64,000 nt of DNA from Selaginella tamariscina. Taxonomy: Eukaryota; Streptophyta; Lycopodiopsida; Selaginellales; Selaginellaceae. Numbering within the stretch: the stretch's first letter is position 1; the number at the start of each line of letters is the position of its first letter. The DNA is taken from positions 313,456 to 377,455 of the forward strand of contig PUQB01000010.1 in NCBI GenBank assembly GCA_003024785.1, written 5' to 3'. The notes beneath the pieces were generated by a model, which was given only the letters and a program-made list of their open reading frames with translations, was not told the origin of the DNA and ran no database searches. This document shows positions 1 through 64,000 of this stretch, piece by piece. The translations under genes and the position numbers were made by a program.

Positions 1-204
1 GATCTTCAGCTCCGAAGAAAAGTTTGATGGAGAGGAAACCACCGATGCTTGAGAGAGAGCCTGCCGCAGCAGCCTTGGAGATGCATCAGCAGCTGCATGC
101 ACCGCATTGGTGGAACCTTGCAGATCTGTGACCACTTGGCGCAAAGTGGCCAGCTCGTGAAGCAACATTTGGTGCTCGCGTTGAAAGTGCTCAAAATCGG
201 CCAT
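1..204 (-). CDS. Ty3/gypsy family A gag, N-terminus (copy A0, partial)
   Basis: Reading leftward from an ATG at 204, 68 codons stay open to the window edge, starting MADFEHFQREHQMLLHEL. The same start recurs at 11531 and 45688 in the two other family A copies, each just inside a family A LTR, which identifies it as the gag start. The visible part is a helical, Gln/Glu-rich leader followed by an Ala/Ser-rich stretch. Gag would form the cytoplasmic virus-like particle of the retrotransposon. The matrix/capsid region and all of pol lie beyond the left edge. This is the least damaged of the three family A gag starts. The assignment to family A is firm; whether the element is intact cannot be seen. 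Confidence 0.75.
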   Translation of the reverse strand, partial: MADFEHFQREHQMLLHELATLRQVVTDLQGSTNAVHAAADASPRLLRQALSQASVVSSPSNFSSELKI

Positions 205-329
205 AATCTATAAAGAGAAAAACAAAAAGAGGAAAACAAAGGAAGAAAACCAAGGGAAAAAAAGTAACTAGGAATCGGAGAGCTATGGGAGCAGTTACTA
301 TCAAACTGTCAAGTCACGATCCAAGAAAC

Positions 330-660
330 CAGGAAGAGAACAAAGATTCCAAGAACAGGAAAGGCTTGATCAGGAGCAGGATCGAGAGCAGGACAGGAAC
401 TAGGAACAGGAACAAGACGGATCCAGGAGCAAGACAGGATAGGATAGGATCCGGGAGCAAGACAGGAAGGCGCAGGACATGATCCAGGAACAAGACAGAA
501 ATAGACAGGATCCAGGAACAAGACAGGAGCAGGACAAGATCCAGGAACAGATAGGAAACATAGTGAGACAGGAGCAGGACAGGATCCAGAGTAGGACAGG
601 AAACAGGAAGTGATGGACAGGAGCAGGACAGGAACAAGACCAAGAACAAGACAAGACGAG
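330..660. repeat. Purine-rich minisatellite in the A0 LTR
   Basis: Imperfect short repeats of the form AGGAACAAGACAGGAGCAGGACA fill most of the left half of this LTR. Other family A LTRs carry only a few such blocks. The strand asymmetry gives long open frames on both strands, which I regard as non-coding. Position is approximate. Confidence 0.6.
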
Positions 661-784
661 ATTGATCGTAGTAAGACTGGTGTTGATAGTAACTGATTGT
701 ACAACAATTAGGTCGGAGCTTTTATGTTCACAACTCCAAGCTAATCTGGTCATGAGTCTAATCTAGTCATGAGCTAAGAATAGT

Positions 785-965
785 GACCCTTATCCTTTAG
801 GCATATCCTGTAGCATATCCTATAGGCATATCCTGTAGGAATATCCTGTAGGCATATCCTGAAGGAATATCCTGTAGGCAATATCCTATAGGAATATCCT
901 GTAGGCATATCCTATAACCGTATCATGTATCTGAAATCCTGCATCTGTATCCTGTATCGGAATCC
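785..965. repeat. GGCATATCCTGTA minisatellite in the A0 LTR
   Basis: About a dozen imperfect copies of a 12-15 bp unit (GGCATATCCTGTA and variants). All family A LTRs have one to four units here (for example 1651-1690 and 46170-46230). Copy number varies between LTRs, consistent with slippage. Confidence 0.6.
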
Positions 966-981
966 TGTATCAGGTTTGATA

Positions 982-1027
982 GAGTCAAGCTCCTATTCTT
1001 ATCTTGCTCTTAAGTCGTGGCTTGACA
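982..1027 (+). mobile_element. Remnant 3' end of a plus-oriented family A solo LTR (unit 1)
   Basis: These 46 bp (GAGTCAAGCTCC to GTGGCTTGACA) equal the 3' end of the plus-oriented family A LTRs at 26910-27256 and 55826-56166. It is followed by TACATGAG, the same flank as in unit 2. Unit 1 therefore had the same solo LTR, now split by A0. Confidence 0.6.
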
Positions 1028-1334
1028 TACATGAGAGTCTCTAAGCAAACTCTCCAAAGCTAGGTTTGGATAACCTTAAGTACACAACCTCACAAGTGCC
1101 TCACAAAAGAGCTCCTTGTTCAACCCTTGAATCCAAAGAGAACACCCCTAACCAACTGTGCCAATAGCACACCTAAATACAAAACCTAACCTCCCTTGAG
1201 TTGATGCCCAAGGCTTAACACCTTGATGTGAGCATAAGTACACCTGCTTACTAGAGTTCAACCCCTCAGCATTAACTTCATGAGACAACCCAAAAGGTGT
1301 GCCTTAGGCGTTGTATTGTGTGCCATCTAGCTTA
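1028..1334 (-). mobile_element. Segment of old C-family solo LTR C' (unit 1)
   Basis: This aligns with the middle of the C LTR (compare 32400-32715): AAACTC..CAAAGCTAGGTTTGGATAACC, CTCACAAAAGAGCTCC, GTTGATGCCCAAGGCTTA and GTGCCTTAGGCGTTGTA blocks occur in order. It continues after the A1 insertion at 12033. It ends in GCTTA (1330-1334), the target-site duplication of A1. Confidence 0.65.
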
Positions 1335-1708
1335 TGTCAAGCCACAATCCAAGAACTAAGAGGCTTGACTCAGGAGTAAGACAAGAATTAGGAACAAGAC
1401 AAGAGTAGGAAGAATTAGGAACAAACAAGAGCAGGACAAGAACTAGGACAAGACAGAGCAGGACAAGAATTAGGAAACAAGACGAGAACAGAAGCAAGTA
1501 ACAAGACAAGAACAAGTCAAGAATGATCGTAGAATGATTGGTTTGATAGTAACTGATTGTACAATAATTAGGTCAAAGCTTTTATGCTACAACTCAAGAG
1601 CTAATTAGCAAGAGCTAATCTAGTCATGAGCTAAAAATGATTCCCTTATCCTGTAGGTATATCCTGTAAGCATATCATGTATCTTATATCCTGTATCGGG
1701 TCGTGACA
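1335..1708 (-). repeat. 3' LTR of A1
   Basis: 374 bp, TGTCAAGCCACAATCC to GGGTCGTGACA as seen on the plus strand. The inner side abuts a purine tract on the minus strand, so this is the 3' LTR. The transcribed strand has a degenerate TATA-like CATAAAAGC in the middle. Confidence 0.8.
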
Positions 1709-2482
1709 GGACCTCCTCTAAGGACGAGTTCCACGAGTCTGGAACCTGGTTTACAGGATAATGTCAATGAAAGGTAGCAACCTTGGGAAAACATGGAGTA
1801 AATTGGATGCAGATTCTCAAATGCTATCAGTAAGCAAATAACCTTTCCAATCCACAAAGTATTAAAATTGGCAGTGATGAAGACGAGAATCAAGGATGGC
1901 TGCAACTTCGTACTTAGGTTCGTCGTCAATGACCACAAGAGGGGAGGAGAAGAAGCATGACCTGGAAGAGAAAAAGGATGATACGGTTCTAACAAAGAGG
2001 TTGAAACATATATGAAGTTTCAGTAGATGGTAGCTCTAGTCGAAAACTACAGGATTGACCTCGACCACAATTTGTAAGGGCCCAATCATTAAAAATCCAA
2101 CTTAAAAGAAGGCCTGTCGGTGCGAATATGCCGACGAAGAAGCCATACGAGATCATCAATCTTGTATGTAGGTGTCGGCTAATGATGAGCATCAGCATAA
2201 CGTTGTACCGTTTCCTGTCTGTTGAAGATGAACTTGGAGATCATCATTATCTGATGAAGATGCTAGAGACGATCCTATACAACAAGCGGAAGAAGAGAAG
2301 CATGAGGAAGCAAGGTTTTGCAAGGTCAAAACATGAATGGTAACCTGTAAGAGCGAAAAAACGTGAACGGAGTTGTTGTAAGCAAACTCCACCATAGGAA
2401 GAAGGAAGAAGGTCTAACTAGTTGTTGTTAGTAACTAATGAAGCAGCGAAAATATGGCTCTAAATCCACCGTACATTCTGAC
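1709..2482 (-). pseudogene. A1 integrase C-terminal part and chromodomain
   Basis: Minus-strand frames encode, from right to left, the end of the integrase core (MVEFAYNNSVHVF near 2395), a charged linker, the strand typical of gypsy integrase C-termini (RLELPST), and chromodomain pieces including VDWKGYL-like residues just before the purine tract. The chromodomain guides integration to marked chromatin in chromoviruses. The frame changes several times. The upstream part of the same integrase is displaced to 7422-8130 by B1. The unit 2 copy (27922-28702) reads more cleanly. Confidence 0.7.
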
Positions 2483-2834
2483 TGTAAGGATCATGGTTAT
2501 TTTTTGACTTTCACAGACTTGAACCCAAGACCTTTCCTAACCACATATGTATTAACCAACTTGTTCATATGATCCTAAATGCTAAATTACACCATCAACA
2601 GCAAGGCGTATATTCATACGCATGTTCCAGACCAGTTGTGGAGCCCACGTTTCAGACCAGTTTATTGAACCACACAATCCTCATGACCTCAAATATATAA
2701 ACAAGGTTTCAGTTCTAGGTTCTCAGAATCATTCAATACCATCTTCGCCTTGTGTTTCATTTTGTATTCATTTCTCTCTTAAATTAATCTCCTCCTTTGC
2801 TCAAAGGTTTCGCCCTTTAAACAAGGTCGTGACA
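2483..2834 (+). repeat. 5' LTR of B1
   Basis: 352 bp. It holds an antisense tRNA-like segment near its start and a TATATAA box at 2694-2700. The pyrimidine-rich second half (TTCATTTCTCTCTT) is shared by all four family B LTRs. Confidence 0.8.
2487..2576 (-). other. tRNA-like segment in LTR B (antisense)
   Basis: Read on the minus strand, the segment has a D-arm-like AGTTGGTTAA-type block, a T-arm with GGGTTCAAGTC (close to the Pol III B-box GGTTCRANYCC) and complementary ends (AGGATCAT with ATGATCCT) resembling an acceptor stem. The same block recurs at 28712-28805, 7080-7170 and 41215-41310. The anticodon arm is not convincing and it is not called as a functional tRNA gene. It may derive from a tRNA or SINE captured by the LTR. 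Confidence 0.45.
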
Positions 2835-2937
2835 ATTTCAATGATTCTAAGTAGTGACAAGCTTCTGCTTCCACTTGTCATCGATCCCATTTTCTTTCTT
2901 TCTTTTTTTTTTTTTCAATTTTCTTCTTCGACTCATC

Positions 2938-3830
2938 ATGTCTGAGCATGCTCTTCGTGAGCAAGTTGCTGCCAGCAGATCGAACAACTACACCTGGAGA
3001 ATGATCAGCTCTGACAGCGTGCGAATTCTCCAAAGCCGAAGATCATCATGCTCAAAAAGTTTGATGGTACCCGATCGAAGTTCTGAGGTTTTCTCAATCA
3101 AGTTGTCTGCGATCGTGATGCAGCCGAGGCGCTACAGCATAGAACCTATTAAGGTCAGATTAATCAGGTCGCTGCTTTTTGGTTCTGCTCTTTTTGGTTC
3201 TAGCCTTGCTGGAGAACAATGATCGATCCTTGGGAATTTTGAGATTTGTGGAGTTTGTGGAACGGTTCACGGCGATGTTCAGTGATGTGGATTGTGAGAG
3301 TGCTGCCATCACCAACTCCGCCAGCTTCACCAAGGGGGTATGTCAATAGCAGAGTACGTGTTCAAGTCCCAACTTCTTGCTTGTGATGTCACCTGGGAGA
3401 TCGTGCTCTCAAGGAGGTTTTCCGGTCGGTTGTTAGGACGAGATCAAAGACATGTTGCTGAATTTTGTTGTTCCGAAAACCCTCGCTAGCATGATAAAGT
3501 TGGCAATCCGTTGTGATAACCGGTTGATCGAGCGGAAACAAGAACGTCGGCATCCTTCTTTCTTCCTGGTGCCGTCTTCTTCCATTTCTCCAGTCCCTGT
3601 TTCTTCATCTGCTGATCCATCATCTTCCTCAGTAGAACCATCCGATGGAATTAGGCGATCACGTCGAGGCAAGCTTTTGCCAACCGAACGCTAGAAGCAG
3701 ATTCAGTACAAGCTTTGTCTATACTGTGGGGACCTGTACCACAAGTTGGAGAATTTTCATCGATGTCCAAAGCAAGCTCGTGAATTGTTGTTTGCTGGGA
3801 AACGAGAAGATCCAGCCCGAATAGGAGCCG
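2938..3830 (+). pseudogene. B1 gag
   Basis: Translation begins MSEHALREQVAAS at 2938. After several frame changes it gives the gypsy gag core (GGMSIAEYV-like residues near 3340, KDMLLNFVVPKTLASMIKLA near 3450-3500) and a Ser/Pro-rich spacer (3560-3640). A zinc-knuckle-like CLYCGDLYHKLEN follows at ~3715, with irregular CCHC spacing. Gag would build the particle and bind RNA. At least five indels break it. The unit 2 copy (29185-30000) keeps a 67-codon clean stretch of the core. Confidence 0.7.
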
Positions 3831-3939
3831 TCCGGTTGGATTGCCGTGGAACAACTCATGTTCCTCAAGGCTCTTCACTCAAAACATCTTCCCTTCCTCA
3901 TCTTGGATCCATTCCATCCACGAAGGTGTGCAAGCCGTT

Positions 3940-4330
3940 CCATGTTTCGGTGCAGCTGAAGACGCCAGAGGGAGTTCTCTGGTAAACTTTGGTGGATAGA
4001 GGAGCGAACGCAAATTTCATCGACAAGAATTTTGCTGTCAAGCACGGGATTCGTTCTACATCCTTTGAAGACTCCTGGTTCTGTACGGGTCATTGATGGA
4101 CGAGATATCAAATCTGGAGTGTAATAAATGACAAGAGTTCGTTGAGGTTTGCTTGCGGTGCTATGTGCAAAATCTCCTTCAGTGTTGTTTCTATTCTGGA
4201 CTCTATGATTATCCTTGGTTTGCCATGGATCGAGTTGGTGGACCCTAATTGGAGAGAACGTTCATGAACAGTTTCCCAGCTGTTTCAACTCCAGCCACAT
4301 TCTTTAATTCCGATCTTGTTCCAGTTCCTC
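3940..4330 (+). pseudogene. B1 aspartic protease region
   Basis: The protease is recognised from VDRGANANFIDKNFAVKHG at 3992-4050, where gypsy proteases normally read D-S/T-G-A. The catalytic Asp is present (3995-3997) but the next residue is Arg. Downstream lies a flap-like region and LPWIELVDP (~4220), common before the linker to RT. It is frameshifted after ~4060. Confidence 0.6.
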
Positions 4331-4439
4331 CTCCGCTTCAAGTTTGCATATCACCTTGAAGCAGTTCAAGAAAGATAGTCGACATTCATGTTCATGATCA
4401 CAGTCTATCTCGCTTTGCTAAGGATGTTCTGTTCCTTTC

Positions 4440-5130
4440 TTCCTGCCTTACCAAAGTAATATACTAATTTCGCAAACGTCTTCGACAAAAAGAAAGCTTC
4501 TGCCTTGCCACCGCACCGTGAGTACGACTGTCCTATCGTTCTCGTTGAGGGTAAGCAGCCATCCTCCAGTCCCATCTATGGTCTCTCACCGACATTGAGG
4601 AAATACATGAGGAAAATCTTGTCACCGATTTATCCGTCATTCGCAGATCACAGACTGGTGCCCCAGTATTCTTTATTTTCCAAGAGGATGGAAGTCTTCG
4701 GCTGTGTGGACTATCGGATCTGAATAAGGTCACCCTTCCAAACAAGTATCCTCTCCCGCTTGTCTCCGACATACTCGAGCGTCTTTCTGGTGCTTGATAC
4801 TTCATAAAGATCGATTTAAGAGGAGCGTACAATCTCATCCAAATTCGAGAAGGGGACAAGTGGAAAACAGCATTTCGTACCACGCTACATACATTTCAAG
4901 TACGTAGTATGCTGTTTGGCCTAATAAATGCACATGCTGTTTGGCATGACAAATGCACCTGCTGTTTCCAACATATAGCTAACGTATTTTGTAGACTTCT
5001 TAGATTTGTTTGTCATCATGTACCTAGATGACATCCTGATATTTTCCAAGACTCAAGAAGAACACGAATAGCATGTACGGTTAATCTTGGAGAAGCTTCG
5101 GAAGCACCCCTATTTGCCAAGTTGGAGAAG
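4440..5130 (+). pseudogene. B1 reverse transcriptase
   Basis: The N-terminal thumb/finger region (YDCPIVLVEGKQPSSSPIYG at 4520-4590) is followed by [20 protein letters not shown] (4802-4860) and the catalytic YLDD box in VIMYLDDILIFSKT (5012-5055). RT copies the element RNA into cDNA in the particle. Frameshifts occur near 4620, 4890-4960 (a small local duplication of the AAATGCACCTGCTGTTT block) and 5075. Confidence 0.75.
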
Positions 5131-5239
5131 TGCTCTTTCAGTCTGGACTGTATTGGAGTGGGAGAGACCACAAATATTCATGACGTTCGATGTTTCCTCA
5201 GGTTTGGAACTTCTATTGACGTTTTGTTCGGGATTTCTC

Positions 5240-5770
5240 CAAGATTACATTGCCATTGACGAAGTTGACTGGCAAGGATGTTTCATTTGTCTGGTCCTCT
5301 GAGGCTGAGGAGGTGTTTGAGTTCCTAAAGAAGGCGTTCACCTTGGCATCTGTTCTTGTCCATCCTGACCTTGCAAAACTATATTTCGTAGAAGCTGATG
5401 CCTCTTATTTCGCTATTGGTGGAGTGCTATCCCAGAAGGTCCAGATCATCTTCTCCATCCCATTTCTTTTCTTCCCGCAAGTTCACTGCACTTGAGATCA
5501 CTACGATGTTTACAATAAGGAGCTGTTGGTGATCGTCGATGCCTTTAAGGAGTGCGCGCAGATTCCTTGAAGGTTCCCTGCATGTGGTTAAAGTGTATTG
5601 TGATCACAGAACCTCCAGTACTAGGCAAACAGCACAAGTTCTCAATCGGCGTCAGGCGCAATGGGCACAGTCTTTGTCCCGGTTTGATACGTGATTATTC
5701 ATCGTCCCGATCGTCTAATGGCAAACCAGATGCTTTATCTCGTCACAGTTACCTAGCTCCAGTACCAGGT
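5240..5770 (+). pseudogene. B1 RNase H
   Basis: Residues KLTGKDVSFVWSSEAEE (5262 onward), [18 protein letters not shown] (5385-5440) and KELLVIVDAFK (5518-5550) match the gypsy RNase H/connection domain. The end of the domain is marked by NGKPDALSR(H)SYLAPVPGE (5720-5770). RNase H removes template RNA. Indels at ~5440, 5570 and 5630 break the frame. The CAATG at 5660-5664 corresponds to the site where element C entered the unit 2 copy. Confidence 0.7.
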
Positions 5771-5859
5771 GAAATCCCATTTGATCAACAAGAACAAATC
5801 ATTTTGAGCTCAGACCAGTTGTTGTTGAACGTGCTTTCCCGTTCTTTCTGCTCCAGTTA

Positions 5860-6620
5860 ACACTTCGTTTTTGATCTAATCCGAGAAGGTCTTCCTCAAG
5901 ACGAGTTTTGATTTCCTTGCATGTTCAACGAGTTCAGCCATTATCTTCAGGGTCACAACTACGAGATTATGCTGCTTTCCATCATCATAATGGGTTGCTG
6001 TACCACCACATCCAAATCTATGTTCCGGACGGAGAATTAAGGTTGCGAGTTTGTCCAACATTGCCATGACAACACAGATGCGGGACATTTTGGCATTCGG
6101 AAGATGATCGAGCTGGTATAGTGTGCGTTTTGGTGGCCTCGGCTTCGCATGTATGTTGAGAAATTTGTGCGATCCTGTGACACGTGCCAGCGTACAAAGC
6201 TTCTTTGTCATCGACCTATTAAACTACTACAGCCTCTCCTATTGCTCAGCAGCCATGGTCCTCCATCACCATGGATTTCCTCACTGATTTACCGCCTTTT
6301 AGAGGGTTTGATGCTGTCCTAGTCATTGTTGATCGGTTCTCTAAGATGGCGCACTTTGTTCCTTGCAACAAGACATATTTGAGTCTATGCTGCAGAACTA
6401 GTGTACCGGGAGGTGTTCCGTCTTCATGATCTTCCTGACGAACTTGTCACAATCAAGGTCCCCATTTCACTTCGGCATTCTAGTGGAGATTCCCATATTC
6501 AACTTCGGCATTTTGGCAGAGATTCCTAGATTGGCTAGGTATCACCAAGCTGTCTGCTGTCTTACTGCACATCATCCTGAAAATAGATGGCCAGCGGAGC
6601 GCACAATTCAAATTCTGAAT
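5860..6620 (+). pseudogene. B1 integrase
   Basis: The HHCC zinc region is visible as RMYVEKFVRSCDTCQRTK (6145-6200). The DDE core follows as [12 protein letters not shown] (6263-6300) and [17 protein letters not shown] (6318-6370). The stretch around 6460-6520 contains a ~33-bp imperfect tandem duplication of the FHFGILAEIP block, also present in unit 2, so it predates the segmental duplication. A degraded HHPE.N.PAERTIQ motif (6568-6610) carries the region of the third acidic residue. Confidence 0.7.
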
Positions 6621-6639
6621 AATATCTTTGATGTTCCAC

Positions 6640-7063
6640 AACCTCCTTCGGTTACAGTTGCTGATAAACCTGAGTTCAAGGTCACAATTCAAACTCTGAA
6701 ACAATATCTCCAGTGTTCCACGACCTCCTCCAGTTACAATTGCTGGTGAACATGAGTTCGAGGTTGTTGCAATTCTTGACTCCAAGCTTGTTCATGGTCA
6801 ACTCCATTATTTCGTTGACTAGATTGTTCTCATCTTGTTCATGCTCCAACGAACGCCCTTGGATTGTTCTCATCTTGTTCATGCTCCAACGAACGCCCTT
6901 GGGATTTTCTCATCTTGTTCATGCTCCAACGAACGCCCTTGGAGCCTACTGCTCATCTTGTTCATGCTCCACGAACGCACCCATCGAACGCACTTGGAGC
7001 ATGCTGTTCACTTGTCATGATATCCTGCAAAACTTGGACCAGTGACGCGCGATGCTCGTCATC
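6640..7063 (+). pseudogene. B1 chromodomain region with tandem repeats
   Basis: The chromodomain is recognisable as EFEVVAILDSKLVHGQLHYF (6757-6815). In normal copies this is followed by VDWxGYPPSExTWEPAAHL. Here that position is replaced by three copies of a 40-bp repeat (6821-6940). Because 40 is not a multiple of 3, the frame is broken. The tail ISCKTWTSDA.CSSSKGG ends at the purine tract. Confidence 0.6.
6821..6940. repeat. 40-bp tandem repeat x3 in B1
   Basis: Exact period 40 (6821-6860, 6861-6900, 6901-6940), each containing CATCTTGTTCATGCTCCAAC followed by GAACGCCCTT. A fourth partial unit follows. The related array in unit 2 (40480-41000) has period 33, so the expansions are independent. 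Confidence 0.85.
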
Positions 7064-7075
7064 AAAGGGGGATAG

Positions 7076-7421
7076 TTTAAGGATCATAAATTATTTTTTG
7101 CCTTTCACAGGACTTGAACCAAGCGCACATATATGTTAGCCAACTTGTCCGTATAATCTTGATGCATCAACAACAAGGCGTATATTCATACGCATGTTCC
7201 AAACCAGTTGTGGACCACCCAGTTGTGGACCACACAATCCTCATGACCTCAGATATATAAACAAGGTTCCAGTTCCAGGTTTCTTAGAATCATTCAACAC
7301 CAGTCTTCAGCCTTTGTGTTTCATTTTGTATTCATTTCTCTCTTGAATATAATTTCCTCCTTTCAGCTCAAAGGTTCCACCCTTGTTTTAAAGGTTTCAC
7401 CCTTTGCACAAGGTGTGACAT
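7076..7421 (+). repeat. 3' LTR of B1
   Basis: 346 bp, preceded by the purine tract AAAGGGGGATAG and ending GTGTGACA. A TATATAA box lies at 7254-7260. It shares the tRNA-like antisense block with the other family B LTRs. Confidence 0.8.
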
Positions 7422-8140
7422 TGATGCCCATTAGTTTGCGGATGATATTCTAAAGAAATATCCGCTTTAACTTGTAGACTTCGGAGAAGCTCTCGCCAAA
7501 ATCTGGACATGAATTTAGGGCCTCGATCAAAAACAATGCTCTCAGGAAGACCATGATGTCAGAACACTTTGCGCATCACCAACCAGCAGTTATCTGGCAT
7601 ATAGCTGGCTTTGTACATGTTAGGAAATGAGCTTGCTTGGTGAAACAGTCAACCACCACAAGAACTACATCAAATCCACGAGAAGGAGGAAGATCTGTGA
7701 GGAAATCCATAGAAATGGACCTCCAAGGAGCATAGGAACAAGAAGATGACAAAGAAGACCAAAGGCGCGTGACGAGGCATCTTTGACCTGTTGTAGGTGT
7801 CACAACTCTGTACAAACTTTTCCACAAAACATTGCAACCCAAGCCACCAATAGTTACGAGTCACCAACTCAACTGTCTTGGCCACACCAAAATGTCCTAT
7901 AGCCGGGGTATCATGACAATCCTGTACTGCACAAGTCATGTAAACACTAACAGGAATGTACAAAAGACCTCCCTATACAAAAGTCCGTCTTGTATGTAAA
8001 CAACTTGTAGTCTATATGGAACTGGAGGAAGAGAGCTTGTGATGTCAGGACTAATGTGTGAGAACACATTCTTTGCCAAGTCGTCTGTAGCCAATTGCAA
8101 ACGGATGTCCTGTAGAAGTGTTGAATCTGCTAGAGCTTGA
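7422..8140 (-). pseudogene. A1 integrase, N-terminal zinc region and core (part)
   Basis: Read leftward: LLYIPVSVYMTC, a zinc region HDTPAIGHFGVAKT with YWWLGL and [10 protein letters not shown], then [20 protein letters not shown] and [13 protein letters not shown] with the two core aspartates. These lie between about 7960 and 7610. The core continues across the B1 insertion at 2482. Integrase inserts the cDNA into chromosomes. Frameshifts and a stop near 7965 are present; the unit 2 copy (41806-42294) reads as one longer frame. Confidence 0.72.
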
Positions 8141-8730
8141 TGAACCTATAGTGCCACAAACCGAAATCTAATCAGGACCCAAAACACTTGCTTTTGACAG
8201 TCATATGTAGGATCGCCCAGGGTCAATGCAAGGTAAGAGCGCTTAAACAATGCATCTGCTTTGCCATTCAAAAAACTAGGCTTGTAAACGATGACAAAAA
8301 TCAAAACGTGATAGGAATTCCACCCACCTAGCCTATCACCGACTGAGAACTCAAGCCATTTGAAAAAAACTCGATTCGTAAAACTTGTATAGGATGTGCA
8401 ACACCTTCCAGGAAGTGCTGCCACTCCTCGAACAATCTACAATGGCCTTGAGTTCCTTGTCATGAATCTCGTAATTGATCTCCGTCGAAAGGAACTTACG
8501 AGAGTGAAAGGTTACAGGATGGAGTAACTTGTCTTCTCCAACTTGTGATAAGATAGAATCTACTGCAAAGTCCGAAGGATCTACTTTAATGAAGAAGGAA
8601 CGAGAAGGATCAGAATGTACTAAAATTGGAGCTGTTGTGAAGGTGCCTTAAGTGCTGTGAATGCATGTTCCACCTTATCGACCAATTGAAATCCTCTGTG
8701 CGCTTAGTGAGTTTTGTGAGTGGATGTACA
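8141..8730 (-). pseudogene. A1 RNase H
   Basis: The end of the domain is clear as FVIVYKPSFLNGKADALFKR (about 8300-8240), the usual gypsy RNase H terminus. Upstream minus-strand frames between 8440 and 8730 contain the FF(V)KVDPSD.AVD-like block in broken form. No continuous frame remains. Confidence 0.6.
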
Positions 8731-9530
8731 TGCTTGGAGAATCATGTATGAATCGCTTGTAGAAGTTTGCAAAAGTCAAGGAAACATTGTACGTCTTGTA
8801 CAGACTTGGGCCTCTCCCACTCCATGATAGTCTTCACCTTGTGCATGTCCATGGAAACGCTAGCAGGAAACGATGTAGCCCAAGAACTTCGCAGTATCCC
8901 TATTGAAAAAACATTTCTCCAACTTCGCATAAAGCATACTCGCGAAGCTTCTGTAAAACTAGTCGTACATGCTTGTCATGTGCCGCCTGGTCCTTGGAGA
9001 AAATGAAAATGTCATCGAGGTAGATCACCACAAACTGGTTCAAGAAGTCACAAAAGATGTCATTCACCATGTGTTGGAACATGGCTGGGCATTTATAAGT
9101 CCGAAAAGCATCACCATATACTCGAAATGTCCATACCTTGTACGAAAGGCAATCTTCCACTCATCTTCTGGATGAATGCATACAAAATTATAAGCCCTCG
9201 TAAGTTGATCTTCGTGAACACATTTGCTCCTCGTAACTGATCAAGAAGTTCCGGATCAAAGGCAATGGGTACTGGTTTGAATGGTGACTTGATTCAAACC
9301 CCTGTAGTCCACAACCAAATGCAAACTCCCATTTTCTTGATAAAAAGATAGGTGCTCCTGCAGGGGACTTTGAGTGACGAAAGAAGCTAGATGCCAAGTT
9401 GTCCTCAATGTATTGGTGAAGAACCTCCAATTTTGTAAGTGACAGTGCATAAATTGGTCTGAATGGTGGAGTCTTCCCTTTCGCAAGATCGATAGGGCAG
9501 TCGTAGGACCTGTGAATAGGAAAAACTACA
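8731..9530 (-). pseudogene. A1 reverse transcriptase
   Basis: Leftward, fragments encode YDCPID-like residues near 9500, NLASSFFRHSKSPAGAPIF (9405-9350), GSLHLVVDYRGLNQVTIQ (9330-9280), and the catalytic box [14 protein letters not shown] with YLDD at 9022-9011. LGYIVSPDGVSMD-like residues follow at ~8880-8840. The fragments lie in at least three frames. The unit 2 copy (42785-43730) keeps a 102-codon clean N-terminal part. Confidence 0.75.
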
Positions 9531-10126
9531 GCCTTGTGCTCATCAAAAACGTCCTAGAAGGAGTGATACTTGGATAGCAAGGAAGAAGTAAAAGGAGGAA
9601 AAGGGATTGAAAAACAGGAGAGTCATATACAGGAGAGGTAAAAGAGGACGTAGGAGTTACTTGAAAAGCAAAGAGATGAAAAGGAGCAGGATCAGTGGCA
9701 AGTTCATGCATAGTAGTGGTAAGAATTCGGAAAGAAGGAGGGAGCTGTGAATGAAAAAGAGGAAGGGTCTTGGGGGATGGAACATAAGTAAGAAAAGATG
9801 CAGGATTGGAGAAGGATGTTGACGAGTGTACAAATTGGAAGAATCCTGCACATAAGTCTTGGGATGCACAGGAGTGAGGAGAGCCTGCGAATGTGCTGAC
9901 GAATTGACAGGAAGTGGATCCTATTGAGGAGGAACCTTCAACACTGATACAAGATTAGAAGAACCCTGTACAGGAATTGTGAACTTACAAAAGTGAAGAG
10001 AGCCTGCGGATGTGCTGATGAACTAACATGAGGTGAATCCTATCAAGGAGGAATCTTCAACACTGATACATGAACATGCACGGTCAATCATGTAGCTTGT
10101 ACTGCCTCAGACACTAAGGTCATATC
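9531..10126 (-). other. A1 protease-to-RT linker
   Basis: Between the protease and RT, minus-strand frames give low-complexity Ser/Pro/Leu-rich sequence (for example SSTHSQ-like and PSITPS-like patches) without a recognisable fold. An imperfect internal duplication of the CTGATACA..AGAAGAACCCTGTACAGGAA block occurs at 9930-10100. Such linkers are common in gypsy pol genes. Confidence 0.45.
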
Positions 10127-10695
10127 CTACATGCGGGAAGGTACATGATTGATTCTGGCTGCCGGAGAGGAAAATGTAAGCGTCCTAAACCCCCAGTCGA
10201 TCTGAAGATTTGCAGCCAGGAACCATGGCATGCCCAAAATGATGGGAGTCGTCCAAGTCTTGATCAAGTTGAAGAAAATTGAACAGTTGAATGCGCCATG
10301 AGTGCAAAAGAGAAGTGTGGTAGCATGGGTAACTGTGCCAAAAGCAATCAGACGACCATCTGCAACCTTTACAAGAACTGCACGCTTCAACTTCACCACT
10401 AGAATGCCATGTTGAGTTGCAAAAGTGTCATCCATAAAGCATGCATTTGCACCAGTGTCTAACAGGGCAAACTCCTTGAGTCTCATCATTGAAACGAAAG
10501 TGTACAAGAAACTTGAGTGATGGGATGTATGAATAGCACCAATGGAGCCTGCACTTATGTCCAACTTTGCGGCTCCAAGGCAAAGTGAACATTGAACTTC
10601 AGCTTCAACTTCACGCATCTTGAACTTCCTGGCTTTAACAGGACATTCTGTCACCTTATGTCCTGCTTCACCACAATACAAGCATACGTTCTCAC
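10127..10695 (-). pseudogene. A1 zinc knuckle and aspartic protease
   Basis: One 184-codon frame is open here. It starts with a CCHC knuckle (YCGEAGHKVTECP, about 10680-10640), which in gag binds RNA. It then has the protease active site ALLDTGANACFMDD (DTG at 10459-10451) and the second protease half ILGMPWFL (~10225). The knuckle and protease being in one frame suggests a gag-pol fusion. It is the longest undamaged stretch of A1. Confidence 0.78.
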
Positions 10696-11531
10696 CAAAC
10701 GACGTTGCTTCTCAATAGCTGAAAGTGGGCCACGCTGTATTTGTCAACCTCCATAAGAACTACTTCAGAAGGTGTCGTAAGAACATGTGCTACAACTACA
10801 AGATTGGCTTGCAAGAACTGCTAGCGAGATTTTTTCCTGACAATGCTCGAACAAATGGTTATCACAGCGAATGGCCTATTGCAGGATCTCTGCTAAGGTT
10901 TGGGCATTCAATAACGTAAGGAGAAGGTCCTTCACATCATCCCTCAACCCAAAACGGAAGTATTCAATTCAATGCAGTCTCGTCCCAGGGAATGTTCATG
11001 CAAAGTTATTGAAATTCAGATGCATAGATGGAAGCTGGTCAGAATCCTTGTGTGAGCTCCTTAACTTTTGCATGCGGAATGTACTTATCAAGATCTCCAA
11101 AACATGCTTCAAATGTAGCCACAAATCCTTCAAAGTCTTCCATAAATGGGTCATCATGCTCTAGCAAAGGGGCAACCCAAGTCGTGGGATCCAACTAATA
11201 AAGATGTCAAAAGGCCAACCTTTTCTACATTAGTCGAGTAGCGATGTGGTTACATGCCGATCAAAAGCCTGATCTGATGCAGAAAACCTTGAAAATCGCC
11301 GATTGCCACTGAACTTCTCTGACATGTTGATATTTGGCTCTGAAGAAGAGTTTGATGGAGAGGAAACCACGGATGCTTGAGAGAGAGCCTGTGTAGTAGC
11401 CTTGGAGGAGCATCAACAGCTGCATGCACCGCTGTTGGTGAAACCTTGCAGACTGTGACCACTTGGCACAAAGTGGCTAGCTCATGAAGCAACATTTGGT
11501 GCTTGTGCTAAAATTGCTCAAAATCTGCCAT
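10696..11531 (-). pseudogene. A1 gag
   Basis: ATG at 11531 (MADFEQ, then an early stop), followed by HQMLLHELATLCQVV, FLHQIRLLIGM (~11255) and the retrotransposon gag core between 11200 and 10900 in other frames. The sequence is collinear with A2 gag (44900-45688), where RAWVAPLLEHDDSL and FEGFVATFEACFGDLDK are readable. The frame is broken repeatedly. Confidence 0.65.
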
Positions 11532-11628
11532 GATCGTGAAAGAAAGAAAAAGGAAGAAATAAGGGAGAAAACCAAGAAAAAAAAAGTAATTGAAAATCGG
11601 AGAGCAATGAAAGCAATTACTATCCAAC

Positions 11629-12032
11629 TGTCAAGCCACGATCCAGAACTAGGAGGATTGACTCAGGAGCAAGACAAAACTAGGAATAAGACAAGAGCAG
11701 GACAAGAATTAGGAACAAGATAAGAACATGAGGCAAGGAGCAAAATAAGAACATAAGGCAAGGAACAAAATAAGAACAAGACAAGAATGATCATCGTAGA
11801 ATGACTGGTGTTGATAGTAACTATTATTACAATAATTAGGTCGAAGCTTTTATGCTCACAACTCCAAGAGCTAATCTAGGCATGAGCTAAATATACTCCA
11901 AGAGCTAATCTAGGCATGAGCTAAATATACTTCAAGAGCTAATTTAGTCATAAGCTAAAATGATGTCCCTTATCCTATAGGTATATCCTGTAGGCATATC
12001 CTGTATCCCGTATCCTGTATCGGGTCGTGATA
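11629..12032 (-). repeat. 5' LTR of A1
   Basis: 404 bp, TGTCAAGCCACG to GGGTCGTGATA, followed by target-site duplication GCTTA. It contains three copies of a 34-bp repeat (starts 11862, 11896, 11930) and GGTATATCCTGTA-type repeats near its right end. Confidence 0.8.
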
Positions 12033-13078
12033 GCTTAGTGTCACATCTTCATGTGACACTATTTCCCAGATGTGAGCTATCATCCATAGCCCCTTAAATT
12101 CAAAAGTTGCATCAAGTGCCACGAATGTGGCTCTCCAATGCCAACTCAAGAACCCAATGTGATCCCTTAGGAATTCAGTAAGAAAAAACTTGTCAGCCAA
12201 GATCCACGCCCACAATTAAACAAGAATACAAATGTGCCCTACTTAGTTGTGAGTGTTAGCTTGATGTAAAGGAGGAGGTTGGAGACAAGTCTCAACCTTT
12301 AACTTTTGAAATGTGCAGTCCAATAAGACCTCCATGGATTTGCCAACATTAAGAGTAAGTTACCCTAAAGGTGGGATGTACCCTATTGTGGCACAACAAA
12401 GGATTGTGCCTTGATGACACAAAATATAGCTTGCACCAATAGAAGAATAACAAGCTCTATCATGAACTCAAGAACTCTCCTACATATATCCTACCTTATT
12501 TATGTGATGGACCCCCCGCCCCGCCGCCCCCCCCTCCTAATTGTGTAAATGGGTTGGCACAAATTGCTAGCCCCTTGATTAATTAGATAAGCTTAACCCT
12601 AATGTAACTCCTACCCTAAACCCTACCCAAGGGGGTGGGGCCTATTAGGTAATTCTAGCTTCGCTTAGGGTTTCATGTAAATATCTAATGACACGTAACT
12701 TGACCATCACCAAATACCAAGTGCACTAAACATGTTTATTTCTTATTATATTTAGGGTCAATCAACATAGTACAATAGGTAACAACAATTAAAAAGGAGT
12801 TATAGTAAAATTATGATACCTAAGGTTATTTCTAGTCATATCCACACACCAAACTCACCAATTAAGACGTCAAAACAATGAAAGAATTTTTAAATGGAAG
12901 TGCTAGCTTTGCTTAGAGTTTTCTACAAATACTTAACAAAACTATACTTGACCATTACTAAATACCAAAGCTCACTAAACAAGTATGTTTCCTCAACACT
13001 TAAGGCTTGTCAACATAGTTTGATAAGTAACAAAATTAATATTCAAAATAAAGAGTAGTCATAGTAAAAAAATTGACA
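12033..13078 (-). mobile_element. Right part of C' solo LTR (unit 1)
   Basis: It continues the C-family LTR from 1334. It begins with the conserved hairpin (12037-12060) and contains CCACGCCCACAATTAAAC, GGAGGAGGTTGGAGACAAG and TTCGCTTAGGGTTT blocks. It ends AGTCATAGTAAAAAAATTGACA, the decayed form of the C LTR end. The last ~250 bp are partly duplicated (12650-12825 against 12840-13078). No internal C sequence follows, so it is read as a solo LTR. Confidence 0.65.
12037..12060. repeat. Conserved 24-nt palindrome of C-family LTRs
   Basis: AGTGTCACAT and ATGTGACACT form a perfect 10-bp stem with a CTTC loop. The same element occurs at 25833, 32719, 38267, 46262, 54835, 56473 and 63763 with changing loop bases. 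A1 is inserted at its left base. Confidence 0.75.
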
Positions 13079-14270
13079 TTAACATTAAACAATGTCTAAT
13101 CAATGATGGTCAACATTTAGTCAATATTATTTAATAACTAGTCAAAGCCAATAAACACTAGTGAATTATAATGGTATAATTCATAAATGAGTGAAATTTT
13201 AAATTACAATTTAGTGATGAATTTATTTAAGTTATATTCAAGTTTTTCATGAATATGTTAAATTGAATATGTCTAAGCTTAACATAAATTATATCTAGTT
13301 GGTAGAGATTCGTGATGAACTAAAAAATTCATAAAAATTCATGATGAAATTAAAAAAGTTCATAAAAAAAAGATTTAACCATTATTAACTTGAGTTAACT
13401 CGATATAGTGATTGTTTTATCTAAATGACTCAATGAGCTAATTCTTTGACTTTGTAAATTAGGAAAAGATCTTTGTTGATATTTATGAATGAATTATATA
13501 TATTAATATCTACATAATTATGTATGTATAGGTTTGTACAAAATCCTTCCCATAGAAAATCAATCTAGAATACATATATCTAAGAATTGAACAACATCCT
13601 AATATAATTAAATACAAAAATGCAAAATAATACTAATTTTTAGGAATTATGGTGGTTTTGCATTAGACTCTTACTTAGCCATTTTGGTTTAAATTTTTTT
13701 TTTAAATGGATTACATTAGCTCTTAAATTATCTAGGTCTTTATTTAATATTATTAACATTTTGAAGGTGTGACCATAAAGGGGGAGGGAGCTCTTCATAA
13801 AAGAAAAGCGCTCTTTCATTTTCGTGCAAGAGCACCCTAATTTTGGCACCTAGCCCTAACTTGGGTCGTGGAGGAGCTGGTGCTTAAGCATGGATGAGAG
13901 AACATAAAGAACAACCAATTAAATAAGCATCTATCCTAGCCCTCCTTTCTTTTCATATTTTATTTGATTACCATTCACATTTAGAGTTTACGGGGTTGAT
14001 TCATGACCAAACTTGAATTTGAGCTTAACCATGGATCCACAACCACATAACTCAGCCATGGCTTGGGCTTGAGCTTAGCTAGCAATGGCCGAGCTTCAAG
14101 CTCAATTGGATTTGAATGATGGGCTTAGTTGAGGCTTTAGTTAAGCTCAACCTAGCTCAGTCTTTGTAGGGCGGGCTAGAGGCCCGATTGTCTTCAGAAC
14201 CAAGTTTGACCAAGTTCTTTTGAGCTCGCTCTGAACTTGAACAAAATTCAATAGGTGGCTAGCAATTTAA
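13079..14270. other. AT-rich spacer, no gene recognised (unit 1)
   Basis: Low-complexity AT-rich sequence to ~13650, then a segment with poly-T runs and a GAGCTT/AGCTCA-rich patch at 14000-14230. It is collinear with 47298-48511 and 57504-58770. I see no coding region. Confidence 0.5.
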
Positions 14271-15150
14271 AATGAGTGAGAGACTTAAGGAAAATAATAA
14301 ACTACAATACAATTAAAGAGATTGGTAAAGGTTGAGGCACTTTTGGAGCTGAATCATAGGGCAAGGTTTTGGAGGCTCTTCACATGATATTGGTGGTTAA
14401 TCACGAGGGAAAAGAAACAAATGACAACACTCTCAGAATTGGTTAATGGAAGTGCTTGTTGAACTAAAATGATAAGAGTATTTGTCAAGGCACAAGTGAA
14501 TTTATAATGACACATCACATGCATGTTGGAACATGATTGTGAATCAAATGCAACCAGAAGGTTTTGATTATTACAATGGAGAACAATGTCCTCAATGATC
14601 ACAATGAAGAATAATGTCATAAAGTGGGCAAACTTGTTACTAATTACAAGGTTATTCATGACCACAATAGAAATATAATAAGCAGACAGGTGTTGCTCCT
14701 TATTAAGCTTATTGAGGCAACATAATCGAGACCTTAAATACATAAGATGGAGTTAGATCTATTTGATCTTTTAGAAGCTGCATAACCATCATCTGAATGA
14801 CTTTGAAAATGCTCCACTAACAACTCTTGTTTCACAAATGACTTCTGCAGAACGTATTGATAGCTTGGATGAAGATGGACATGGTGCTCTAAGTAGCACT
14901 ACGAACAAAAGACATGCAAACAAAGAAAAGACAAGTTTGGTTAAAGCAATTATTAAAGACAAATACTTTTGAGTTCACGTTGAGACAAGGGGCAACCAAT
15001 TTTACGAGACAATGAGCTTACTTAAAGAAGGAAAATAATGCCTCTGTAGAGAAGTTACTTTAGTAATAATAAAAATTACCGATCATATTTAGAGAGAAGG
15101 CAACATAAAGTAGATTGGCACACCATTTGTTAAACTTTTAAATAGACATC
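14271..15150 (+). pseudogene. Unidentified coding-like remnant (unit 1)
   Basis: Plus-strand frames give protein-like runs, such as KVLEALHMILVVNHEG near 14365-14410, KLHKMELDLFDL near 14740-14780, and ERIDSLDEDGHGALSSTT near 14850-14905, in changing frames. Equivalent segments in units 2 and 3 keep the same words despite indels. I do not recognise the protein. It could be a decayed host gene or a transposon gene. Confidence 0.3.
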
Positions 15151-15522
15151 CAATTTAAAATTTTGTTAAAGAATTATATTTGAACCCATTGGCCTTAATA
15201 TTTTCATTTATAATTTTCTATGCAAACTTAACTCAACTTACAACCAATATGATGGGAGCTAAGTAAGGGTAATGGAATGACCCTTATGATACTATTAAAC
15301 CATATAAACAATTTATAGATATCCTTCAATTTTACTGAATTAAATTCATATTAATAGTTAATTAAATATAAATGTACTATCGTAAACATGTGTATTACAA
15401 TTACAACGATGTTTCACAATAAAAATATTATAATTCCACAGGAAGGGCATATTCTGTGTAAATATATATAGTAATATACTGTTAAATAAAATATTAAAAT
15501 AAACTCACAAATTTAAATGAAT
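15151..15522. other. AT-rich spacer (unit 1)
   Basis: AT-rich sequence with no recognisable gene, collinear with 50141-50533 in unit 2. Confidence 0.4.
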
Positions 15523-15798
15523 TTAAAGTTTAGATTGAGCACTCAGCTTGAGCTCCCTCCGCAGGATCTTCCCAGCCGGTGACTTTGGATTTGTTTCAAG
15601 AATGTTACTTTCCTCACCTTCTTATATGGAGCAACCTGTAATGTATAATGTTTTTAATTTATTGATATGATAACACCCACACACGCACATCACTTACTTG
15701 ACTAGAGATGAAGTTTATAACTTCTTCACTGAAAGCGCCTTTGTGGATTCTTAACAACAAAAGCATGTGGAATCTCTCCTGCAAGTTCATCTGGGAAT
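15523..15798 (-). pseudogene. 4-coumarate:CoA ligase-like, last two exons (unit 1, frameshifted)
   Basis: Two minus-strand exons, about 15798-15698 and 15635-15523, are separated by a GT-AG intron. They match the C-terminal subdomain of adenylate-forming acyl-CoA ligases, including the [15 protein letters not shown] segment with the catalytic Lys, and end SKL, a peroxisomal targeting signal. Compared with unit 2 this copy lacks 2 bp in the first exon (ACTGAAAGCG against ACTTGATAAGCG) and 1 bp in the second (GACTTTGGATT against GACTTTGGGATT), so both are frameshifted. Upstream exons are absent; the intron before 15798 runs into a Harbinger remnant. Confidence 0.75.
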
Positions 15799-15834
15799 CT
15801 AAAAATATAAAACAGCTAAATAATAATATTAAAG

Positions 15835-16200
15835 TGTTATTAGAGTGTTTTGATGCTGAATGACTGGGCCCAACTGATGACAAAGGTAGTTGAAGCTCTC
15901 TTTGACATCATAAGCAGGTTGAGGATCATCATAGTACTCACACATGTAGATGTCAAACCAAGTGAGGTTCCTCGGCTTCACCCACCACGGCCCCTGGTTC
16001 ACCATCATAACACTTGAAGTAGTTGTGAGTTGCATAAGATGCAAGTAGGATTGCTCAGCCACTTCCTCTTCCTCATCATGTAGGTCCTCCTTATCTTCGT
16101 CCATGAGGTCGTGGAGCATTGTCACCACCTGACCTATTTGACCATTCACTTTTTCTAATTGTTGAAGTAGGTGTATCCCCAGCACCAATAAGAGGATCAA
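15835..16200 (-). pseudogene. PIF/Harbinger (HARBI1-like) transposase, N-terminal fragment
   Basis: The minus-strand frame contains GPWWVKPRNLTWFDIYM and NYLCHQLGPVIQHQNT, typical of the region before the DDE core in plant HARBI1-like nucleases. An acidic stretch (DLHDEEEEVAEQ) precedes it. The catalytic core is missing: the frame stops at ~15833, exactly where homology with the unit 2 ligase intron resumes. No terminal inverted repeats were identified. Confidence 0.55.
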
Positions 16201-16300
16201 CATCAGCTTCAAAGGTGATTGCTGTGAAAATAAATAAGAATTATAAGTTTCGAGATAAAATTTAAGCACAATAGAAATTAGTATACAAGTTAATAAATGA

Positions 16301-17215
16301 TCACTCGTCTTCTTCTTCATTAAGAGCTGAAGTTGAGCTGCAGCTGGAACAGGAGGAGGAGCTGGATGTGAGGTCGAAGTAGCTGGCCCAAGATGGTGGT
16401 GAGGTTGCCAAAAGACTGGGCCAGGAGATAGCTGCATATGCAGAACTCTCAGCTGCATGTGCAGACCTCTCAGCAATGGTGAACGTTCGCTCAAACTGCT
16501 CTCTTCTCAACTCTTGATCGTGTGCCATGTTCTCAAATTGTTGCTTTTTGAGCTCCATGTTGCTGGCCATTTGATCAGTCAATTCTTGGTGTTGCTCTCT
16601 AATGCTGAGATCACCTTGTCCTTTGTCTTCCTCTTCTTGCGCTTGCCGGTGCTACCAGAAACACTATTGCCCCCACCACCTTCATCACTATTGCTCTCCG
16701 TTGTATGCTGTCCGGTGGCTTGTGTCTCTACATGCTTGCTACTGTCTTCTGGATGTTGTCTATTGGCTGCGGCTGCTGTCCACTAGTTGTTGGCTGTTGG
16801 TTGCCGTCCACTAGTTGTTGGCTGTTGGCTGGTACTGTTCGAGCTATAGAGGTCGCGAGGACACATCACCGGTCTATCGGCAAGCCATGTGCTCATGGCG
16901 TCATACCAGTGATGTTCAAAGTGAGCAGGAACTTCTTAGGGAGGTCCTTTTTCTCATCTCTGCTCATCATCCAATAGTTCCCCGCACCTGTGCTTGTGGT
17001 AATCATTGATCCTTTATAGCCCTTGATCAATGTTTCCCAATGGCGGTGGACCTGCTTTGTGATCTCGTGGATCCCAGTGCTGCTTGAAAGTTTGACAACA
17101 ATCTACTTCCACCACTTAGTTGAGTTGCCACTGGTTTTTGCCTGTAGCGGCTGCTCCATAAAAAGTTTGTCCTCCTCTTCCATGAGCTGGATCAGCTCCA
17201 TTGTCTCATGATTGT
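16301..17215 (-). pseudogene. Myb/trihelix-like ORF of the PIF/Harbinger element
   Basis: Leftward from ~17210 the minus strand encodes METMELIQLMEEE-like residues, STKWWK, HEITKQVHRHWETLIKGYK (a Myb/SANT-type helix with conserved Trp) and GAGNYWMMSRDEKKDLP. After a stop come Gln/Thr-rich repeats (NQQPTTSG-like), and finally ELKKQQFENMAHDQELRREQ and a Ser-rich tail. PIF/Harbinger elements carry such a DNA-binding second gene beside the nuclease. At least two stops and one frameshift are present. Confidence 0.5.
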
Positions 17216-17559
17216 TGAAGTTGGAGTCTCATGACCTCTTCACTCCATGTTCATCCTCTACCTCATCCTGCTATCAATCTCAAAGCTAATGCATCTAACT
17301 AAGAATAAAAACTATGTATTTACCTCATCATCACCTTCATTTTCAACGTTGCATGTTGTAGATCCACGACCTACAGTAGCTGCAACTCCATGACTTCGAC
17401 CTCTACCTCCACCACAGCCTTGTCCTACACCACGTCCTCGACCTCCACCATGGGCCTGATTAAGTTGAACAACTACAAAAAAGCCATGTGAGCTTCATAC
17501 AATAGGGGAAAAACAATAAAAAAAACTCACATCGCTCTACAAAAACGACTTCTTCCATG

Positions 17560-18440
17560 TCCTCAGCCCTAACACCACCTTCATCCATGGAGCTGCTTAA
17601 GCCATCAGCAAATGCTGGGTTGCTTGACCAAAATGTGCAACAGATGCCGGGCTGTTGTCTGGCCATGCAGCAAATGCTGGGTTGTTGGACCAAAATTGTG
17701 CAACAGATGCCGGGCTGTTGTCTGGCCATGCAGCAAATGCTGGGTTGCTTGGACCTGATGGTTGGACGAACATGCATCCCTTGACCTTGCAACAGATCCG
17801 AGCTGCTGCCCCTTGGCCTTGTAGCAGATGCGAGTGGCTTGCAGCAGATGCTGGACACTAAGACCTAGATGCCACGGCCTAGCAGCTCCATGAATGAAGA
17901 TGAAGCCAGCTCCATCCAACAAGCCAGCTCCACGATTAAAAGATGGTAAGCCACGGCCTTGCCCTGCTCTTGCTCTTATCCCTGTGTTATTGCATGCCTA
18001 CCTTGCCCTATTTCCATGTTAATCCTTCCCTTGTTTCCATGTGGATCTCTTGGCTTCTAGAGATGGAGAAGCCCTCCAAATCCAATGGGCTGTCTCTTGC
18101 ATCACCCTCTCAAAAGCCTCACCTTTCATTCCTTCCATGATTTTTTCTTAAACTCTTTAGTGCCAAAAACCCTAAAAATTCTAAATGAGACAGTGCTATG
18201 TCATCCTTCCATAAATCTTATGAACCATAAGATTTATGTAAAAATGGAGTATATATCAAAAAATTCCCCATAAGCCCCATACTTTACGATGGTGTGGACT
18301 CACACTAAAAAAATAAGATTTCAAAAGTTTAAGGGCACCCATCAATTTTATGGGGTTTATTAGTTAGTGCAAACTCGTTTTAAACAAAAAAAAAATCTTA
18401 TTTTATGGAGTTTACGGGTTGTCTGATTGTCTGTTATAAA
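17560..18440. repeat. Tandem-duplicated block, copy 1 (with ~60-bp minisatellite)
   Basis: A minisatellite at 17600-17860 repeats ATGCCGGGCTGTTGTCTGGC and CATGCAGCAAATGCTGGGTTG (about 62-bp period, two clear units). It is followed by a unique tail (17940-18430) that includes GATGGAGAAGCCCTCCAAAT and ATCTTATTTTATGGAGTTTA. The whole block is repeated at 19080-19950. It may be the non-coding subterminal part of the Harbinger element. Frames here are low-complexity and not called genes. Confidence 0.55.
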
Positions 18441-19079
18441 CAAAGTTATCATAAAATTTATTATAAGAAATAATTAATTGTTTATTTATTAATATTAACT
18501 TTTAATTCATTATCACTCTTTAAATTTAAACCATTTCACTTCCACAAGTTGAGTAAATGATTTTATGTATTTAAGTTAATTTAATGAGTTAACTCAAACA
18601 CGATTCATGCTCAATTTAACGTGTTTTATTTCAAATGACAAATAAATGTGTTAAACCTAATATCTATTGTATATGTATTAAGAAAATATCGTTTTTAATA
18701 TTAAGTTTGATAGGCAATTTTACATGTGGTGTACTTTTGTTCATTTATTTATTTTTTACAAGACTAAGATACATTAGGTGGATCCGCATTAGCCTATAAA
18801 TTTACGGGCCCATAAAAATTTTATGTAAAGAAGTTTTAAAAGGTGTGTCTACACAACCCCGAAAAAACTAATCGTTAACATTAAGATATACTTTTTTATG
18901 ATTGAGTTTATGGGAGAAGAGTCCGCACCAAAGTCATTTTTTAAAAAAGAGTGTCCATACCTTCTTTTTCCCAATAAAATTTACATAAAATTTAAGTTTT
19001 TAAGATTTACCCAAATTGAAATTCCTTTAAATACAAGTTCTTTTATCATATTCGAGCCCTTGGCCTCTTTTGCATACAA
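18441..19079. other. AT-rich spacer
   Basis: AT-rich sequence between the two duplicated blocks; no gene or element recognised. Confidence 0.4.
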
Positions 19080-19950
19080 ACCCACTGGTCTGCTTGGACG
19101 AGCACTTGTAGCAAATGTCGAGTTGCTTGGACAACACTTGTAGCAGATGCCAGGCTGCTTGGATGAGCACTTGTAGCAGATGCCAGGCTGGTTGGACGAG
19201 GACATCAGATGTTGGGCTACTTGGATGAGGATATGCAACAGATGCCAGGCTACTGCCTGGCCATGCAATAGATGCCTTGCTACTTCCTTGACCTTGTAGT
19301 AGATGCCGAGCTATTGCCCCTTGGCCTTGCAGCAGATGCCGGGTGGTTGCCCCTTGGCCTTGCAGTAGATGCCAAGACACTAAGACCTGGATGCCACAGC
19401 CTAGCAGCTCGATTAAAAGATGGTAAGCCATGGCCCTGCCCTACTCTTGCTCTTATCCCCATGTTTTATCGCATGCCCTACCTTACCCTATTTCCATGTT
19501 AATCCTTCCCTTGTTCCATGTGGATCTCTTAGCTTCTAGAGATGGAGAAGCCCTCCAAATCCAATGGGCTGTCCTCTTGCATCACCCTCTCAAAAACCTC
19601 ACCCTCGCTTCTTCCTCCATGAGTTTTTTCTTAAGTTTCTTTGGCACTAGAAACCCTAAAATTCTAAATGAGACAGTGCCATGTCATCCCCGTAAATCTT
19701 ATGGGTCCTCTTGAGGACCCATAAGATTTATTTGAAAAATGGAGTATATACCAAAAATATTCCTCGTAAGCCCCATACTTTAGGAGATGGTGCAGACTCA
19801 CACTAAAAAAATAAGATTCCAAAGTTTAATGGCACCCATAAATTTTATGAGGTTTATTGGGTTAGTGCGGACTCGTTTTTAAACAAAAAAAAATCTTATT
19901 TATGGAGTTTATGGGTTGGTGCAGACAACCCTATTATGTTTTTTCATATA
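19080..19950. repeat. Tandem-duplicated block, copy 2
   Basis: Same order as 17560-18440: a minisatellite of GCAGATGCC(G/A)GG(C/G)TG units (19090-19380), then the GATGGAGAAGCCCTCCAAAT tail. It ends at GGGTTGGTGCAGACAACCC (19913-19931), a short inverted repeat that could be an element terminus. Confidence 0.55.
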
Positions 19951-20844
19951 AAAATTAATTTATTATAGCAAATGTGTCACATTAGCAAATATATTTTTGT
20001 ATACATTGTTAACAAAGCGTTATCAATTTAAAAAGGCAGATAAATAAATTAATATATTTAAGATAAATTAAGCTTCACAAGTGTGAAAAAAAAGTATGTG
20101 TATGTACATTTATGACATATAATATGAAAATTCAGTGTGTTAATTAATTCTTATACTGCAAAGTTAATACATTTTTAAATTTTTATTTATAAAATTTAAA
20201 TCTATGTTAAATTTATTTTAATATTAAAAAAATTTCAATATTCAATTTATAAGTAAATAATCAAATATATAGCATATTAAAAATTATTTTAAATTTTAAC
20301 CTTAGCAAATTAGATTTATTTTATCCAAATTTAACATTATAATAACATAGTTTAAAAAAGCTATACAAGTTAAGCTCCTTTCTTTCTTATTTTATATTTA
20401 TAATTATATTCTTTTAGTTGTGAAATTTATTTTTATACTTTTTTATATTTTTTTAAATTTTAGTTTATAAACAAAAAAATTGCTTTTTATTGCATAAAAA
20501 CTAATTTAATTTTTTTAGTTTAAGCTTTCTCATTAGTATAAAATATGAAAAAAGAAAATTTAAATTTAAATTTAAAGTACTATGGTTGTAAACATAAACA
20601 GCTTATTAAAATTAATTTAAGGAAAAAAAAATACTAAACTGTTAAATTTGAATAAGAATGATCTTAAGATATTAAAAATAGTTTAAATTATTTTAAATAT
20701 GTAGTGGCATCTTGTATTTTATAAATGAAGTATTAAAACATTTATAATATTAAAATAAAATTATTTAAACACAAATATATAAATAAAAAATTAAAATGTG
20801 TGATTTTGCACTTGTACATAATATGTATACGTGTATCTTTGTAG
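19951..20844. other. AT-rich spacer upstream of the ATPase exons
   Basis: Very AT-rich. I looked for exons of the ATPase that follows and saw none. Confidence 0.4.
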
Positions 20845-22575
20845 GAGAAAGTTGTGACAATGCATAGAAATCATGGGTTAATTGTTGGTATGTGTGGAGA
20901 CGGGGGAAACGACTGTGGAGCATTAAGGGCGCGTTGGTATTGCCCTTAGTGCTGCAGAGGCCTCAGTTGTACTTCCATTCACTGCAAAGAATAAAACGGT
21001 AAAATTTTAAATAAATAATAATTTATATATATATTAATGATTAATTTTAATGTTTTTTATATATATATTTCTATAAGGTTCAAGCAGTGGTTGATGTGTT
21101 ACGTGAGGGACGGGGTGCTCTACATTCTTCGTTTGCGTGTTACAAGTTTTTAATCATATATGGTTTGCAGTTCTCAATTTTTAAACTATGTTGCTGTTGG
21201 TAGGCTTATTAATTAACTTAAAAGTATATTAAATTAATAATTACTATAATGTTAATTTAATAGCAATTAAACGAAAGATTATTTACAGGTATGGTATTAT
21301 TGCGTGTCAAATGAACTATATATTCATAGACGGGTGGCAGTTCTAGGACTTGGATATGCCATGACACAGAGTGATGCTGGTAGAGGGGATCTTAAGAAGG
21401 TATATAATTAATATACATATAATTAATTTTAATTTATTAATAATTTAGTAATTTAATTAATTTTTACAGAAAAGGCCTACTTCTAGTTTGCTTGGACCAA
21501 TAAACGTAACATCGGTAACGGGTTATGGTTAAGCAACATACGTTTCTAATGGGAGCAATCTTGTTTATGGAAAACCAAAGAGAATACGTGAGATGGCCTG
21601 CAGAGTAAGTAATTTATTAATTATTATTATTAAATATTAATTAAATGATATTAATATTTATTAAATAATTTGACTTATTTCTACAATTAACCCTTGGGTC
21701 AAACTTATATTTTAAAAACATTAATTAATGTATGCTATTTATATCAAGGTTTCCATTTAGTTGCTTTATCCAATTTAAATATGTAAATTAACTATCCATG
21801 GGATATTTATTTAATTTATTATTAAATATAAACTGAGTATATACTGCAGATATTCTCATAGTGCAAGCTGGTGGACACTAGGAGACAACTGGGAGGCCAC
21901 TGTTTTATTCTTTACTATGTATTTTCAGTTTATTACTTCCGCTTTTGTCTTCTCTTTTGGATCCAAGTTTCGCAAAAATGTGCTTAAAATTGGATTCTAA
22001 TGGTTAGTTTAATCACATTAATCAAATATATTAATAATTATTTATTTGATTAAATTATATATTATGTAATAATTATTTATTATTCAGCTTTGTTATGGAG
22101 GCCTGGTGGTTATTTGCTCTTTACTTCTCTTACTTCCTCATAGCAAGTTTATAAGTGTTTGGCATGTCGCCAGCGAGCAGTTCAACAAGCCAAATCCTGT
22201 TTCTCCAGTTTGGGCCTCGTACCAGGTATTACTTAATATTAAATATAAAATAATATTAATATTTTATATAATTATTTCATTGTTATAGTTAATATTAATA
22301 TTTAGTATTGTGATGTTTCAGGCACATGGTGGTAAGCCGTCTCCAGCGATGCCCTTCATGTTCCGGTTCAAGCTATGGTTATTGATCCTTGCAAGTTTAT
22401 GTGTTAACATTATCTGGCAAAAGGTGTGCGTGTGCGTGTGCGTGTGCGTGTGCGTGTGCGTGTGTGTAGAGAGAGAGAGAGAGATGATTTTGATGGTTTC
22501 AGGTCGCTGTGGAGGGTAATAGCAAGATTTGTTGCCGGAAAGTATCCGTCGAAGCGGCCCAAATTACATATATAA
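20845..22575 (+). pseudogene. P5B-type ATPase (ATP13A-like), 3' eight exons
   Basis: Eight plus-strand exons with GT-AG borders: 20845-20998, 21078-21199, 21289-21399, 21470-21604, 21850-22002, 22088-22226, 22322-22423 and 22503-22575. The first carries the P-type hinge motif as VGMCGDGGNDCGALRA, then GIALSAAEASVV. Later exons give LREGRGALHSSFACYKF, GLGYAMTQSDA, RPTSSLLGPI, YVRWPAD, ATVLFFTMYFQFITSAFVFS, WHVASEQF and FRFKLWLLILASL, covering transmembrane segments 5-10. P5B pumps act in endo/lysosomal membranes; animal members move polyamines. The N-terminus, phosphorylation domain and TM1-4 are missing. One-to-few-base indels break exons 1, 3, 5 and 8. It has no counterpart in unit 2. Confidence 0.8.
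22424..22485. repeat. (GTGTGC)n and (GA)n microsatellite
   Basis: About six GTGTGC/GTGCGT hexamers followed by a (GA)n run, starting at the donor of the last ATPase intron. A (TCTA)n run lies further on at 22705-22728. Confidence 0.85.
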
Positions 22576-22912
22576 CAGTTTTATTTATTTATTAATGTAT
22601 AGTATTTATTTAACTAACGGATTAACATATTATTATTGGGATCTATTAAGCATTTATTATTATTTTACCAGTACTAAGTTACATGTATGGATGGTATTAT
22701 GTCTCTCTGTCTATCTATCTATCTATATGCTCATATGTATGTAACGTTGTTATGGATATGTATACATACACACATAACACACGCAAACACATTGATCTAA
22801 GATGATATTATATGTCTGACTCGGACTATATATTGATTTAATCATTATAAATTAATTGACTTTATATTCCGTTACTATCCATACACGTAAACACACATAC
22901 ACACGACTAATA
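22576..22912. other. AT-rich spacer downstream of the ATPase
   Basis: AT-rich, with a short TCTA microsatellite and CACACA-type runs. No gene seen. Confidence 0.4.
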
Positions 22913-23035
22913 TATTGGAAGCCTTTTTGGAACGACTAATATTGGAAGCATTGGAAGCTTTTTGGAGAGGCGTGTGGAGACTAGAGATAGCTCGGGGGGA
23001 AGGGTGGTTTTTGTGAGGGTCTTTAGTTTGTAGAA
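22913..23035 (+). mobile_element. LTR fragment related to the insert at 49565-49774
   Basis: TTGGAAGCCTTTTTGGA, GTGTGGAGACTAGA, AGCTCGGGGG and GTGAGGGTCTTTAGTTTGTA occur in the same order as the right half of the LTR in the unit 2 insert. A partial internal duplication of TTGGAAGC is present. It shows that this fourth LTR family also touched unit 1. Confidence 0.55.
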
Positions 23036-23265
23036 GTAACAAAGACTTGACTTAGACTTGTTTTATATATTGACTTGATCATTTACCCAATTAGGAAAAA
23101 GATAATATTATTATAATTAGTAGTTTCACAAATATAATGATTTAAATAACATTAAATACCTATATTTTCTAGTTTCACTTTCCTATATACATATCATAAT
23201 TTTAAACTCTTTTTTATAGAAAATGATTTAAATAAACATTAAATACCAATAATTGTGTCCGTCGC

Positions 23266-23272
23266 TATAAAA
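23266..23272 (+). promoter_or_regulatory. TATA box of terpene synthase copy 1
   Basis: TATAAAA, 51 bp before the ATG. Homology with the unit 2 promoter begins only at ~23249 (AATTGTGTCCGTCGC), so upstream control sequences differ completely between the copies. Confidence 0.55.
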
Positions 23273-23322
23273 CTCAATGTCAATAACACCACATATATCA
23301 GAAAAATTACAAAGACACATAG

Positions 23323-24456
23323 ATGGCTAGTGATAAGATTCTCAAAGAGCTCTCGGGCATCACTCACTTTGAGTTACCCCATATCAAAAGCACTATTCGA
23401 TTAGAGTGTTATCCCAACTTTGCTCGAGTCAACAACGAGGCCAACCAGCGGGCTATGGAGGTGCTGGGGATAATCGATAGCAAAGCTAAATTGAAGTCCA
23501 TCCAGTCCAGACTGGTCATGTGGGAAGTCTCATGATTCCAAGAGGAGAAGATGATAATCGAATGATCCTTGCCAGCAAAAACTTCCTGGCTCTGTTCGTG
23601 ATCGATGATGTATTCGAGTCTCAACCTCGACTTGCAAAGCATTTGCTGTGGTTGCTAGTGAATGATGCCTATGACGAGTCTTGCAACACAGGTACATGTG
23701 TATTATACACTTTGGAGGGAAATACTTACTTGAATTTACAGGGGGGGATTTCAATATCCTCGCGAGTGGCTGTTCTTCCGAGAGGTACACTGTGAGCTCA
23801 GACGCCAGATGTCACCAGAATTATTTCAGCGCTACCACAGAGCTCTCGTTACTTTTGTCAGCACGGTCTTGAATGAGGAGGTTGAAAAACCACCTTCTCA
23901 AGGACCACATTCCAGATCCAGAGACATATCGCACCATGCGACGAAGAACTATTTTTGCAGATGGCCCAGCACTCTTAGTTGGCGAGTTCTGCTTGGGAGT
24001 CAAGCTGGACAAAGAAGATTACGACTGTTCAGATTTCATCGACTTACAAACGACTTGTTCTCTTTTAGGAAGGAGCTGTATAGCAAAATGTACTACTTCA
24101 ACTGGGTCTCTGTGCTTATTAACCATGGCCTTAGTCTCCAGGCAGCAATCAGCACAGTGTGCGACATGATTCTGGAAACCGAAGCCAATATATGGAAGCT
24201 GCAGAAGAGACTTGTTGAGAGAGCACGTATGAAAGGGAATAAAGATTTGCTCAAATTTGTACAAGCCATGCCCTTGGCTGCTTCTGGCAACCTGAGGTGG
24301 AGTTTCATCACCGGGCGGTTCCATGGATATAATAATCCTCTCATAACTGGCAAGCCGTTTCACGGAACCTGGTTGCTGCATCCTGAGGCTACCATTGTTC
24401 TTCAGCTTCAGGAATGCCACCACTATTCACATCCTTTTCTGATCCCATCAGGGTAG
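23323..24456 (+). pseudogene. Microbial-type terpene synthase-like gene, copy 1
   Basis: Exon 1 (23323-23691) starts MASDKILKELSGITHFELP; a 50-bp GT-AG intron (23692-23741) leads to exon 2 (23742-24456), about 370 codons in all, the usual MTPSL size. The aspartate-rich motif is FVIDDVFES (DDVFE at 23604-23618). A YRTMRRRT region probably holds the diphosphate-sensing Arg, and the NSE triad is NDLFSFRKE (24049-24075). The class I fold ionises a prenyl diphosphate with Mg2+; no plastid transit peptide is evident, so a cytosolic sesquiterpene synthase is likely. Breaks relative to copy 2: a lost T at ~23518, one base lost at the exon 2 start, an extra A at ~23888 and a 31-bp deletion at ~24045 just before NSE. 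An AATAAA lies at 24483. Confidence 0.82.
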
Positions 24457-25654
24457 CTTTGTGTTTTCATTGAAGCTGGCTAAATAAAGTGATTGGCTTT
24501 ACAAATGTAAAAGTTCATCTGTTACAATAAATACATCAAGCAAAAGAATATGCCATAAGATATACTTTATAGATTTTAAAATGTTGAGTGTTCAGGAGGT
24601 GAATCGATGTGAATCGACACAAGTTAATTTTATATCACTAATGAAATTAAAATTCGTAATGAATTATGATGAATTAAAAGAGATTCATAAGTTGATTTAT
24701 TAAAATTGAAAATATAACCTTTTAAATTATATTTATTTAGGCCTAAAATCCAAAGTCATTTCCGTACCATAGATTCTTAAAATATTCCTTTTATAGATTT
24801 TGGGCATAAACAATTGCACACACTATATTTTATTTTGTTTATGTCTGAAAACATTCTTCCCCATTGTAACCCTGATTGAAATTATTTTTCCAGTACCAAT
24901 CAATAAGTCGAGGGTGTAATCCTCAAGTTTTGTTAAAGTCAATAAAGATTATAACGATCCTAGATTATGATGAAGTTTTTCGAATGTATGTTCTGAACGA
25001 TATTGCATGACTCAATCAGCACTCTCAAGCCCTGGAGTGTGAAGAAATTCCTCACAACATATGAGAAATGACCACAAATGTGTGACTTTGTGCTAGTTCT
25101 TATCCATTTGAATGTTGAGAAAGGTTGGTTGGGAAGTTTCTAAATGCTAAGTCATATCTTTGCATTATGAAGATGATGTTTATTTAATGTTTAATTGTGG
25201 AAACTATACAATTTTCTCAATTCTTCCTTCAACTCCGGTACGTTGAAGGGTATCTTTTTGTATTTGTAAAACTTTAAAATGTCACAACATAAAACATGAA
25301 CAATACCTAGCTCCTTTTCAACAAATGTAGTAAAATAATTGTACAATTCATCCTTTATATAGATTTTTCTCATTTTTCTCTTTCCTTTCTCATTCCACCT
25401 TTAACACTTAATTTACCTATTAACAACTTCCTCTTTCTTAACCTTGCTTGTTGACCTTAAAGCAATCCCACTTCATTATAAATAATAACTTATCATTTAG
25501 TACATATTGAAGCCCTAAGTACAAAGGTACATATTCAATTTCTTCATCAGTGATTTTGCATGGAAACTTATAATTCAAAATTAAAGGTAAAATTCTCTAC
25601 ATGTTTGTCCATGCACTTCTTGATTTATTCAAATGTTTGCACCCTCGAGGAGAA
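24457..25654. other. AT-rich spacer with a possible coding remnant (unit 1)
   Basis: Collinear with 53474-54640. On the minus strand, 25190-25380 has a 60-codon open frame (KDELYNYFTTFVEKELG) and 25430-25570 a further open stretch (LGLQYVLNDKLLFIMKWDCF). The latter stays open in unit 2 with amino-acid changes. I do not recognise either; they may be exons of a decayed gene. Confidence 0.3.
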
Positions 25655-26425
25655 CACCCCTAGCCATGTGTGCAAACTAGCACACTAATTACGAGATTTG
25701 ACCTCCTTTGAGTGAAAGCCAAAGGCTTAACATCTTAATGCAAGCACATGCTTGCTAGAGTATCAGTCCCTTGGCATTAAACACATGACATAACCTCAAA
25801 GAGGATGCCTTGGGTGTTGTATTATCTAGCGTAGTGTTATATGTTCATGTGACACTGTTTCTCAAGATGTGGGTTATTTTGCTATAACTCCTTGAACTCA
25901 AGAGTTACAATTAGTGCCACAAACATGGTTCACAAATGCAAGCTTTAGAATCTTTTATGAACCTTCAAGAACATGGTAAAACAAACTTATTTGATTGGTA
26001 AAACGTGTACTCCGATAAGACCTCCCATGTGTGTGATGGATTAATGGATGAAAGAAGTTAACTAACTCCTTGGATGCGGCATACTCGAGTACAACAGTGT
26101 GGATTCATCAATGCTAAGGGTAGGTTTTACCCTTAGGGTGTGACGTACCCTACCAACTGGAAGTTAGAGCATTTTGCCTTATCGACATAGCTTATGCTTA
26201 TGCCATTGGTGAGGAAGGAACCAAACACTTCTCAGTCTCTAGCATGCTTTCCCCACACCTATCTTACTTAATATATGTAATAGAGGTCCCCTCCCCCTAT
26301 TTTCAAGTGGGCTAGTACAAAATCTTAGTTTCAATAAAAATATACTTAGTGAGTTTAATATAGCGACCCTAAACCCTAACCTGAGGGGTTTAGTGGGCAA
26401 CCCTAGAGTTTGATTAACCCTAACT
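25655..26425 (-). mobile_element. Truncated C-family LTR (C'', unit 1/2 border)
   Basis: It matches the C LTR from its GAGAACACxCCCTAGCC block (compare 32525) to the ACCCTAAACCCTAACCTG block (compare 33315), including a decayed hairpin at 25833-25856. Both ends of the LTR are missing. A second copy is at 54641-55404. It abuts the C' LTR. Confidence 0.55.
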
Positions 26426-27568
26426 AGAGTTTTTATATGAAGGGCCAACATGTGGCAACACATGGTTGCCAAGTGGCCATCTAGCATCAAAACCATGTGT
26501 AAACAATGCTAAGTCTTTTAAGATGATCCAAGAGTTTAACTCAAATGAGGCAAGTCACTCGAAGTCCTACCCTAAGTCCCCTAGAATGGCTATTTCTCGA
26601 ATCTTAAAGGATAACTCAAATAAACTTTAGGATCCTGTCCCATCAGACTTAGATAGGTTCATGCCTTAACCTTATCAAGAGACATGTCTCACACATACCC
26701 CTTTGCTAAAGTTAGAGCATAATCATTTACCCCTTGAGGAATCACCCTCATCCAGGAGTACAACCCCTTTAGGGCGACAAGGGTGCCTTAAAGGTTTGAA
26801 TAATCAAGTCGTAGAACTAGTACTTAGTGAAGACACGAGTATGCATCATAGGTGTGGGGTTCTAGGGTTGAACAGATATACCAATACCTTTAGAAGATTC
26901 TAAGGTTGAATGGAATATACCAATCTATACCTATAGGATATGCTTACAAGATATGCTTATAGGATATACTTACAGGATAAGGGACATTATTTTTAGCTCA
27001 TGCTTAAATTAGCTCTTAGAGTATCATTTTTAGCTTATGCCTAAATTAGCTCTTGGAGTTGTGAGTATAAAAGCTCTGACTTAATTGTTGTACAATTAAT
27101 TATTATCAACACTAGTCATTGTACGATGATTATTCTTGTTATGTTCCTTATTCATTACTCTTGCCTTATTCTTGTTATGTTCCTTATTCATTACTCTTGC
27201 CTTGCTCTTGAGTCAAGCCTCCTTTTTTTATCCTGCTCTTAAGTTGTGGCTTGACATACATGAGTGCTCTACTAAGAAAACTCTCCAAAGCTAGGTTTGG
27301 ATAACCTTAAATACACAACCTTACAAGTGCCTCACAAAAGAGCTCCTTGTTCAACCCTTGAATCTCAAAGAAACACTCCCTAGCCAAGCGTGCCAATAGC
27401 ACACTTAATTACAAAACCTAACCTCCCTTGAGTTGATGCCAAGGCTTAACACCTTGATGTGAGCATAAGTACACCTGCTTACTAGAGTGTTCAACCCCTC
27501 AGCATTAACTTCATGAGACAACCCCAAAAGGTGTGCCTTAGGCGTTGTATTGTGTGCCATCTAGCTTA
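26426..27568 (-). mobile_element. C' solo LTR, left part, with solo LTR A (unit 2)
   Basis: C-family LTR start region (GAAGGGCCAACATGTGGCAAC, GGATAACTC, AGGGCGACAAGGGTGCC), interrupted by a plus-oriented family A LTR at 26910-27256, then continuing to the A2 target-site duplication GCTTA (27564-27568). It resumes at 46258. The stretch 26840-26910 is rearranged, so the left edge of the solo LTR is uncertain. Confidence 0.6.
26910..27256 (+). mobile_element. Solo LTR of family A, plus orientation (unit 2)
   Basis: Contains GGATATGCTTAC repeats, TATAAAA (27066-27072), TCATTACTCTTGCC repeats and the end GTGGCTTGACA, followed by TACAT. The unit 3 copy has TACAT on its left, which gives the target-site duplication. 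There is no internal sequence. The TATA box is better preserved than in the full elements. Confidence 0.7.
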
Positions 27569-27921
27569 TGTCAAGCCACAATCCAAGAATTAAGAGGCTT
27601 GACTCAGGATAAGACAAGAATTAGGAACAAAACAAGAGTAGGACAATAACTAGGAACAAGACAAGAACTAGGAACAAGACGAGAACAGGAAGTAAGAAGC
27701 AAGACAAGAACAAGACAAGAATGATCGTAGAATGATTGGTGTTGATAGTAACTGATTGTACAATAATTAGGTCAAAGCTTTTATGCTCACAAACTTCTAG
27801 GCATGAGCTAAAAATAACTCCAAGAGCTAATCTAGTCATGAGCTAAAAATGATATCCCTTATCCTGTAAGTATATCCTGTAAGCATATCATGTATCCTAT
27901 ATCCTGTATCGGGTCGTGACA
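27569..27921 (-). repeat. 3' LTR of A2
   Basis: 353 bp; TGTCAAGCCACAATCC to CGGGTCGTGACA. On the minus strand it is preceded by the purine tract AGGGAGGAGGTCC. Confidence 0.8.
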
Positions 27922-28702
27922 GGACCTCCTCCCTAAGGACGAGTTCCACGAGTCCTGGAACCTGGTTTAGCAGGATAATGTTGATGGAAGGTAGCAACCT
28001 TGGAAGAAGCATGGAGTAAATTGGATGCAGATTCCCAAATGCGATCAGTAGGCAAATAACCTTTCCAATCCACCAAGTATTAAAATTGGCAGCGATAAAG
28101 ACGAGAATCAAGGATGGCTGCAACTTCGTACTCAGGTTCGTCGTCAATGACCACAAGAGGGGGAGGAGAAGAAGCATGACCTGGAAGAGAAAAAGGATGA
28201 TACGGTTCTAACAAAGAGGTGTGAAATACAGGATGAAGTTTCATAGTAGATGGTAGCTCTAGTCGGAAAACTACAGGATTGACCTCGACCACAATCTTGT
28301 AAGGGCCTAATCATTAAAAATCCAACTTAGAAAAAGGTCTGCTGGTGCGAATAGCCGACAAAGAAGCCATACGAGATCATCAATCTTGTATGTAGGTGTC
28401 GACTGATGATGAGCATCAGCATGACATTTGTACCATTCCTGTGCCTGCTAAAGATGAACTTGGAGATTATCATATACTTGATGAAGATGCTGGAGACGAT
28501 CCTATACTACATGAGCGGAAGAAGGAGAAGCATGAGGAGCAAGGTTTTGCAAGGTCAAAACATGAATGGTAACCTGTAAGAGCAAAAAAACGTGAACGGA
28601 GTTGTTGTAAGCAAACTCCACCATAGGAAGAAGGCCTAACTAGTTGTTAACTAGTCCTGTTAGTAACTAATGAAGGAGCGAAAATATGGCGAACCATACA
28701 TT
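27922..28702 (-). pseudogene. A2 integrase C-terminal part and chromodomain
   Basis: Leftward: RLELPSTMKLHPVFHTSLLE (about 28265-28205), PEYEVAAILDSRLYRCQF (28140-28085), and in the next frame VDWKGYL-like residues. This is the integrase GPY-like end followed by a chromodomain. One frameshift separates the two halves of the chromodomain. The core end (EFAYNN-like) lies at ~28625 in broken form. Confidence 0.72.
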
Positions 28703-28707
28703 TTGAC

Positions 28708-29071
28708 TATAAAGATCATGGTTATTTTTTGACTTTCACAAGACTTGAACCCAAGACCTTTCCACTAACACATATATGTGTTAACCAACTTGTTCATATG
28801 ATCCTAAATGCTAAATTACACCATCAACAGCAAGGCGTATATTCATACGCATGTTCCAGACCAGTTTGGACCACACGTTTCAGACCAGTTGTGGACCACA
28901 CGTTTCAGACCAGTTGTGGACCACACAATCCTCATGACCTCAAATATATAAACAAGGTTCCAGTTCTAGGTTTCTCAGAACATTCAACACGCCTTATGTT
29001 TCATTTTGTATTCATTTCTCTCTTAAATACAATCTCCTCCTTTGTTTCGCCCTTTAAACAAGGTCGTGACA
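28708..29071 (+). repeat. 5' LTR of B2
   Basis: 364 bp. It contains a local triplication of the CCAGACCAGTTGTGGACCAC block (28855-28925), only partly present in B1, and the tRNA-like antisense segment at 28712-28805. Confidence 0.78.
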
Positions 29072-29184
29072 ATTTGAATGATTCTAAGGTAGTGACAAGC
29101 TTCTGCTCCCGCTTGTCATCAATCCCATTTTCTTTCTTTTTTCTTTCTTTCCTTTTTTTTTTCAATTTTCTTCTTCGACTCATC

Positions 29185-30170
29185 ATGTTCGAGCATGCTC
29201 TTCGTGAGCAAGTTGCTGCCAGCAGATCGAACAACTACACCTGGAGAATGATCAGCTCTGACAGCGTGCGAATTCCCAAAGCTGAAGATCATAAGTTCGA
29301 TGGTACCCGATCGAAGTTATGAGGTTTCTCAATCAAGTTCGTCTGCAGATCGTGATGTAGCTGAGGCACTACAGCATAGAACCTATTAAGGTCAAATTAA
29401 TCAGGTTGCTACTTTTTGGTTCTGTATTGGAGAACAATGATCAGATCCTTGGGAATTTTGAGGAGTTTATGGAACGGTTCACGGCGATGTTCAGTGATGT
29501 GGATTGTGAGAGTGCTGCCATCACCAAACTCTGCCAGCTTCACCAAGGGGGTATGTCAATAGCAGAGTATGTGTCAAAGTTCCAACTTCTTGCTTGTGAT
29601 GTCACCTAGGGAGATCATGCTCTCAAGGAGGTTTTCCGGTCGGTGTTGCAGGACGAGATCAAAGACATGTTGCTGAATTTTTTGTTCCAAAAACCCTCGC
29701 TAGCATGATAAAGTTGGCAATCCGTTGTGATAACCGGTTGATCGAGCGGAAACAAAAACGTCGGCATCCTTCTTTCTTCCTAGTGCCATCTTCTTTCATT
29801 TCTTCAGTCCCTGTTTCTTCATCTGTTGATCCATCATCTTCCTCAGTAAAACCATCCCCAATGGAATTAGGGCAATCACGTCAAGGCAAGCTTTTGCCAA
29901 CCGTACACTAGAAGCAGATTCAGTACAAGCTTTGTCTATACTGTGGGGACCTGTACCATAAGCTGGAGAATTATCATCGATGTCCAAAGCAAGCTTGTGA
30001 AGTGGCCCTTGCTGTGTTGCTAGGAAACGAGAAGATCCAGCTCGAATAGGAAGCCGTCCGGTTGGATTGTCGTGGAATAACTCATGTTCCTCAAGGCTCT
30101 TCACTCAAAAAACATCTTCCCTTCCTCATCTTGGATCCATTCCATCCACGAAGGTGTGCAAGCCGTCCAT
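29185..30170 (+). pseudogene. B2 gag
   Basis: ATG at 29185 (MFEHALREQVAAS), then KFDGTRSKL (~29295-29322). The gag core NFEEFMERFTAMFSDVD..SAAITKLCQLHQGGMSIAEYV is open over 29406-29609, followed by MIKLAIRCDNRLIERK and a Ser/Pro spacer. A CLYCGDLYHKLENYHRC knuckle-like motif is at ~29935-29990. Indels separate these pieces. The core is the best-preserved gag segment of family B here. Confidence 0.72.
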
Positions 30171-30174
30171 GTTT

Positions 30175-30590
30175 CGGTGCAGCTGAAGACGCCAGAGGTA
30201 GAGTTCTCTAGTAAAACTTTGGTGGATAGAGGAGCGAACGCAAATTTCATCGACAAGAATTTTGCTGTCAAGCACAGGATTCATCTACATCCTTTTGAAG
30301 ACTCCTGGTTCTGTACGGGTCATTGATGGACGAGATATCAAATCTAGAGTGATAATAAATGACACAGAGTTCGTTGAGGTTGTTGCTTGTGGTGCTATGT
30401 GCAACATCTCCTTCAGTGTTGTTTCTATTATGGACTCTACGATTATCTTTGGTTTGCCATGGATCGAGTTGGTGGATCCTAGTTGGAGAGAACATTTCAT
30501 GAACAGTTTCCGAGCTGTTCAACTCCAGCCACATTCTTTAATTTCGATCTTGTTCTAGTTCCTCCTCCACTTCAAGTCTTGCATATCACC
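30175..30590 (+). pseudogene. B2 aspartic protease region
   Basis: TLVDRGANANFIDKNFAVKH at 30217-30276 is open, with catalytic Asp at 30225-30227 and Arg in place of Ser/Thr, as in B1. The next frame gives VRVIDGRDIKSRVIIND.EF and STIIFGLPWIELVDPSW (to ~30485), the second protease half. The shared D-R-G shows the change predates the segmental duplication. Confidence 0.62.
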
Positions 30591-30729
30591 TTGAAGCAGT
30601 TCAAGAAAGATAGTCGACATTCGTGTTCATGATCACAGTCTATCCTTGCTCTGCTAAGGATGTTTCTGTTCCTGTTCCTCCTGCCTTACCAAAGTAGTAT
30701 GCTGATTTGCAAACGTCTTCGACAAAAAG

Positions 30730-31370
30730 AAAGCTTTGCCTTGCCACCGCTTTGTGAGTACGACTGTCCTATCGTTCTCATTGAGGGTAAGCAGCCATCC
30801 TTCAGTCCCATCTATGGTCTCTCACAGACATTGAGGAAATACATTAAGGAAAATCTTGTCACCGAATTTATCCGTCATTCGCGATCACCGGTTGGTGCCC
30901 CAGTATTCTTTGTTCCAAGAAGGATGGAAGTCTCCGGCTCATGGTGGACTACTGGGATCTGATAAGGTCACCTTCCAAACAAGTATCCTCTCCTGCTCGT
31001 TTCTGACATACTCGAGCGTCTTTTTGGTGCCTGATACTTCATAAAGATCGATTTAAGAGGAGCGTACAATCTCATCCAAATCCGAGAAAGGGACAAGTGG
31101 AAAACAGCATTTCGTACACGCTACAAGACATTTCAAGTACGTAGTAATGTTGTTTGGCCTGACAAATGCACCTGTTGTTTTTAAAGATATGGCTAACGAA
31201 TTTTCTAGGACTTCTTAATTTGTTTGTCATCATATACCTAGATGACATCCTGATATTTTTCAAAACTTGAGAAGAACACGAATAGCATGTACGGTTAGTC
31301 TTGGAGAAGCTTCGGAAGCACCAACTACTTGCCAAGTTGGAGAAGTGCCTCTTTCAGTCCGGACTGTATT
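30730..31370 (+). pseudogene. B2 reverse transcriptase
   Basis: YDCPIVLIEGKQPSFSPIYG (30758-30815), EFIRHSRSPVGAPVFFVP (30863-30920), [17 protein letters not shown] (31040-31090), and YLDD at 31235-31246 in VIIYLDDILIF. The pieces need at least four frame corrections. Otherwise as in B1. Confidence 0.75.
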
Positions 31371-31466
31371 GAAGTGGAGAGACCATCAAATATTCATGAC
31401 GTTTGATGTTTCCTTGGGTTTGCGAACTTTTATCGACGTTTTGTTCGGGATTTCTCCAAGATTACA

Positions 31467-31872
31467 TTGCCATTGACGAAGTTGACTGGCAAGGATGTTT
31501 CATTTGTCTGGTCCTCTAAGGCTAAGGAGGCATTCAAGTTCCTAAAGAAGGCGTTCACCTTGGCACCTGTTCTTATCCATCCTGACCTTGCAAAACCATA
31601 TTTCGTAGAAGCTGATGCCTCTTATTTGCTATTGGTGGAGTGCTATCCCAAAAAGAACCAGATCATCTTCTCCATCCCATTGCTTTCCATTCCCGCAAGT
31701 TCACTGCACCTGAGATCAACTACGATGTTTACAATAAGGAACTGCTGGCGATCGTCGATGCCTTTAAGGGTGGCGCAGATTCCTTGAAAGTTCCCCGCAT
31801 GTGGTTAAAGTGTATTGTGATCACAAACCTCCAGTACTAGGCAAGAGATTCTCATCGGCGTCAGGCACAATG
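31467..31872 (+). pseudogene. B2 RNase H, first part
   Basis: KLTGKDVSFVWSSKAKEAF (31479 onward), [16 protein letters not shown] (31576-31625), and [20 protein letters not shown] in the next frame (31695-31750). It is cut after RRQAQC by element C at 31873; the rest resumes at 39167. Confidence 0.72.
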
Positions 31873-33610
31873 TGTCAGAGTTTTAACCCAAAGGGCCAAC
31901 ACGTGGCACAGGTGGCCATTCGGCATCATCACCCTGTGTGAGCAACGCTAAGTTTCCAGAACAACCCCAACGACCCCTAGGGTTAGACTCTAATGCCCAA
32001 GTGGACAGGAGACTTAGGGTTTAGCCTAAGTCTCCCTAGAATGTCTGCCCCAAACCCTTGAGGGATAACCCTAGTTGACTTAGGGTTTAGCCTAAGTCTC
32101 AGCCCAAAACCCTTGAGGGATAACCCTAGTTGACTTAGGGTCTTGCCCTAGAAGACCTAGACAGGCTCATGCCCTAACCCCCATCAAGGAGACGTGTGTT
32201 CCACACATACCCCTGACAGAGCTAAGGCATCGTCACTTACCCCTTGAGGAATCACCCTCATCCGGGAGTACAACCCCTTTAGGGCGACAAGGGGTACCCT
32301 GAACCACGACTAACCCCTAAGGGTTTGAGTGGCCAAGTTATACCCTAGACCTAGGGCTAGTACTTAGTGAGGACACGAGTGTGTGCCGTAGGCGGACACG
32401 AGTGTTCTGCTAAGCAAACTCCCTAAGGCTAGGTTTGGGATAACCCTAAGCACATGACCTTGCGAGTGCCTCACGAAAGGGCTCCTGCTAACATGTTTAG
32501 GTTGTTCAACCCTTGAATTCCAAGGAGAACACTCCCCTAGCCAAGTGTGCCAAAGCACACCTAGTTATGAGACCTAACCTCCCTTGAGCGGATGCCCAAG
32601 GCTTAGCACCCTAGTGCAAGCACAAGCATGTTTGCTAAAGTATCCAACCCCTTGGACAAGCCCATGACATAACCCCAAAGGGCGTGCCTCAGGCGTTGTA
32701 CCATGTGACGTTTAGCCCAGTGTCACATCTCCATGTGACACTGCCTTCCCCGATGTGGGCTATCATGCCATAGCCCTTAGATTCAAGAGTTGCACCAAGT
32801 GCCACAAACGTGGCTCCTAAATGCCACTCTAGAACCCCTCAATGAACCCTCAGGAACCAGTAACATGAACCTGTCAAACAAGATCCCACGCCACAGTTGG
32901 ACAAGGACACGGATGTGCCTTGCTTGGCCGTGAGTGCTACACCTAGCTTGACGTGGAGGAGGAGGCTGGAGACAAGCCTCAACCTCTGCCTCTTGGAACG
33001 TGCATTCCGACAAGACCTCCCAGGCATGGATTCGCCAACGTTAAGGGTAAGCTACCCCGAAGGTGGGACGTACCCCTGGCATCTGGAAGTTAGGGCGGCA
33101 CAACAGAGGGTTGTGCCTTACGACACAAGCTAGAGCTTGCACCGGGAGAAGAGTAACGAGCTCAGTCATGAACCCAGGAACCCTCACTCCTATATACTAC
33201 CTTATTTATGTGACAGAGGCCCCCCCCCTGTTTTCCTGTTTACATAAGTGGGCTAGCACTGAAATCTCATTCCCAGAGGGAACATACTTGGTGAGTTATC
33301 CATCGACCCCTAAACCCTAACCTGTCAAACCTGGGGTATTTCTAAGCATATCCGACATGCCGAACTCACCGGAACTAGCCATTAATCCAACCGGGACACG
33401 GAAAACGAGGGTAAGAGTTTTCTAGAAGGTAAGTGCTACCTTCGCTTAGAGTTTCTCGAGATTCTAAGGACAGCCGGCCGGACTACCCCTAAACACCTAA
33501 GTGCACTAAGCGGGGCTGTTTCTCACTACATCTAGGGCTTGCAACATAGTACAGTAGGTAACAACAGTCAACGTCCAAAGTAAAGAGGAGTCATAGTAAA
33601 AACTATGACA
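31873..33610 (-). repeat. 3' LTR of element C
   Basis: 1738 bp. Near its left end a ~64-bp unit (GGGTTTAGCCTAAGTCTC ... CCCTTGAGGGATAACCC) is repeated twice (32020-32150). It holds the 24-nt hairpin at 32719-32742, telomere-like CCCTAAACCCTAACC at 33308-33322, and ends with the palindrome GTCATAGTAAAAACTATGAC. Confidence 0.85.
32719..32742. repeat. 24-nt palindrome in LTR C
   Basis: AGTGTCACAT-CTCC-ATGTGACACT, a perfect 10-bp stem. In the partner LTR (38267-38291) it carries one insertion and one mismatch. Confidence 0.75.
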
Positions 33611-36600
33611 CACTCCCCGCCTTTGAAAATGTCAACGTCCTCGTTGACGTCCAACTCCAAGACTAGATAATGTTAGAAAAAATTAACCAAAACTAACATA
33701 TCACTCTATGCAGTCAGCCAAAAGTTCACATAAGTTTTATTACCCCCCTTGCATTACGCAAACCAAGTACTTCAGAACCGTCGTTCACTAAGTCGTAAAC
33801 TAGCTGCCGGAGGCACCACCTGCGACATGAAGTCACTTGGAGACCTTTTGCACGTCTGCAAAGTCTGTCACCCGACGCACACAACACAATGGTTAATTTC
33901 TTTACTTAACTAGAATTTATATTGGAGGCCTCTAGTTAGTGTTGTTGCCGGCCCCTTGGTTAACAAGAAATAAAGACTTGCTTTATTCCTTAATATTAAA
34001 TGCTATTTGACGACCTCTGTCATCTAACACACAACAAGCACTTCTCAATGCTTACCAAACACTTCGCATTTCTTTTGATTTTCCAATGGTCCCACATCTC
34101 CACATGTTACGATATTATAGCTTACATCTCTGCATCCCTTGCTTCTCATTACCCCTTTTCATAAGGGTCTGCTACTATACCTATCTCTCATTAGTATATA
34201 GCTACGCCAGACTAAGTATGAGACTTTTATCGAAATCAAGCTCTTTTCCGATATAAGAGTACAAGTCGTAAAACCCTGTTCTTTATAAACATGTCAATCT
34301 GGCCAGAGGCGATCACAGAGGCGCATGGCTGTACACATGTAACAACAAGATATGCCAACCTGTCAACTGCCATCCACTTGGTGTGTTATTAACATAAATT
34401 TATTCCCATAGGAATCAAATTTAGTCAAATCCGCGACCAAGTGTGATAGCACTACCATTTGTCTATCGCAACCATCTTTGTACTCTTTCATAACACCGAC
34501 TAGTTTAGGGACCAGATAAGCTAATAACCTTTCTTACAAACTGATGTGGAAACTAGGAAATTCAACCCATCTCTAGTGCCTCAATTGACAACCTTTAGAT
34601 AACACGTCTCTTAATTGTCACTCTCATTGTACTCATTCCCAAAGAGCACATCATACTAGATGCTGTCAATACTTCCTAACTCTTTATCTCACTAAGTTCA
34701 AAATACCAAATTTTAAAATTAATTTCCACGATAAGAGTCTCTTGAATTCAGAATACTGCACGCCTCCATAACATTATTTTATTTCCAACACTTCAAACTG
34801 ATTTTGTAAATGTTTCTCAACACTATACCGAAGTATAGCATTTTCACTAATTGAAGCAACTAGTGTTTTGATAAACATCTTTTAAAACTAATCCTTATTC
34901 TATAAATAGTCGCAATTTCGATATTGATACTCTCGAATGGATAATGATCATTTTAACGTTCAAATCCTAAGCTTATCAACTAGTTGTTATACTAGTGGAT
35001 ATAAACTTATAATCATATCAATATCAAAATGCTATAACTATAATTATAAACATGATCTTAGTTTCATGAACCGAACTTGAGTTTTTAAGATGGACATATA
35101 ATGTTATGACAGTATTCCGAGGAACTTGTTCAGAGACTAAGAGGAATCATGAACTAGTGTCTGGTTCATCTAATTGATTTAGTAAGATATCAACCTCCAC
35201 ATAAATGTTATCATAACATGAAGTGTTATATCAACTTCATGTTTTAGTCATACCTTATAATTCAATAGATCTCCCCAAACATGAATAAGATATCTAGTTC
35301 AGTATGTCGAACTAAGATACATTATTCATTCTAGACACCTAGTAATCCAGAAAGTACTACATTGCCCCTCAAGCAATGTATTGAGAAATGCCTCATTTCT
35401 TAACTAACTTGAAAACACATTTCAAGTTATAACACTAAGGTAGTGCCTTACCAAAGTGTTGAACTCAAGTCCGTTGAGTCTTTATATTTCATGATTATGG
35501 CCACCTCATGTGATCATAACCAAGTTTTAATATTGAGCGCTCCAAACCCAATATTCAAGAGATACCATACTATACTTTGACAAGTCATTTATAATCAATC
35601 TTAAAAGACTGTCATAAATACTTTCAAAGTTTAAGATATGAATATCTCAATGAATGAGGTGATAGGAAACCTCATATTTTGTACCGAATATTGGACTATA
35701 CGTTATGGACATTGTATACAATCATCAAGAAGGAGACCATCTTCTTGAATTAATCCCGCTATTTCACTTTCAAGAATATTGAACCAAGGTCAAGAAACCA
35801 TCAAACCTTGAGATAGACTAACCCAAGGAATATAATCAAACCTTGAGTCAAGAATAGTTCTAATTTTCAATATTCTAAAGAACTGAAGATACTACTTTAT
35901 AAGTTCTTTGAGTCCCACATTTGCGACCATGATGCAAAGTCAAGAAACCGTCTTTTGAATAATCGTATTCGACTCTAAAATGAAATTGATATTGAAAATC
36001 AATATCAACTTCTCAGTCTCATCGAACACCGACTCTCTGAGGAGGTACATGCACTTAAACCTTTAAAATGTATACCCAACTAACTTTCGACTCATTTGAC
36101 ACCACCATACATAACTTATTAAACTTAGCAAGTTTCCTTACTTAGTCAATAAGCAGAGTGGAGAATCCCAAATCATGCTCTTCTTAACTAAGGAATCACC
36201 CTTGTTCAAGAGCTTATCCCCACATTGCAAATAACGTTACAGATTTCCAAGATTAAAGAGTTAACAATGAAAATGTACAAGTGTGCGGCCGAACGCCTTC
36301 ACTATGCATGTCCTTAATACTCAGTAAACTGAAAATGTAAACATATGTTTCCAACATTACTCTTTCTGATAAATCATGCCATCTATCCCAAAAGTTGCAT
36401 TGATAGGGATGCAACATTAAATCCGTCTACTACCAAAATATATTATTCTATCTCATTCTTAAGATCCCACATGAGATAACTTCATAATCAAGTTAGTTGA
36501 GTTAGCTAATTTGAATACAAAGTGCGCGCCTACAACCAACTAAGGTTTCAAGTTGTACTTTGTTCAAATCAAACGACTTTGAACTTAGTAAACTATTTCA

Positions 36601-37400
36601 CCTAATGTTACTTGCAGCTAGCGTCATCAAAGTATTATGTCCATTGGACAATACTTTGATTACATTGGATCTTCGAACCAATTGCTTAACATATTCATTA
36701 TATGTTAATATTTGACATTCCGTTGTATTATAAGTTTCATCACCATAGTCTGCTTCTAGAGTTACACTCTTGGAAACATGCACTATAATAAGAGCTTATT
36801 TTACACTTTATGTCAAAATGTAGTGTTCATTCTTATGTTTGAATATGCCCCTTCTCCCGAAGTCAAAGACACACATTTAATATAAGTCTTTCCCCATTTG
36901 AACACTATAGTTGGACTTGATATTGAATCTTGATCTAAGTCAAAACTCAATCGACGCAGTCACATTCTCAAATCTTGTGTTATCCCAAATTTAAACATCT
37001 TTAAAGAAAAAGAAATTTTTTCAATAATGTGTAGACTTAAGATATCACAAGACCCACTTCACAAGACTTAGTTTGTAAGCCATAACAAACTAACATGCCA
37101 TGTCTTGTAGAAGTATATGGTAAAGTAACCAAGACGACCACAAGGTAAAATAACCTGGCATACAACTTGGAAGTTGCCTTCCAAGTGCTACTTTTAACAT
37201 TGGTGTCCATAACCCACACCCACTTATGAAGTAGGTATACTCTGAAGAGTTATAGATCTCAGGACTAACTCCCCACGCAGAATTCAAACGTTAACCGAAA
37301 GTGATAAAGTACTTTAAGAACTTAGAACTAACTAAACCCTGAAACACCTTACAACTTTAGGTAGTCCTACTGATCGTAGAGAATAGGCTCCGATACCAAT
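33611..37400 (-). other. Interior of element C, non-coding
   Basis: AT-rich, with no frame over about 65 codons and no gag/pol motif on either strand. The edges hold the primer site (37385-37398) and the purine tract (33611-33625). A short T-rich stretch at 37015 and scattered inverted repeats are the only structure seen. Confidence 0.7.
37385..37398 (-). promoter_or_regulatory. Primer-binding site of element C
   Basis: The minus strand reads TGGTATCGGAGCCT two bases inside the right LTR, matching the 3' end of initiator-Met tRNA with one mismatch. It fixes the element's orientation. Confidence 0.75.
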
Positions 37401-39166
37401 TGTTAGAGTTTTAACCCAAAGGGCCAACACGTGGCAACACGTGGTTGCCAGGTGGCCATTCGGCGTCATCACCCTATGTGAGCAACGCTAAGTTTTTAGA
37501 ACAACCCAATGACCCCTAGGGTTAGACTCTAATGCCCAAGTGGACAGGAGACTTAGGGTTTAGCCTAAGTCTCCCTAGATTGTCTACCCCCAGAACCCTT
37601 GAGGGATAACCCTAGTTGACTTAGGGTTTAGCCTAAGTCTCACCCCCAAAACCCTTGAGGGATAACCCTAGTCAACTTAGGGTCTTGCCCTAGAAGACCT
37701 AGACAGGCTCATGCCCTAACCCCCATCAAGGAGACGTGTGTTCCACACATACCCCTGGATTGAGCTAAGGCATCATCACTTACCCTTAAGGAATCACCCT
37801 CATCCAGGAGTACAACCCCTTTAGGGCGACAAGGGGTACCCTGAACCATGACTAACCCCTAAGGGTTTGAGTGGCCAAGTTATACCCTAGACCTAGGGCT
37901 AGTACTTAGTGAGGACACGAGTGTGTGCCGTAAGCGGACACGAGTGTTTTGCTAAGCAAACTCCCTAAGGCTAGGTTTGGGATAACCCTAAGCACATGAC
38001 CTTGCGAGTGCCTCACGAAAGGGCTCCTGCTAACATGTTTAGGTTGTTCAACCCTTGAATTCCAAGGAGAACACTCCCCTAGCCAAGTGTGCCAAAGCAC
38101 ACCTAGTTATGAGACCTAACCTCCCTTGAGTGGATGCCCAAGGCTTAGCACCCTAGTGTAAACACAAGCATGTCTGTTTACTAAAGTATCCAACCCCTTG
38201 GTGACAAGCCCATGACATAACCCCAAAGGGCGTGCCTCAGGCGTTGTACCATGTGACGTTTAGCCCAGTGGTCACATCTCCATATGACACTGCCTTCCCC
38301 GATGTGGGCTATCATGCCATAGCCCTTAGATTCAAGAGTTGCACCAAGTGCCACAAACGTGCCTCCTAAATGCCAACTCTAGAACCCCTCAATGAACCCT
38401 CAGGAACCAAGTAACATGAACCTGTCAAACAAGATCCCACACTCACAGTTGGACAAGGACACGGATGTGCCTTGCTTGGCCGTGAGTGCTACACCTAGCT
38501 TGACGTGGAGGAGGAGGCTGGAGACAAGCCTCAACCTCTGCCTCTTGGAACATGCATTCTGACAAGACCTCCCAGGCATGGATTTGCCAACGTTAAGGGT
38601 AAGCTACCCGAAGGTGGGACGTACCCCTGGCATCTGGAAGTTAGGGCGGCACAACAGAGGGTTGTGCCTTGACGACACAAGCTAGAGCTTGCACCGGGAG
38701 AAGAGTAACGAGCTCAGTCATGAACCCAGGAACCCTCACTCCTATATACTACCTTATTTATGTGACAGAGTCCCCCCCCCTTGTTTTCCTGTTTACATAA
38801 GTGGGCTAGCACTGAAATCTCATTCCCAAAGGGAATATACTTGGTGAGTTATTCATCGACCCCTAAACCCTAACCTGTCAAACTTGGGGGTATTTCTAAG
38901 CATATCCGACATGCCGAACTCATCGGAACTAGCCATTAATCCAACTGGGACACGAAAAACGAGGGTAAGAGTTTTCTAGAAGGTAAGTGCTACCTTCGCT
39001 TAGAGTTTCTCGCGATATCTAAGGACAGCCGGCCGGACTACCCATAAACACCTAAGTGCACTAAGCGGGGCTGTTTTTCACTACATCTAGGGCTTGCCAA
39101 CATAGTACAGTAGGTAACAACAGTCAACGTCCAAAGTAAAGAGGAGTCATAGTAAAAACTATGACA
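37401..39166 (-). repeat. 5' LTR of element C
   Basis: 1766 bp, TGTTAGAGTTTTAACCC to ACTATGACA on the plus strand. It is closely similar to the left LTR, with a few indels and substitutions. On the transcribed strand a TATATAGG sequence (about 38741-38748) could serve as TATA box. Confidence 0.85.
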
Positions 39167-39370
39167 CAATGGGCACAGTCTTTGTCCCGGTTTCGATACG
39201 TGATTATTCATCGTCCCGGTCGTCTAAATGGCAAAGCAAATGCTTTATCTCGTCGCAGTTACCTAGCTCCAATACCAGGTGAAATCCTATTTGATCAACA
39301 AGAACAAGTCATCTTCAGCTCCGACCAGTTGTTGGTGAACGTGCTTTCTCATTTTTTGCTCTAGTTAACA
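39167..39370 (+). pseudogene. B2 RNase H, second part
   Basis: This is a clean 67-codon frame: WAQSLSRFRYVIIHRPGRLN and ALSRRSYLAPIPGEI, the end of gypsy RNase H and start of the linker to integrase. Its left edge is the right CAATG of element C. Confidence 0.72.
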
Positions 39371-40270
39371 CTTCGTTTTTTGATCTAATCCAAGAAACTC
39401 TTCCTCAAGACGAGTTTGCTCATGATGTCCTTGCACATGTTCAACGAGTTCAACCATTGTCTTCAGGGTCACAACTACGAAATTATGCTGCTTTCCATCT
39501 TCATAATGGGTTGCTGTACCACCACATCCAAATCTATGTTCCGGAGGGAGAATTAAGGTTGCAAGCTGTCCAACATTGCCATGACAACACAGTTGCGGGA
39601 CATTTTGGCATTCGGAAGATGATCGAGCTGGTATAGTGTGTGTTCTGGTGGCCTCGGCTTCGCATGTATGTTAAGAAATTTGTGCGATCCTGTGACACGT
39701 GCCAGCGTACAAAGCTTCGTCATCGACCTATTAAACTACTACAGCCTCTTCCTATTGCTCAGCAGCCATGGTCCTCCATCACCATGGATTTCCTCACTGA
39801 TTTACCACCTTCTAGAGGGCTTGATGATGTCCTAGTCATTGTTGATTAGTTCTTTAAGATGGCACACTTTGTTCCTATTACTCAGCAGCCATGGTCCTCC
39901 ATCACCATGGATTTCCTCACTGATTTACCGCCTTCTAGAGGGTTTGATGCTGTCCTAGTCATTGTTGATTGATTCTCTAAGATGGCACACTTTATTCCTT
40001 GCAACAAGACATATTCGAGTCCTGATGTTGCAGATCTAGTGTACCGGGAGGTGTTCCGTCTTCATGATCTTCCTAACGAACTTGTCACTGATCGAGGTCC
40101 CCATTTCACTTCGGCATTCTGGCGGAGATTCCCATTTCACTTTAGCATTTTGGCGGAGATTCCTAGATCGGCTAGTATCACCAGGAAGCTGTCTACTACA
40201 CATTCATCCTGAAATAAATGGCCAAGCAGAGCGCACAATTCAGATTCTAGAACAATATCTTTGATGTTCC
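39371..40270 (+). pseudogene. B2 integrase
   Basis: RMYVKKFVRSCDTCQRTKLR (39665-39720) and [20 protein letters not shown] (39775-39835), followed by a 123-bp (41-codon) tandem repeat of this catalytic segment at 39874-39996. Then come LVTDRGPHFTSAFW (40081-40125), with the second core Asp, and INGQAERTIQ (40215-40245), with the Glu region. Each copy of the 123-bp repeat ends in a stop (VDStop). B1 lacks the repeat. Confidence 0.7.
39751..39996. repeat. 123-bp tandem duplication in B2 integrase
   Basis: 39751-39873 and 39874-39996 are near-identical (CCTATT..CTCAGCAGCCATGG to GATGGCACACTTT). The length is a multiple of 3. It is absent from B1, so it arose after the units separated. Confidence 0.85.
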
Positions 40271-40337
40271 ACGACCTCCTCCGGTTACAGTTGCTGGTGA
40301 ACCTGAGTTTGAGGTCACAATTTAAACTCTAAAACCG

Positions 40338-41199
40338 GTGTTCCACGACCTCCTTCGGTTACAGTTGCTGGTGAACATGAGTTCGAGGTTGCTGCAATTC
40401 TTGACTCCAAGCTTGTTCATGGTCAGCTTCATTATTTCGTTGACTAGATCGGTTATCCACCCAGCGAACACACTTGGGAGCCTGCTGCTCATCTTGTTCA
40501 TGCTCCACGAACGCATTGTTTTCATCTTGTTCATGCTCCAATGAACGCACTTGGGAGCCTACTGCTCATCTTGATCTCATCTTGTTCGCTGGAGCCTACT
40601 CATCTTGTTCTCATCTTGTTCATGCTCTAGCGAATGCACTTGGGAGCCTGCTGCTCATCTTGTTCATGCTCGATGAACGCATTATTCTCATCTTGTTCAT
40701 GCTCGAGCGAACGCACTTGGGAGCCTGTTGCTCATCTTGTTCTCATCTTGTTCGCTGGAGCTTGCTCATCTTGTCTCATCTTGTTCATGCTCCACGAACG
40801 CATTGTTCTCATCTTGTTCATGCTCCACGAACGCATTGTTCTCATCTTGTTCATGCTCCACGAACGCATTGTTCTCATCTTGTTCATGCTCCACGAACGC
40901 ATTGTTCTCATCTTTTGTTCTCATCTTGTTCATGCTCCACGAACGCATTGTTCTCATCTTTTGTTCTCATCTTGTTCATGCTCCAGCGAACGCACTTGGG
41001 AGCATGCTGCTCACTTGTCATTGATATCCTGCAAAACTTGGCCCAGTGACACGCAGTGCTCATCATCGAATTGGGAGCCTGCTGCTCACTTGTCATTGAT
41101 ATCCTGCAAAACTTGGACCAGTGATGCGCAGTGCGCGTCACTTGTCATTGATATCCTGCAAAACTTGGACCAGTGACGCACAATGCTCGTCATCGAAGA
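40338..41199 (+). pseudogene. B2 chromodomain region with expanded repeats
   Basis: GEHEFEVAAILDSKLVHGQL, HYFVDWIGYPPSEHTWEPAA and HLVHAP are readable in frame from ~40365 to 40505, an almost complete chromodomain. After this, repeats encoding HLVHAPRTHCS (11 residues, 33 bp) and copies of the TTGGGAGCCTGCTGCTCA block extend the C-terminus by about 500 bp. Three copies of the tail ISCKTWTSDA.CSSS follow before the purine tract. Confidence 0.68.
40480..41000. repeat. 33-bp minisatellite in B2
   Basis: Exact 33-bp period starting at 40795, 40828, 40861 and 40894 (unit CGAACGCATTGTTCTCATC then TTGTTCATGCTCCA), with longer variant units on both sides. Period 33 keeps the reading frame. Confidence 0.88.
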
Positions 41200-41211
41200 A
41201 AGGGGGATAGT

Positions 41212-41554
41212 GTAAGGATCATAAATTATTTTTTGCCTTTCACAGGACTTGAACCCAAAACCTTTCCACTAACGCACGTATGTGTTAGCCAACTTGTCCG
41301 TATAATCTTAAATGCATTAATAGCAAGGCGTATATTCATACACATGTTCCAAACCAGTTGTGGACCACACATCCTCATGACCTTAGATATATAAATAAGG
41401 TTCCAGTTCCAGGTTTCTCATAATCATTCAACACCAGTCTTCAACCTTGTGTTTCATTTTGTATTCATTTCTCTCTTGAATATAATCTCCTCCTTTCAGC
41501 TCAAAGGTTTCGCCCTTGTTCTAAAGGTTTCGCCCTTTGCACAAGGTCGTGACA
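41212..41554 (+). repeat. 3' LTR of B2
   Basis: 343 bp, TGTAAGGATCAT to GGTCGTGACA. It has the clearest tRNA-like antisense block (41215-41310), with GGGTTCAAGTCC on the minus strand. Confidence 0.8.
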
Positions 41555-42300
41555 CTAACTGGCCATCAGTTTGCGAATGATATTCTAAAGAAAGATCCGC
41601 TTTAACTTGTAGACTTCGGAGAAGCTCTTGCCAAAATCTGGACATGAATTGAGGGCCTCGATTAGAAACAATGCTTTCAGGAAGACCATGATGTCAAAAC
41701 ACTTCGCGGATCACCAACCCAGCAGTTATTTGGCATGTAGCCATCTTTGTACATGTTAGGAAATGAGCTTGCTTGGTGAAATGGTCAACCACCACAAGAA
41801 CTGCATCAAATACACGAGGGGAAGATATGTGAGGAAATCCATAGAAATGGACCTCCAAGGAGCATAGGGAATAAGAAGATGGCGAAGAAGACCAGAGGGC
41901 GTGTGATGAGGCATCTTGACTTGTTGCAGGTGTCACAACTATGTACAAACTTTTCCACAAAACTTCGCAACCCAAGCCACCAATAGTTGCGAGTCACCAA
42001 CTCAACTGTCTTGGCCACACCAAAATGTCCTATAGCCGGGGTATCATGACAATCCTGTATCACACAAGTCATGTAAACACTAACAGGAATGTATAGAAGA
42101 CCTTCCCTGTACAGAAGTTCGTCTTGTATGGTAAACAACTTGGAGTCTGTACGGGAACTGGAGGAAGAAGAGCTTGCGATGTCAGGACTAATGTGTGAGA
42201 ACACATTCTTTGCCAAGTTGTCTATAGTCAATTGCAAACAGATGTCCTGTAGAAGTGTTGAATTTGCTGGAGCTTGATGAACTTGTAGTGCCACAAACCG
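41555..42300 (-). pseudogene. A2 integrase, N-terminal zinc region and core
   Basis: A 162-codon open frame (42294-41806) includes [38 protein letters not shown] and SCDTCNKS, the full HHCC zinc region. The next frame has [15 protein letters not shown]. It is interrupted by B2 at 41554. Confidence 0.75.
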
Positions 42301-42780
42301 AAATCAATCAGGACCCAATAACACTTGCTTTTGATAGTCATATGCAGGATCGCCCAGGGTCGGTGCAAGGTAAGAGCGCCTAAACAATGCATCTGCTTTG
42401 CCATTCAAAAAACTAGGCATGTAGACGATAACAAAATCAAAACGTGATAGGAATTCCGCCCACCTAGCCTGTCGCCAACTAAGAACCCGAACCATTTGAA
42501 AAAACTCGATCCGTAAGAACTTGTATAGGATGCGCAACACCTTCCAGGAAGTGCTACCACTCCTCGAACAAATTTACAATGGCCTTGAGTTCCTTGTCAT
42601 GAATCTGTAATTGATCTCCGTCAAAAGGAACTTACGAAAGTGAAAGGTTACAAGATGGAGTAACTTGTCTTCTCCAACTTGTGATAAGATAGAATCTACT
42701 GCAAAGTCCGAAGCATCTACTTTAACGAAGAAGGAACAAAAAGGATCAGAATGTGCTAAAATTGGAGTTGTCGTGAAGGT
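42301..42780 (-). pseudogene. A2 RNase H
   Basis: RQARWAEFLSRFDFVIVYMP (about 42480-42420) and NGKADALFRRSYLAPTLGDP (42410-42350) mark the C-terminal part. The N-terminal part (42560-42780) is in other frames. Confidence 0.65.
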
Positions 42781-43740
42781 GTCTTTAAGGCTGTGAATGC
42801 ATGTTCCGCCTTATCGGACCAAGAGAAATCCTCTGTGCACTTGGTGAGTTCCGTGAGGTGGAAAGTACATGCTTGGAGAAGTCATGTATGAATCGCTTGT
42901 AGAAGTTTGTAAAGTCAAGGAAACATTGTACGTCTCGTACAGACTTGGGCCTCTCCCACTCCATGATAGTCTTCACCTTGTGCATGTCCATGGAAACACC
43001 ATCAGGAGAGACGATGTAGCCCAAGAACTCCACAGTATCCTTATCGAAAAAAACTTCTCCAACTTTGCATACAAGCCATGCTCGCGAAGCTTCTGTAAAA
43101 CTAGTCATACATGCTTGTCATGTGCCGCCTGGTCCTTGGAGAAAATGAAAATGTCATCGAGGTAGATCACCACAAACTGGTTCAAGAAGTCGCGAAAGAT
43201 GTCGTTCACCATATGTTGGAACATGGCTAGGGCATTTAAATCCGAAAAGCATCACGTGTACTCGAAATGTCCATACTTTGTACGAAAGGCAATCTTCCAC
43301 TCATCCCCTGGACAAATGCGTACAAGATTGTAGGCCCTTCATAAGTCGATCTTTGTGAACACATTTGCTCCTCGTAGCTGATCGAGAAGTTCCGGGATCA
43401 AAGGCAATGGGTACCGGTTCTAGATGGTGACTTGATTCAAACCCATGTAGTCCACAACTAAACGCAAACTCCCATTTTTCTTCTTGATTAAAAAGATAGG
43501 TGCTCCTGCAGGGGACTTTGAGTGACGAATGAAGCCAAATGCCAAGTTGTCCTTAATGTATTGGCGAAGAACCTCCAATTTTGTAAGTGACAGTGCATAA
43601 ATCGGTCTGAACGGTGGAGTCTTCCCTTCCACAAGATCGATAGGACAGTCATAGGACCTGTGAATAAGAAAAACTGCAGCCTTGTGCTTATCAAAAACAT
43701 CCTGGAAGGAGTGATACTTGGATAACAAGGAAGAAGTAGA
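42781..43740 (-). pseudogene. A2 reverse transcriptase
   Basis: Leftward: YDCPIDLVEGKTPPFRPIYA (43665-43605), GFIRHSKSPAGAPIFL, KKNGSLRLVVDYMGLNQVTI (to 43420), YLDD at 43164-43153, and VGEVFFDKDTVEFLGYIVSP (~43070-43010) then FLDFTNFYKRFI. The first 102 codons are intact. Confidence 0.78.
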
Positions 43741-44330
43741 AGGAGGAAAAGGGGATTGGAAAACAAGAGAGTCAGATATAGAAGAGTAAAAGAGGACGTA
43801 GGAGTTACTTGAAAAGGAGCAGGATCAATGGCAAATTCATGCATAGTAGTGGTAAGAACTCGGAGAGAAGGAGGGAGCTGTGAATGAAAAAGAGGAAGGG
43901 TCTTGGGGATGGAACATAAGTAGAGTAATGAAAAGATGCAGGATTGGAGAAAACCTGTGTGGATGTTGACGAGTGTACAAAATTGGAAGAATCTTGTCAT
44001 AAGTCTTGGGATGCACAGGAGTGAGGAGAGCCTGCGAATGTGTTGACGAACTGACAGGAAGTGGATCCTGTTGAGGAGGAACCTTCAACACTGATACAAG
44101 ATTAGAAAAACCCTGTACAGGAATCTGTGAACTTACAAAAGTGGAGAGAGCCTGCAGATGTGCTGATGAACTAACATGTGATGAATCCTATCGAGGAGGA
44201 ATCTTCAACACTGATACATGAACATGCACGGTCAATCCTGTAGATTGTACTACCTCAGACACTAAGATCATATACTGCACGCGGGAAGATACATGATTGA
44301 TTCTGGCTGCCGGAGAGGAAAATGTAAGCA
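43741..44330 (-). other. A2 protease-to-RT linker
   Basis: Ser/Pro-rich low-complexity frames (VPPQQDPLPVSSSTHSQALL and similar), collinear with 9531-10126. Confidence 0.45.
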
Positions 44331-44905
44331 CTAAACCTCCAGTCGATTTGAGAATTTGTAGCCACGAACCATGGCATGCCCAAAATGATGGGAGTCATCT
44401 AAGTCTTGATCAAGTTGAACGAAATAGAATAGTTGAATGCGCCATGAGTGCAAGAGAGAGATGTGGTAGCATGGGTAACTGTGCCAAAAGCAATTAGACG
44501 ACCATGCAACCTTTACAAGAATTGCACGCTTCAACTTCACCACCGGAATGCCATGTTGAGTTGCAAAAGTGTCATCCATGAAGCATGCATTTGCACCAGT
44601 GTCTAATAGGGCAAACTCCTTGAGCTCTCAATCATTGAGACGAATGTGTACAAGAAACTTGAGTGATGAGATGGTATGAATAACACCATTGGAGCTTGCA
44701 CCTACGTCCAACTTTGCGGCTCCAAGACGAAGTGGACATTGAACTTCAGCTTCAACTTCACGCATCTTGAACTTCCTGGCTTTAACAGGACATTCTGCCA
44801 CCTTATGTCCTGTTTCACCATAATACAAGCATACATTCTCACCACAACGACGTTGCTTCTCAATAGCTGAAAGTAGGCCACGCTTATATTTGTCAACCTC
44901 CATAG
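44331..44905 (-). pseudogene. A2 zinc knuckle and protease
   Basis: YYGETGHKVAECPVKARKFK (about 44820-44765; the second knuckle Cys region reads CLYYGE, losing one Cys) and FMDDTFATQHGIPVV after the DTG (44580-44525). Compared with A1 it is split by at least two indels. Confidence 0.65.
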
Positions 44906-45688
44906 GAACTACTTCAGAAGGTGTCGTAAGAACATGTGCTACAGCTACAGGATTGGCTTACAGGAATTGCTAACAAGATTTTTCCTGACGACGCTCGAAC
45001 AAATGGTTATCACAGCGAATGGCCTATTGCATGATCTTCGCTAAGGTTTGGGCATCCGATAACGTAAGGAGAAGGTCCTTCACGTCATCCCTCAACCCAA
45101 AACAGAAGTATTCGATCAATACAGTCTCGTCCCATGGAATGTTCATGCAAAGTTATTGAAATTCGGATGCATAGATGGAAGCTGGTTGGAATCCTTATGT
45201 GAGCTTTCCCTAACTTTGTGCATGCGGAATGGTACTTATCAAGATCTCCAAAACATGCTTCAAATGTAGCCACAAATCCTTCAAAGTCTTCCATCAATGA
45301 GTCATCATGCTCCAGCAAAGGGGCAACCCAAGCCCGTGGGGATCCAACTAATAAAGATGCCAAAAAATTAAACCTTTTGTGCATCAGTCGAGTAGCGACG
45401 TGGTTGCATGCGAATCAAAAGCCTGATCTGATGCAGAAAACCTTGAAAATTGGCACAATTGCCACTGAACTTATCTGACATGTTGATCTTTGGCTTTGAA
45501 AAAGAGTTTGATGGAGAGAAAACCATGGATGCTTGAGAGAGAGCATGTGCAATAGCTTTGGAGGATGCATCAACAGCTGCATGCGCCGCCTTGGTGGAAC
45601 CTTATAGATCTGTGACCACTTGGCACAAATTGGCCAGCTCATGAAGCAACATTTGGTGCTTATATTAAAATTGTTCAAAATCTTTCAT
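44906..45688 (-). pseudogene. A2 gag
   Basis: ATG at 45688 (MKDFEQF then stop). The capsid-like segment 45384-45218 reads RFNFLASLLVGSPRAWVAPL, LEHDDSL and FEGFVATFEACFGDLDK, a recognisable retrotransposon gag domain. Frames are broken elsewhere. Confidence 0.68.
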
Positions 45689-45788
45689 GATCCGTGAAAG
45701 AAAGAAAAAAGGAGGAAAATAAGGGAGAAGAACCAAGAAAAAAAAGTAACTGGAAATCGGAGAGCAATGAAAGCAGTTACTATCAAAC

Positions 45789-46257
45789 TGTTAAGCCATG
45801 ATCCAAGAACTAGGAGGCTTGACTCAGGGCAAGATAAGAACTAGGAACAAGACAAGAGCAGGACAAGAATTAGGAACAAAATGAGAACAGGAAGCAAGGA
45901 GCAAAATAAAAACAAGACAAGATGATCATAGAATGACTGGTGTTGATAATAACTGATTGTACAATAATTAGGTCGAAGCTTTTATGCTCACAACTCCAAG
46001 AGCTAATCTAGGCATGAGCTAAATATACTCCAAGAGCTAATCTAGGCATGAGCTAAATATACTCCAAGAGCTAATCTAGGCATGAGCTAAATATACTCCA
46101 AGAGCTAATCTAGGCATGAGCTAAATATACTCCAAGAGCTAATCTAGTCATGAGCTAAAAGATGTCCCTTATCCTGTAGGTATATCATGTAAGCATATCC
46201 TATAGGTATATCCTGTAGGCATATCCTGTATCCCGTATCTTATATCGGGTCGTGACA
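45789..46257 (-). repeat. 5' LTR of A2
   Basis: 469 bp. The 34-bp unit (CTCCAAGAGCTAATCTAGGC ATGAGCTAAATATA) starts at 45994, 46028, 46062, 46096 and 46130, five copies against three in A1. The LTR is followed by GCTTA. Confidence 0.82.
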
Positions 46258-47297
46258 GCTTAGTGTCACATCTTCATGTGACATTATTTCCCAGATGTGG
46301 GGTATCATGCCATAGCCCCTTAAATTCAAAAGTTGCACCAAGTGCCACAAATGTAGCTCTCCAATGCCAACTCAAGAGCCCTCCCTGTGATCCCTTAGGA
46401 ACTCGGTAAGAAAAAACCTGTCAGCCAAGATCCACGCCCACAATTAAACAAGAATACAAATGTGCCCTACTTAGTTGTGAGTGTTAGCTTGATGTAGAGG
46501 AGGAGGTTGGAGACAAGCCTCAACCTTTAACTTTTGAAATGTGCAGTCCAATAAGACCTCCATGAATTTGCCAACGTTAAGAGTAAGCTACCCTAAAGGT
46601 GGGATGTATCCCTATTGAGGTGGCACAACAAAGGATTGTGCCTTGATGACACAAAATATAGCTTGCACCAATAAAAGAATAACAGGCTATATCATGAACT
46701 CAAGAACTCTCCTACATATATTCTACCTTATTTATGTGATGGACCCCCCCCCTTCCTAATTATGTAAATGGGTTGGCACAAATTGCTAGCCCCTTGATTA
46801 ATTAGATAAGCTTAACCCTAACGTAACTCCTACCCCTAAACCCTACCCAAGAGGGTGGGGCCTATTAAGTAGTTCTAGCTTCGCTTAGGGTTTCATGCAA
46901 AATTTAGTGACACCTAACTTGACCATCACCAAATACCCAAGTGCACTAAACATGTTTATTTCTTATTATATTTAGGGTCAATCAACATGCAATAGGTAAC
47001 AATAATTAAAAAGAAGTTATAGTAAAAATTATGATAACTGAGGTTGTTTCTAGTCATATCCGACACACCAAACTCACCAATTAGGACATCAAAACAATGA
47101 GAGAATTTCTAAATAGAAGTGCTAGCTTTGCTTAGAGTTTTCTACAAATACTTAACAAAACTATATTTAACCATTACTAAATACCCAAGCTCACTAAACA
47201 AGTATGTTTACTCAACACTTAAGGCTTGTCAACATAGTTTGATAAGTAACAAAATTAATATCCAAAATAAAGAGTAGTCATAGTAAAAAATTTGACA
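46258..47297 (-). mobile_element. Right part of C' solo LTR (unit 2)
   Basis: Collinear with 12033-13078, hairpin at 46262-46285, ending GTCATAGTAAAAAATTTGACA. Confidence 0.65.
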
Positions 47298-48511
47298 TTA
47301 ACATTAAACAATGTCTAATCAATGATGGTCAACATTTAGTTAATATTATTTAACAACTAGTCAAAGCCAATAAACACTAGTGAATTATAATGGTAACATA
47401 AATGAGTGAAATTTTAAATTACAATTAGTGATAAATTTATTTAAGTTATATTCAAGTTTTTCATGAATATGTTAAATTGAATATGTCTAAGCTTAACATA
47501 AATTATATTTAGTTGGTAGAGATTCATGATGAACTAAAAAAAATCATAAAAATTCGTGATGAAATTAAGAAAGTTCATAAAAAAAAAAGATTTAACCATT
47601 ATTAACTTGAGTTAACTCGATATAGTGATTGTTTCATTTAAATGACTCAATGAGCTAATTCTTTGACTTTGTAAATTAGGAAAAGATCTTTGTTGATATT
47701 TATGAATGAATTATATATATTAATATCTACATATATATTTGTATGTATAGGTTTGTACAAAATCCTTCCCATAGAAATCAATCTAGAATACATATTATCT
47801 AAGAATTGAACAACATCCTAATATAATTAAATGCAAAAATGCAAAATAATACTAATTTTTAGGAATTATGGTGGTTTTGCATTAGACTCTTACTTAGCCA
47901 TTTTGGTTTAAAAAAAATTTTAAATGGATTTACATTAGCTCTTAAATTATCTAGGTCCTTATTTAACATTATTTAACATTTTGAAGGGTGTGACCATAAA
48001 GGGTGGGAGGGAGCTCTTCATAAAAAAAAGAAAAGAAAAGCACTCTTTCATTTTGGTGCAAGAGCACCCTAATTTTGGCACCTAGCCCTAACTTGGGTCG
48101 TGGAGGAGCTTGGTGCTTAAGCATGGATGAGGAGAACATAAAGAACAACCAATTAAATAAGCATCTATCCTAGCCTCTCCTTTTTTTTCATATTTTATTT
48201 GATTATCATTCACATTTAGAGTTTACGGGGTTGATCCATGACCAAACTTGAATTTGAGCTTAACCATGGATGCCACAACCACATAACTCAGCCATGGCTT
48301 GGGCTTGAGCTTAGCTAGCAATGGCCGAGCTTCAAAGCTCAATTGGATTTGATGATGGGCTTAGTTGAGGCTTTAGTTGAGCTCAACCTAGCTCAGTCTT
48401 TGTAGGGGCGGGCTAGAGGCCCGATTGTCTTCAGAACCAAGTTTTGACCAAGTTCTATTTGAGCTCGCTTTGAACTTGAACAAAATTCAATAGGTGGCTA
48501 GCAATTTAAAA
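47298..48511. other. AT-rich spacer (unit 2)
   Basis: Collinear with 13079-14270. No gene seen. Confidence 0.5.
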
Positions 48512-49042
48512 TGAGTGAGAGACTTAAGGAATTTAGAGCATGTGAAGATAATGAAAACTACAATACAATTAAAGAGATTGGTAAAGGTTGAGGCACTTTT
48601 GGAGCTGAATCATAGGGCAAGGTTTTGGAGGCTCTTCACATGATATTGGTGGTTAATCACGAGGGAAATAAGAAACAAATGACAACACTTTCAGAATTGG
48701 TTAATGGAAGTGCTTGTTAAACTAAAATGATAAGAGTTTTTTGTCAGGGCACAAGTGAACTTATAATTGACACATCACATGCATATTGGAACATGATTGT
48801 GAATCAAATGCAACCAGAAGGTTTTGATTATTACAATGGAGAACAATGTCCTCAATGATCACAATGAAGAATAATATCATAAAAATGGGCAAACTTGTTA
48901 CTAATTACAAGGCTATTCATGACCACAATAGAAATACAATAAGCAAACAGGTGTTGCTCCTTATTAAGCTTATTGAGGCAACATAATCGAGACCTTAAAT
49001 TACATAAGATGGAGTTAGATCTATTTGATCTTTTAGAAACTG

Positions 49043-49788
49043 TTTGGACGGCATTACAAGACAGCTTTTGAGCTGGGTTTAGCAAGTAAGAAAGCTCAAG
49101 GCAACATGGACGAGGAAGCTAAAGATCTGAGTGTTAAGCTTAAAAACATTCAAAGTTGTGCAAGAAGAACTTACAAGTAGCTCAGAACCGAGCTATCAAG
49201 TTTGTTAATGAGCACAGAAGCTTCCAAGAGTTCCAGGTGGGAGATTATGTATATCTCTGAGTGGTATTTGCCACACATAAGGCGGAACACTGTTATGGCC
49301 TTACGGAAGGGACACAATGATAAGTTGTCTCCCAGGTACTCAGGTTCTTATGAGATTCTGGAGCGTATCGATAAAGTGACATATCGACTACGGCTGCCAG
49401 AAAGTGAGGGTGCACCCAGTGTTTCATATTACCCAATTAAAGAGAGTACTCACAAGGAATGAGTCCCGGGTAGATTCTTTGTGGATGTACAAGGTTAATG
49501 ATACATGACCAGTTGAGTAAGTTATACTACCCTTGAGGACAAGGACTTGCTAATGGGGGAGGATTGTTATGACCCGTATAACGAATCAAAAAATATTCCC
49601 TAAAAAGGTATAAGCTAGAATATTCCTAAAGAGCTATATCTAGATTTAAGAGAATTAAAGGCACCCAATATTGGGAAGCCTTTTTGGAGAGCAGTGTATG
49701 GAGACTAGACACAGCTCGGGGGAGGTCGGGTGGTTTTGTGAGGGTCTCTAATTTGTACGTAGTGGTGCCTAACAATTGGTATCATAGC
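49043..49788 (+). mobile_element. Fragment of a fourth LTR element: integrase end, PPT, LTR, PBS
   Basis: Inserted between bases that are adjacent in units 1 and 3. It holds a gypsy-type integrase C-terminus (49165-49461; FVNEHRSFQEFQVGDYVYL, KLSPRYSGSYEILERIDKVT), a purine tract ATGGGGGAGGA (~49553-49563), a 210-bp LTR (49565-49774, TGTTATGACCCG to GCCTAACA), then TGGTATCATAGC (49777-49788), the initiator-Met primer site with one mismatch. An LTR with internal sequence on both sides is not a normal element end. Confidence 0.75.
49565..49774 (+). repeat. 210-bp LTR in the insert
   Basis: TGTTATGACCCG start, CCTAACA end, bounded by purine tract and primer site. Its right half matches 22913-23035. 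Confidence 0.75.
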
Positions 49789-50140
49789 CATCATCTGAAT
49801 GACTTTGAAAATGCTCCACTAACAACTCTTGTTTCATAAATGACTTCTGCAAAACGTATTGATAGCTTGGATGAAGATGGACATGGTGCTCTAAGTAGCA
49901 CTACGAAGAAAAGGCATGCAAACAAAGAAAAGACAAGTTTGGTTAAAGCAATTATTAAAGACATGAATGTACTTTTGAGTTCACGTTGAGACAAATTTTA
50001 CGAGACAATGGAGCTTACTTAAAGAAGGAAAATAATGCCTCTGTAGAGAAGTTTACTTTAGTAATAATAAAAAATTACCGATCCTATTTAGAGAGAAGGC
50101 AACATAAAGTAGATTGGCACACCATTTGTTAAACTTTTAA

Positions 50141-50533
50141 ATAGACATCCAATTTAAATTTTTGTTAAAGAATTATATTTGAACCCATTGGCCTTAATAT
50201 TTTCATTTAAATTAACTATAATTTTCTATGCAAACTTAACTCAACTTACAACCCAATATGATGGGAGCTAAGTAAGGGCAATGGAACGACCCTTATGATT
50301 AATATTAATAACCATATAAAGAATTTATAGATATCCTTCAATTTTACTGAATCTAAATTCATATTATAATAATTAAATATAAATGTACTATCGTAAACAT
50401 GTGTATTACAATTACAACGATGTTTCACAATAAAATATTATAATTCCACAGGAAGGGCATATTCTGTGTAAATATATATAGTAATATACTGTTTAAATAA
50501 AATATTAAAATAAACTCACAAATTTAAATGAAT
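50141..50533. other. AT-rich spacer (unit 2)
   Basis: Collinear with 15151-15522; nothing recognised. Confidence 0.4.
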
Positions 50534-50812
50534 TTAAAGTTTAGATTGAGCACTCAGCTTGAGCTCCCTCCGCAGGATCTTCCCAGCCGGTGACTTTGGG
50601 ATTTGTTTCAAGAATGTTACTTTCCTCACCTTCTTATATGGAGCAACCTGTAATGTATAACGTTTTTAATTTATTGATATGATAACACCCACGCACGCAC
50701 ATCACTTACTTGACTAGAGATGAAGTTTGTAACTTCTTCACTTGATAAGCGCCTTTGTGGATTCTTAACAACAAAAGCATGTGGAATCTCTCCTGCAAGT
50801 TCATCTGGGAAT
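50534..50812 (-). pseudogene. Peroxisomal 4-coumarate:CoA ligase-like, last two exons (unit 2)
   Basis: Exons 50812-50710 (103 nt) and 50647-50534 (114 nt), joined by a GT-AG intron in phase 0, are both open. The first gives PDELAGEIPHAFVVKNP, the linker into the C-terminal subdomain of adenylate-forming ligases. The second gives [12 protein letters not shown] and [14 protein letters not shown] with the catalytic Lys, then ends SKL, the peroxisomal PTS1 signal. Such enzymes activate hydroxycinnamates, fatty acids or jasmonate precursors to CoA thioesters. About 85% of the gene is absent: no upstream exon is seen in the 1.4 kb before the terpene synthase. It is a gene fragment although these exons are intact. 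Confidence 0.85.
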
Positions 50813-52239
50813 CTAAAAATATAAAACAGCTTAAGTTTATACAAAGTATACAAAACAACAGTATATAAACTACATTTTGTAGAAAAAATTTAAAAACATA
50901 AAACATAAAATACAATTAAAGAAAATAAAAATCATTACAAATATGATATTATAAAAAAGGATAAAATAAATAATATATATACATATTTGAATTATGTGTA
51001 TATATGTGTTTGTGTGGTGTGGTTTTCTCAATTAATAAACTCTTTTTGGTTTACAAATGCTAATTAAAAATGTAACATAATAACTCATCAAGTATTTTAA
51101 TGTTTCCTTAATTATATTATACTATTAATATAAATATATTATTTCGTTTAACTTTCTATAGAATTTAATAATTAATGGATATAATATAAAATTTTAGTAT
51201 ATACTGAAAATACACTATTTTGTTGAAGTTTCTTATTTATTTCTTTCATTTCCAATATTTGTGTGTATACATATTTGTTATTCACATATGATCACGAATA
51301 TGTCTCCTATAATATCCATACAATAATAATGTTAAAATTTTGAAATAAAATAATTTTGAGATTCCAAAATGTGAGTGCTTTTCAAATAAATTATTTTAAG
51401 AAAAAAGCTTTTAATTTCGAAACCTGAGAAATAATTGGGGTTCGAAAATGGTAATTTTGGGGTTTAATATATTAACTCATAAAGTATTTATTAATAATAT
51501 TATCTCGTGTTTAAATTTTGATAAATTTATAAATAAAGTCATGTATAAGAACTTCTCCGAAGGAATTCTTTTAATATAACTTGAAAGTCTCATATTATGT
51601 AATGGATCATATAAAAAGTATGAATTTTTACACCAAAGTGATTATAACAATTTCATTACAGAATTAATCACATGTACAAATTAAAAAAGAAAGAACAAAT
51701 AATCTTATATACAAAACTTTGTTTAAAACTTAGTTATAGTGTTTAGGGTTTAAGATGTTAAACCCAAAACTCCGGGATAATTAAAACCTTCGAACAAATC
51801 AAAATGCAAAATGTGGGTGCTTAAATAGTATTGGTGTGATCACAATTCATGTCACCACACACACACACACACACACACACACATAATATATGTGTGTGTA
51901 TAGGAGTGTGCGTGCGTGTGTGCGAGAGATATCTAAACTATAACGTAGATGCAACACAAACATATGAAAGCATATAAAGTGAATATTTCATATTAGAATT
52001 TTTGTGAACCGTTGGATATACCACAGTGAATATTCATAAATTTTATTCCTGCTCTTTACCTTTTTGACGTGTAATGATTATTCATTAATTTATTAAGGTT
52101 GACACTAATCGTAAATTATTAAATTACATATTGCAAACAAAGAACATAATGTTTTTTTGTCAACGAACTTACATTGGCACTGTTCCTTTTTTACAAAGAA
52201 AACTTTAATGACAACACGAAAAATGCGTGTCTCAAATAC
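50813..52239. other. AT-rich spacer between ligase fragment and terpene synthase (unit 2)
   Basis: Very AT-rich, no gene recognised. It has no homology with the 7.4 kb at the same place in unit 1. It may include the next ligase intron. Confidence 0.45.
51855..51925. repeat. (CA)n/(GT)n microsatellite
   Basis: About 14 CA units at 51855-51883 followed by ATAATATATGTGTGTG and GTGCGTGCGTG runs. Confidence 0.85.
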
Positions 52240-52259
52240 AAGTAATTGTGTCCGTCGCC

Positions 52260-52266
52260 TATAAAA
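52260..52266 (+). promoter_or_regulatory. TATA box of terpene synthase copy 2
   Basis: TATAAAA, 51 bp before the ATG, within the ~75-bp segment shared with copy 1 (from AATTGTGTCCGTCGC). Confidence 0.55.
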
Positions 52267-52316
52267 CTCAATGTCAATAACACCACATATATCAGAAAAA
52301 TTACAAAGACACATAG

Positions 52317-53473
52317 ATGGCTAGTGATAAGATCTGAAAGAGCTATCGGGCATCACTCATTTTGAGTTACCCCATATCAAAAGCACTATTCCATTAGAGT
52401 GTTATCCCAACTTGCTCGAGTCAACAACGAGGCCAACCAGCGGGCTATGGAGGTGCTGGGGATAACCAATAGCAAAGCTAAATTGAAGTTCATCCAGTCC
52501 AGACTGGTCATGTGTGGAAGTCTCATGATTCCAAGAGGAAAAGATGAAATCGAATGATCCTCGCCAGCAAAACATGCTGGCTTTGTTCGTGATCGATGAT
52601 GTATTGAGTCTCAACCTCGACTTGCAAAGCATTGCTGTGGTTGCTAGTGAATGATGACTATGACGAGTCTTGCAACACAGTACATGTGTATTATACACTT
52701 TGGAGGGAAATACTTACTTGAATTTACAGGGGGAGGATTTCAATATCCTCGCGAGTGGCTGTTCTTCCGAGAGGTACACTGTGAGCTCAGACGCCAGATG
52801 TCACCAGAATTATTCCAGCGCTACCACAGAGCTCTCGTTACTTTTCTCAGCACGGTCTTGAATGAGGAGGTTGAAAACCACCGTCTCAAGGACCAGATTC
52901 CAGATCCAGAGACATATCGCACCATGCGACGAAGAACTGTTTTTGCAGATGGCTCATCACTCTTAGTTGGCGAGTTCTGCTTGGGAGTCAACCTGGACAA
53001 AGAAGATTACGACTGTTCAGATTTCATCGACTTGATGGACGCCATTTCTGATCACTGTGCACTCACAAACGACTTGTTCTCTTTTAGGAAGGAGCTGTAT
53101 AGAAAAATGTACTACTTCAACTGGGTCTCTGTGCTTATTAACCATGGCCTTGGTCTCCAGGCAGCAATCAGCACAGTGTGTGACATGATTCTAAAAACCG
53201 AAGCCAATATATGGAAGCTGCAGAAGAGACTTGTTGAGAGAGCACGTATGAAAGGGAATAAAGATTTGCTCAAATTTGTACAAGCCATGCCTTGGCTGCT
53301 TCTGGCAACCTGAGGTGGAGTTTCATCACCGGGCGGTACCATGGATATAATAATCCTCTCATAACTGGCAAGCCGTTTCACGGAACCTGGTTGCTGCATC
53401 CTGAGGCTACCATTGTTCTTCAGCTTCAGGAATGCCACCCTATTCACATCCTTTTCTGATCCCATCAGGATAG
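52317..53473 (+). pseudogene. Microbial-type terpene synthase-like gene, copy 2
   Basis: Same start, intron position and end as copy 1. Exon 2 is open from ~52730 to 53313 and gives YPREWLFFREVHCELRRQM, the YRTMRRRT region, DAISDHCALT and the NSE motif NDLFSFRKE (53068-53094), so the region deleted in copy 1 is present here. The C-terminal RY pair (GRYHGYNN) is kept, where copy 1 has RF. Breaks: a one-base loss at codon 6 giving an immediate stop, one-base losses at ~52411, ~52549, ~52634 and inside the DDVFE motif (~52605), loss of one G at the intron donor, and one base at ~53289. All are single-base losses that copy 1 does not share. AATAAA at 53499. Confidence 0.82.
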
Positions 53474-54640
53474 CTTTGTTTTTCATTGAAGCTGGCTAAA
53501 TAAAGTGATTGGCTTTACAAATGTTCATCTGTTTACGATAAATACATCAAGCAAAAGAATATGCCATAAGATATACTTTACAGATTTTATATATTAAAAC
53601 CAAATGTTGAAAGTGTTAAAGGTAAGTCAATCGACACAAGTTAATTTTATATCACTAATGAAATTAAAATTCGTAATGAATTATGATGAATTAAAAGAGA
53701 TTCATAAGTTGATTTATTAAAATTAAAATATAACCTTTTAAATTATATTTATTTAGGCTTAAATCCAAAGTCATCTCTGTACCACAGATTTTTAGAAATA
53801 TTCCTGTTGTAATCTTCAGCATAAACAATTGCACACACTATATTTTATTTTGTTTATGTCTGAAAACATTCTTTCCATTGCAATCCTGGCTGAAATCATT
53901 TTTCCAATACCAATCAATAAGTCAAGGATGTAATCCTCAAGTTTTGTTAGAGTTAATAAAGATTTATAATAATCCTAGATTAATGAAGTTTTTTGAATGC
54001 ATGTTCTGAATGATATGGCATGACTCTCAAGCCTTGGATTGTGAAGAATTCCTTATAACATGTGAGAAATGACCACAAATGTGTGACTTTGTGCTAATCC
54101 ATTTGAATGTTGAGAAAGGCCGATTGGGAAGTTTAAATACTAAGTATATCCTTGCATTATGAAGATGATGTTTGTTTAATGTTTAGTTGTGGAAACTATA
54201 CAATTTTCTCAATTCCTTCCTTCAACTCCGGTACATTGAAGGGTATCTTTTGTACTTGTAAAACTTTACCTAGTAATAAAATGTCACAACATAAAACATG
54301 AACAATACCTAGCTCCTTTTCAACAAGTGTAGTAAAATAATTATACAATTCATCCTTTGTATAGATTTTCCTCATTTTTCTCTTTCCTTTCTCGTTCCAC
54401 CTTTAACACTTAATTTATTGATTAACAACTTCCTCTTTCTTAACCTTGCTTGTTGACCTTAAAGCAATCCCACTTCATTATAAATAATAGCTCATCATTT
54501 AGTACATATTGAAGCTCTAAGTACAAAGGTATGTCTTCAATTTCTTCATCAGTGATTTTGCATAGAAACTTACAATTCAAAATTAAAAGTAAAATTCTCT
54601 GCATGTTTGTCTATGCACTTCTTGATTTATTCAGATGTTT
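53474..54640. other. AT-rich spacer with a possible coding remnant (unit 2)
   Basis: Collinear with 24457-25654. Minus-strand 54440-54575 stays open (ITDEEIEDIPLYLELQYVLN) with substitutions relative to unit 1. Not recognised. Confidence 0.3.
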
Positions 54641-55404
54641 GTACCCCAAGGAGAACACCCCTAGCCATGTGTGCCAAGTAGCACACCAATTACGAGACTT
54701 GACCTCCTTTGAGTGAAAGCCAAAGGCTTAGCATCTTAATGCAAGCACATGCTTGTTATAGTATCTAGCCCCTTGGCATTAAACCCATGACATAACCTCA
54801 AAGAAGGTGCCTTGGGTATTGTATTATCTAGCCTAGTGTCACATGTTCATGTGACACTGTTTCCTAAGATGTGAGCTATCTTGATATAACTCCTTAAACT
54901 CAAGAGCTATAATTAGTGCCACAAACATGGTTCACAAATGTCAGCTTTAAAATCCTTTTATGAACCCTCAAGAACATGGTAAAGCAAACTTATCTCACTG
55001 GTAAAACGTGTACTTCGATAAGACTTCCCATGTGTGTGATCGATTACTGGATGAAAGGAGTTAACTAACTCCTTGGATGTGGCATACTCAAGTACAACAT
55101 TGTGGATTCATCAAAGCTAAGGGTAGGTTTACCCTTAGGGTGTGACGTACCCCTACCAACTAGAAGTTAAGCAGTGTGCGTTATCGACATAGCCTAGGCT
55201 TATGCCGTTGGTGAGGAAGGAACCAAACACTTCTTAATCTGTAGCATGCTTTCCTCACACCTATTTTACTTAATATATGTAATAGAGGTCCCCTCCCCCT
55301 ATTTTTCAAGTGGGCTAGTACAAAATCTTAGTTTCAATAAAAATATACTTGGTGAGTTTAATATAGCAACCTTAAACCCTAACCTAAGGGTAGGTTAACC
55401 CTAA
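54641..55404 (-). mobile_element. Truncated C-family LTR (C'', unit 2/3 border)
   Basis: Second copy of 25655-26425; hairpin at 54835-54858 (AGTGTCACAT-GTTC-ATGTGACACT). Confidence 0.55.
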
Positions 55405-55825
55405 TGTTAGAGGTTTTACATGAAGGGCCAACATGTGGCTGCCAAGTGGCCATCTAGCATCAAAACCATGTGTGAATAATGCTAAGTCTTTGAAGATGAC
55501 GCCAAGAGTTTAACTTAAATGAGGCAAGTCACTCAAAGTCCTACCCTAAGTCCCCTAGAATGGCTATTTCTCGAATCTTAAAGGATAACTCAAGTAAACT
55601 TTAGGATCATGTCCAATAGACCTAGTGCCTTAACCTTATCGAGGAGACATGTTTCACACATACCCTTTATTAGAGTTAAAGCATCATCATTTACCCCTTA
55701 AGGAATCACCCTCATCCGGGATACAACCCCTTTAGGGCGACAAGGGTGGTTTGAATAGTCAAGTTATACCTTAGTCCTAGGGTTAGTACTTAGTGAAGAC
55801 ACAAGTGTGCACCGTAGGTATACAT

Positions 55826-56166
55826 TGACCCAATACAAAATACATGATACGACCTATATGATACAGGATATGCCTACATGATATACATACAGGATATACC
55901 TATAGGATATCCTACAGATATGCTTATAGGATATACCTATAGGATAAGGGATTATTTTTATCTCATGCCTAGATTAGCTCTTGGAGTATCATTTTTAGCT
56001 TATGCCTAGATTAACTCTTGGAGTTGTGAATATAAAAGTTCCGACCTAATTGTTGTACAATAGTTACTATCAACACTAGTCATTCTACAATAATATTCTT
56101 GTCATGTTCCTTGTTCATTAGTCAAGCCTCCTTGTTCTTATCCTGCTCTTAGGTCATGGCTTGACA
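55826..56166 (+). mobile_element. Solo LTR of family A, plus orientation (unit 3)
   Basis: 341 bp, TGACCCAATACAA to ATGGCTTGACA, with TACAT at 55821-55825 on the left and TCAT (TACAT in unit 2) on the right. TATAAAA at 56031-56037. Confidence 0.75.
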
Positions 56167-56472
56167 TCATGAGTGCTCTACTAAGCAAACTCCCTAAAGC
56201 TAGGTTTGGATAACCCTAAGTACACAACCCCAGAAGTGCCTCACAAAAGAGCTCCTTGTTCAACCCTTGATCCCAAGGAGAACATCCTAGCAAGCGTGCC
56301 AATAGCACACATAGTTACGAAACCTAACCTCCCTTGAGTTGATGCCCAAGGCTTAACACCCTGATAGGCACAAGTACACCTACTTACTAAAGTATTCAAC
56401 CCCTTAGCATTAACTTCATGAGACAACCCCAAAAGATGTGCCTTAGGCGTTGTATTGTGTGTCATATAGTTT

Positions 56473-56496
56473 AGTGTCACATTTTCATGTGACACT
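56473..56496. repeat. 24-nt palindrome at the empty A site
   Basis: AGTGTCACAT-TTTC-ATGTGACACT, intact stem; the position where A1/A2 inserted in units 1 and 2. Confidence 0.75.
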
Positions 56497-57503
56497 ATTC
56501 CCAGATGTGAATTATCATGCATAGCCCCTTAGATTCAAGAGTTGCACCAGGTGCCATGAATGTGGCTCTCCAATGCCAACTCTAGAACCCCCCTGTGATC
56601 CCTTAGGAACTCGGTAAGGAAAACCTGTCAGCCAAGATCCACGCCCACAATTAGACAATAATATGAATGTGCCCTATGTGTTAGCTTGAATGTAGAGGAA
56701 GAGGTTGGAGACAAGCCTCAACCTTTAACCCTTGAAATGTGCATTCAATAAGACCTCCATGGATTTGCCAACGTTAAGAGTAAGCTACCCTAAAGGTGGG
56801 ATGTATCCTTATTGATGTGGCACAACAAAGGGTTGTGCCTTGATGACATAAGCTATAGCTTGCATCAATAGAATAATAAAAGCCCTGTCATTAACACAAG
56901 AATTCTCCTACATATATCCTATCTTATTTATGTGATGGAGCACCCCCCCTCCTCATTATGTAAATGGGCTAGCACAAAATCTAGCCTTGATTAATTAGAT
57001 GAGCTTAACCCTAAATAACTCCTACCTTTAAACCCTACCCAAGGGGGTGGGCCTATTAGGTAATTCTAGCTTCGCTTAGGGTTTCATGTAAAACCTAATG
57101 ACACTTAACTGGACATCACTAGATACTCAAGTGCACTAAACAGGTCTATTTCTTATTATATTTAATGTCCATCAACATAGTACAATATGTAACAATAATT
57201 AACATCCAAATTAAAAAAGGAGTTATAGTAAAAACTATGATACTAAGGTTGTTTCTAGTCATATCCGACACGCCAAACTCACCAATTAGGACGTCAAAAC
57301 AATGAGAGAGTTTTTAAATGGAAGTACTAGCTTTGCTTAGAATTTTCTATAAATACTTAACAAAACTATACCAGGCCATTACTAAATACCCAAGCTTACT
57401 AAACAGGTATGTTTCCTCAACAGTTAAGGCTTGTCAACATAGTTTGATAAGTAACAATAATTAACATCCAAAATAAAGAGTAGTCATAGTAAAAAATTTG
57501 ACA

Positions 57504-58770
57504 TTACATTAAACAATGTCTAATCAATGATGATCAACATCTAATCAATATTATTTAATAACTAGTCAAAGTCAATCAACACTAGTGAATTATAATGGTA
57601 TAATTCATAAATGAGTGAAATTTTAAATTACAATCTAGTGATGAATTTATTTAAGTTCTATTCAAGTTTTTCATGAATATGTTAAATTGAGTATGTCTAA
57701 GCTTAACATAAATTATCTAGTTGGTAGAGATTCGTGATGAACTAAAAAAGTTCATAAAAATTCGAGATGAAATTAAGAAAGTTCATAAAAAAAATTGATT
57801 TAACCATTATTAACTTGAGTTAACTCGATATAGTGATTGTTTAATTCTTTGACTTTGTAAATTAGGAAAAGATCTTTGTTGAGATTTATGAATGAATTAT
57901 ATATATTAATATCTACATATATATTTGTATGTAATAGGTTTGTACAAAATCCTTCCCATAGAAATCAATCTAGAATATATATTATCTAGGAATTAAACAA
58001 CATCCTAATATAATTAAATGCAAAAATGCAAAATAATACTGATTTTTAGGAATTATGGTGGTTTTCCATTAAACTTAGCCATTTTGGTTTAAAATTTTTT
58101 AAATGGGATTTACATTAGCTCTTAAATTATCTAGGTCCTTATTTAACATTTTTAAGGGTGTGATCATAAAGGGTAGTAGATTCGCATTGCCATTTAAAAT
58201 TTTGGAGGGAGAGAGAACAAATACACAAAAAACTAAATGTGGGGAATGAGGGGAGGGGGAGGGAGGGTCACTAGCCCTTCATAAAAGAAAGTGCTCTTTC
58301 ATTTTGGTGCAAGAGCACCCTAATTTGGCACCTAGCCCTAACTTGGGTCGTGGAGGAGCTTATTGCTTAAGCATGGATGAGGAGAGCATAAAGAACAACC
58401 AATTAAATAAGCATCTACCTAGCCTCTCCTTTCTTTTCATATTTTCTTTGATTATCATTCACACTTAAAGTTTACGAGTTGATCTATGACTAAACTTGAA
58501 TTTGAGCTTAACCATGGATGCCACAACCACTTAACTCAGCCATGGCTCGGACTTGAGCTTAGCTAGCAATGGCCGAGCTCTCAGAGCTAGGCCAAAGCTC
58601 AATTGGATTTGATGACGGGGCTTAGTTGAGACTTTAGTTGAGCTTAACCTAGCTTAATCTTTGTAGGGGCAGGCAAGAGGCCCGATTGTTTTTAGAACTA
58701 AGTTTCGACCAAGCTCTATTTGAGTTCGCTCTGAACTTGAACAAAATTTAATAAGTGGTTAGCAATTTAA
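57504..58770. other. AT-rich spacer (unit 3)
   Basis: Collinear with 13079-14270 and 47298-48511, with about 80 extra bases (58165-58265, GGGGAGGGGGAGGGAGGG-type run). No gene seen. Confidence 0.5.
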
Positions 58771-59223
58771 AATGAGTGAGAGACTTAGAGAATTTAGAGC
58801 ATGTGAAGATAATGAAAATTGCAATATAATTGAAGAGATTGATAAAGGTTGAGGCACTTTTGGAGCTAAATCATAGGGCCAAGGTTTTGGAGGCTCTTCA
58901 CATGATATTGGTGGTTAATCACGAGGGAAATAAGAAACACATGACAACACTCAAAATTGGTTAATGGAAGAGACAAGACCAAAAGGTTTTCATTATTGTG
59001 ATGGAGAACAATGTCCTGGATGATCATGATGAAGAATAATGTCATAAAAGTGGGCAAACTTGTTACTAATTACAAGGCTATTCATGACCATAATAGAAAT
59101 ACAATAAGCAAACAAGTGTTGCTCCTTATTCAAGCTTATTGAGGCAACATAATCGAGACCTTGAATTACATAAGATGGAGTTAGATCTGTTTGATCTTTT
59201 AGAAGCTGCATGGCCATCATCTG
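58771..59223 (+). pseudogene. Unidentified coding-like remnant (unit 3), cut by copia
   Basis: MSERLREFRACEDNENCNII (58770-58830), ALHMILVVNHEGNKK and HNRDLELHKMELDLFDLLEA (59143-59205) are readable in changing frames. It ends at CATCATCTG, where the copia LTR begins. Not recognised. Confidence 0.3.
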
Positions 59224-59374
59224 TGTTTAGAATTAAATCACGGCCGCACCAAGATCAAACCTTAGCCCTGGCGGATTGTACGCGCTGCACAACGGTTTGC
59301 ATTCGTGCTCGCGAAGAACCCTAAAACAAGGGTCCAAACCCTAGTATATTGGAGCATCAGTTTATGTCTCAACA
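59224..59374 (-). repeat. 3' LTR of the copia element
   Basis: About 151 bp, short as in many copia families; TG..CA ends. It contains GGGTTTGGACCCTTGTTTT. Confidence 0.7.
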
Positions 59375-59377
59375 CTC

Positions 59378-59985
59378 CCCTATAAACTGGTGCTCAAAAG
59401 ACTCCGAGGCCCCTCGGAACAAAGCGAACTTGGTCGGGCCCAGCGGTTTGGTGAGCACGTCTGCCACCATCTCATCCGCAGAAGAATGAGCCACCTTCAC
59501 CAAACCGCCTTCTACAAGCTCCCGAACGTAATGAAACTGAATGAGCACATGCTTGGTCCGTCCATGATAGACGGGGTTCTTGCTCATAGCAATGCTACTC
59601 TGATTGTCACACCAGCTAAGCATGGGGGTTCGTTGCACCGCTCCAAGCTCCTGTAAGAGTCCCCGCATCCATATAAGCTCCTTGCATCCAGAAGTGAGGG
59701 CAATGTACTCAGCCTCTGCAGATGAAAGGGCCACCACACTCTGCCTCTTGCTCCCCCACGCAATCGAGGCCCCGCACAATTCCAAAGAGTAGCCAGTGGT
59801 GGACCGAGCTCCTTTGTTTGTCCCCCAACTTGCATCAGTGTAAGTGACCAGCTGAGTGTCACGGCCTGAGAAGCATAGGCCGTGGTGAGGCGTTCCCTTT
59901 AGGTACCTGAGTACATGTTTGGCAGCCTTCCAATGGCACAAACTCGGAGCAGATCCAAACTGGCTAAGCAACAGTGGCATATGCT
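59378..59985 (-). pseudogene. Copia RNase H
   Basis: A single open frame of about 200 codons: HVLRYLKGTPHHGL, YTDASWGTNKGARSTTGYSL, KRQSVVALSSAEAEYIALT, then MRGLLQELGA, the complete copia RNase H with its DASW and SSAEAEY motifs, to the stop near 59369. It is the best-preserved part of the element. Confidence 0.85.
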
Positions 59986-60890
59986 ATGTCCGGTCTAGAG
60001 GAAGACGCCAGAAACATCAAGCAACCTATGAGGCTGCGGTACGGAATCTCAGAATCACATATCTCTCCTCCCGTCTAGGCGAGTTCGGATTGACAGCACC
60101 GACGAGCATGGGAGTTTCAACTGGACGGCAGTTCTGCATACCAAATCGAGAGAGAAGAGATTGCACATAGTGCTGCTGGTGAATCTTCAAAGTCCCAGCC
60201 TGCATATCCCGCTCAATTTGTAGGCCCAAGAACGTCTTCACCTCTCCCATGTCCTTCATCCGAAACCGTTGTGCCAAACTTGCTTTCAACCTGCCAATCC
60301 CGTCTTCATCACCTCCAGTGATGAGAAGATCATCCACATACAGGGCAACAATGATCCGTCCACGACCAACTCCTCGCACATAGACATTGGAATCACTGTG
60401 TGTTCTCCGAAAGCCTTGTCGACGCAAAGCTTCATCAAACTTCTGGTACCACACCCGAGAAGCTTGCTTGAGACCATACAAGGCCTTGTTAAGGCCCAGG
60501 CTCGAGCTGTGTCCCCATGCCCGGAAAGCCTAGGGGAATGCGCATGAAGATCTCCTCATGCAAATCCCCATGCAAGAACGCGGTCTTCACATCCATCTGG
60601 TGCACTTGCCACCTCCTGGCGTTAGCAAGTGCCAAGAGTGCGGGACACTAGGCAACTTCACCACAGGCGAAAATGTCTCCTCATAGTCAACTCCTCGCAC
60701 CTGGGTGAAGCCTTTTGCCACGAGTCTAGCTTTGTGTCTGACATCCCAGTCAGGGGATCCACTGTCCGTTGAAGACCCACTTGTAGTCAACAAGTCGACG
60801 TTGGTGTGGGGCAGCACACTCCTCGAATGTGCAATTCTGCACTTGTGCATCCACTTCGTCCTGAATGGCCCGCTTCCACTCAAGAGACTC
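59986..60890 (-). pseudogene. Copia reverse transcriptase
   Basis: Leftward: KARLVAKGFTQVRGVDYEET (about 60735-60675), a broken middle part (60670-60490), LKQASRVWYQKFDEAL, and the catalytic IVALYVDDLLITG with YVDD at 60340-60329. MKDMGEVKTFLGLQIERD (60262-60205) follows. Frameshifts lie near 60880, 60640, 60500 and 60020. Confidence 0.82.
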
Positions 60891-61815
60891 CGCTCCGGTC
60901 ACCGCATCTTCAAAGGTGGAGGGAACCTTCTCATCCACAAACATGCACATCTCGGCTTCCTCATCAAGTAGAGAAGTGGCATCTTCCAACACCTTGCGAG
61001 AAGGCACTCTCGTGCGTGGTCTGTCTGGAGCTACCACAGGATCCGGCATGCCCCGCCGGCGAGGGACATGAGGAGGCCGATCAACCTGCTGCTCTGGCTG
61101 CTCAGGTGCCAGCTGCTCATGAACATCAACTGGTTGCTCCGGCTGTGCCTGCCGCTCAGGCTGTTCAGGTGCCAGCTGCTCATGGACATCAGCATCACCT
61201 TGATCACCTCGAGCATCACCTGGCAGTTGCTCCCCCAGGGCATCAAGGCCATGGTCTTCCCCTACGTCCACAAAACCAACTGGGATTAGGGGAGCCAACA
61301 AGTCATCGTCAATGAAGGAGTCCACAAGTTGTTCCGTGGAACGACACCATGTGAGGTCATCCTCAACAAACACCACATTGTGCTGATGATGGTGCATTTG
61401 TCCACCGGTTCCATAGCCTGTATGCTTTCGACGCCGTTCATCATCTTGTGCATAGCCAACAAAGATCAACTTCTGGCTCTTGGGGTCCAGCTTCTTCCGC
61501 AGCTGGTCAGGAATATGGGCATACGCTGTGCAACCAAACACCCTGAGATGGGATACATCAGGCTTCAGACCCGTCCATGCTTCCTCAGGTGTTTGCCTTT
61601 CAATGCCACAGTTGGCAACCGGTTCTGAACATGCATGGCTACCGCAATAGCCTCCTGCCAAAACTCCTTGCCCAAATGTGCATGAGCAAGAAGGCTGCGC
61701 GCTGCATTCACCAGCGTCCGGTTCTTCCTCTCAGCCACGCCATTCTGTTGGGAGGTGTACCGGGTGGTGACGTGGTGTTGAATACCGGCATTCCGACACA
61801 ACTCTTGCATGGTGG
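60891..61815 (-). pseudogene. Copia integrase, C-terminal part
   Basis: A first frame (61810-61600) gives the DDE Glu region HHVTTRYTSQQNGVAERKNR. After a frameshift a 300-codon frame contains ETWTGLKPDVSHLRVFGC-like residues, LDPKSQKLIFVGYA, then a hydrophilic linker with repeats of VHEQLAPEQPE and leads into RT at ~60870. The preceding TDGGKEY is at ~61850. Confidence 0.82.
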
Positions 61816-62378
61816 AGTTAAGGTATTCCTTGCCACCGTCCGTGGCAAGGCCTTAAGCTTCTTGCCAACTTGAGTTTCCACCGCAGCTCTGTACACGCGA
61901 AGGCCTCCACCATCTCATTTTTACGACGTAGGAAGAAAAGTTTGGTGAGGCGACTGAAGTCATCAATGAACGTAAGAACGTAACGTGCGCCAAAATGACT
62001 CGGGACGTCCATGGGCCCACACAGGTCGGAGTGCACCAGCTCCAAGAGCTCTGAAGAGCGGTGCTTTGAAGATCCAAAACTTCGGCGATGATGTTTGCCC
62101 AACACACATGACTCACAAAATGCATGTGAAAAACCAGGCCTCAGATCCAGCCCTTCCACCATGCAGTTGGACACAAGCTCGTGCAGTGCCTTGTGATTTG
62201 CATGACCCAACCGGCAATGCCACAAATAGGCATCCAACGACGTTCTCAGCGGCTGCAGCAAGATGAGGGTGTGAGAGAATCTCATACAAGTTTCCACGCG
62301 CCTGGCGTGGAGAACTTTCCTCCCAGTCACACGGAAATCCAACTTGTCATATAAATCTGCACCATGACTAGTAAACAC
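61816..62378 (-). pseudogene. Copia pre-integrase and integrase core
   Basis: YLWHCRLGHANHKALHEL with CESCVLGKHHRRSF forms the HHCC zinc finger of the pre-integrase domain. ELLELVHSDLCGPMDVPSHF and YVLTFIDDFSRLTKLFFLR carry the first core Asp. A frameshift near 61890 follows. Confidence 0.85.
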
Positions 62379-62899
62379 GATCGACTTCCCTCGTCACACA
62401 ACCTTGCCACCGACATAAGGTTTTTCTGCATGCCTGGGACGTGCAAGGCGTCTTTGAACATCATCTCCCCACGTCCTGAAGTGGGAGTGTCAAAGTGCCT
62501 CGACCAGCAATGTCCAATCGGGCATTGTTCCCCAACACCACACCACTACTTCTTTGAACTGGGATATACTGTTCAAACATCAACTTGTTATTAGTCATGA
62601 GGCTAGTACAACCTGAATCAAGCACCCAGGAGTGCATCTTCCCGCTGCTCTCAGCATTGAGGGACTCCTCCACTACGAAGGACTCTTCTTCCCATTCACC
62701 TTCTTCACTTTCAACACCGACATTAGCCTTCCCATCTGCATGGGGGCAGTCCCTACCCCAGTGTCCAAACCCTCGCATATCTTGCATTGGTCATGGCCAA
62801 GCCGACCTTCTCGTCCTCGACCCCTGCGTCCTCGTGCACCCTTCTCCGATTCCCCTTTGAAAGCTGCTCGTTCACATCCACCTCGGCCAGCCCAAGCAT
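62379..62899 (-). pseudogene. Copia gag zinc knuckle and protease
   Basis: An Arg/Gly-rich stretch (62899-62800) leads to a knuckle, CxxC followed by GHWGRDCPHAD (about 62790-62740, one frameshift inside). An acidic linker and the protease site MHSWVLDSGCTSLMT (62637-62593) follow. The N-terminal part of gag is lost at the C LTR junction. Confidence 0.75.
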
Positions 62900-64000
62900 T
62901 GTCATAGTTTTTACTATGACTCCTCTTTACTTTGGACGTTGACTGTTGTTACCTACTATACTATGTTGGCAAGCCCTAGATGTAGTGAGAAACAGCCCTG
63001 CTTAGTGCACTTAGGTGTTTAGGGGTAGTCCAGCCGGATGTCCTTAGATATCGCGAGAAACTCTAAGCGAAGGTAGCACTTACCTTCTAGAAAACTCTTA
63101 CCCTCGTTTTTCATGTCCCGGTTGGGTTAATGGTTAGTTCCGGTGAGTTCGGCGTGTCAGATATGCTTAGAAATACCCCTAGGTTTGACAGGTTAGGGTT
63201 TAGGGGTCGATGAATAACTCACCAAGTGTGTTCCTCTGGGAATGAGATTTCAGTGCTAGCCCACTTATGTAAATAGGAAAACAGGGGGGGCCTCTGTCAC
63301 ATAAATAAGGTAGTATATAGGAGTGAGGGTTCCTAGGTTCATGACTGAGCTCGTTACTCTTCTCCCGGTGCAAGCTCTAGCTTGTGTCGTTAAGGCACAA
63401 CCTCTGTTGTGCCGCCCTAACTTCCAGATGCCAGGGGTACGTTCCACCTTTGGGGTAGCTTACCCTTAACGTTGGCGAATCCATGCCTGGTCGGAATGCC
63501 CGTTATAAGAGGCAGAGGTTGAGGCTTGTCTCCAACCTCCTCCTCCACGTCAAGCTAGGTGTAGCACTCACGGCCAAGCAAGGCACATCTATGTCCTTGT
63601 CCAACTGTGGGTGTGGGATCTTGTTTGACAGGTTCACATTACCAGTTCCTGAGGGTTCACTAAGGGGTTCTAGAGTTGGCATTTAGGGGCCACGTTTGTG
63701 GCACTTGGTGCAACTCTCGAATCTAAAGGGGCTATGGTATGATAGCCCACATCGTGGAAGGCAGTGTCACATGGAGATGTGACACTGGGCTAGACGTCAC
63801 ACGATACAACGCCCGAGGCACGCCCTTTGTCGCCAAGGGGTTGGATACTCTAGTAAACATACATGCTTGTGTTTGCACTAGGGTGCTAAACCTTGAGCAT
63901 TTACTCAAGGGAGGTTAAGTCTTGTAACTAGGTGTGCTTTTGGCACACTTGGCTAGGGGGGTCTTCTCCTTAGGATCTAAGGGTTGAACAATCTAAGCTC
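62900..64000 (+). mobile_element. C-family LTR, plus orientation, runs off right edge
   Basis: Starts TGTCATAGTTTTTACTATGA at 62900, the start of the C LTR in its own orientation, and is the reverse complement of 39166-38060, with the hairpin at 63763-63786. At least 1.1 kb of about 1.75 kb is inside the window. It interrupts copia gag after AGCAT, the likely left target-site copy. It could be the 5' LTR of a full element or a solo LTR. Confidence 0.85.

Follow-up and report, generated by a model that had tools for sequence, protein, structure and literature searches.

Genes and repeats at the locus

The window, that is, the whole 64-kb stretch of contig C2 analysed here, carries two copies of a microbial-type terpene synthase and, on the opposite strand, the end of a 4CL-like acyl-CoA ligase gene, among many LTR-derived sequences. 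Self-comparison of the window revealed long collinear direct repeats joining two units, U1 and U2 (982-5663 with 27210-31872, 7008-14780 with 41138-49042, 14781-15820 with 49783-50834, and 23241-27178 with 52234-56141), and a third, partial copy, U3, at 56109-59223. These repeats bear out the original prediction of a three-copy tandem duplication with two full copies and one partial copy. The predicted spacing of the synthase starts, 28,994 bp, is exact, with ATG codons at 23323 and 52317. The features are as follows.

1..981, + strand: right-hand end of a gypsy-like element of the A family, similar to 11337-12030, adjoining the reverse A LTR at the U1 left edge
982..27209, + strand: tandem unit U1, full (self-comparison)
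1028..1334, + strand: 5' piece of the C' LTR of U1 (LTR positions about 507-849)
1335..12032, + strand: nested gypsy block inside C' of U1, with remnants on both strands (domains)
12031..13078, + strand: 3' piece of the C' LTR of U1
15526..15638, - strand: last ligase exon of U1, frame broken, ending in SKL
15695..15797, - strand: penultimate ligase exon of U1, frame broken
15833..~23230, no strand: U1-type ligase-synthase interval
23323..24453, + strand: microbial-type terpene synthase, U1 copy (PF19086)
25625..26383, + strand: older LTR fragment of the C family, in the U1 3' spacer
26603..26854, + strand: C'' at the U1-U2 border, an earlier piece of the LTR shared with C' (positions 236-518)
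26855..27253, - strand (reverse): A-family LTR between C'' and C' at the U1-U2 border
27210..~56119, + strand: tandem unit U2, full (self-comparison)
27254..27568, + strand: 5' piece of the C' LTR of U2
27569..46257, + strand: gypsy block of U2, the same as that of U1, with a C-family element nested inside (domains)
31868..39168, + strand: younger LTR element of the C family, found nested only in U2
49043..49782, + strand: U2-only insertion with a fragment of a Tf2-1-type integrase SH3 domain (43.5 bits)
50537..50650, - strand: last ligase exon of U2, 4CL-like, ending in SKL
50707..50811, - strand: penultimate ligase exon of U2
50835..~52225, no strand: U2-type ligase-synthase interval
52317..53472, + strand: microbial-type terpene synthase, U2 copy (PF19086)
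55409..55824, + strand: C'' at the U2-U3 border (LTR positions 1-170 and 236-522)
55825..56167, - strand (reverse): A-family LTR at the U2-U3 border
56120..59222, + strand: tandem unit U3, part within the window (self-comparison)
56168..57503, + strand: C' LTR in U3, uninterrupted
59223..62899, - strand: copia-like element inserted in U3, with RVT_2 and gag_pre-integrs domains
62900..64000, - strand: C-family LTR adjoining the copia-like element, continuing past the window end

U3 is cut by the copia-like element and picks up again at C2:379172, past the window end. A fourth copy, which is inverted, lies farther along the same contig (C2:422-442k), so that the ligase block occurs four times on C2 (three direct, one inverted), more than the window shows. 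A search of the genome (300,702,823 bases in 1391 contigs) with the ligase block gave 17 match rows. Six of the 17 reached at least 91% (four on C2 and two on contig C802), and the other 11 were at 66-83%, each over at most 420 bp. Because the 20 kb to the left of the window (3,848 of those bases are N) held no match of at least 400 bp, the array was not seen to extend leftward. The array beyond the window, the microbial type of the synthase, the differing regions upstream of its copies and the unity of C' and C'' had escaped the original prediction.

Synthase and ligase

Profile searches placed the synthase in the microbial-type family Pfam PF19086, not in the classical plant type. The U2 copy scores 85.9 bits and two pieces of the U1 copy score 35.6 and 27.9 bits (cut-off 23.7), and no other terpene synthase family matched the window synthases at E up to 1 in the Pfam search. 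A relative on contig C1248 scores 78.5 bits over residues 82-286 of 375. The solved relatives listed are microbial synthases, e.g., caryolan-1-ol, presilphiperfolanol and aristolochene synthases, and one scan for prokaryote relatives gave 36 pattern matches, none of which was confirmed. Judged by its family, the enzyme might serve volatile or defensive terpenes. Near-full-length matches to the synthase numbered 15 rows in the 300.7 Mb genome, some of which represent one locus on two haplotype contigs, and the U1 and U2 synthases are not mutually nearest copies. The synthase has no long intron. At a candidate 50-bp GT-AG intron, the 15 other aligned copies lack 4 bases that are present in C1248, and C849:683k, C802:99k and C2:439k lack more than 4; the frame of C1248 is open straight through it.

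The U1 copy has a 31-bp deletion just 5' of the NDxxSxxKE motif, plus 1-bp indels. Because of this deletion, DDVFES (a DDxxE-like variant of DDxxD) and NDLFSFRKE lie in different frames, and the U1 synthase is probably non-functional. The U2 copy has the motifs NDLFSFRKE and FVIDDV and nine 1-bp deletions, eight of which the 15 other aligned copies all lack (seven are private by a stricter count). Its private changes are 7 deletions with 8 substitutions, versus 0 with 52 in C1248 and 0 with 35 in C849:683k. Since these 1-bp frameshifts are mostly private, in comparison with C1248 and C849:683k, they point to local sequence error in U2. Many of the 1-bp frameshifts have the look of errors left over from long reads, and most lesions of the U2 synthase may be such errors. 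Both window copies may be non-functional.

We give an even chance to the window synthases being pseudogenes that have simply decayed, had no recent function and were carried along with TE turnover, which is compatible with local amplification. The 31-bp deletion in U1 argues for this, as does an insertion of ~4.3 kb that splits the C802 counterpart of the U2 synthase. The 15 other aligned copies, C1248 excepted, also have frame-changing indels, and pN of 0.0225 versus pS of 0.0404 (from 18 and 9 changes) indicates only weak constraint. However, the NDxxSxxKE motif is retained in both U1 and U2, and the private 1-bp frameshifts of U2 speak for local sequence error rather than decay. Frameshifts in this assembly should thus not be read as pseudogenes without checking.

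The predicted ligase end is real. It comprises the final two exons of a 4CL-like gene, which align with PDB 5bsm residues 471-504 and 503-535; the 4CL and 4CL-like chains matched by sequence are 5bsm and 3a9u. The exons also match AMP-binding_C at positions 21-52 (E 0.021) and 54-76 (E 0.091), both below the curated cut-off. An SKL C-terminal end is a peroxisomal motif, and this end suggests that the ligase is a peroxisomal 4CL-like member. The last two exons are like those of 4CL and 4CL-like acyl-CoA ligases, whereas only those two are seen in U1 and U2. On the minus strand of U2, no other ligase exon was found by searches that recovered both known exons. Three long frame searches of U1 found no upstream exon, and they prove nothing because they missed the known exons too. 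The U3 ligase, just past the window, is much fuller (PF00501 positions 8-210 and 200-328); none of the best candidate synthase matches on C2 falls in the interval 366924-436417, in which it sits. An intact biosynthetic gene cluster, with complete neighbouring pathway genes in one unit, was not found.

The original prediction held that the parts follow the same order in each unit. The repeats are collinear, but the ligase-synthase intervals of U1 and U2 are unrelated: a candidate homology was rejected because it consisted of only short AT-rich matches (53-60% identity, on both strands). Near 17.0-17.2 kb, the U1-type interval has a weak Myb/SANT-like match (21.0 bits versus a cut-off of 21.7), and parts of this interval also occur in U3 beyond the window and on contig C778. 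The U2-type interval is common to several other synthase copies in the genome. The two window synthases have the coding region and ~80 bp upstream in common and quite different DNA farther upstream. A predicted coding-like remnant at 13-15 kb was rejected, since a six-frame search of 13000-14990 against Pfam, with E up to 0.05, yielded a single match, a sub-threshold zinc finger (15.1 bits versus a cut-off of 27).

Nested insertions and the mode of copying

C' and C'' had been regarded as separate LTRs at the unit ends. Both are indeed LTR-derived, but they follow one another within a single old C-family LTR that a reverse A-family LTR has split; at the U2-U3 border, the C''/C' pieces cover LTR positions 1-170, 236-522 and 521-1735. 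Because both belong to one LTR, the repeat passes straight across the supposed border, and C' and C'' are not unit ends. GAGTC at the left-edge junction could be a target duplication, of which just the right-hand copy is within the window.

GCTTA flanks the gypsy block on either side in both U1 and U2; U3 lacks the block and has an empty site near 56470. Inside the block of U2 lies the C-family element, with CAATG on both sides and LTRs differing at 52 of 1757 sites (3.0%). Two large gypsy stretches differ by 7.6-8.3% between U1 and U2 (MAFFT; 5.0-5.6% in BLAST alignments), and the C element is therefore the younger nesting. Non-TE parts of U1 and U2 are only ~2-3% divergent. Gene conversion between units was considered as the source of the low divergence at 13.0-24.7 kb and was rejected, as the contrast is mostly of transitions in TE sequence. 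Such a transition excess is expected from methylated cytosines. Transversions vary less than transitions across U1 and U2, although pooled transversions are still somewhat lower at 13.0-24.7 kb. In the 12030-14795 block, 171 sites are common to U1 and U2, against 44 for U1 and U3 and 45 for U2 and U3 (3 sites differ in all), indicating that U1 and U2 are sisters there.

The collinear repeats and the synthase profile match support the prediction that a segment with a synthase was amplified locally in a TE-rich region. We consider it very likely that a segment carrying the 4CL-like CoA ligase (- strand) and the microbial-type terpene synthase (+ strand), head to head, was genuinely amplified locally. 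The product is three direct units and one inverted unit across about 130 kb. The array would at the start have been present with an empty LTR. The gypsy block would then have inserted into the LTR of the ancestor of U1 and U2, and this gypsy-bearing unit would have duplicated. Later, the C element and another insertion would have entered U2, and the copia-like element U3. Ectopic (unequal) recombination most likely did the copying, with the repeated LTRs of the C and A families on the flanks of each unit as its substrates, and exchange between units may have followed. Such exchange would account for the split affinities of U2, whose ligase side groups with U1 and whose synthase groups with other copies. 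The border does not itself reveal this mechanism, because a simple crossover there predicts that U2 pairs with U3 on the left, and this pairing is absent. In the border alignment (381 columns), the left 211 columns have 15 U1+U2, 12 U1+U3 and 9 U2+U3 sites, with no clear sister pair, and the columns right of 211 have 12, 0 and 0 (Fisher p 3.9e-4, with the cut picked after looking).

It is unlikely that the copies were instead moved by transposition, through LTR-element capture or transduction, or through retrocopying. The synthase without a long intron, the many synthase copies on other contigs that gave no ligase-block match, and the ascription of a Marchantia synthase cluster to transposon activity in a passage of the published account (PMC12890914) would fit it. 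Yet homology between units spans ligase exons and intron, spacers and nested insertions in both orientations, and a retrocopy would not carry all this. More doubtful still is that a peroxisomal 4CL-like ligase and a microbial-type synthase, as a divergent pair, formed a working two-gene metabolic module in a spikemoss-like plant, multiplied and reshuffled by LTR recombination, with synthases gaining new upstream regions.

The second contig and comparison with known systems

Contig C802 has both borders in the same order as the window, the U1-U2 border at C802:78172-80910 and the U2-U3 border at C802:111652-115069; the latter is an uninterrupted LTR match with the same empty site as U3. In a tree of the borders, one branch (support 100/100) splits the window U1-U2 border and C802:78k from the window U2-U3 border, C802:109k and two inverted copies. 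The window U1-U2 border differs by 4.6% from C802:78k and by 7.8-8.2% from each of the other four rows; distances of the window U2-U3 border to C802:109k and to the two inverted copies are 2.7-3.0%. C802 is collinear with C2 (115174-119117 with C2:372433-376356, 119136-125999 with C2:378103-384952, and 172000-181999 with C2:432196-442238). Substitutions between them are 4.16% and 6.12% in the border stretches versus 0.28-0.95% in the other four C2-C802 stretches, and so at the borders the two contigs are not simply allelic. Since C802:66000-78171 has no match of at least 250 bp, the U1 synthase was not shown on C802.

The other possibility raised in the original prediction, that the assembler joined two haplotypes of a single unit end to end as U1 and U2, is hardly credible: apparent haplotype contigs (C802 and C452) exist, non-TE parts of the units are close, and the border stretches indicate that strongly diverged haplotypes exist here, but C802 carries both borders, each closest to its counterpart, such contigs are 0.28-0.95% apart in five of the eight stretches compared, far below the gypsy stretches of U1 and U2, and the ligase blocks on the single contig C2 outnumber two haplotypes.

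The amplified array is a good example of a known route of gene-family growth, not a new kind of system. On chromosome 6 of Marchantia polymorpha, five genes of a fungal-like group are described as lying together in an MTPSL cluster (PMC12890914). As in that account, microbial-type synthases are clustered here, flanked by the same transposon remnants and subject to structural variation; unlike in that five-gene cluster, the repeat here is an entire unit of 26-29 kb that includes a ligase and nested LTR elements, and one copy is inverted. Selaginella moellendorffii is described in passages of two sources (PMC7826640, PMC6779861) as having microbial terpene synthase-like genes with few introns, zero or one in the eight that were studied (0-7 in a review). 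The synthases here are like those in being single-domain, with an Asp-rich and an NSE-type motif and few introns. Those passages cover enzymes, not array structure, whereas here the copies sit in an LTR-rich array, which keeps a nested-insertion record of the spread of a microbial-type terpene synthase in a plant genome.

Extent and anatomy of the tandem units

Self-alignment of the window (C2:313456-377455; bare coordinates are window positions) revealed that two units, U1 (982-27209) and U2 (27210-~56119), are collinear direct repeats broken by unit-specific insertions, and that the start of a third, U3, lies at 56109-59223. The synthase ATGs at 23323 and 52317 are 28,994 bp apart, exactly the spacing in the original prediction. 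In MAFFT alignments, substitutions between U1 and U2 reach 7.6% and 8.3% in two large gypsy stretches, versus 2.0-3.3% in the synthase and in the region that starts at position 13.0 kb and includes the ligase block. This gap consists chiefly of transitions, and BLAST alignments gave lower values for the gypsy stretches (5.0% and 5.6%). The A-family element at 1-981 adjoins the same reverse A LTR as found at the unit borders, so that the array shows no clean end on its left side. The 20 kb left of the window, 3,848 bases of which are N, contained no match of at least 400 bp to the window.

The old C-family LTR, whose pieces are called C' and C'', runs unbroken through what had been taken for unit ends. 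Where U2 meets U3, a reverse A-family LTR sits between the two pieces.

LTR pieces at the U2|U3 border and insertions in U2
C'' at the U2|U3 border: LTR positions 1-170 and 236-522
C' at the U2|U3 border: LTR positions 521-1735
31868-39168: C-family element, U2 only; its LTRs differ at 52 of 1757 compared sites
49043-49782: 740-bp insertion, U2 only; integrase-end fragment

A block flanked on both sides by GCTTA additionally splits C' in U1 (1335-12032) and U2; in U3, the C' site lacks it and is uninterrupted. Five of the six block frames searched across U1 and U2 matched, with RVP_2, Integrase_H2C2 and RT_RNaseH_2 on opposite strands, and we take the block to be of gypsy type. At 59223, U3 is interrupted by a copia-like element whose frames match RVT_2 (135.3 bits) and gag_pre-integrs (50.0 bits). 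The LTRs of the C-family element at 31868-39168 measure ~1.75 kb; among the open frames listed, no long one falls in its internal part, and the element is possibly non-autonomous. At its right edge, the insertion at 49043-49782 has letters that resemble a primer-binding site, and this order, after an integrase-end fragment, is unexpected for a simple truncated element. Two ~500-bp direct repeats at 17933-19918 (86.5% identical, 1.5 kb apart, no clear ends seen) are perhaps a small LTR-like element.

Haplotypes, dispersed copies and unit history

C802, the apparent haplotype counterpart of C2, is collinear with it at C802:115174-125999 and 172000-181999. Both borders are present on C802: U1|U2 at 78172-80910 (window 25406-28135) and U2|U3 at 111652-115069 (window 55566-58977). 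A six-row spacer tree has one 100/100 branch, which separates window U1|U2 and C802:78k from window U2|U3, C802:109k and two inverted copies. Substitutions between C2 and other contigs in eight stretches were 0.28, 0.95, 0.94, 0.32, 4.16, 6.12, 0.93 and 2.18%. From these results, we read the array as real and present on both haplotypes. The two high values, 4.16 and 6.12%, both come from the border stretches and point to exchange or older divergence at those places. The U1 synthase was not found on the examined part of C802.

A search of the assembly (300,702,823 bases, 1391 contigs) with the ligase block returned 17 rows, six of them at 91% identity or more.

Ligase-block copies on the two contigs
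C2: 328236, 363238 and 379172, direct; 422275, inverted
C802: 120194, direct; 162199, inverted

C2:422261-441657, among 20 stretches compared with the window, contains an inverted copy; present in it are two synthases, the spacer, C'' and C', the copia-like element and the ligase block. In these comparisons, the U2-type upstream interval also adjoins other synthase copies, and pieces of the U1-type interval reappear beyond U3 and in contig C778. Within 12030-14795, 171 sites pair U1 with U2 against U3, and 44 and 45 sites favour the alternative pairings. In the 17-row synthase tree, U2 groups with C802:106k, C802:176k and C2:436k (98/98), and U1 is unresolved near C1259, C1113 and C778. Therefore, considering the ligase-side and synthase groupings and the distribution of upstream intervals, U2 seems to be made of two halves with separate histories, which unequal exchange would best explain. 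The left border gives no support for a single crossover; with the border alignment split at column 211, a point picked after inspection, patterns numbered 15, 12 and 9 up to that column and 12, 0 and 0 to its right, with one three-letter site on the left.

Synthase, frameshifts and ligase

The U2 synthase frame matches Pfam PF19086 (Terpene_syn_C_2), which is of microbial type, at 85.9 bits; plant terpene synthase profiles were not among the Pfam matches listed for the window synthase. Its eight listed solved relatives (best E 2.1e-11) include (+)-caryolan-1-ol synthase and presilphiperfolan-8-beta-ol synthase. Passages of published work state that surveys suggest absence of microbial-type synthase genes from seed plants and green algae (PMC6779861), that eight Selaginella moellendorffii members have zero or one intron (PMC7826640), and that a Marchantia cluster has five such synthases with the same transposon residues next to each gene (PMC12890914). 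Going by the first of these statements, the host is probably a non-seed plant. Judged by title or abstract start, none of the papers listed in literature searches on such arrays describes this one.

The U1 synthase reads DDVFES and NDLFSFRKE. It alone among the aligned copies carries a 31-bp deletion whole, and this deletion is likely real. U1 and U2 synthases differ by 18 nonsynonymous changes at 800.5 sites and 9 synonymous changes at 222.5 sites (342 codons; frames set by hand; one stop, present in both copies, at a segment edge), and constraint between them is weak. The 1131-bp synthase query gave 23 match rows in the genome, 15 of them near-full-length, including U1 and U2; some of the 15 are one locus on two haplotype contigs. 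The most divergent near-full-length relative (85%), C1248:276520-277653, has one 375-aa open frame, with its ATG out of frame with the first ~30 residues. On C802, a ~4.3-kb insertion (102576-106921) breaks the counterpart of the U2 synthase, and its flanks overlap by 5 bp (window 52601-52605).

Between U1 and U2, 1-bp indels show no increase where substitutions are more numerous (35 alignment windows; Spearman 0.14, p 0.41), and 103 of 167 lie in runs, which make up 0.487 of bases (p 8e-4). They comprise 112 deletions in U1 and 55 in U2. Deletions of 1 bp that are private to one unit in the three-way block number 17 in U1, 2 in U2 and 13 in U3, and private insertions number 2, 1 and 5. Near-identical contig pairs (five stretches below 1% divergence) show 3.7-6.5 1-bp indels per kb. 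Among 16 aligned synthases, private deletions to private substitutions are 7:8 in U2, 11:10 in C1113, 1:5 in U1, 0:52 in C1248, 0:35 in C849:683k and 1:22 in C849:557k. Taken together, many frameshifts are probably unpolished long-read errors.

The ligase end in U2 consists of two exons, which match abutting parts of AMP-binding_C, both under the curated cut-off.

Ligase exons in U2, by match to 4-coumarate:CoA ligase (4CL) chains
50537-50650, minus strand: best E 1.8e-5
50707-50811, minus strand: best E 0.0015

Identical searches, which recovered both exons, found no additional ligase exon on the minus strand up to the synthase. Just past the window, U3 matches AMP-binding profile positions 8-210 (E 1.4e-32) and 200-328 (E 1.3e-14), and a frame there contains the motif SSGTTG. 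The ancestral state was therefore probably a far more complete ligase. Upstream of the U3 ligase (~C2:387.3k) is a sub-threshold DDE_Tnp_4 match (23.4 bits; cut-off 24.8), and U1 has a Myb/SANT-like match farther on than the corresponding site.
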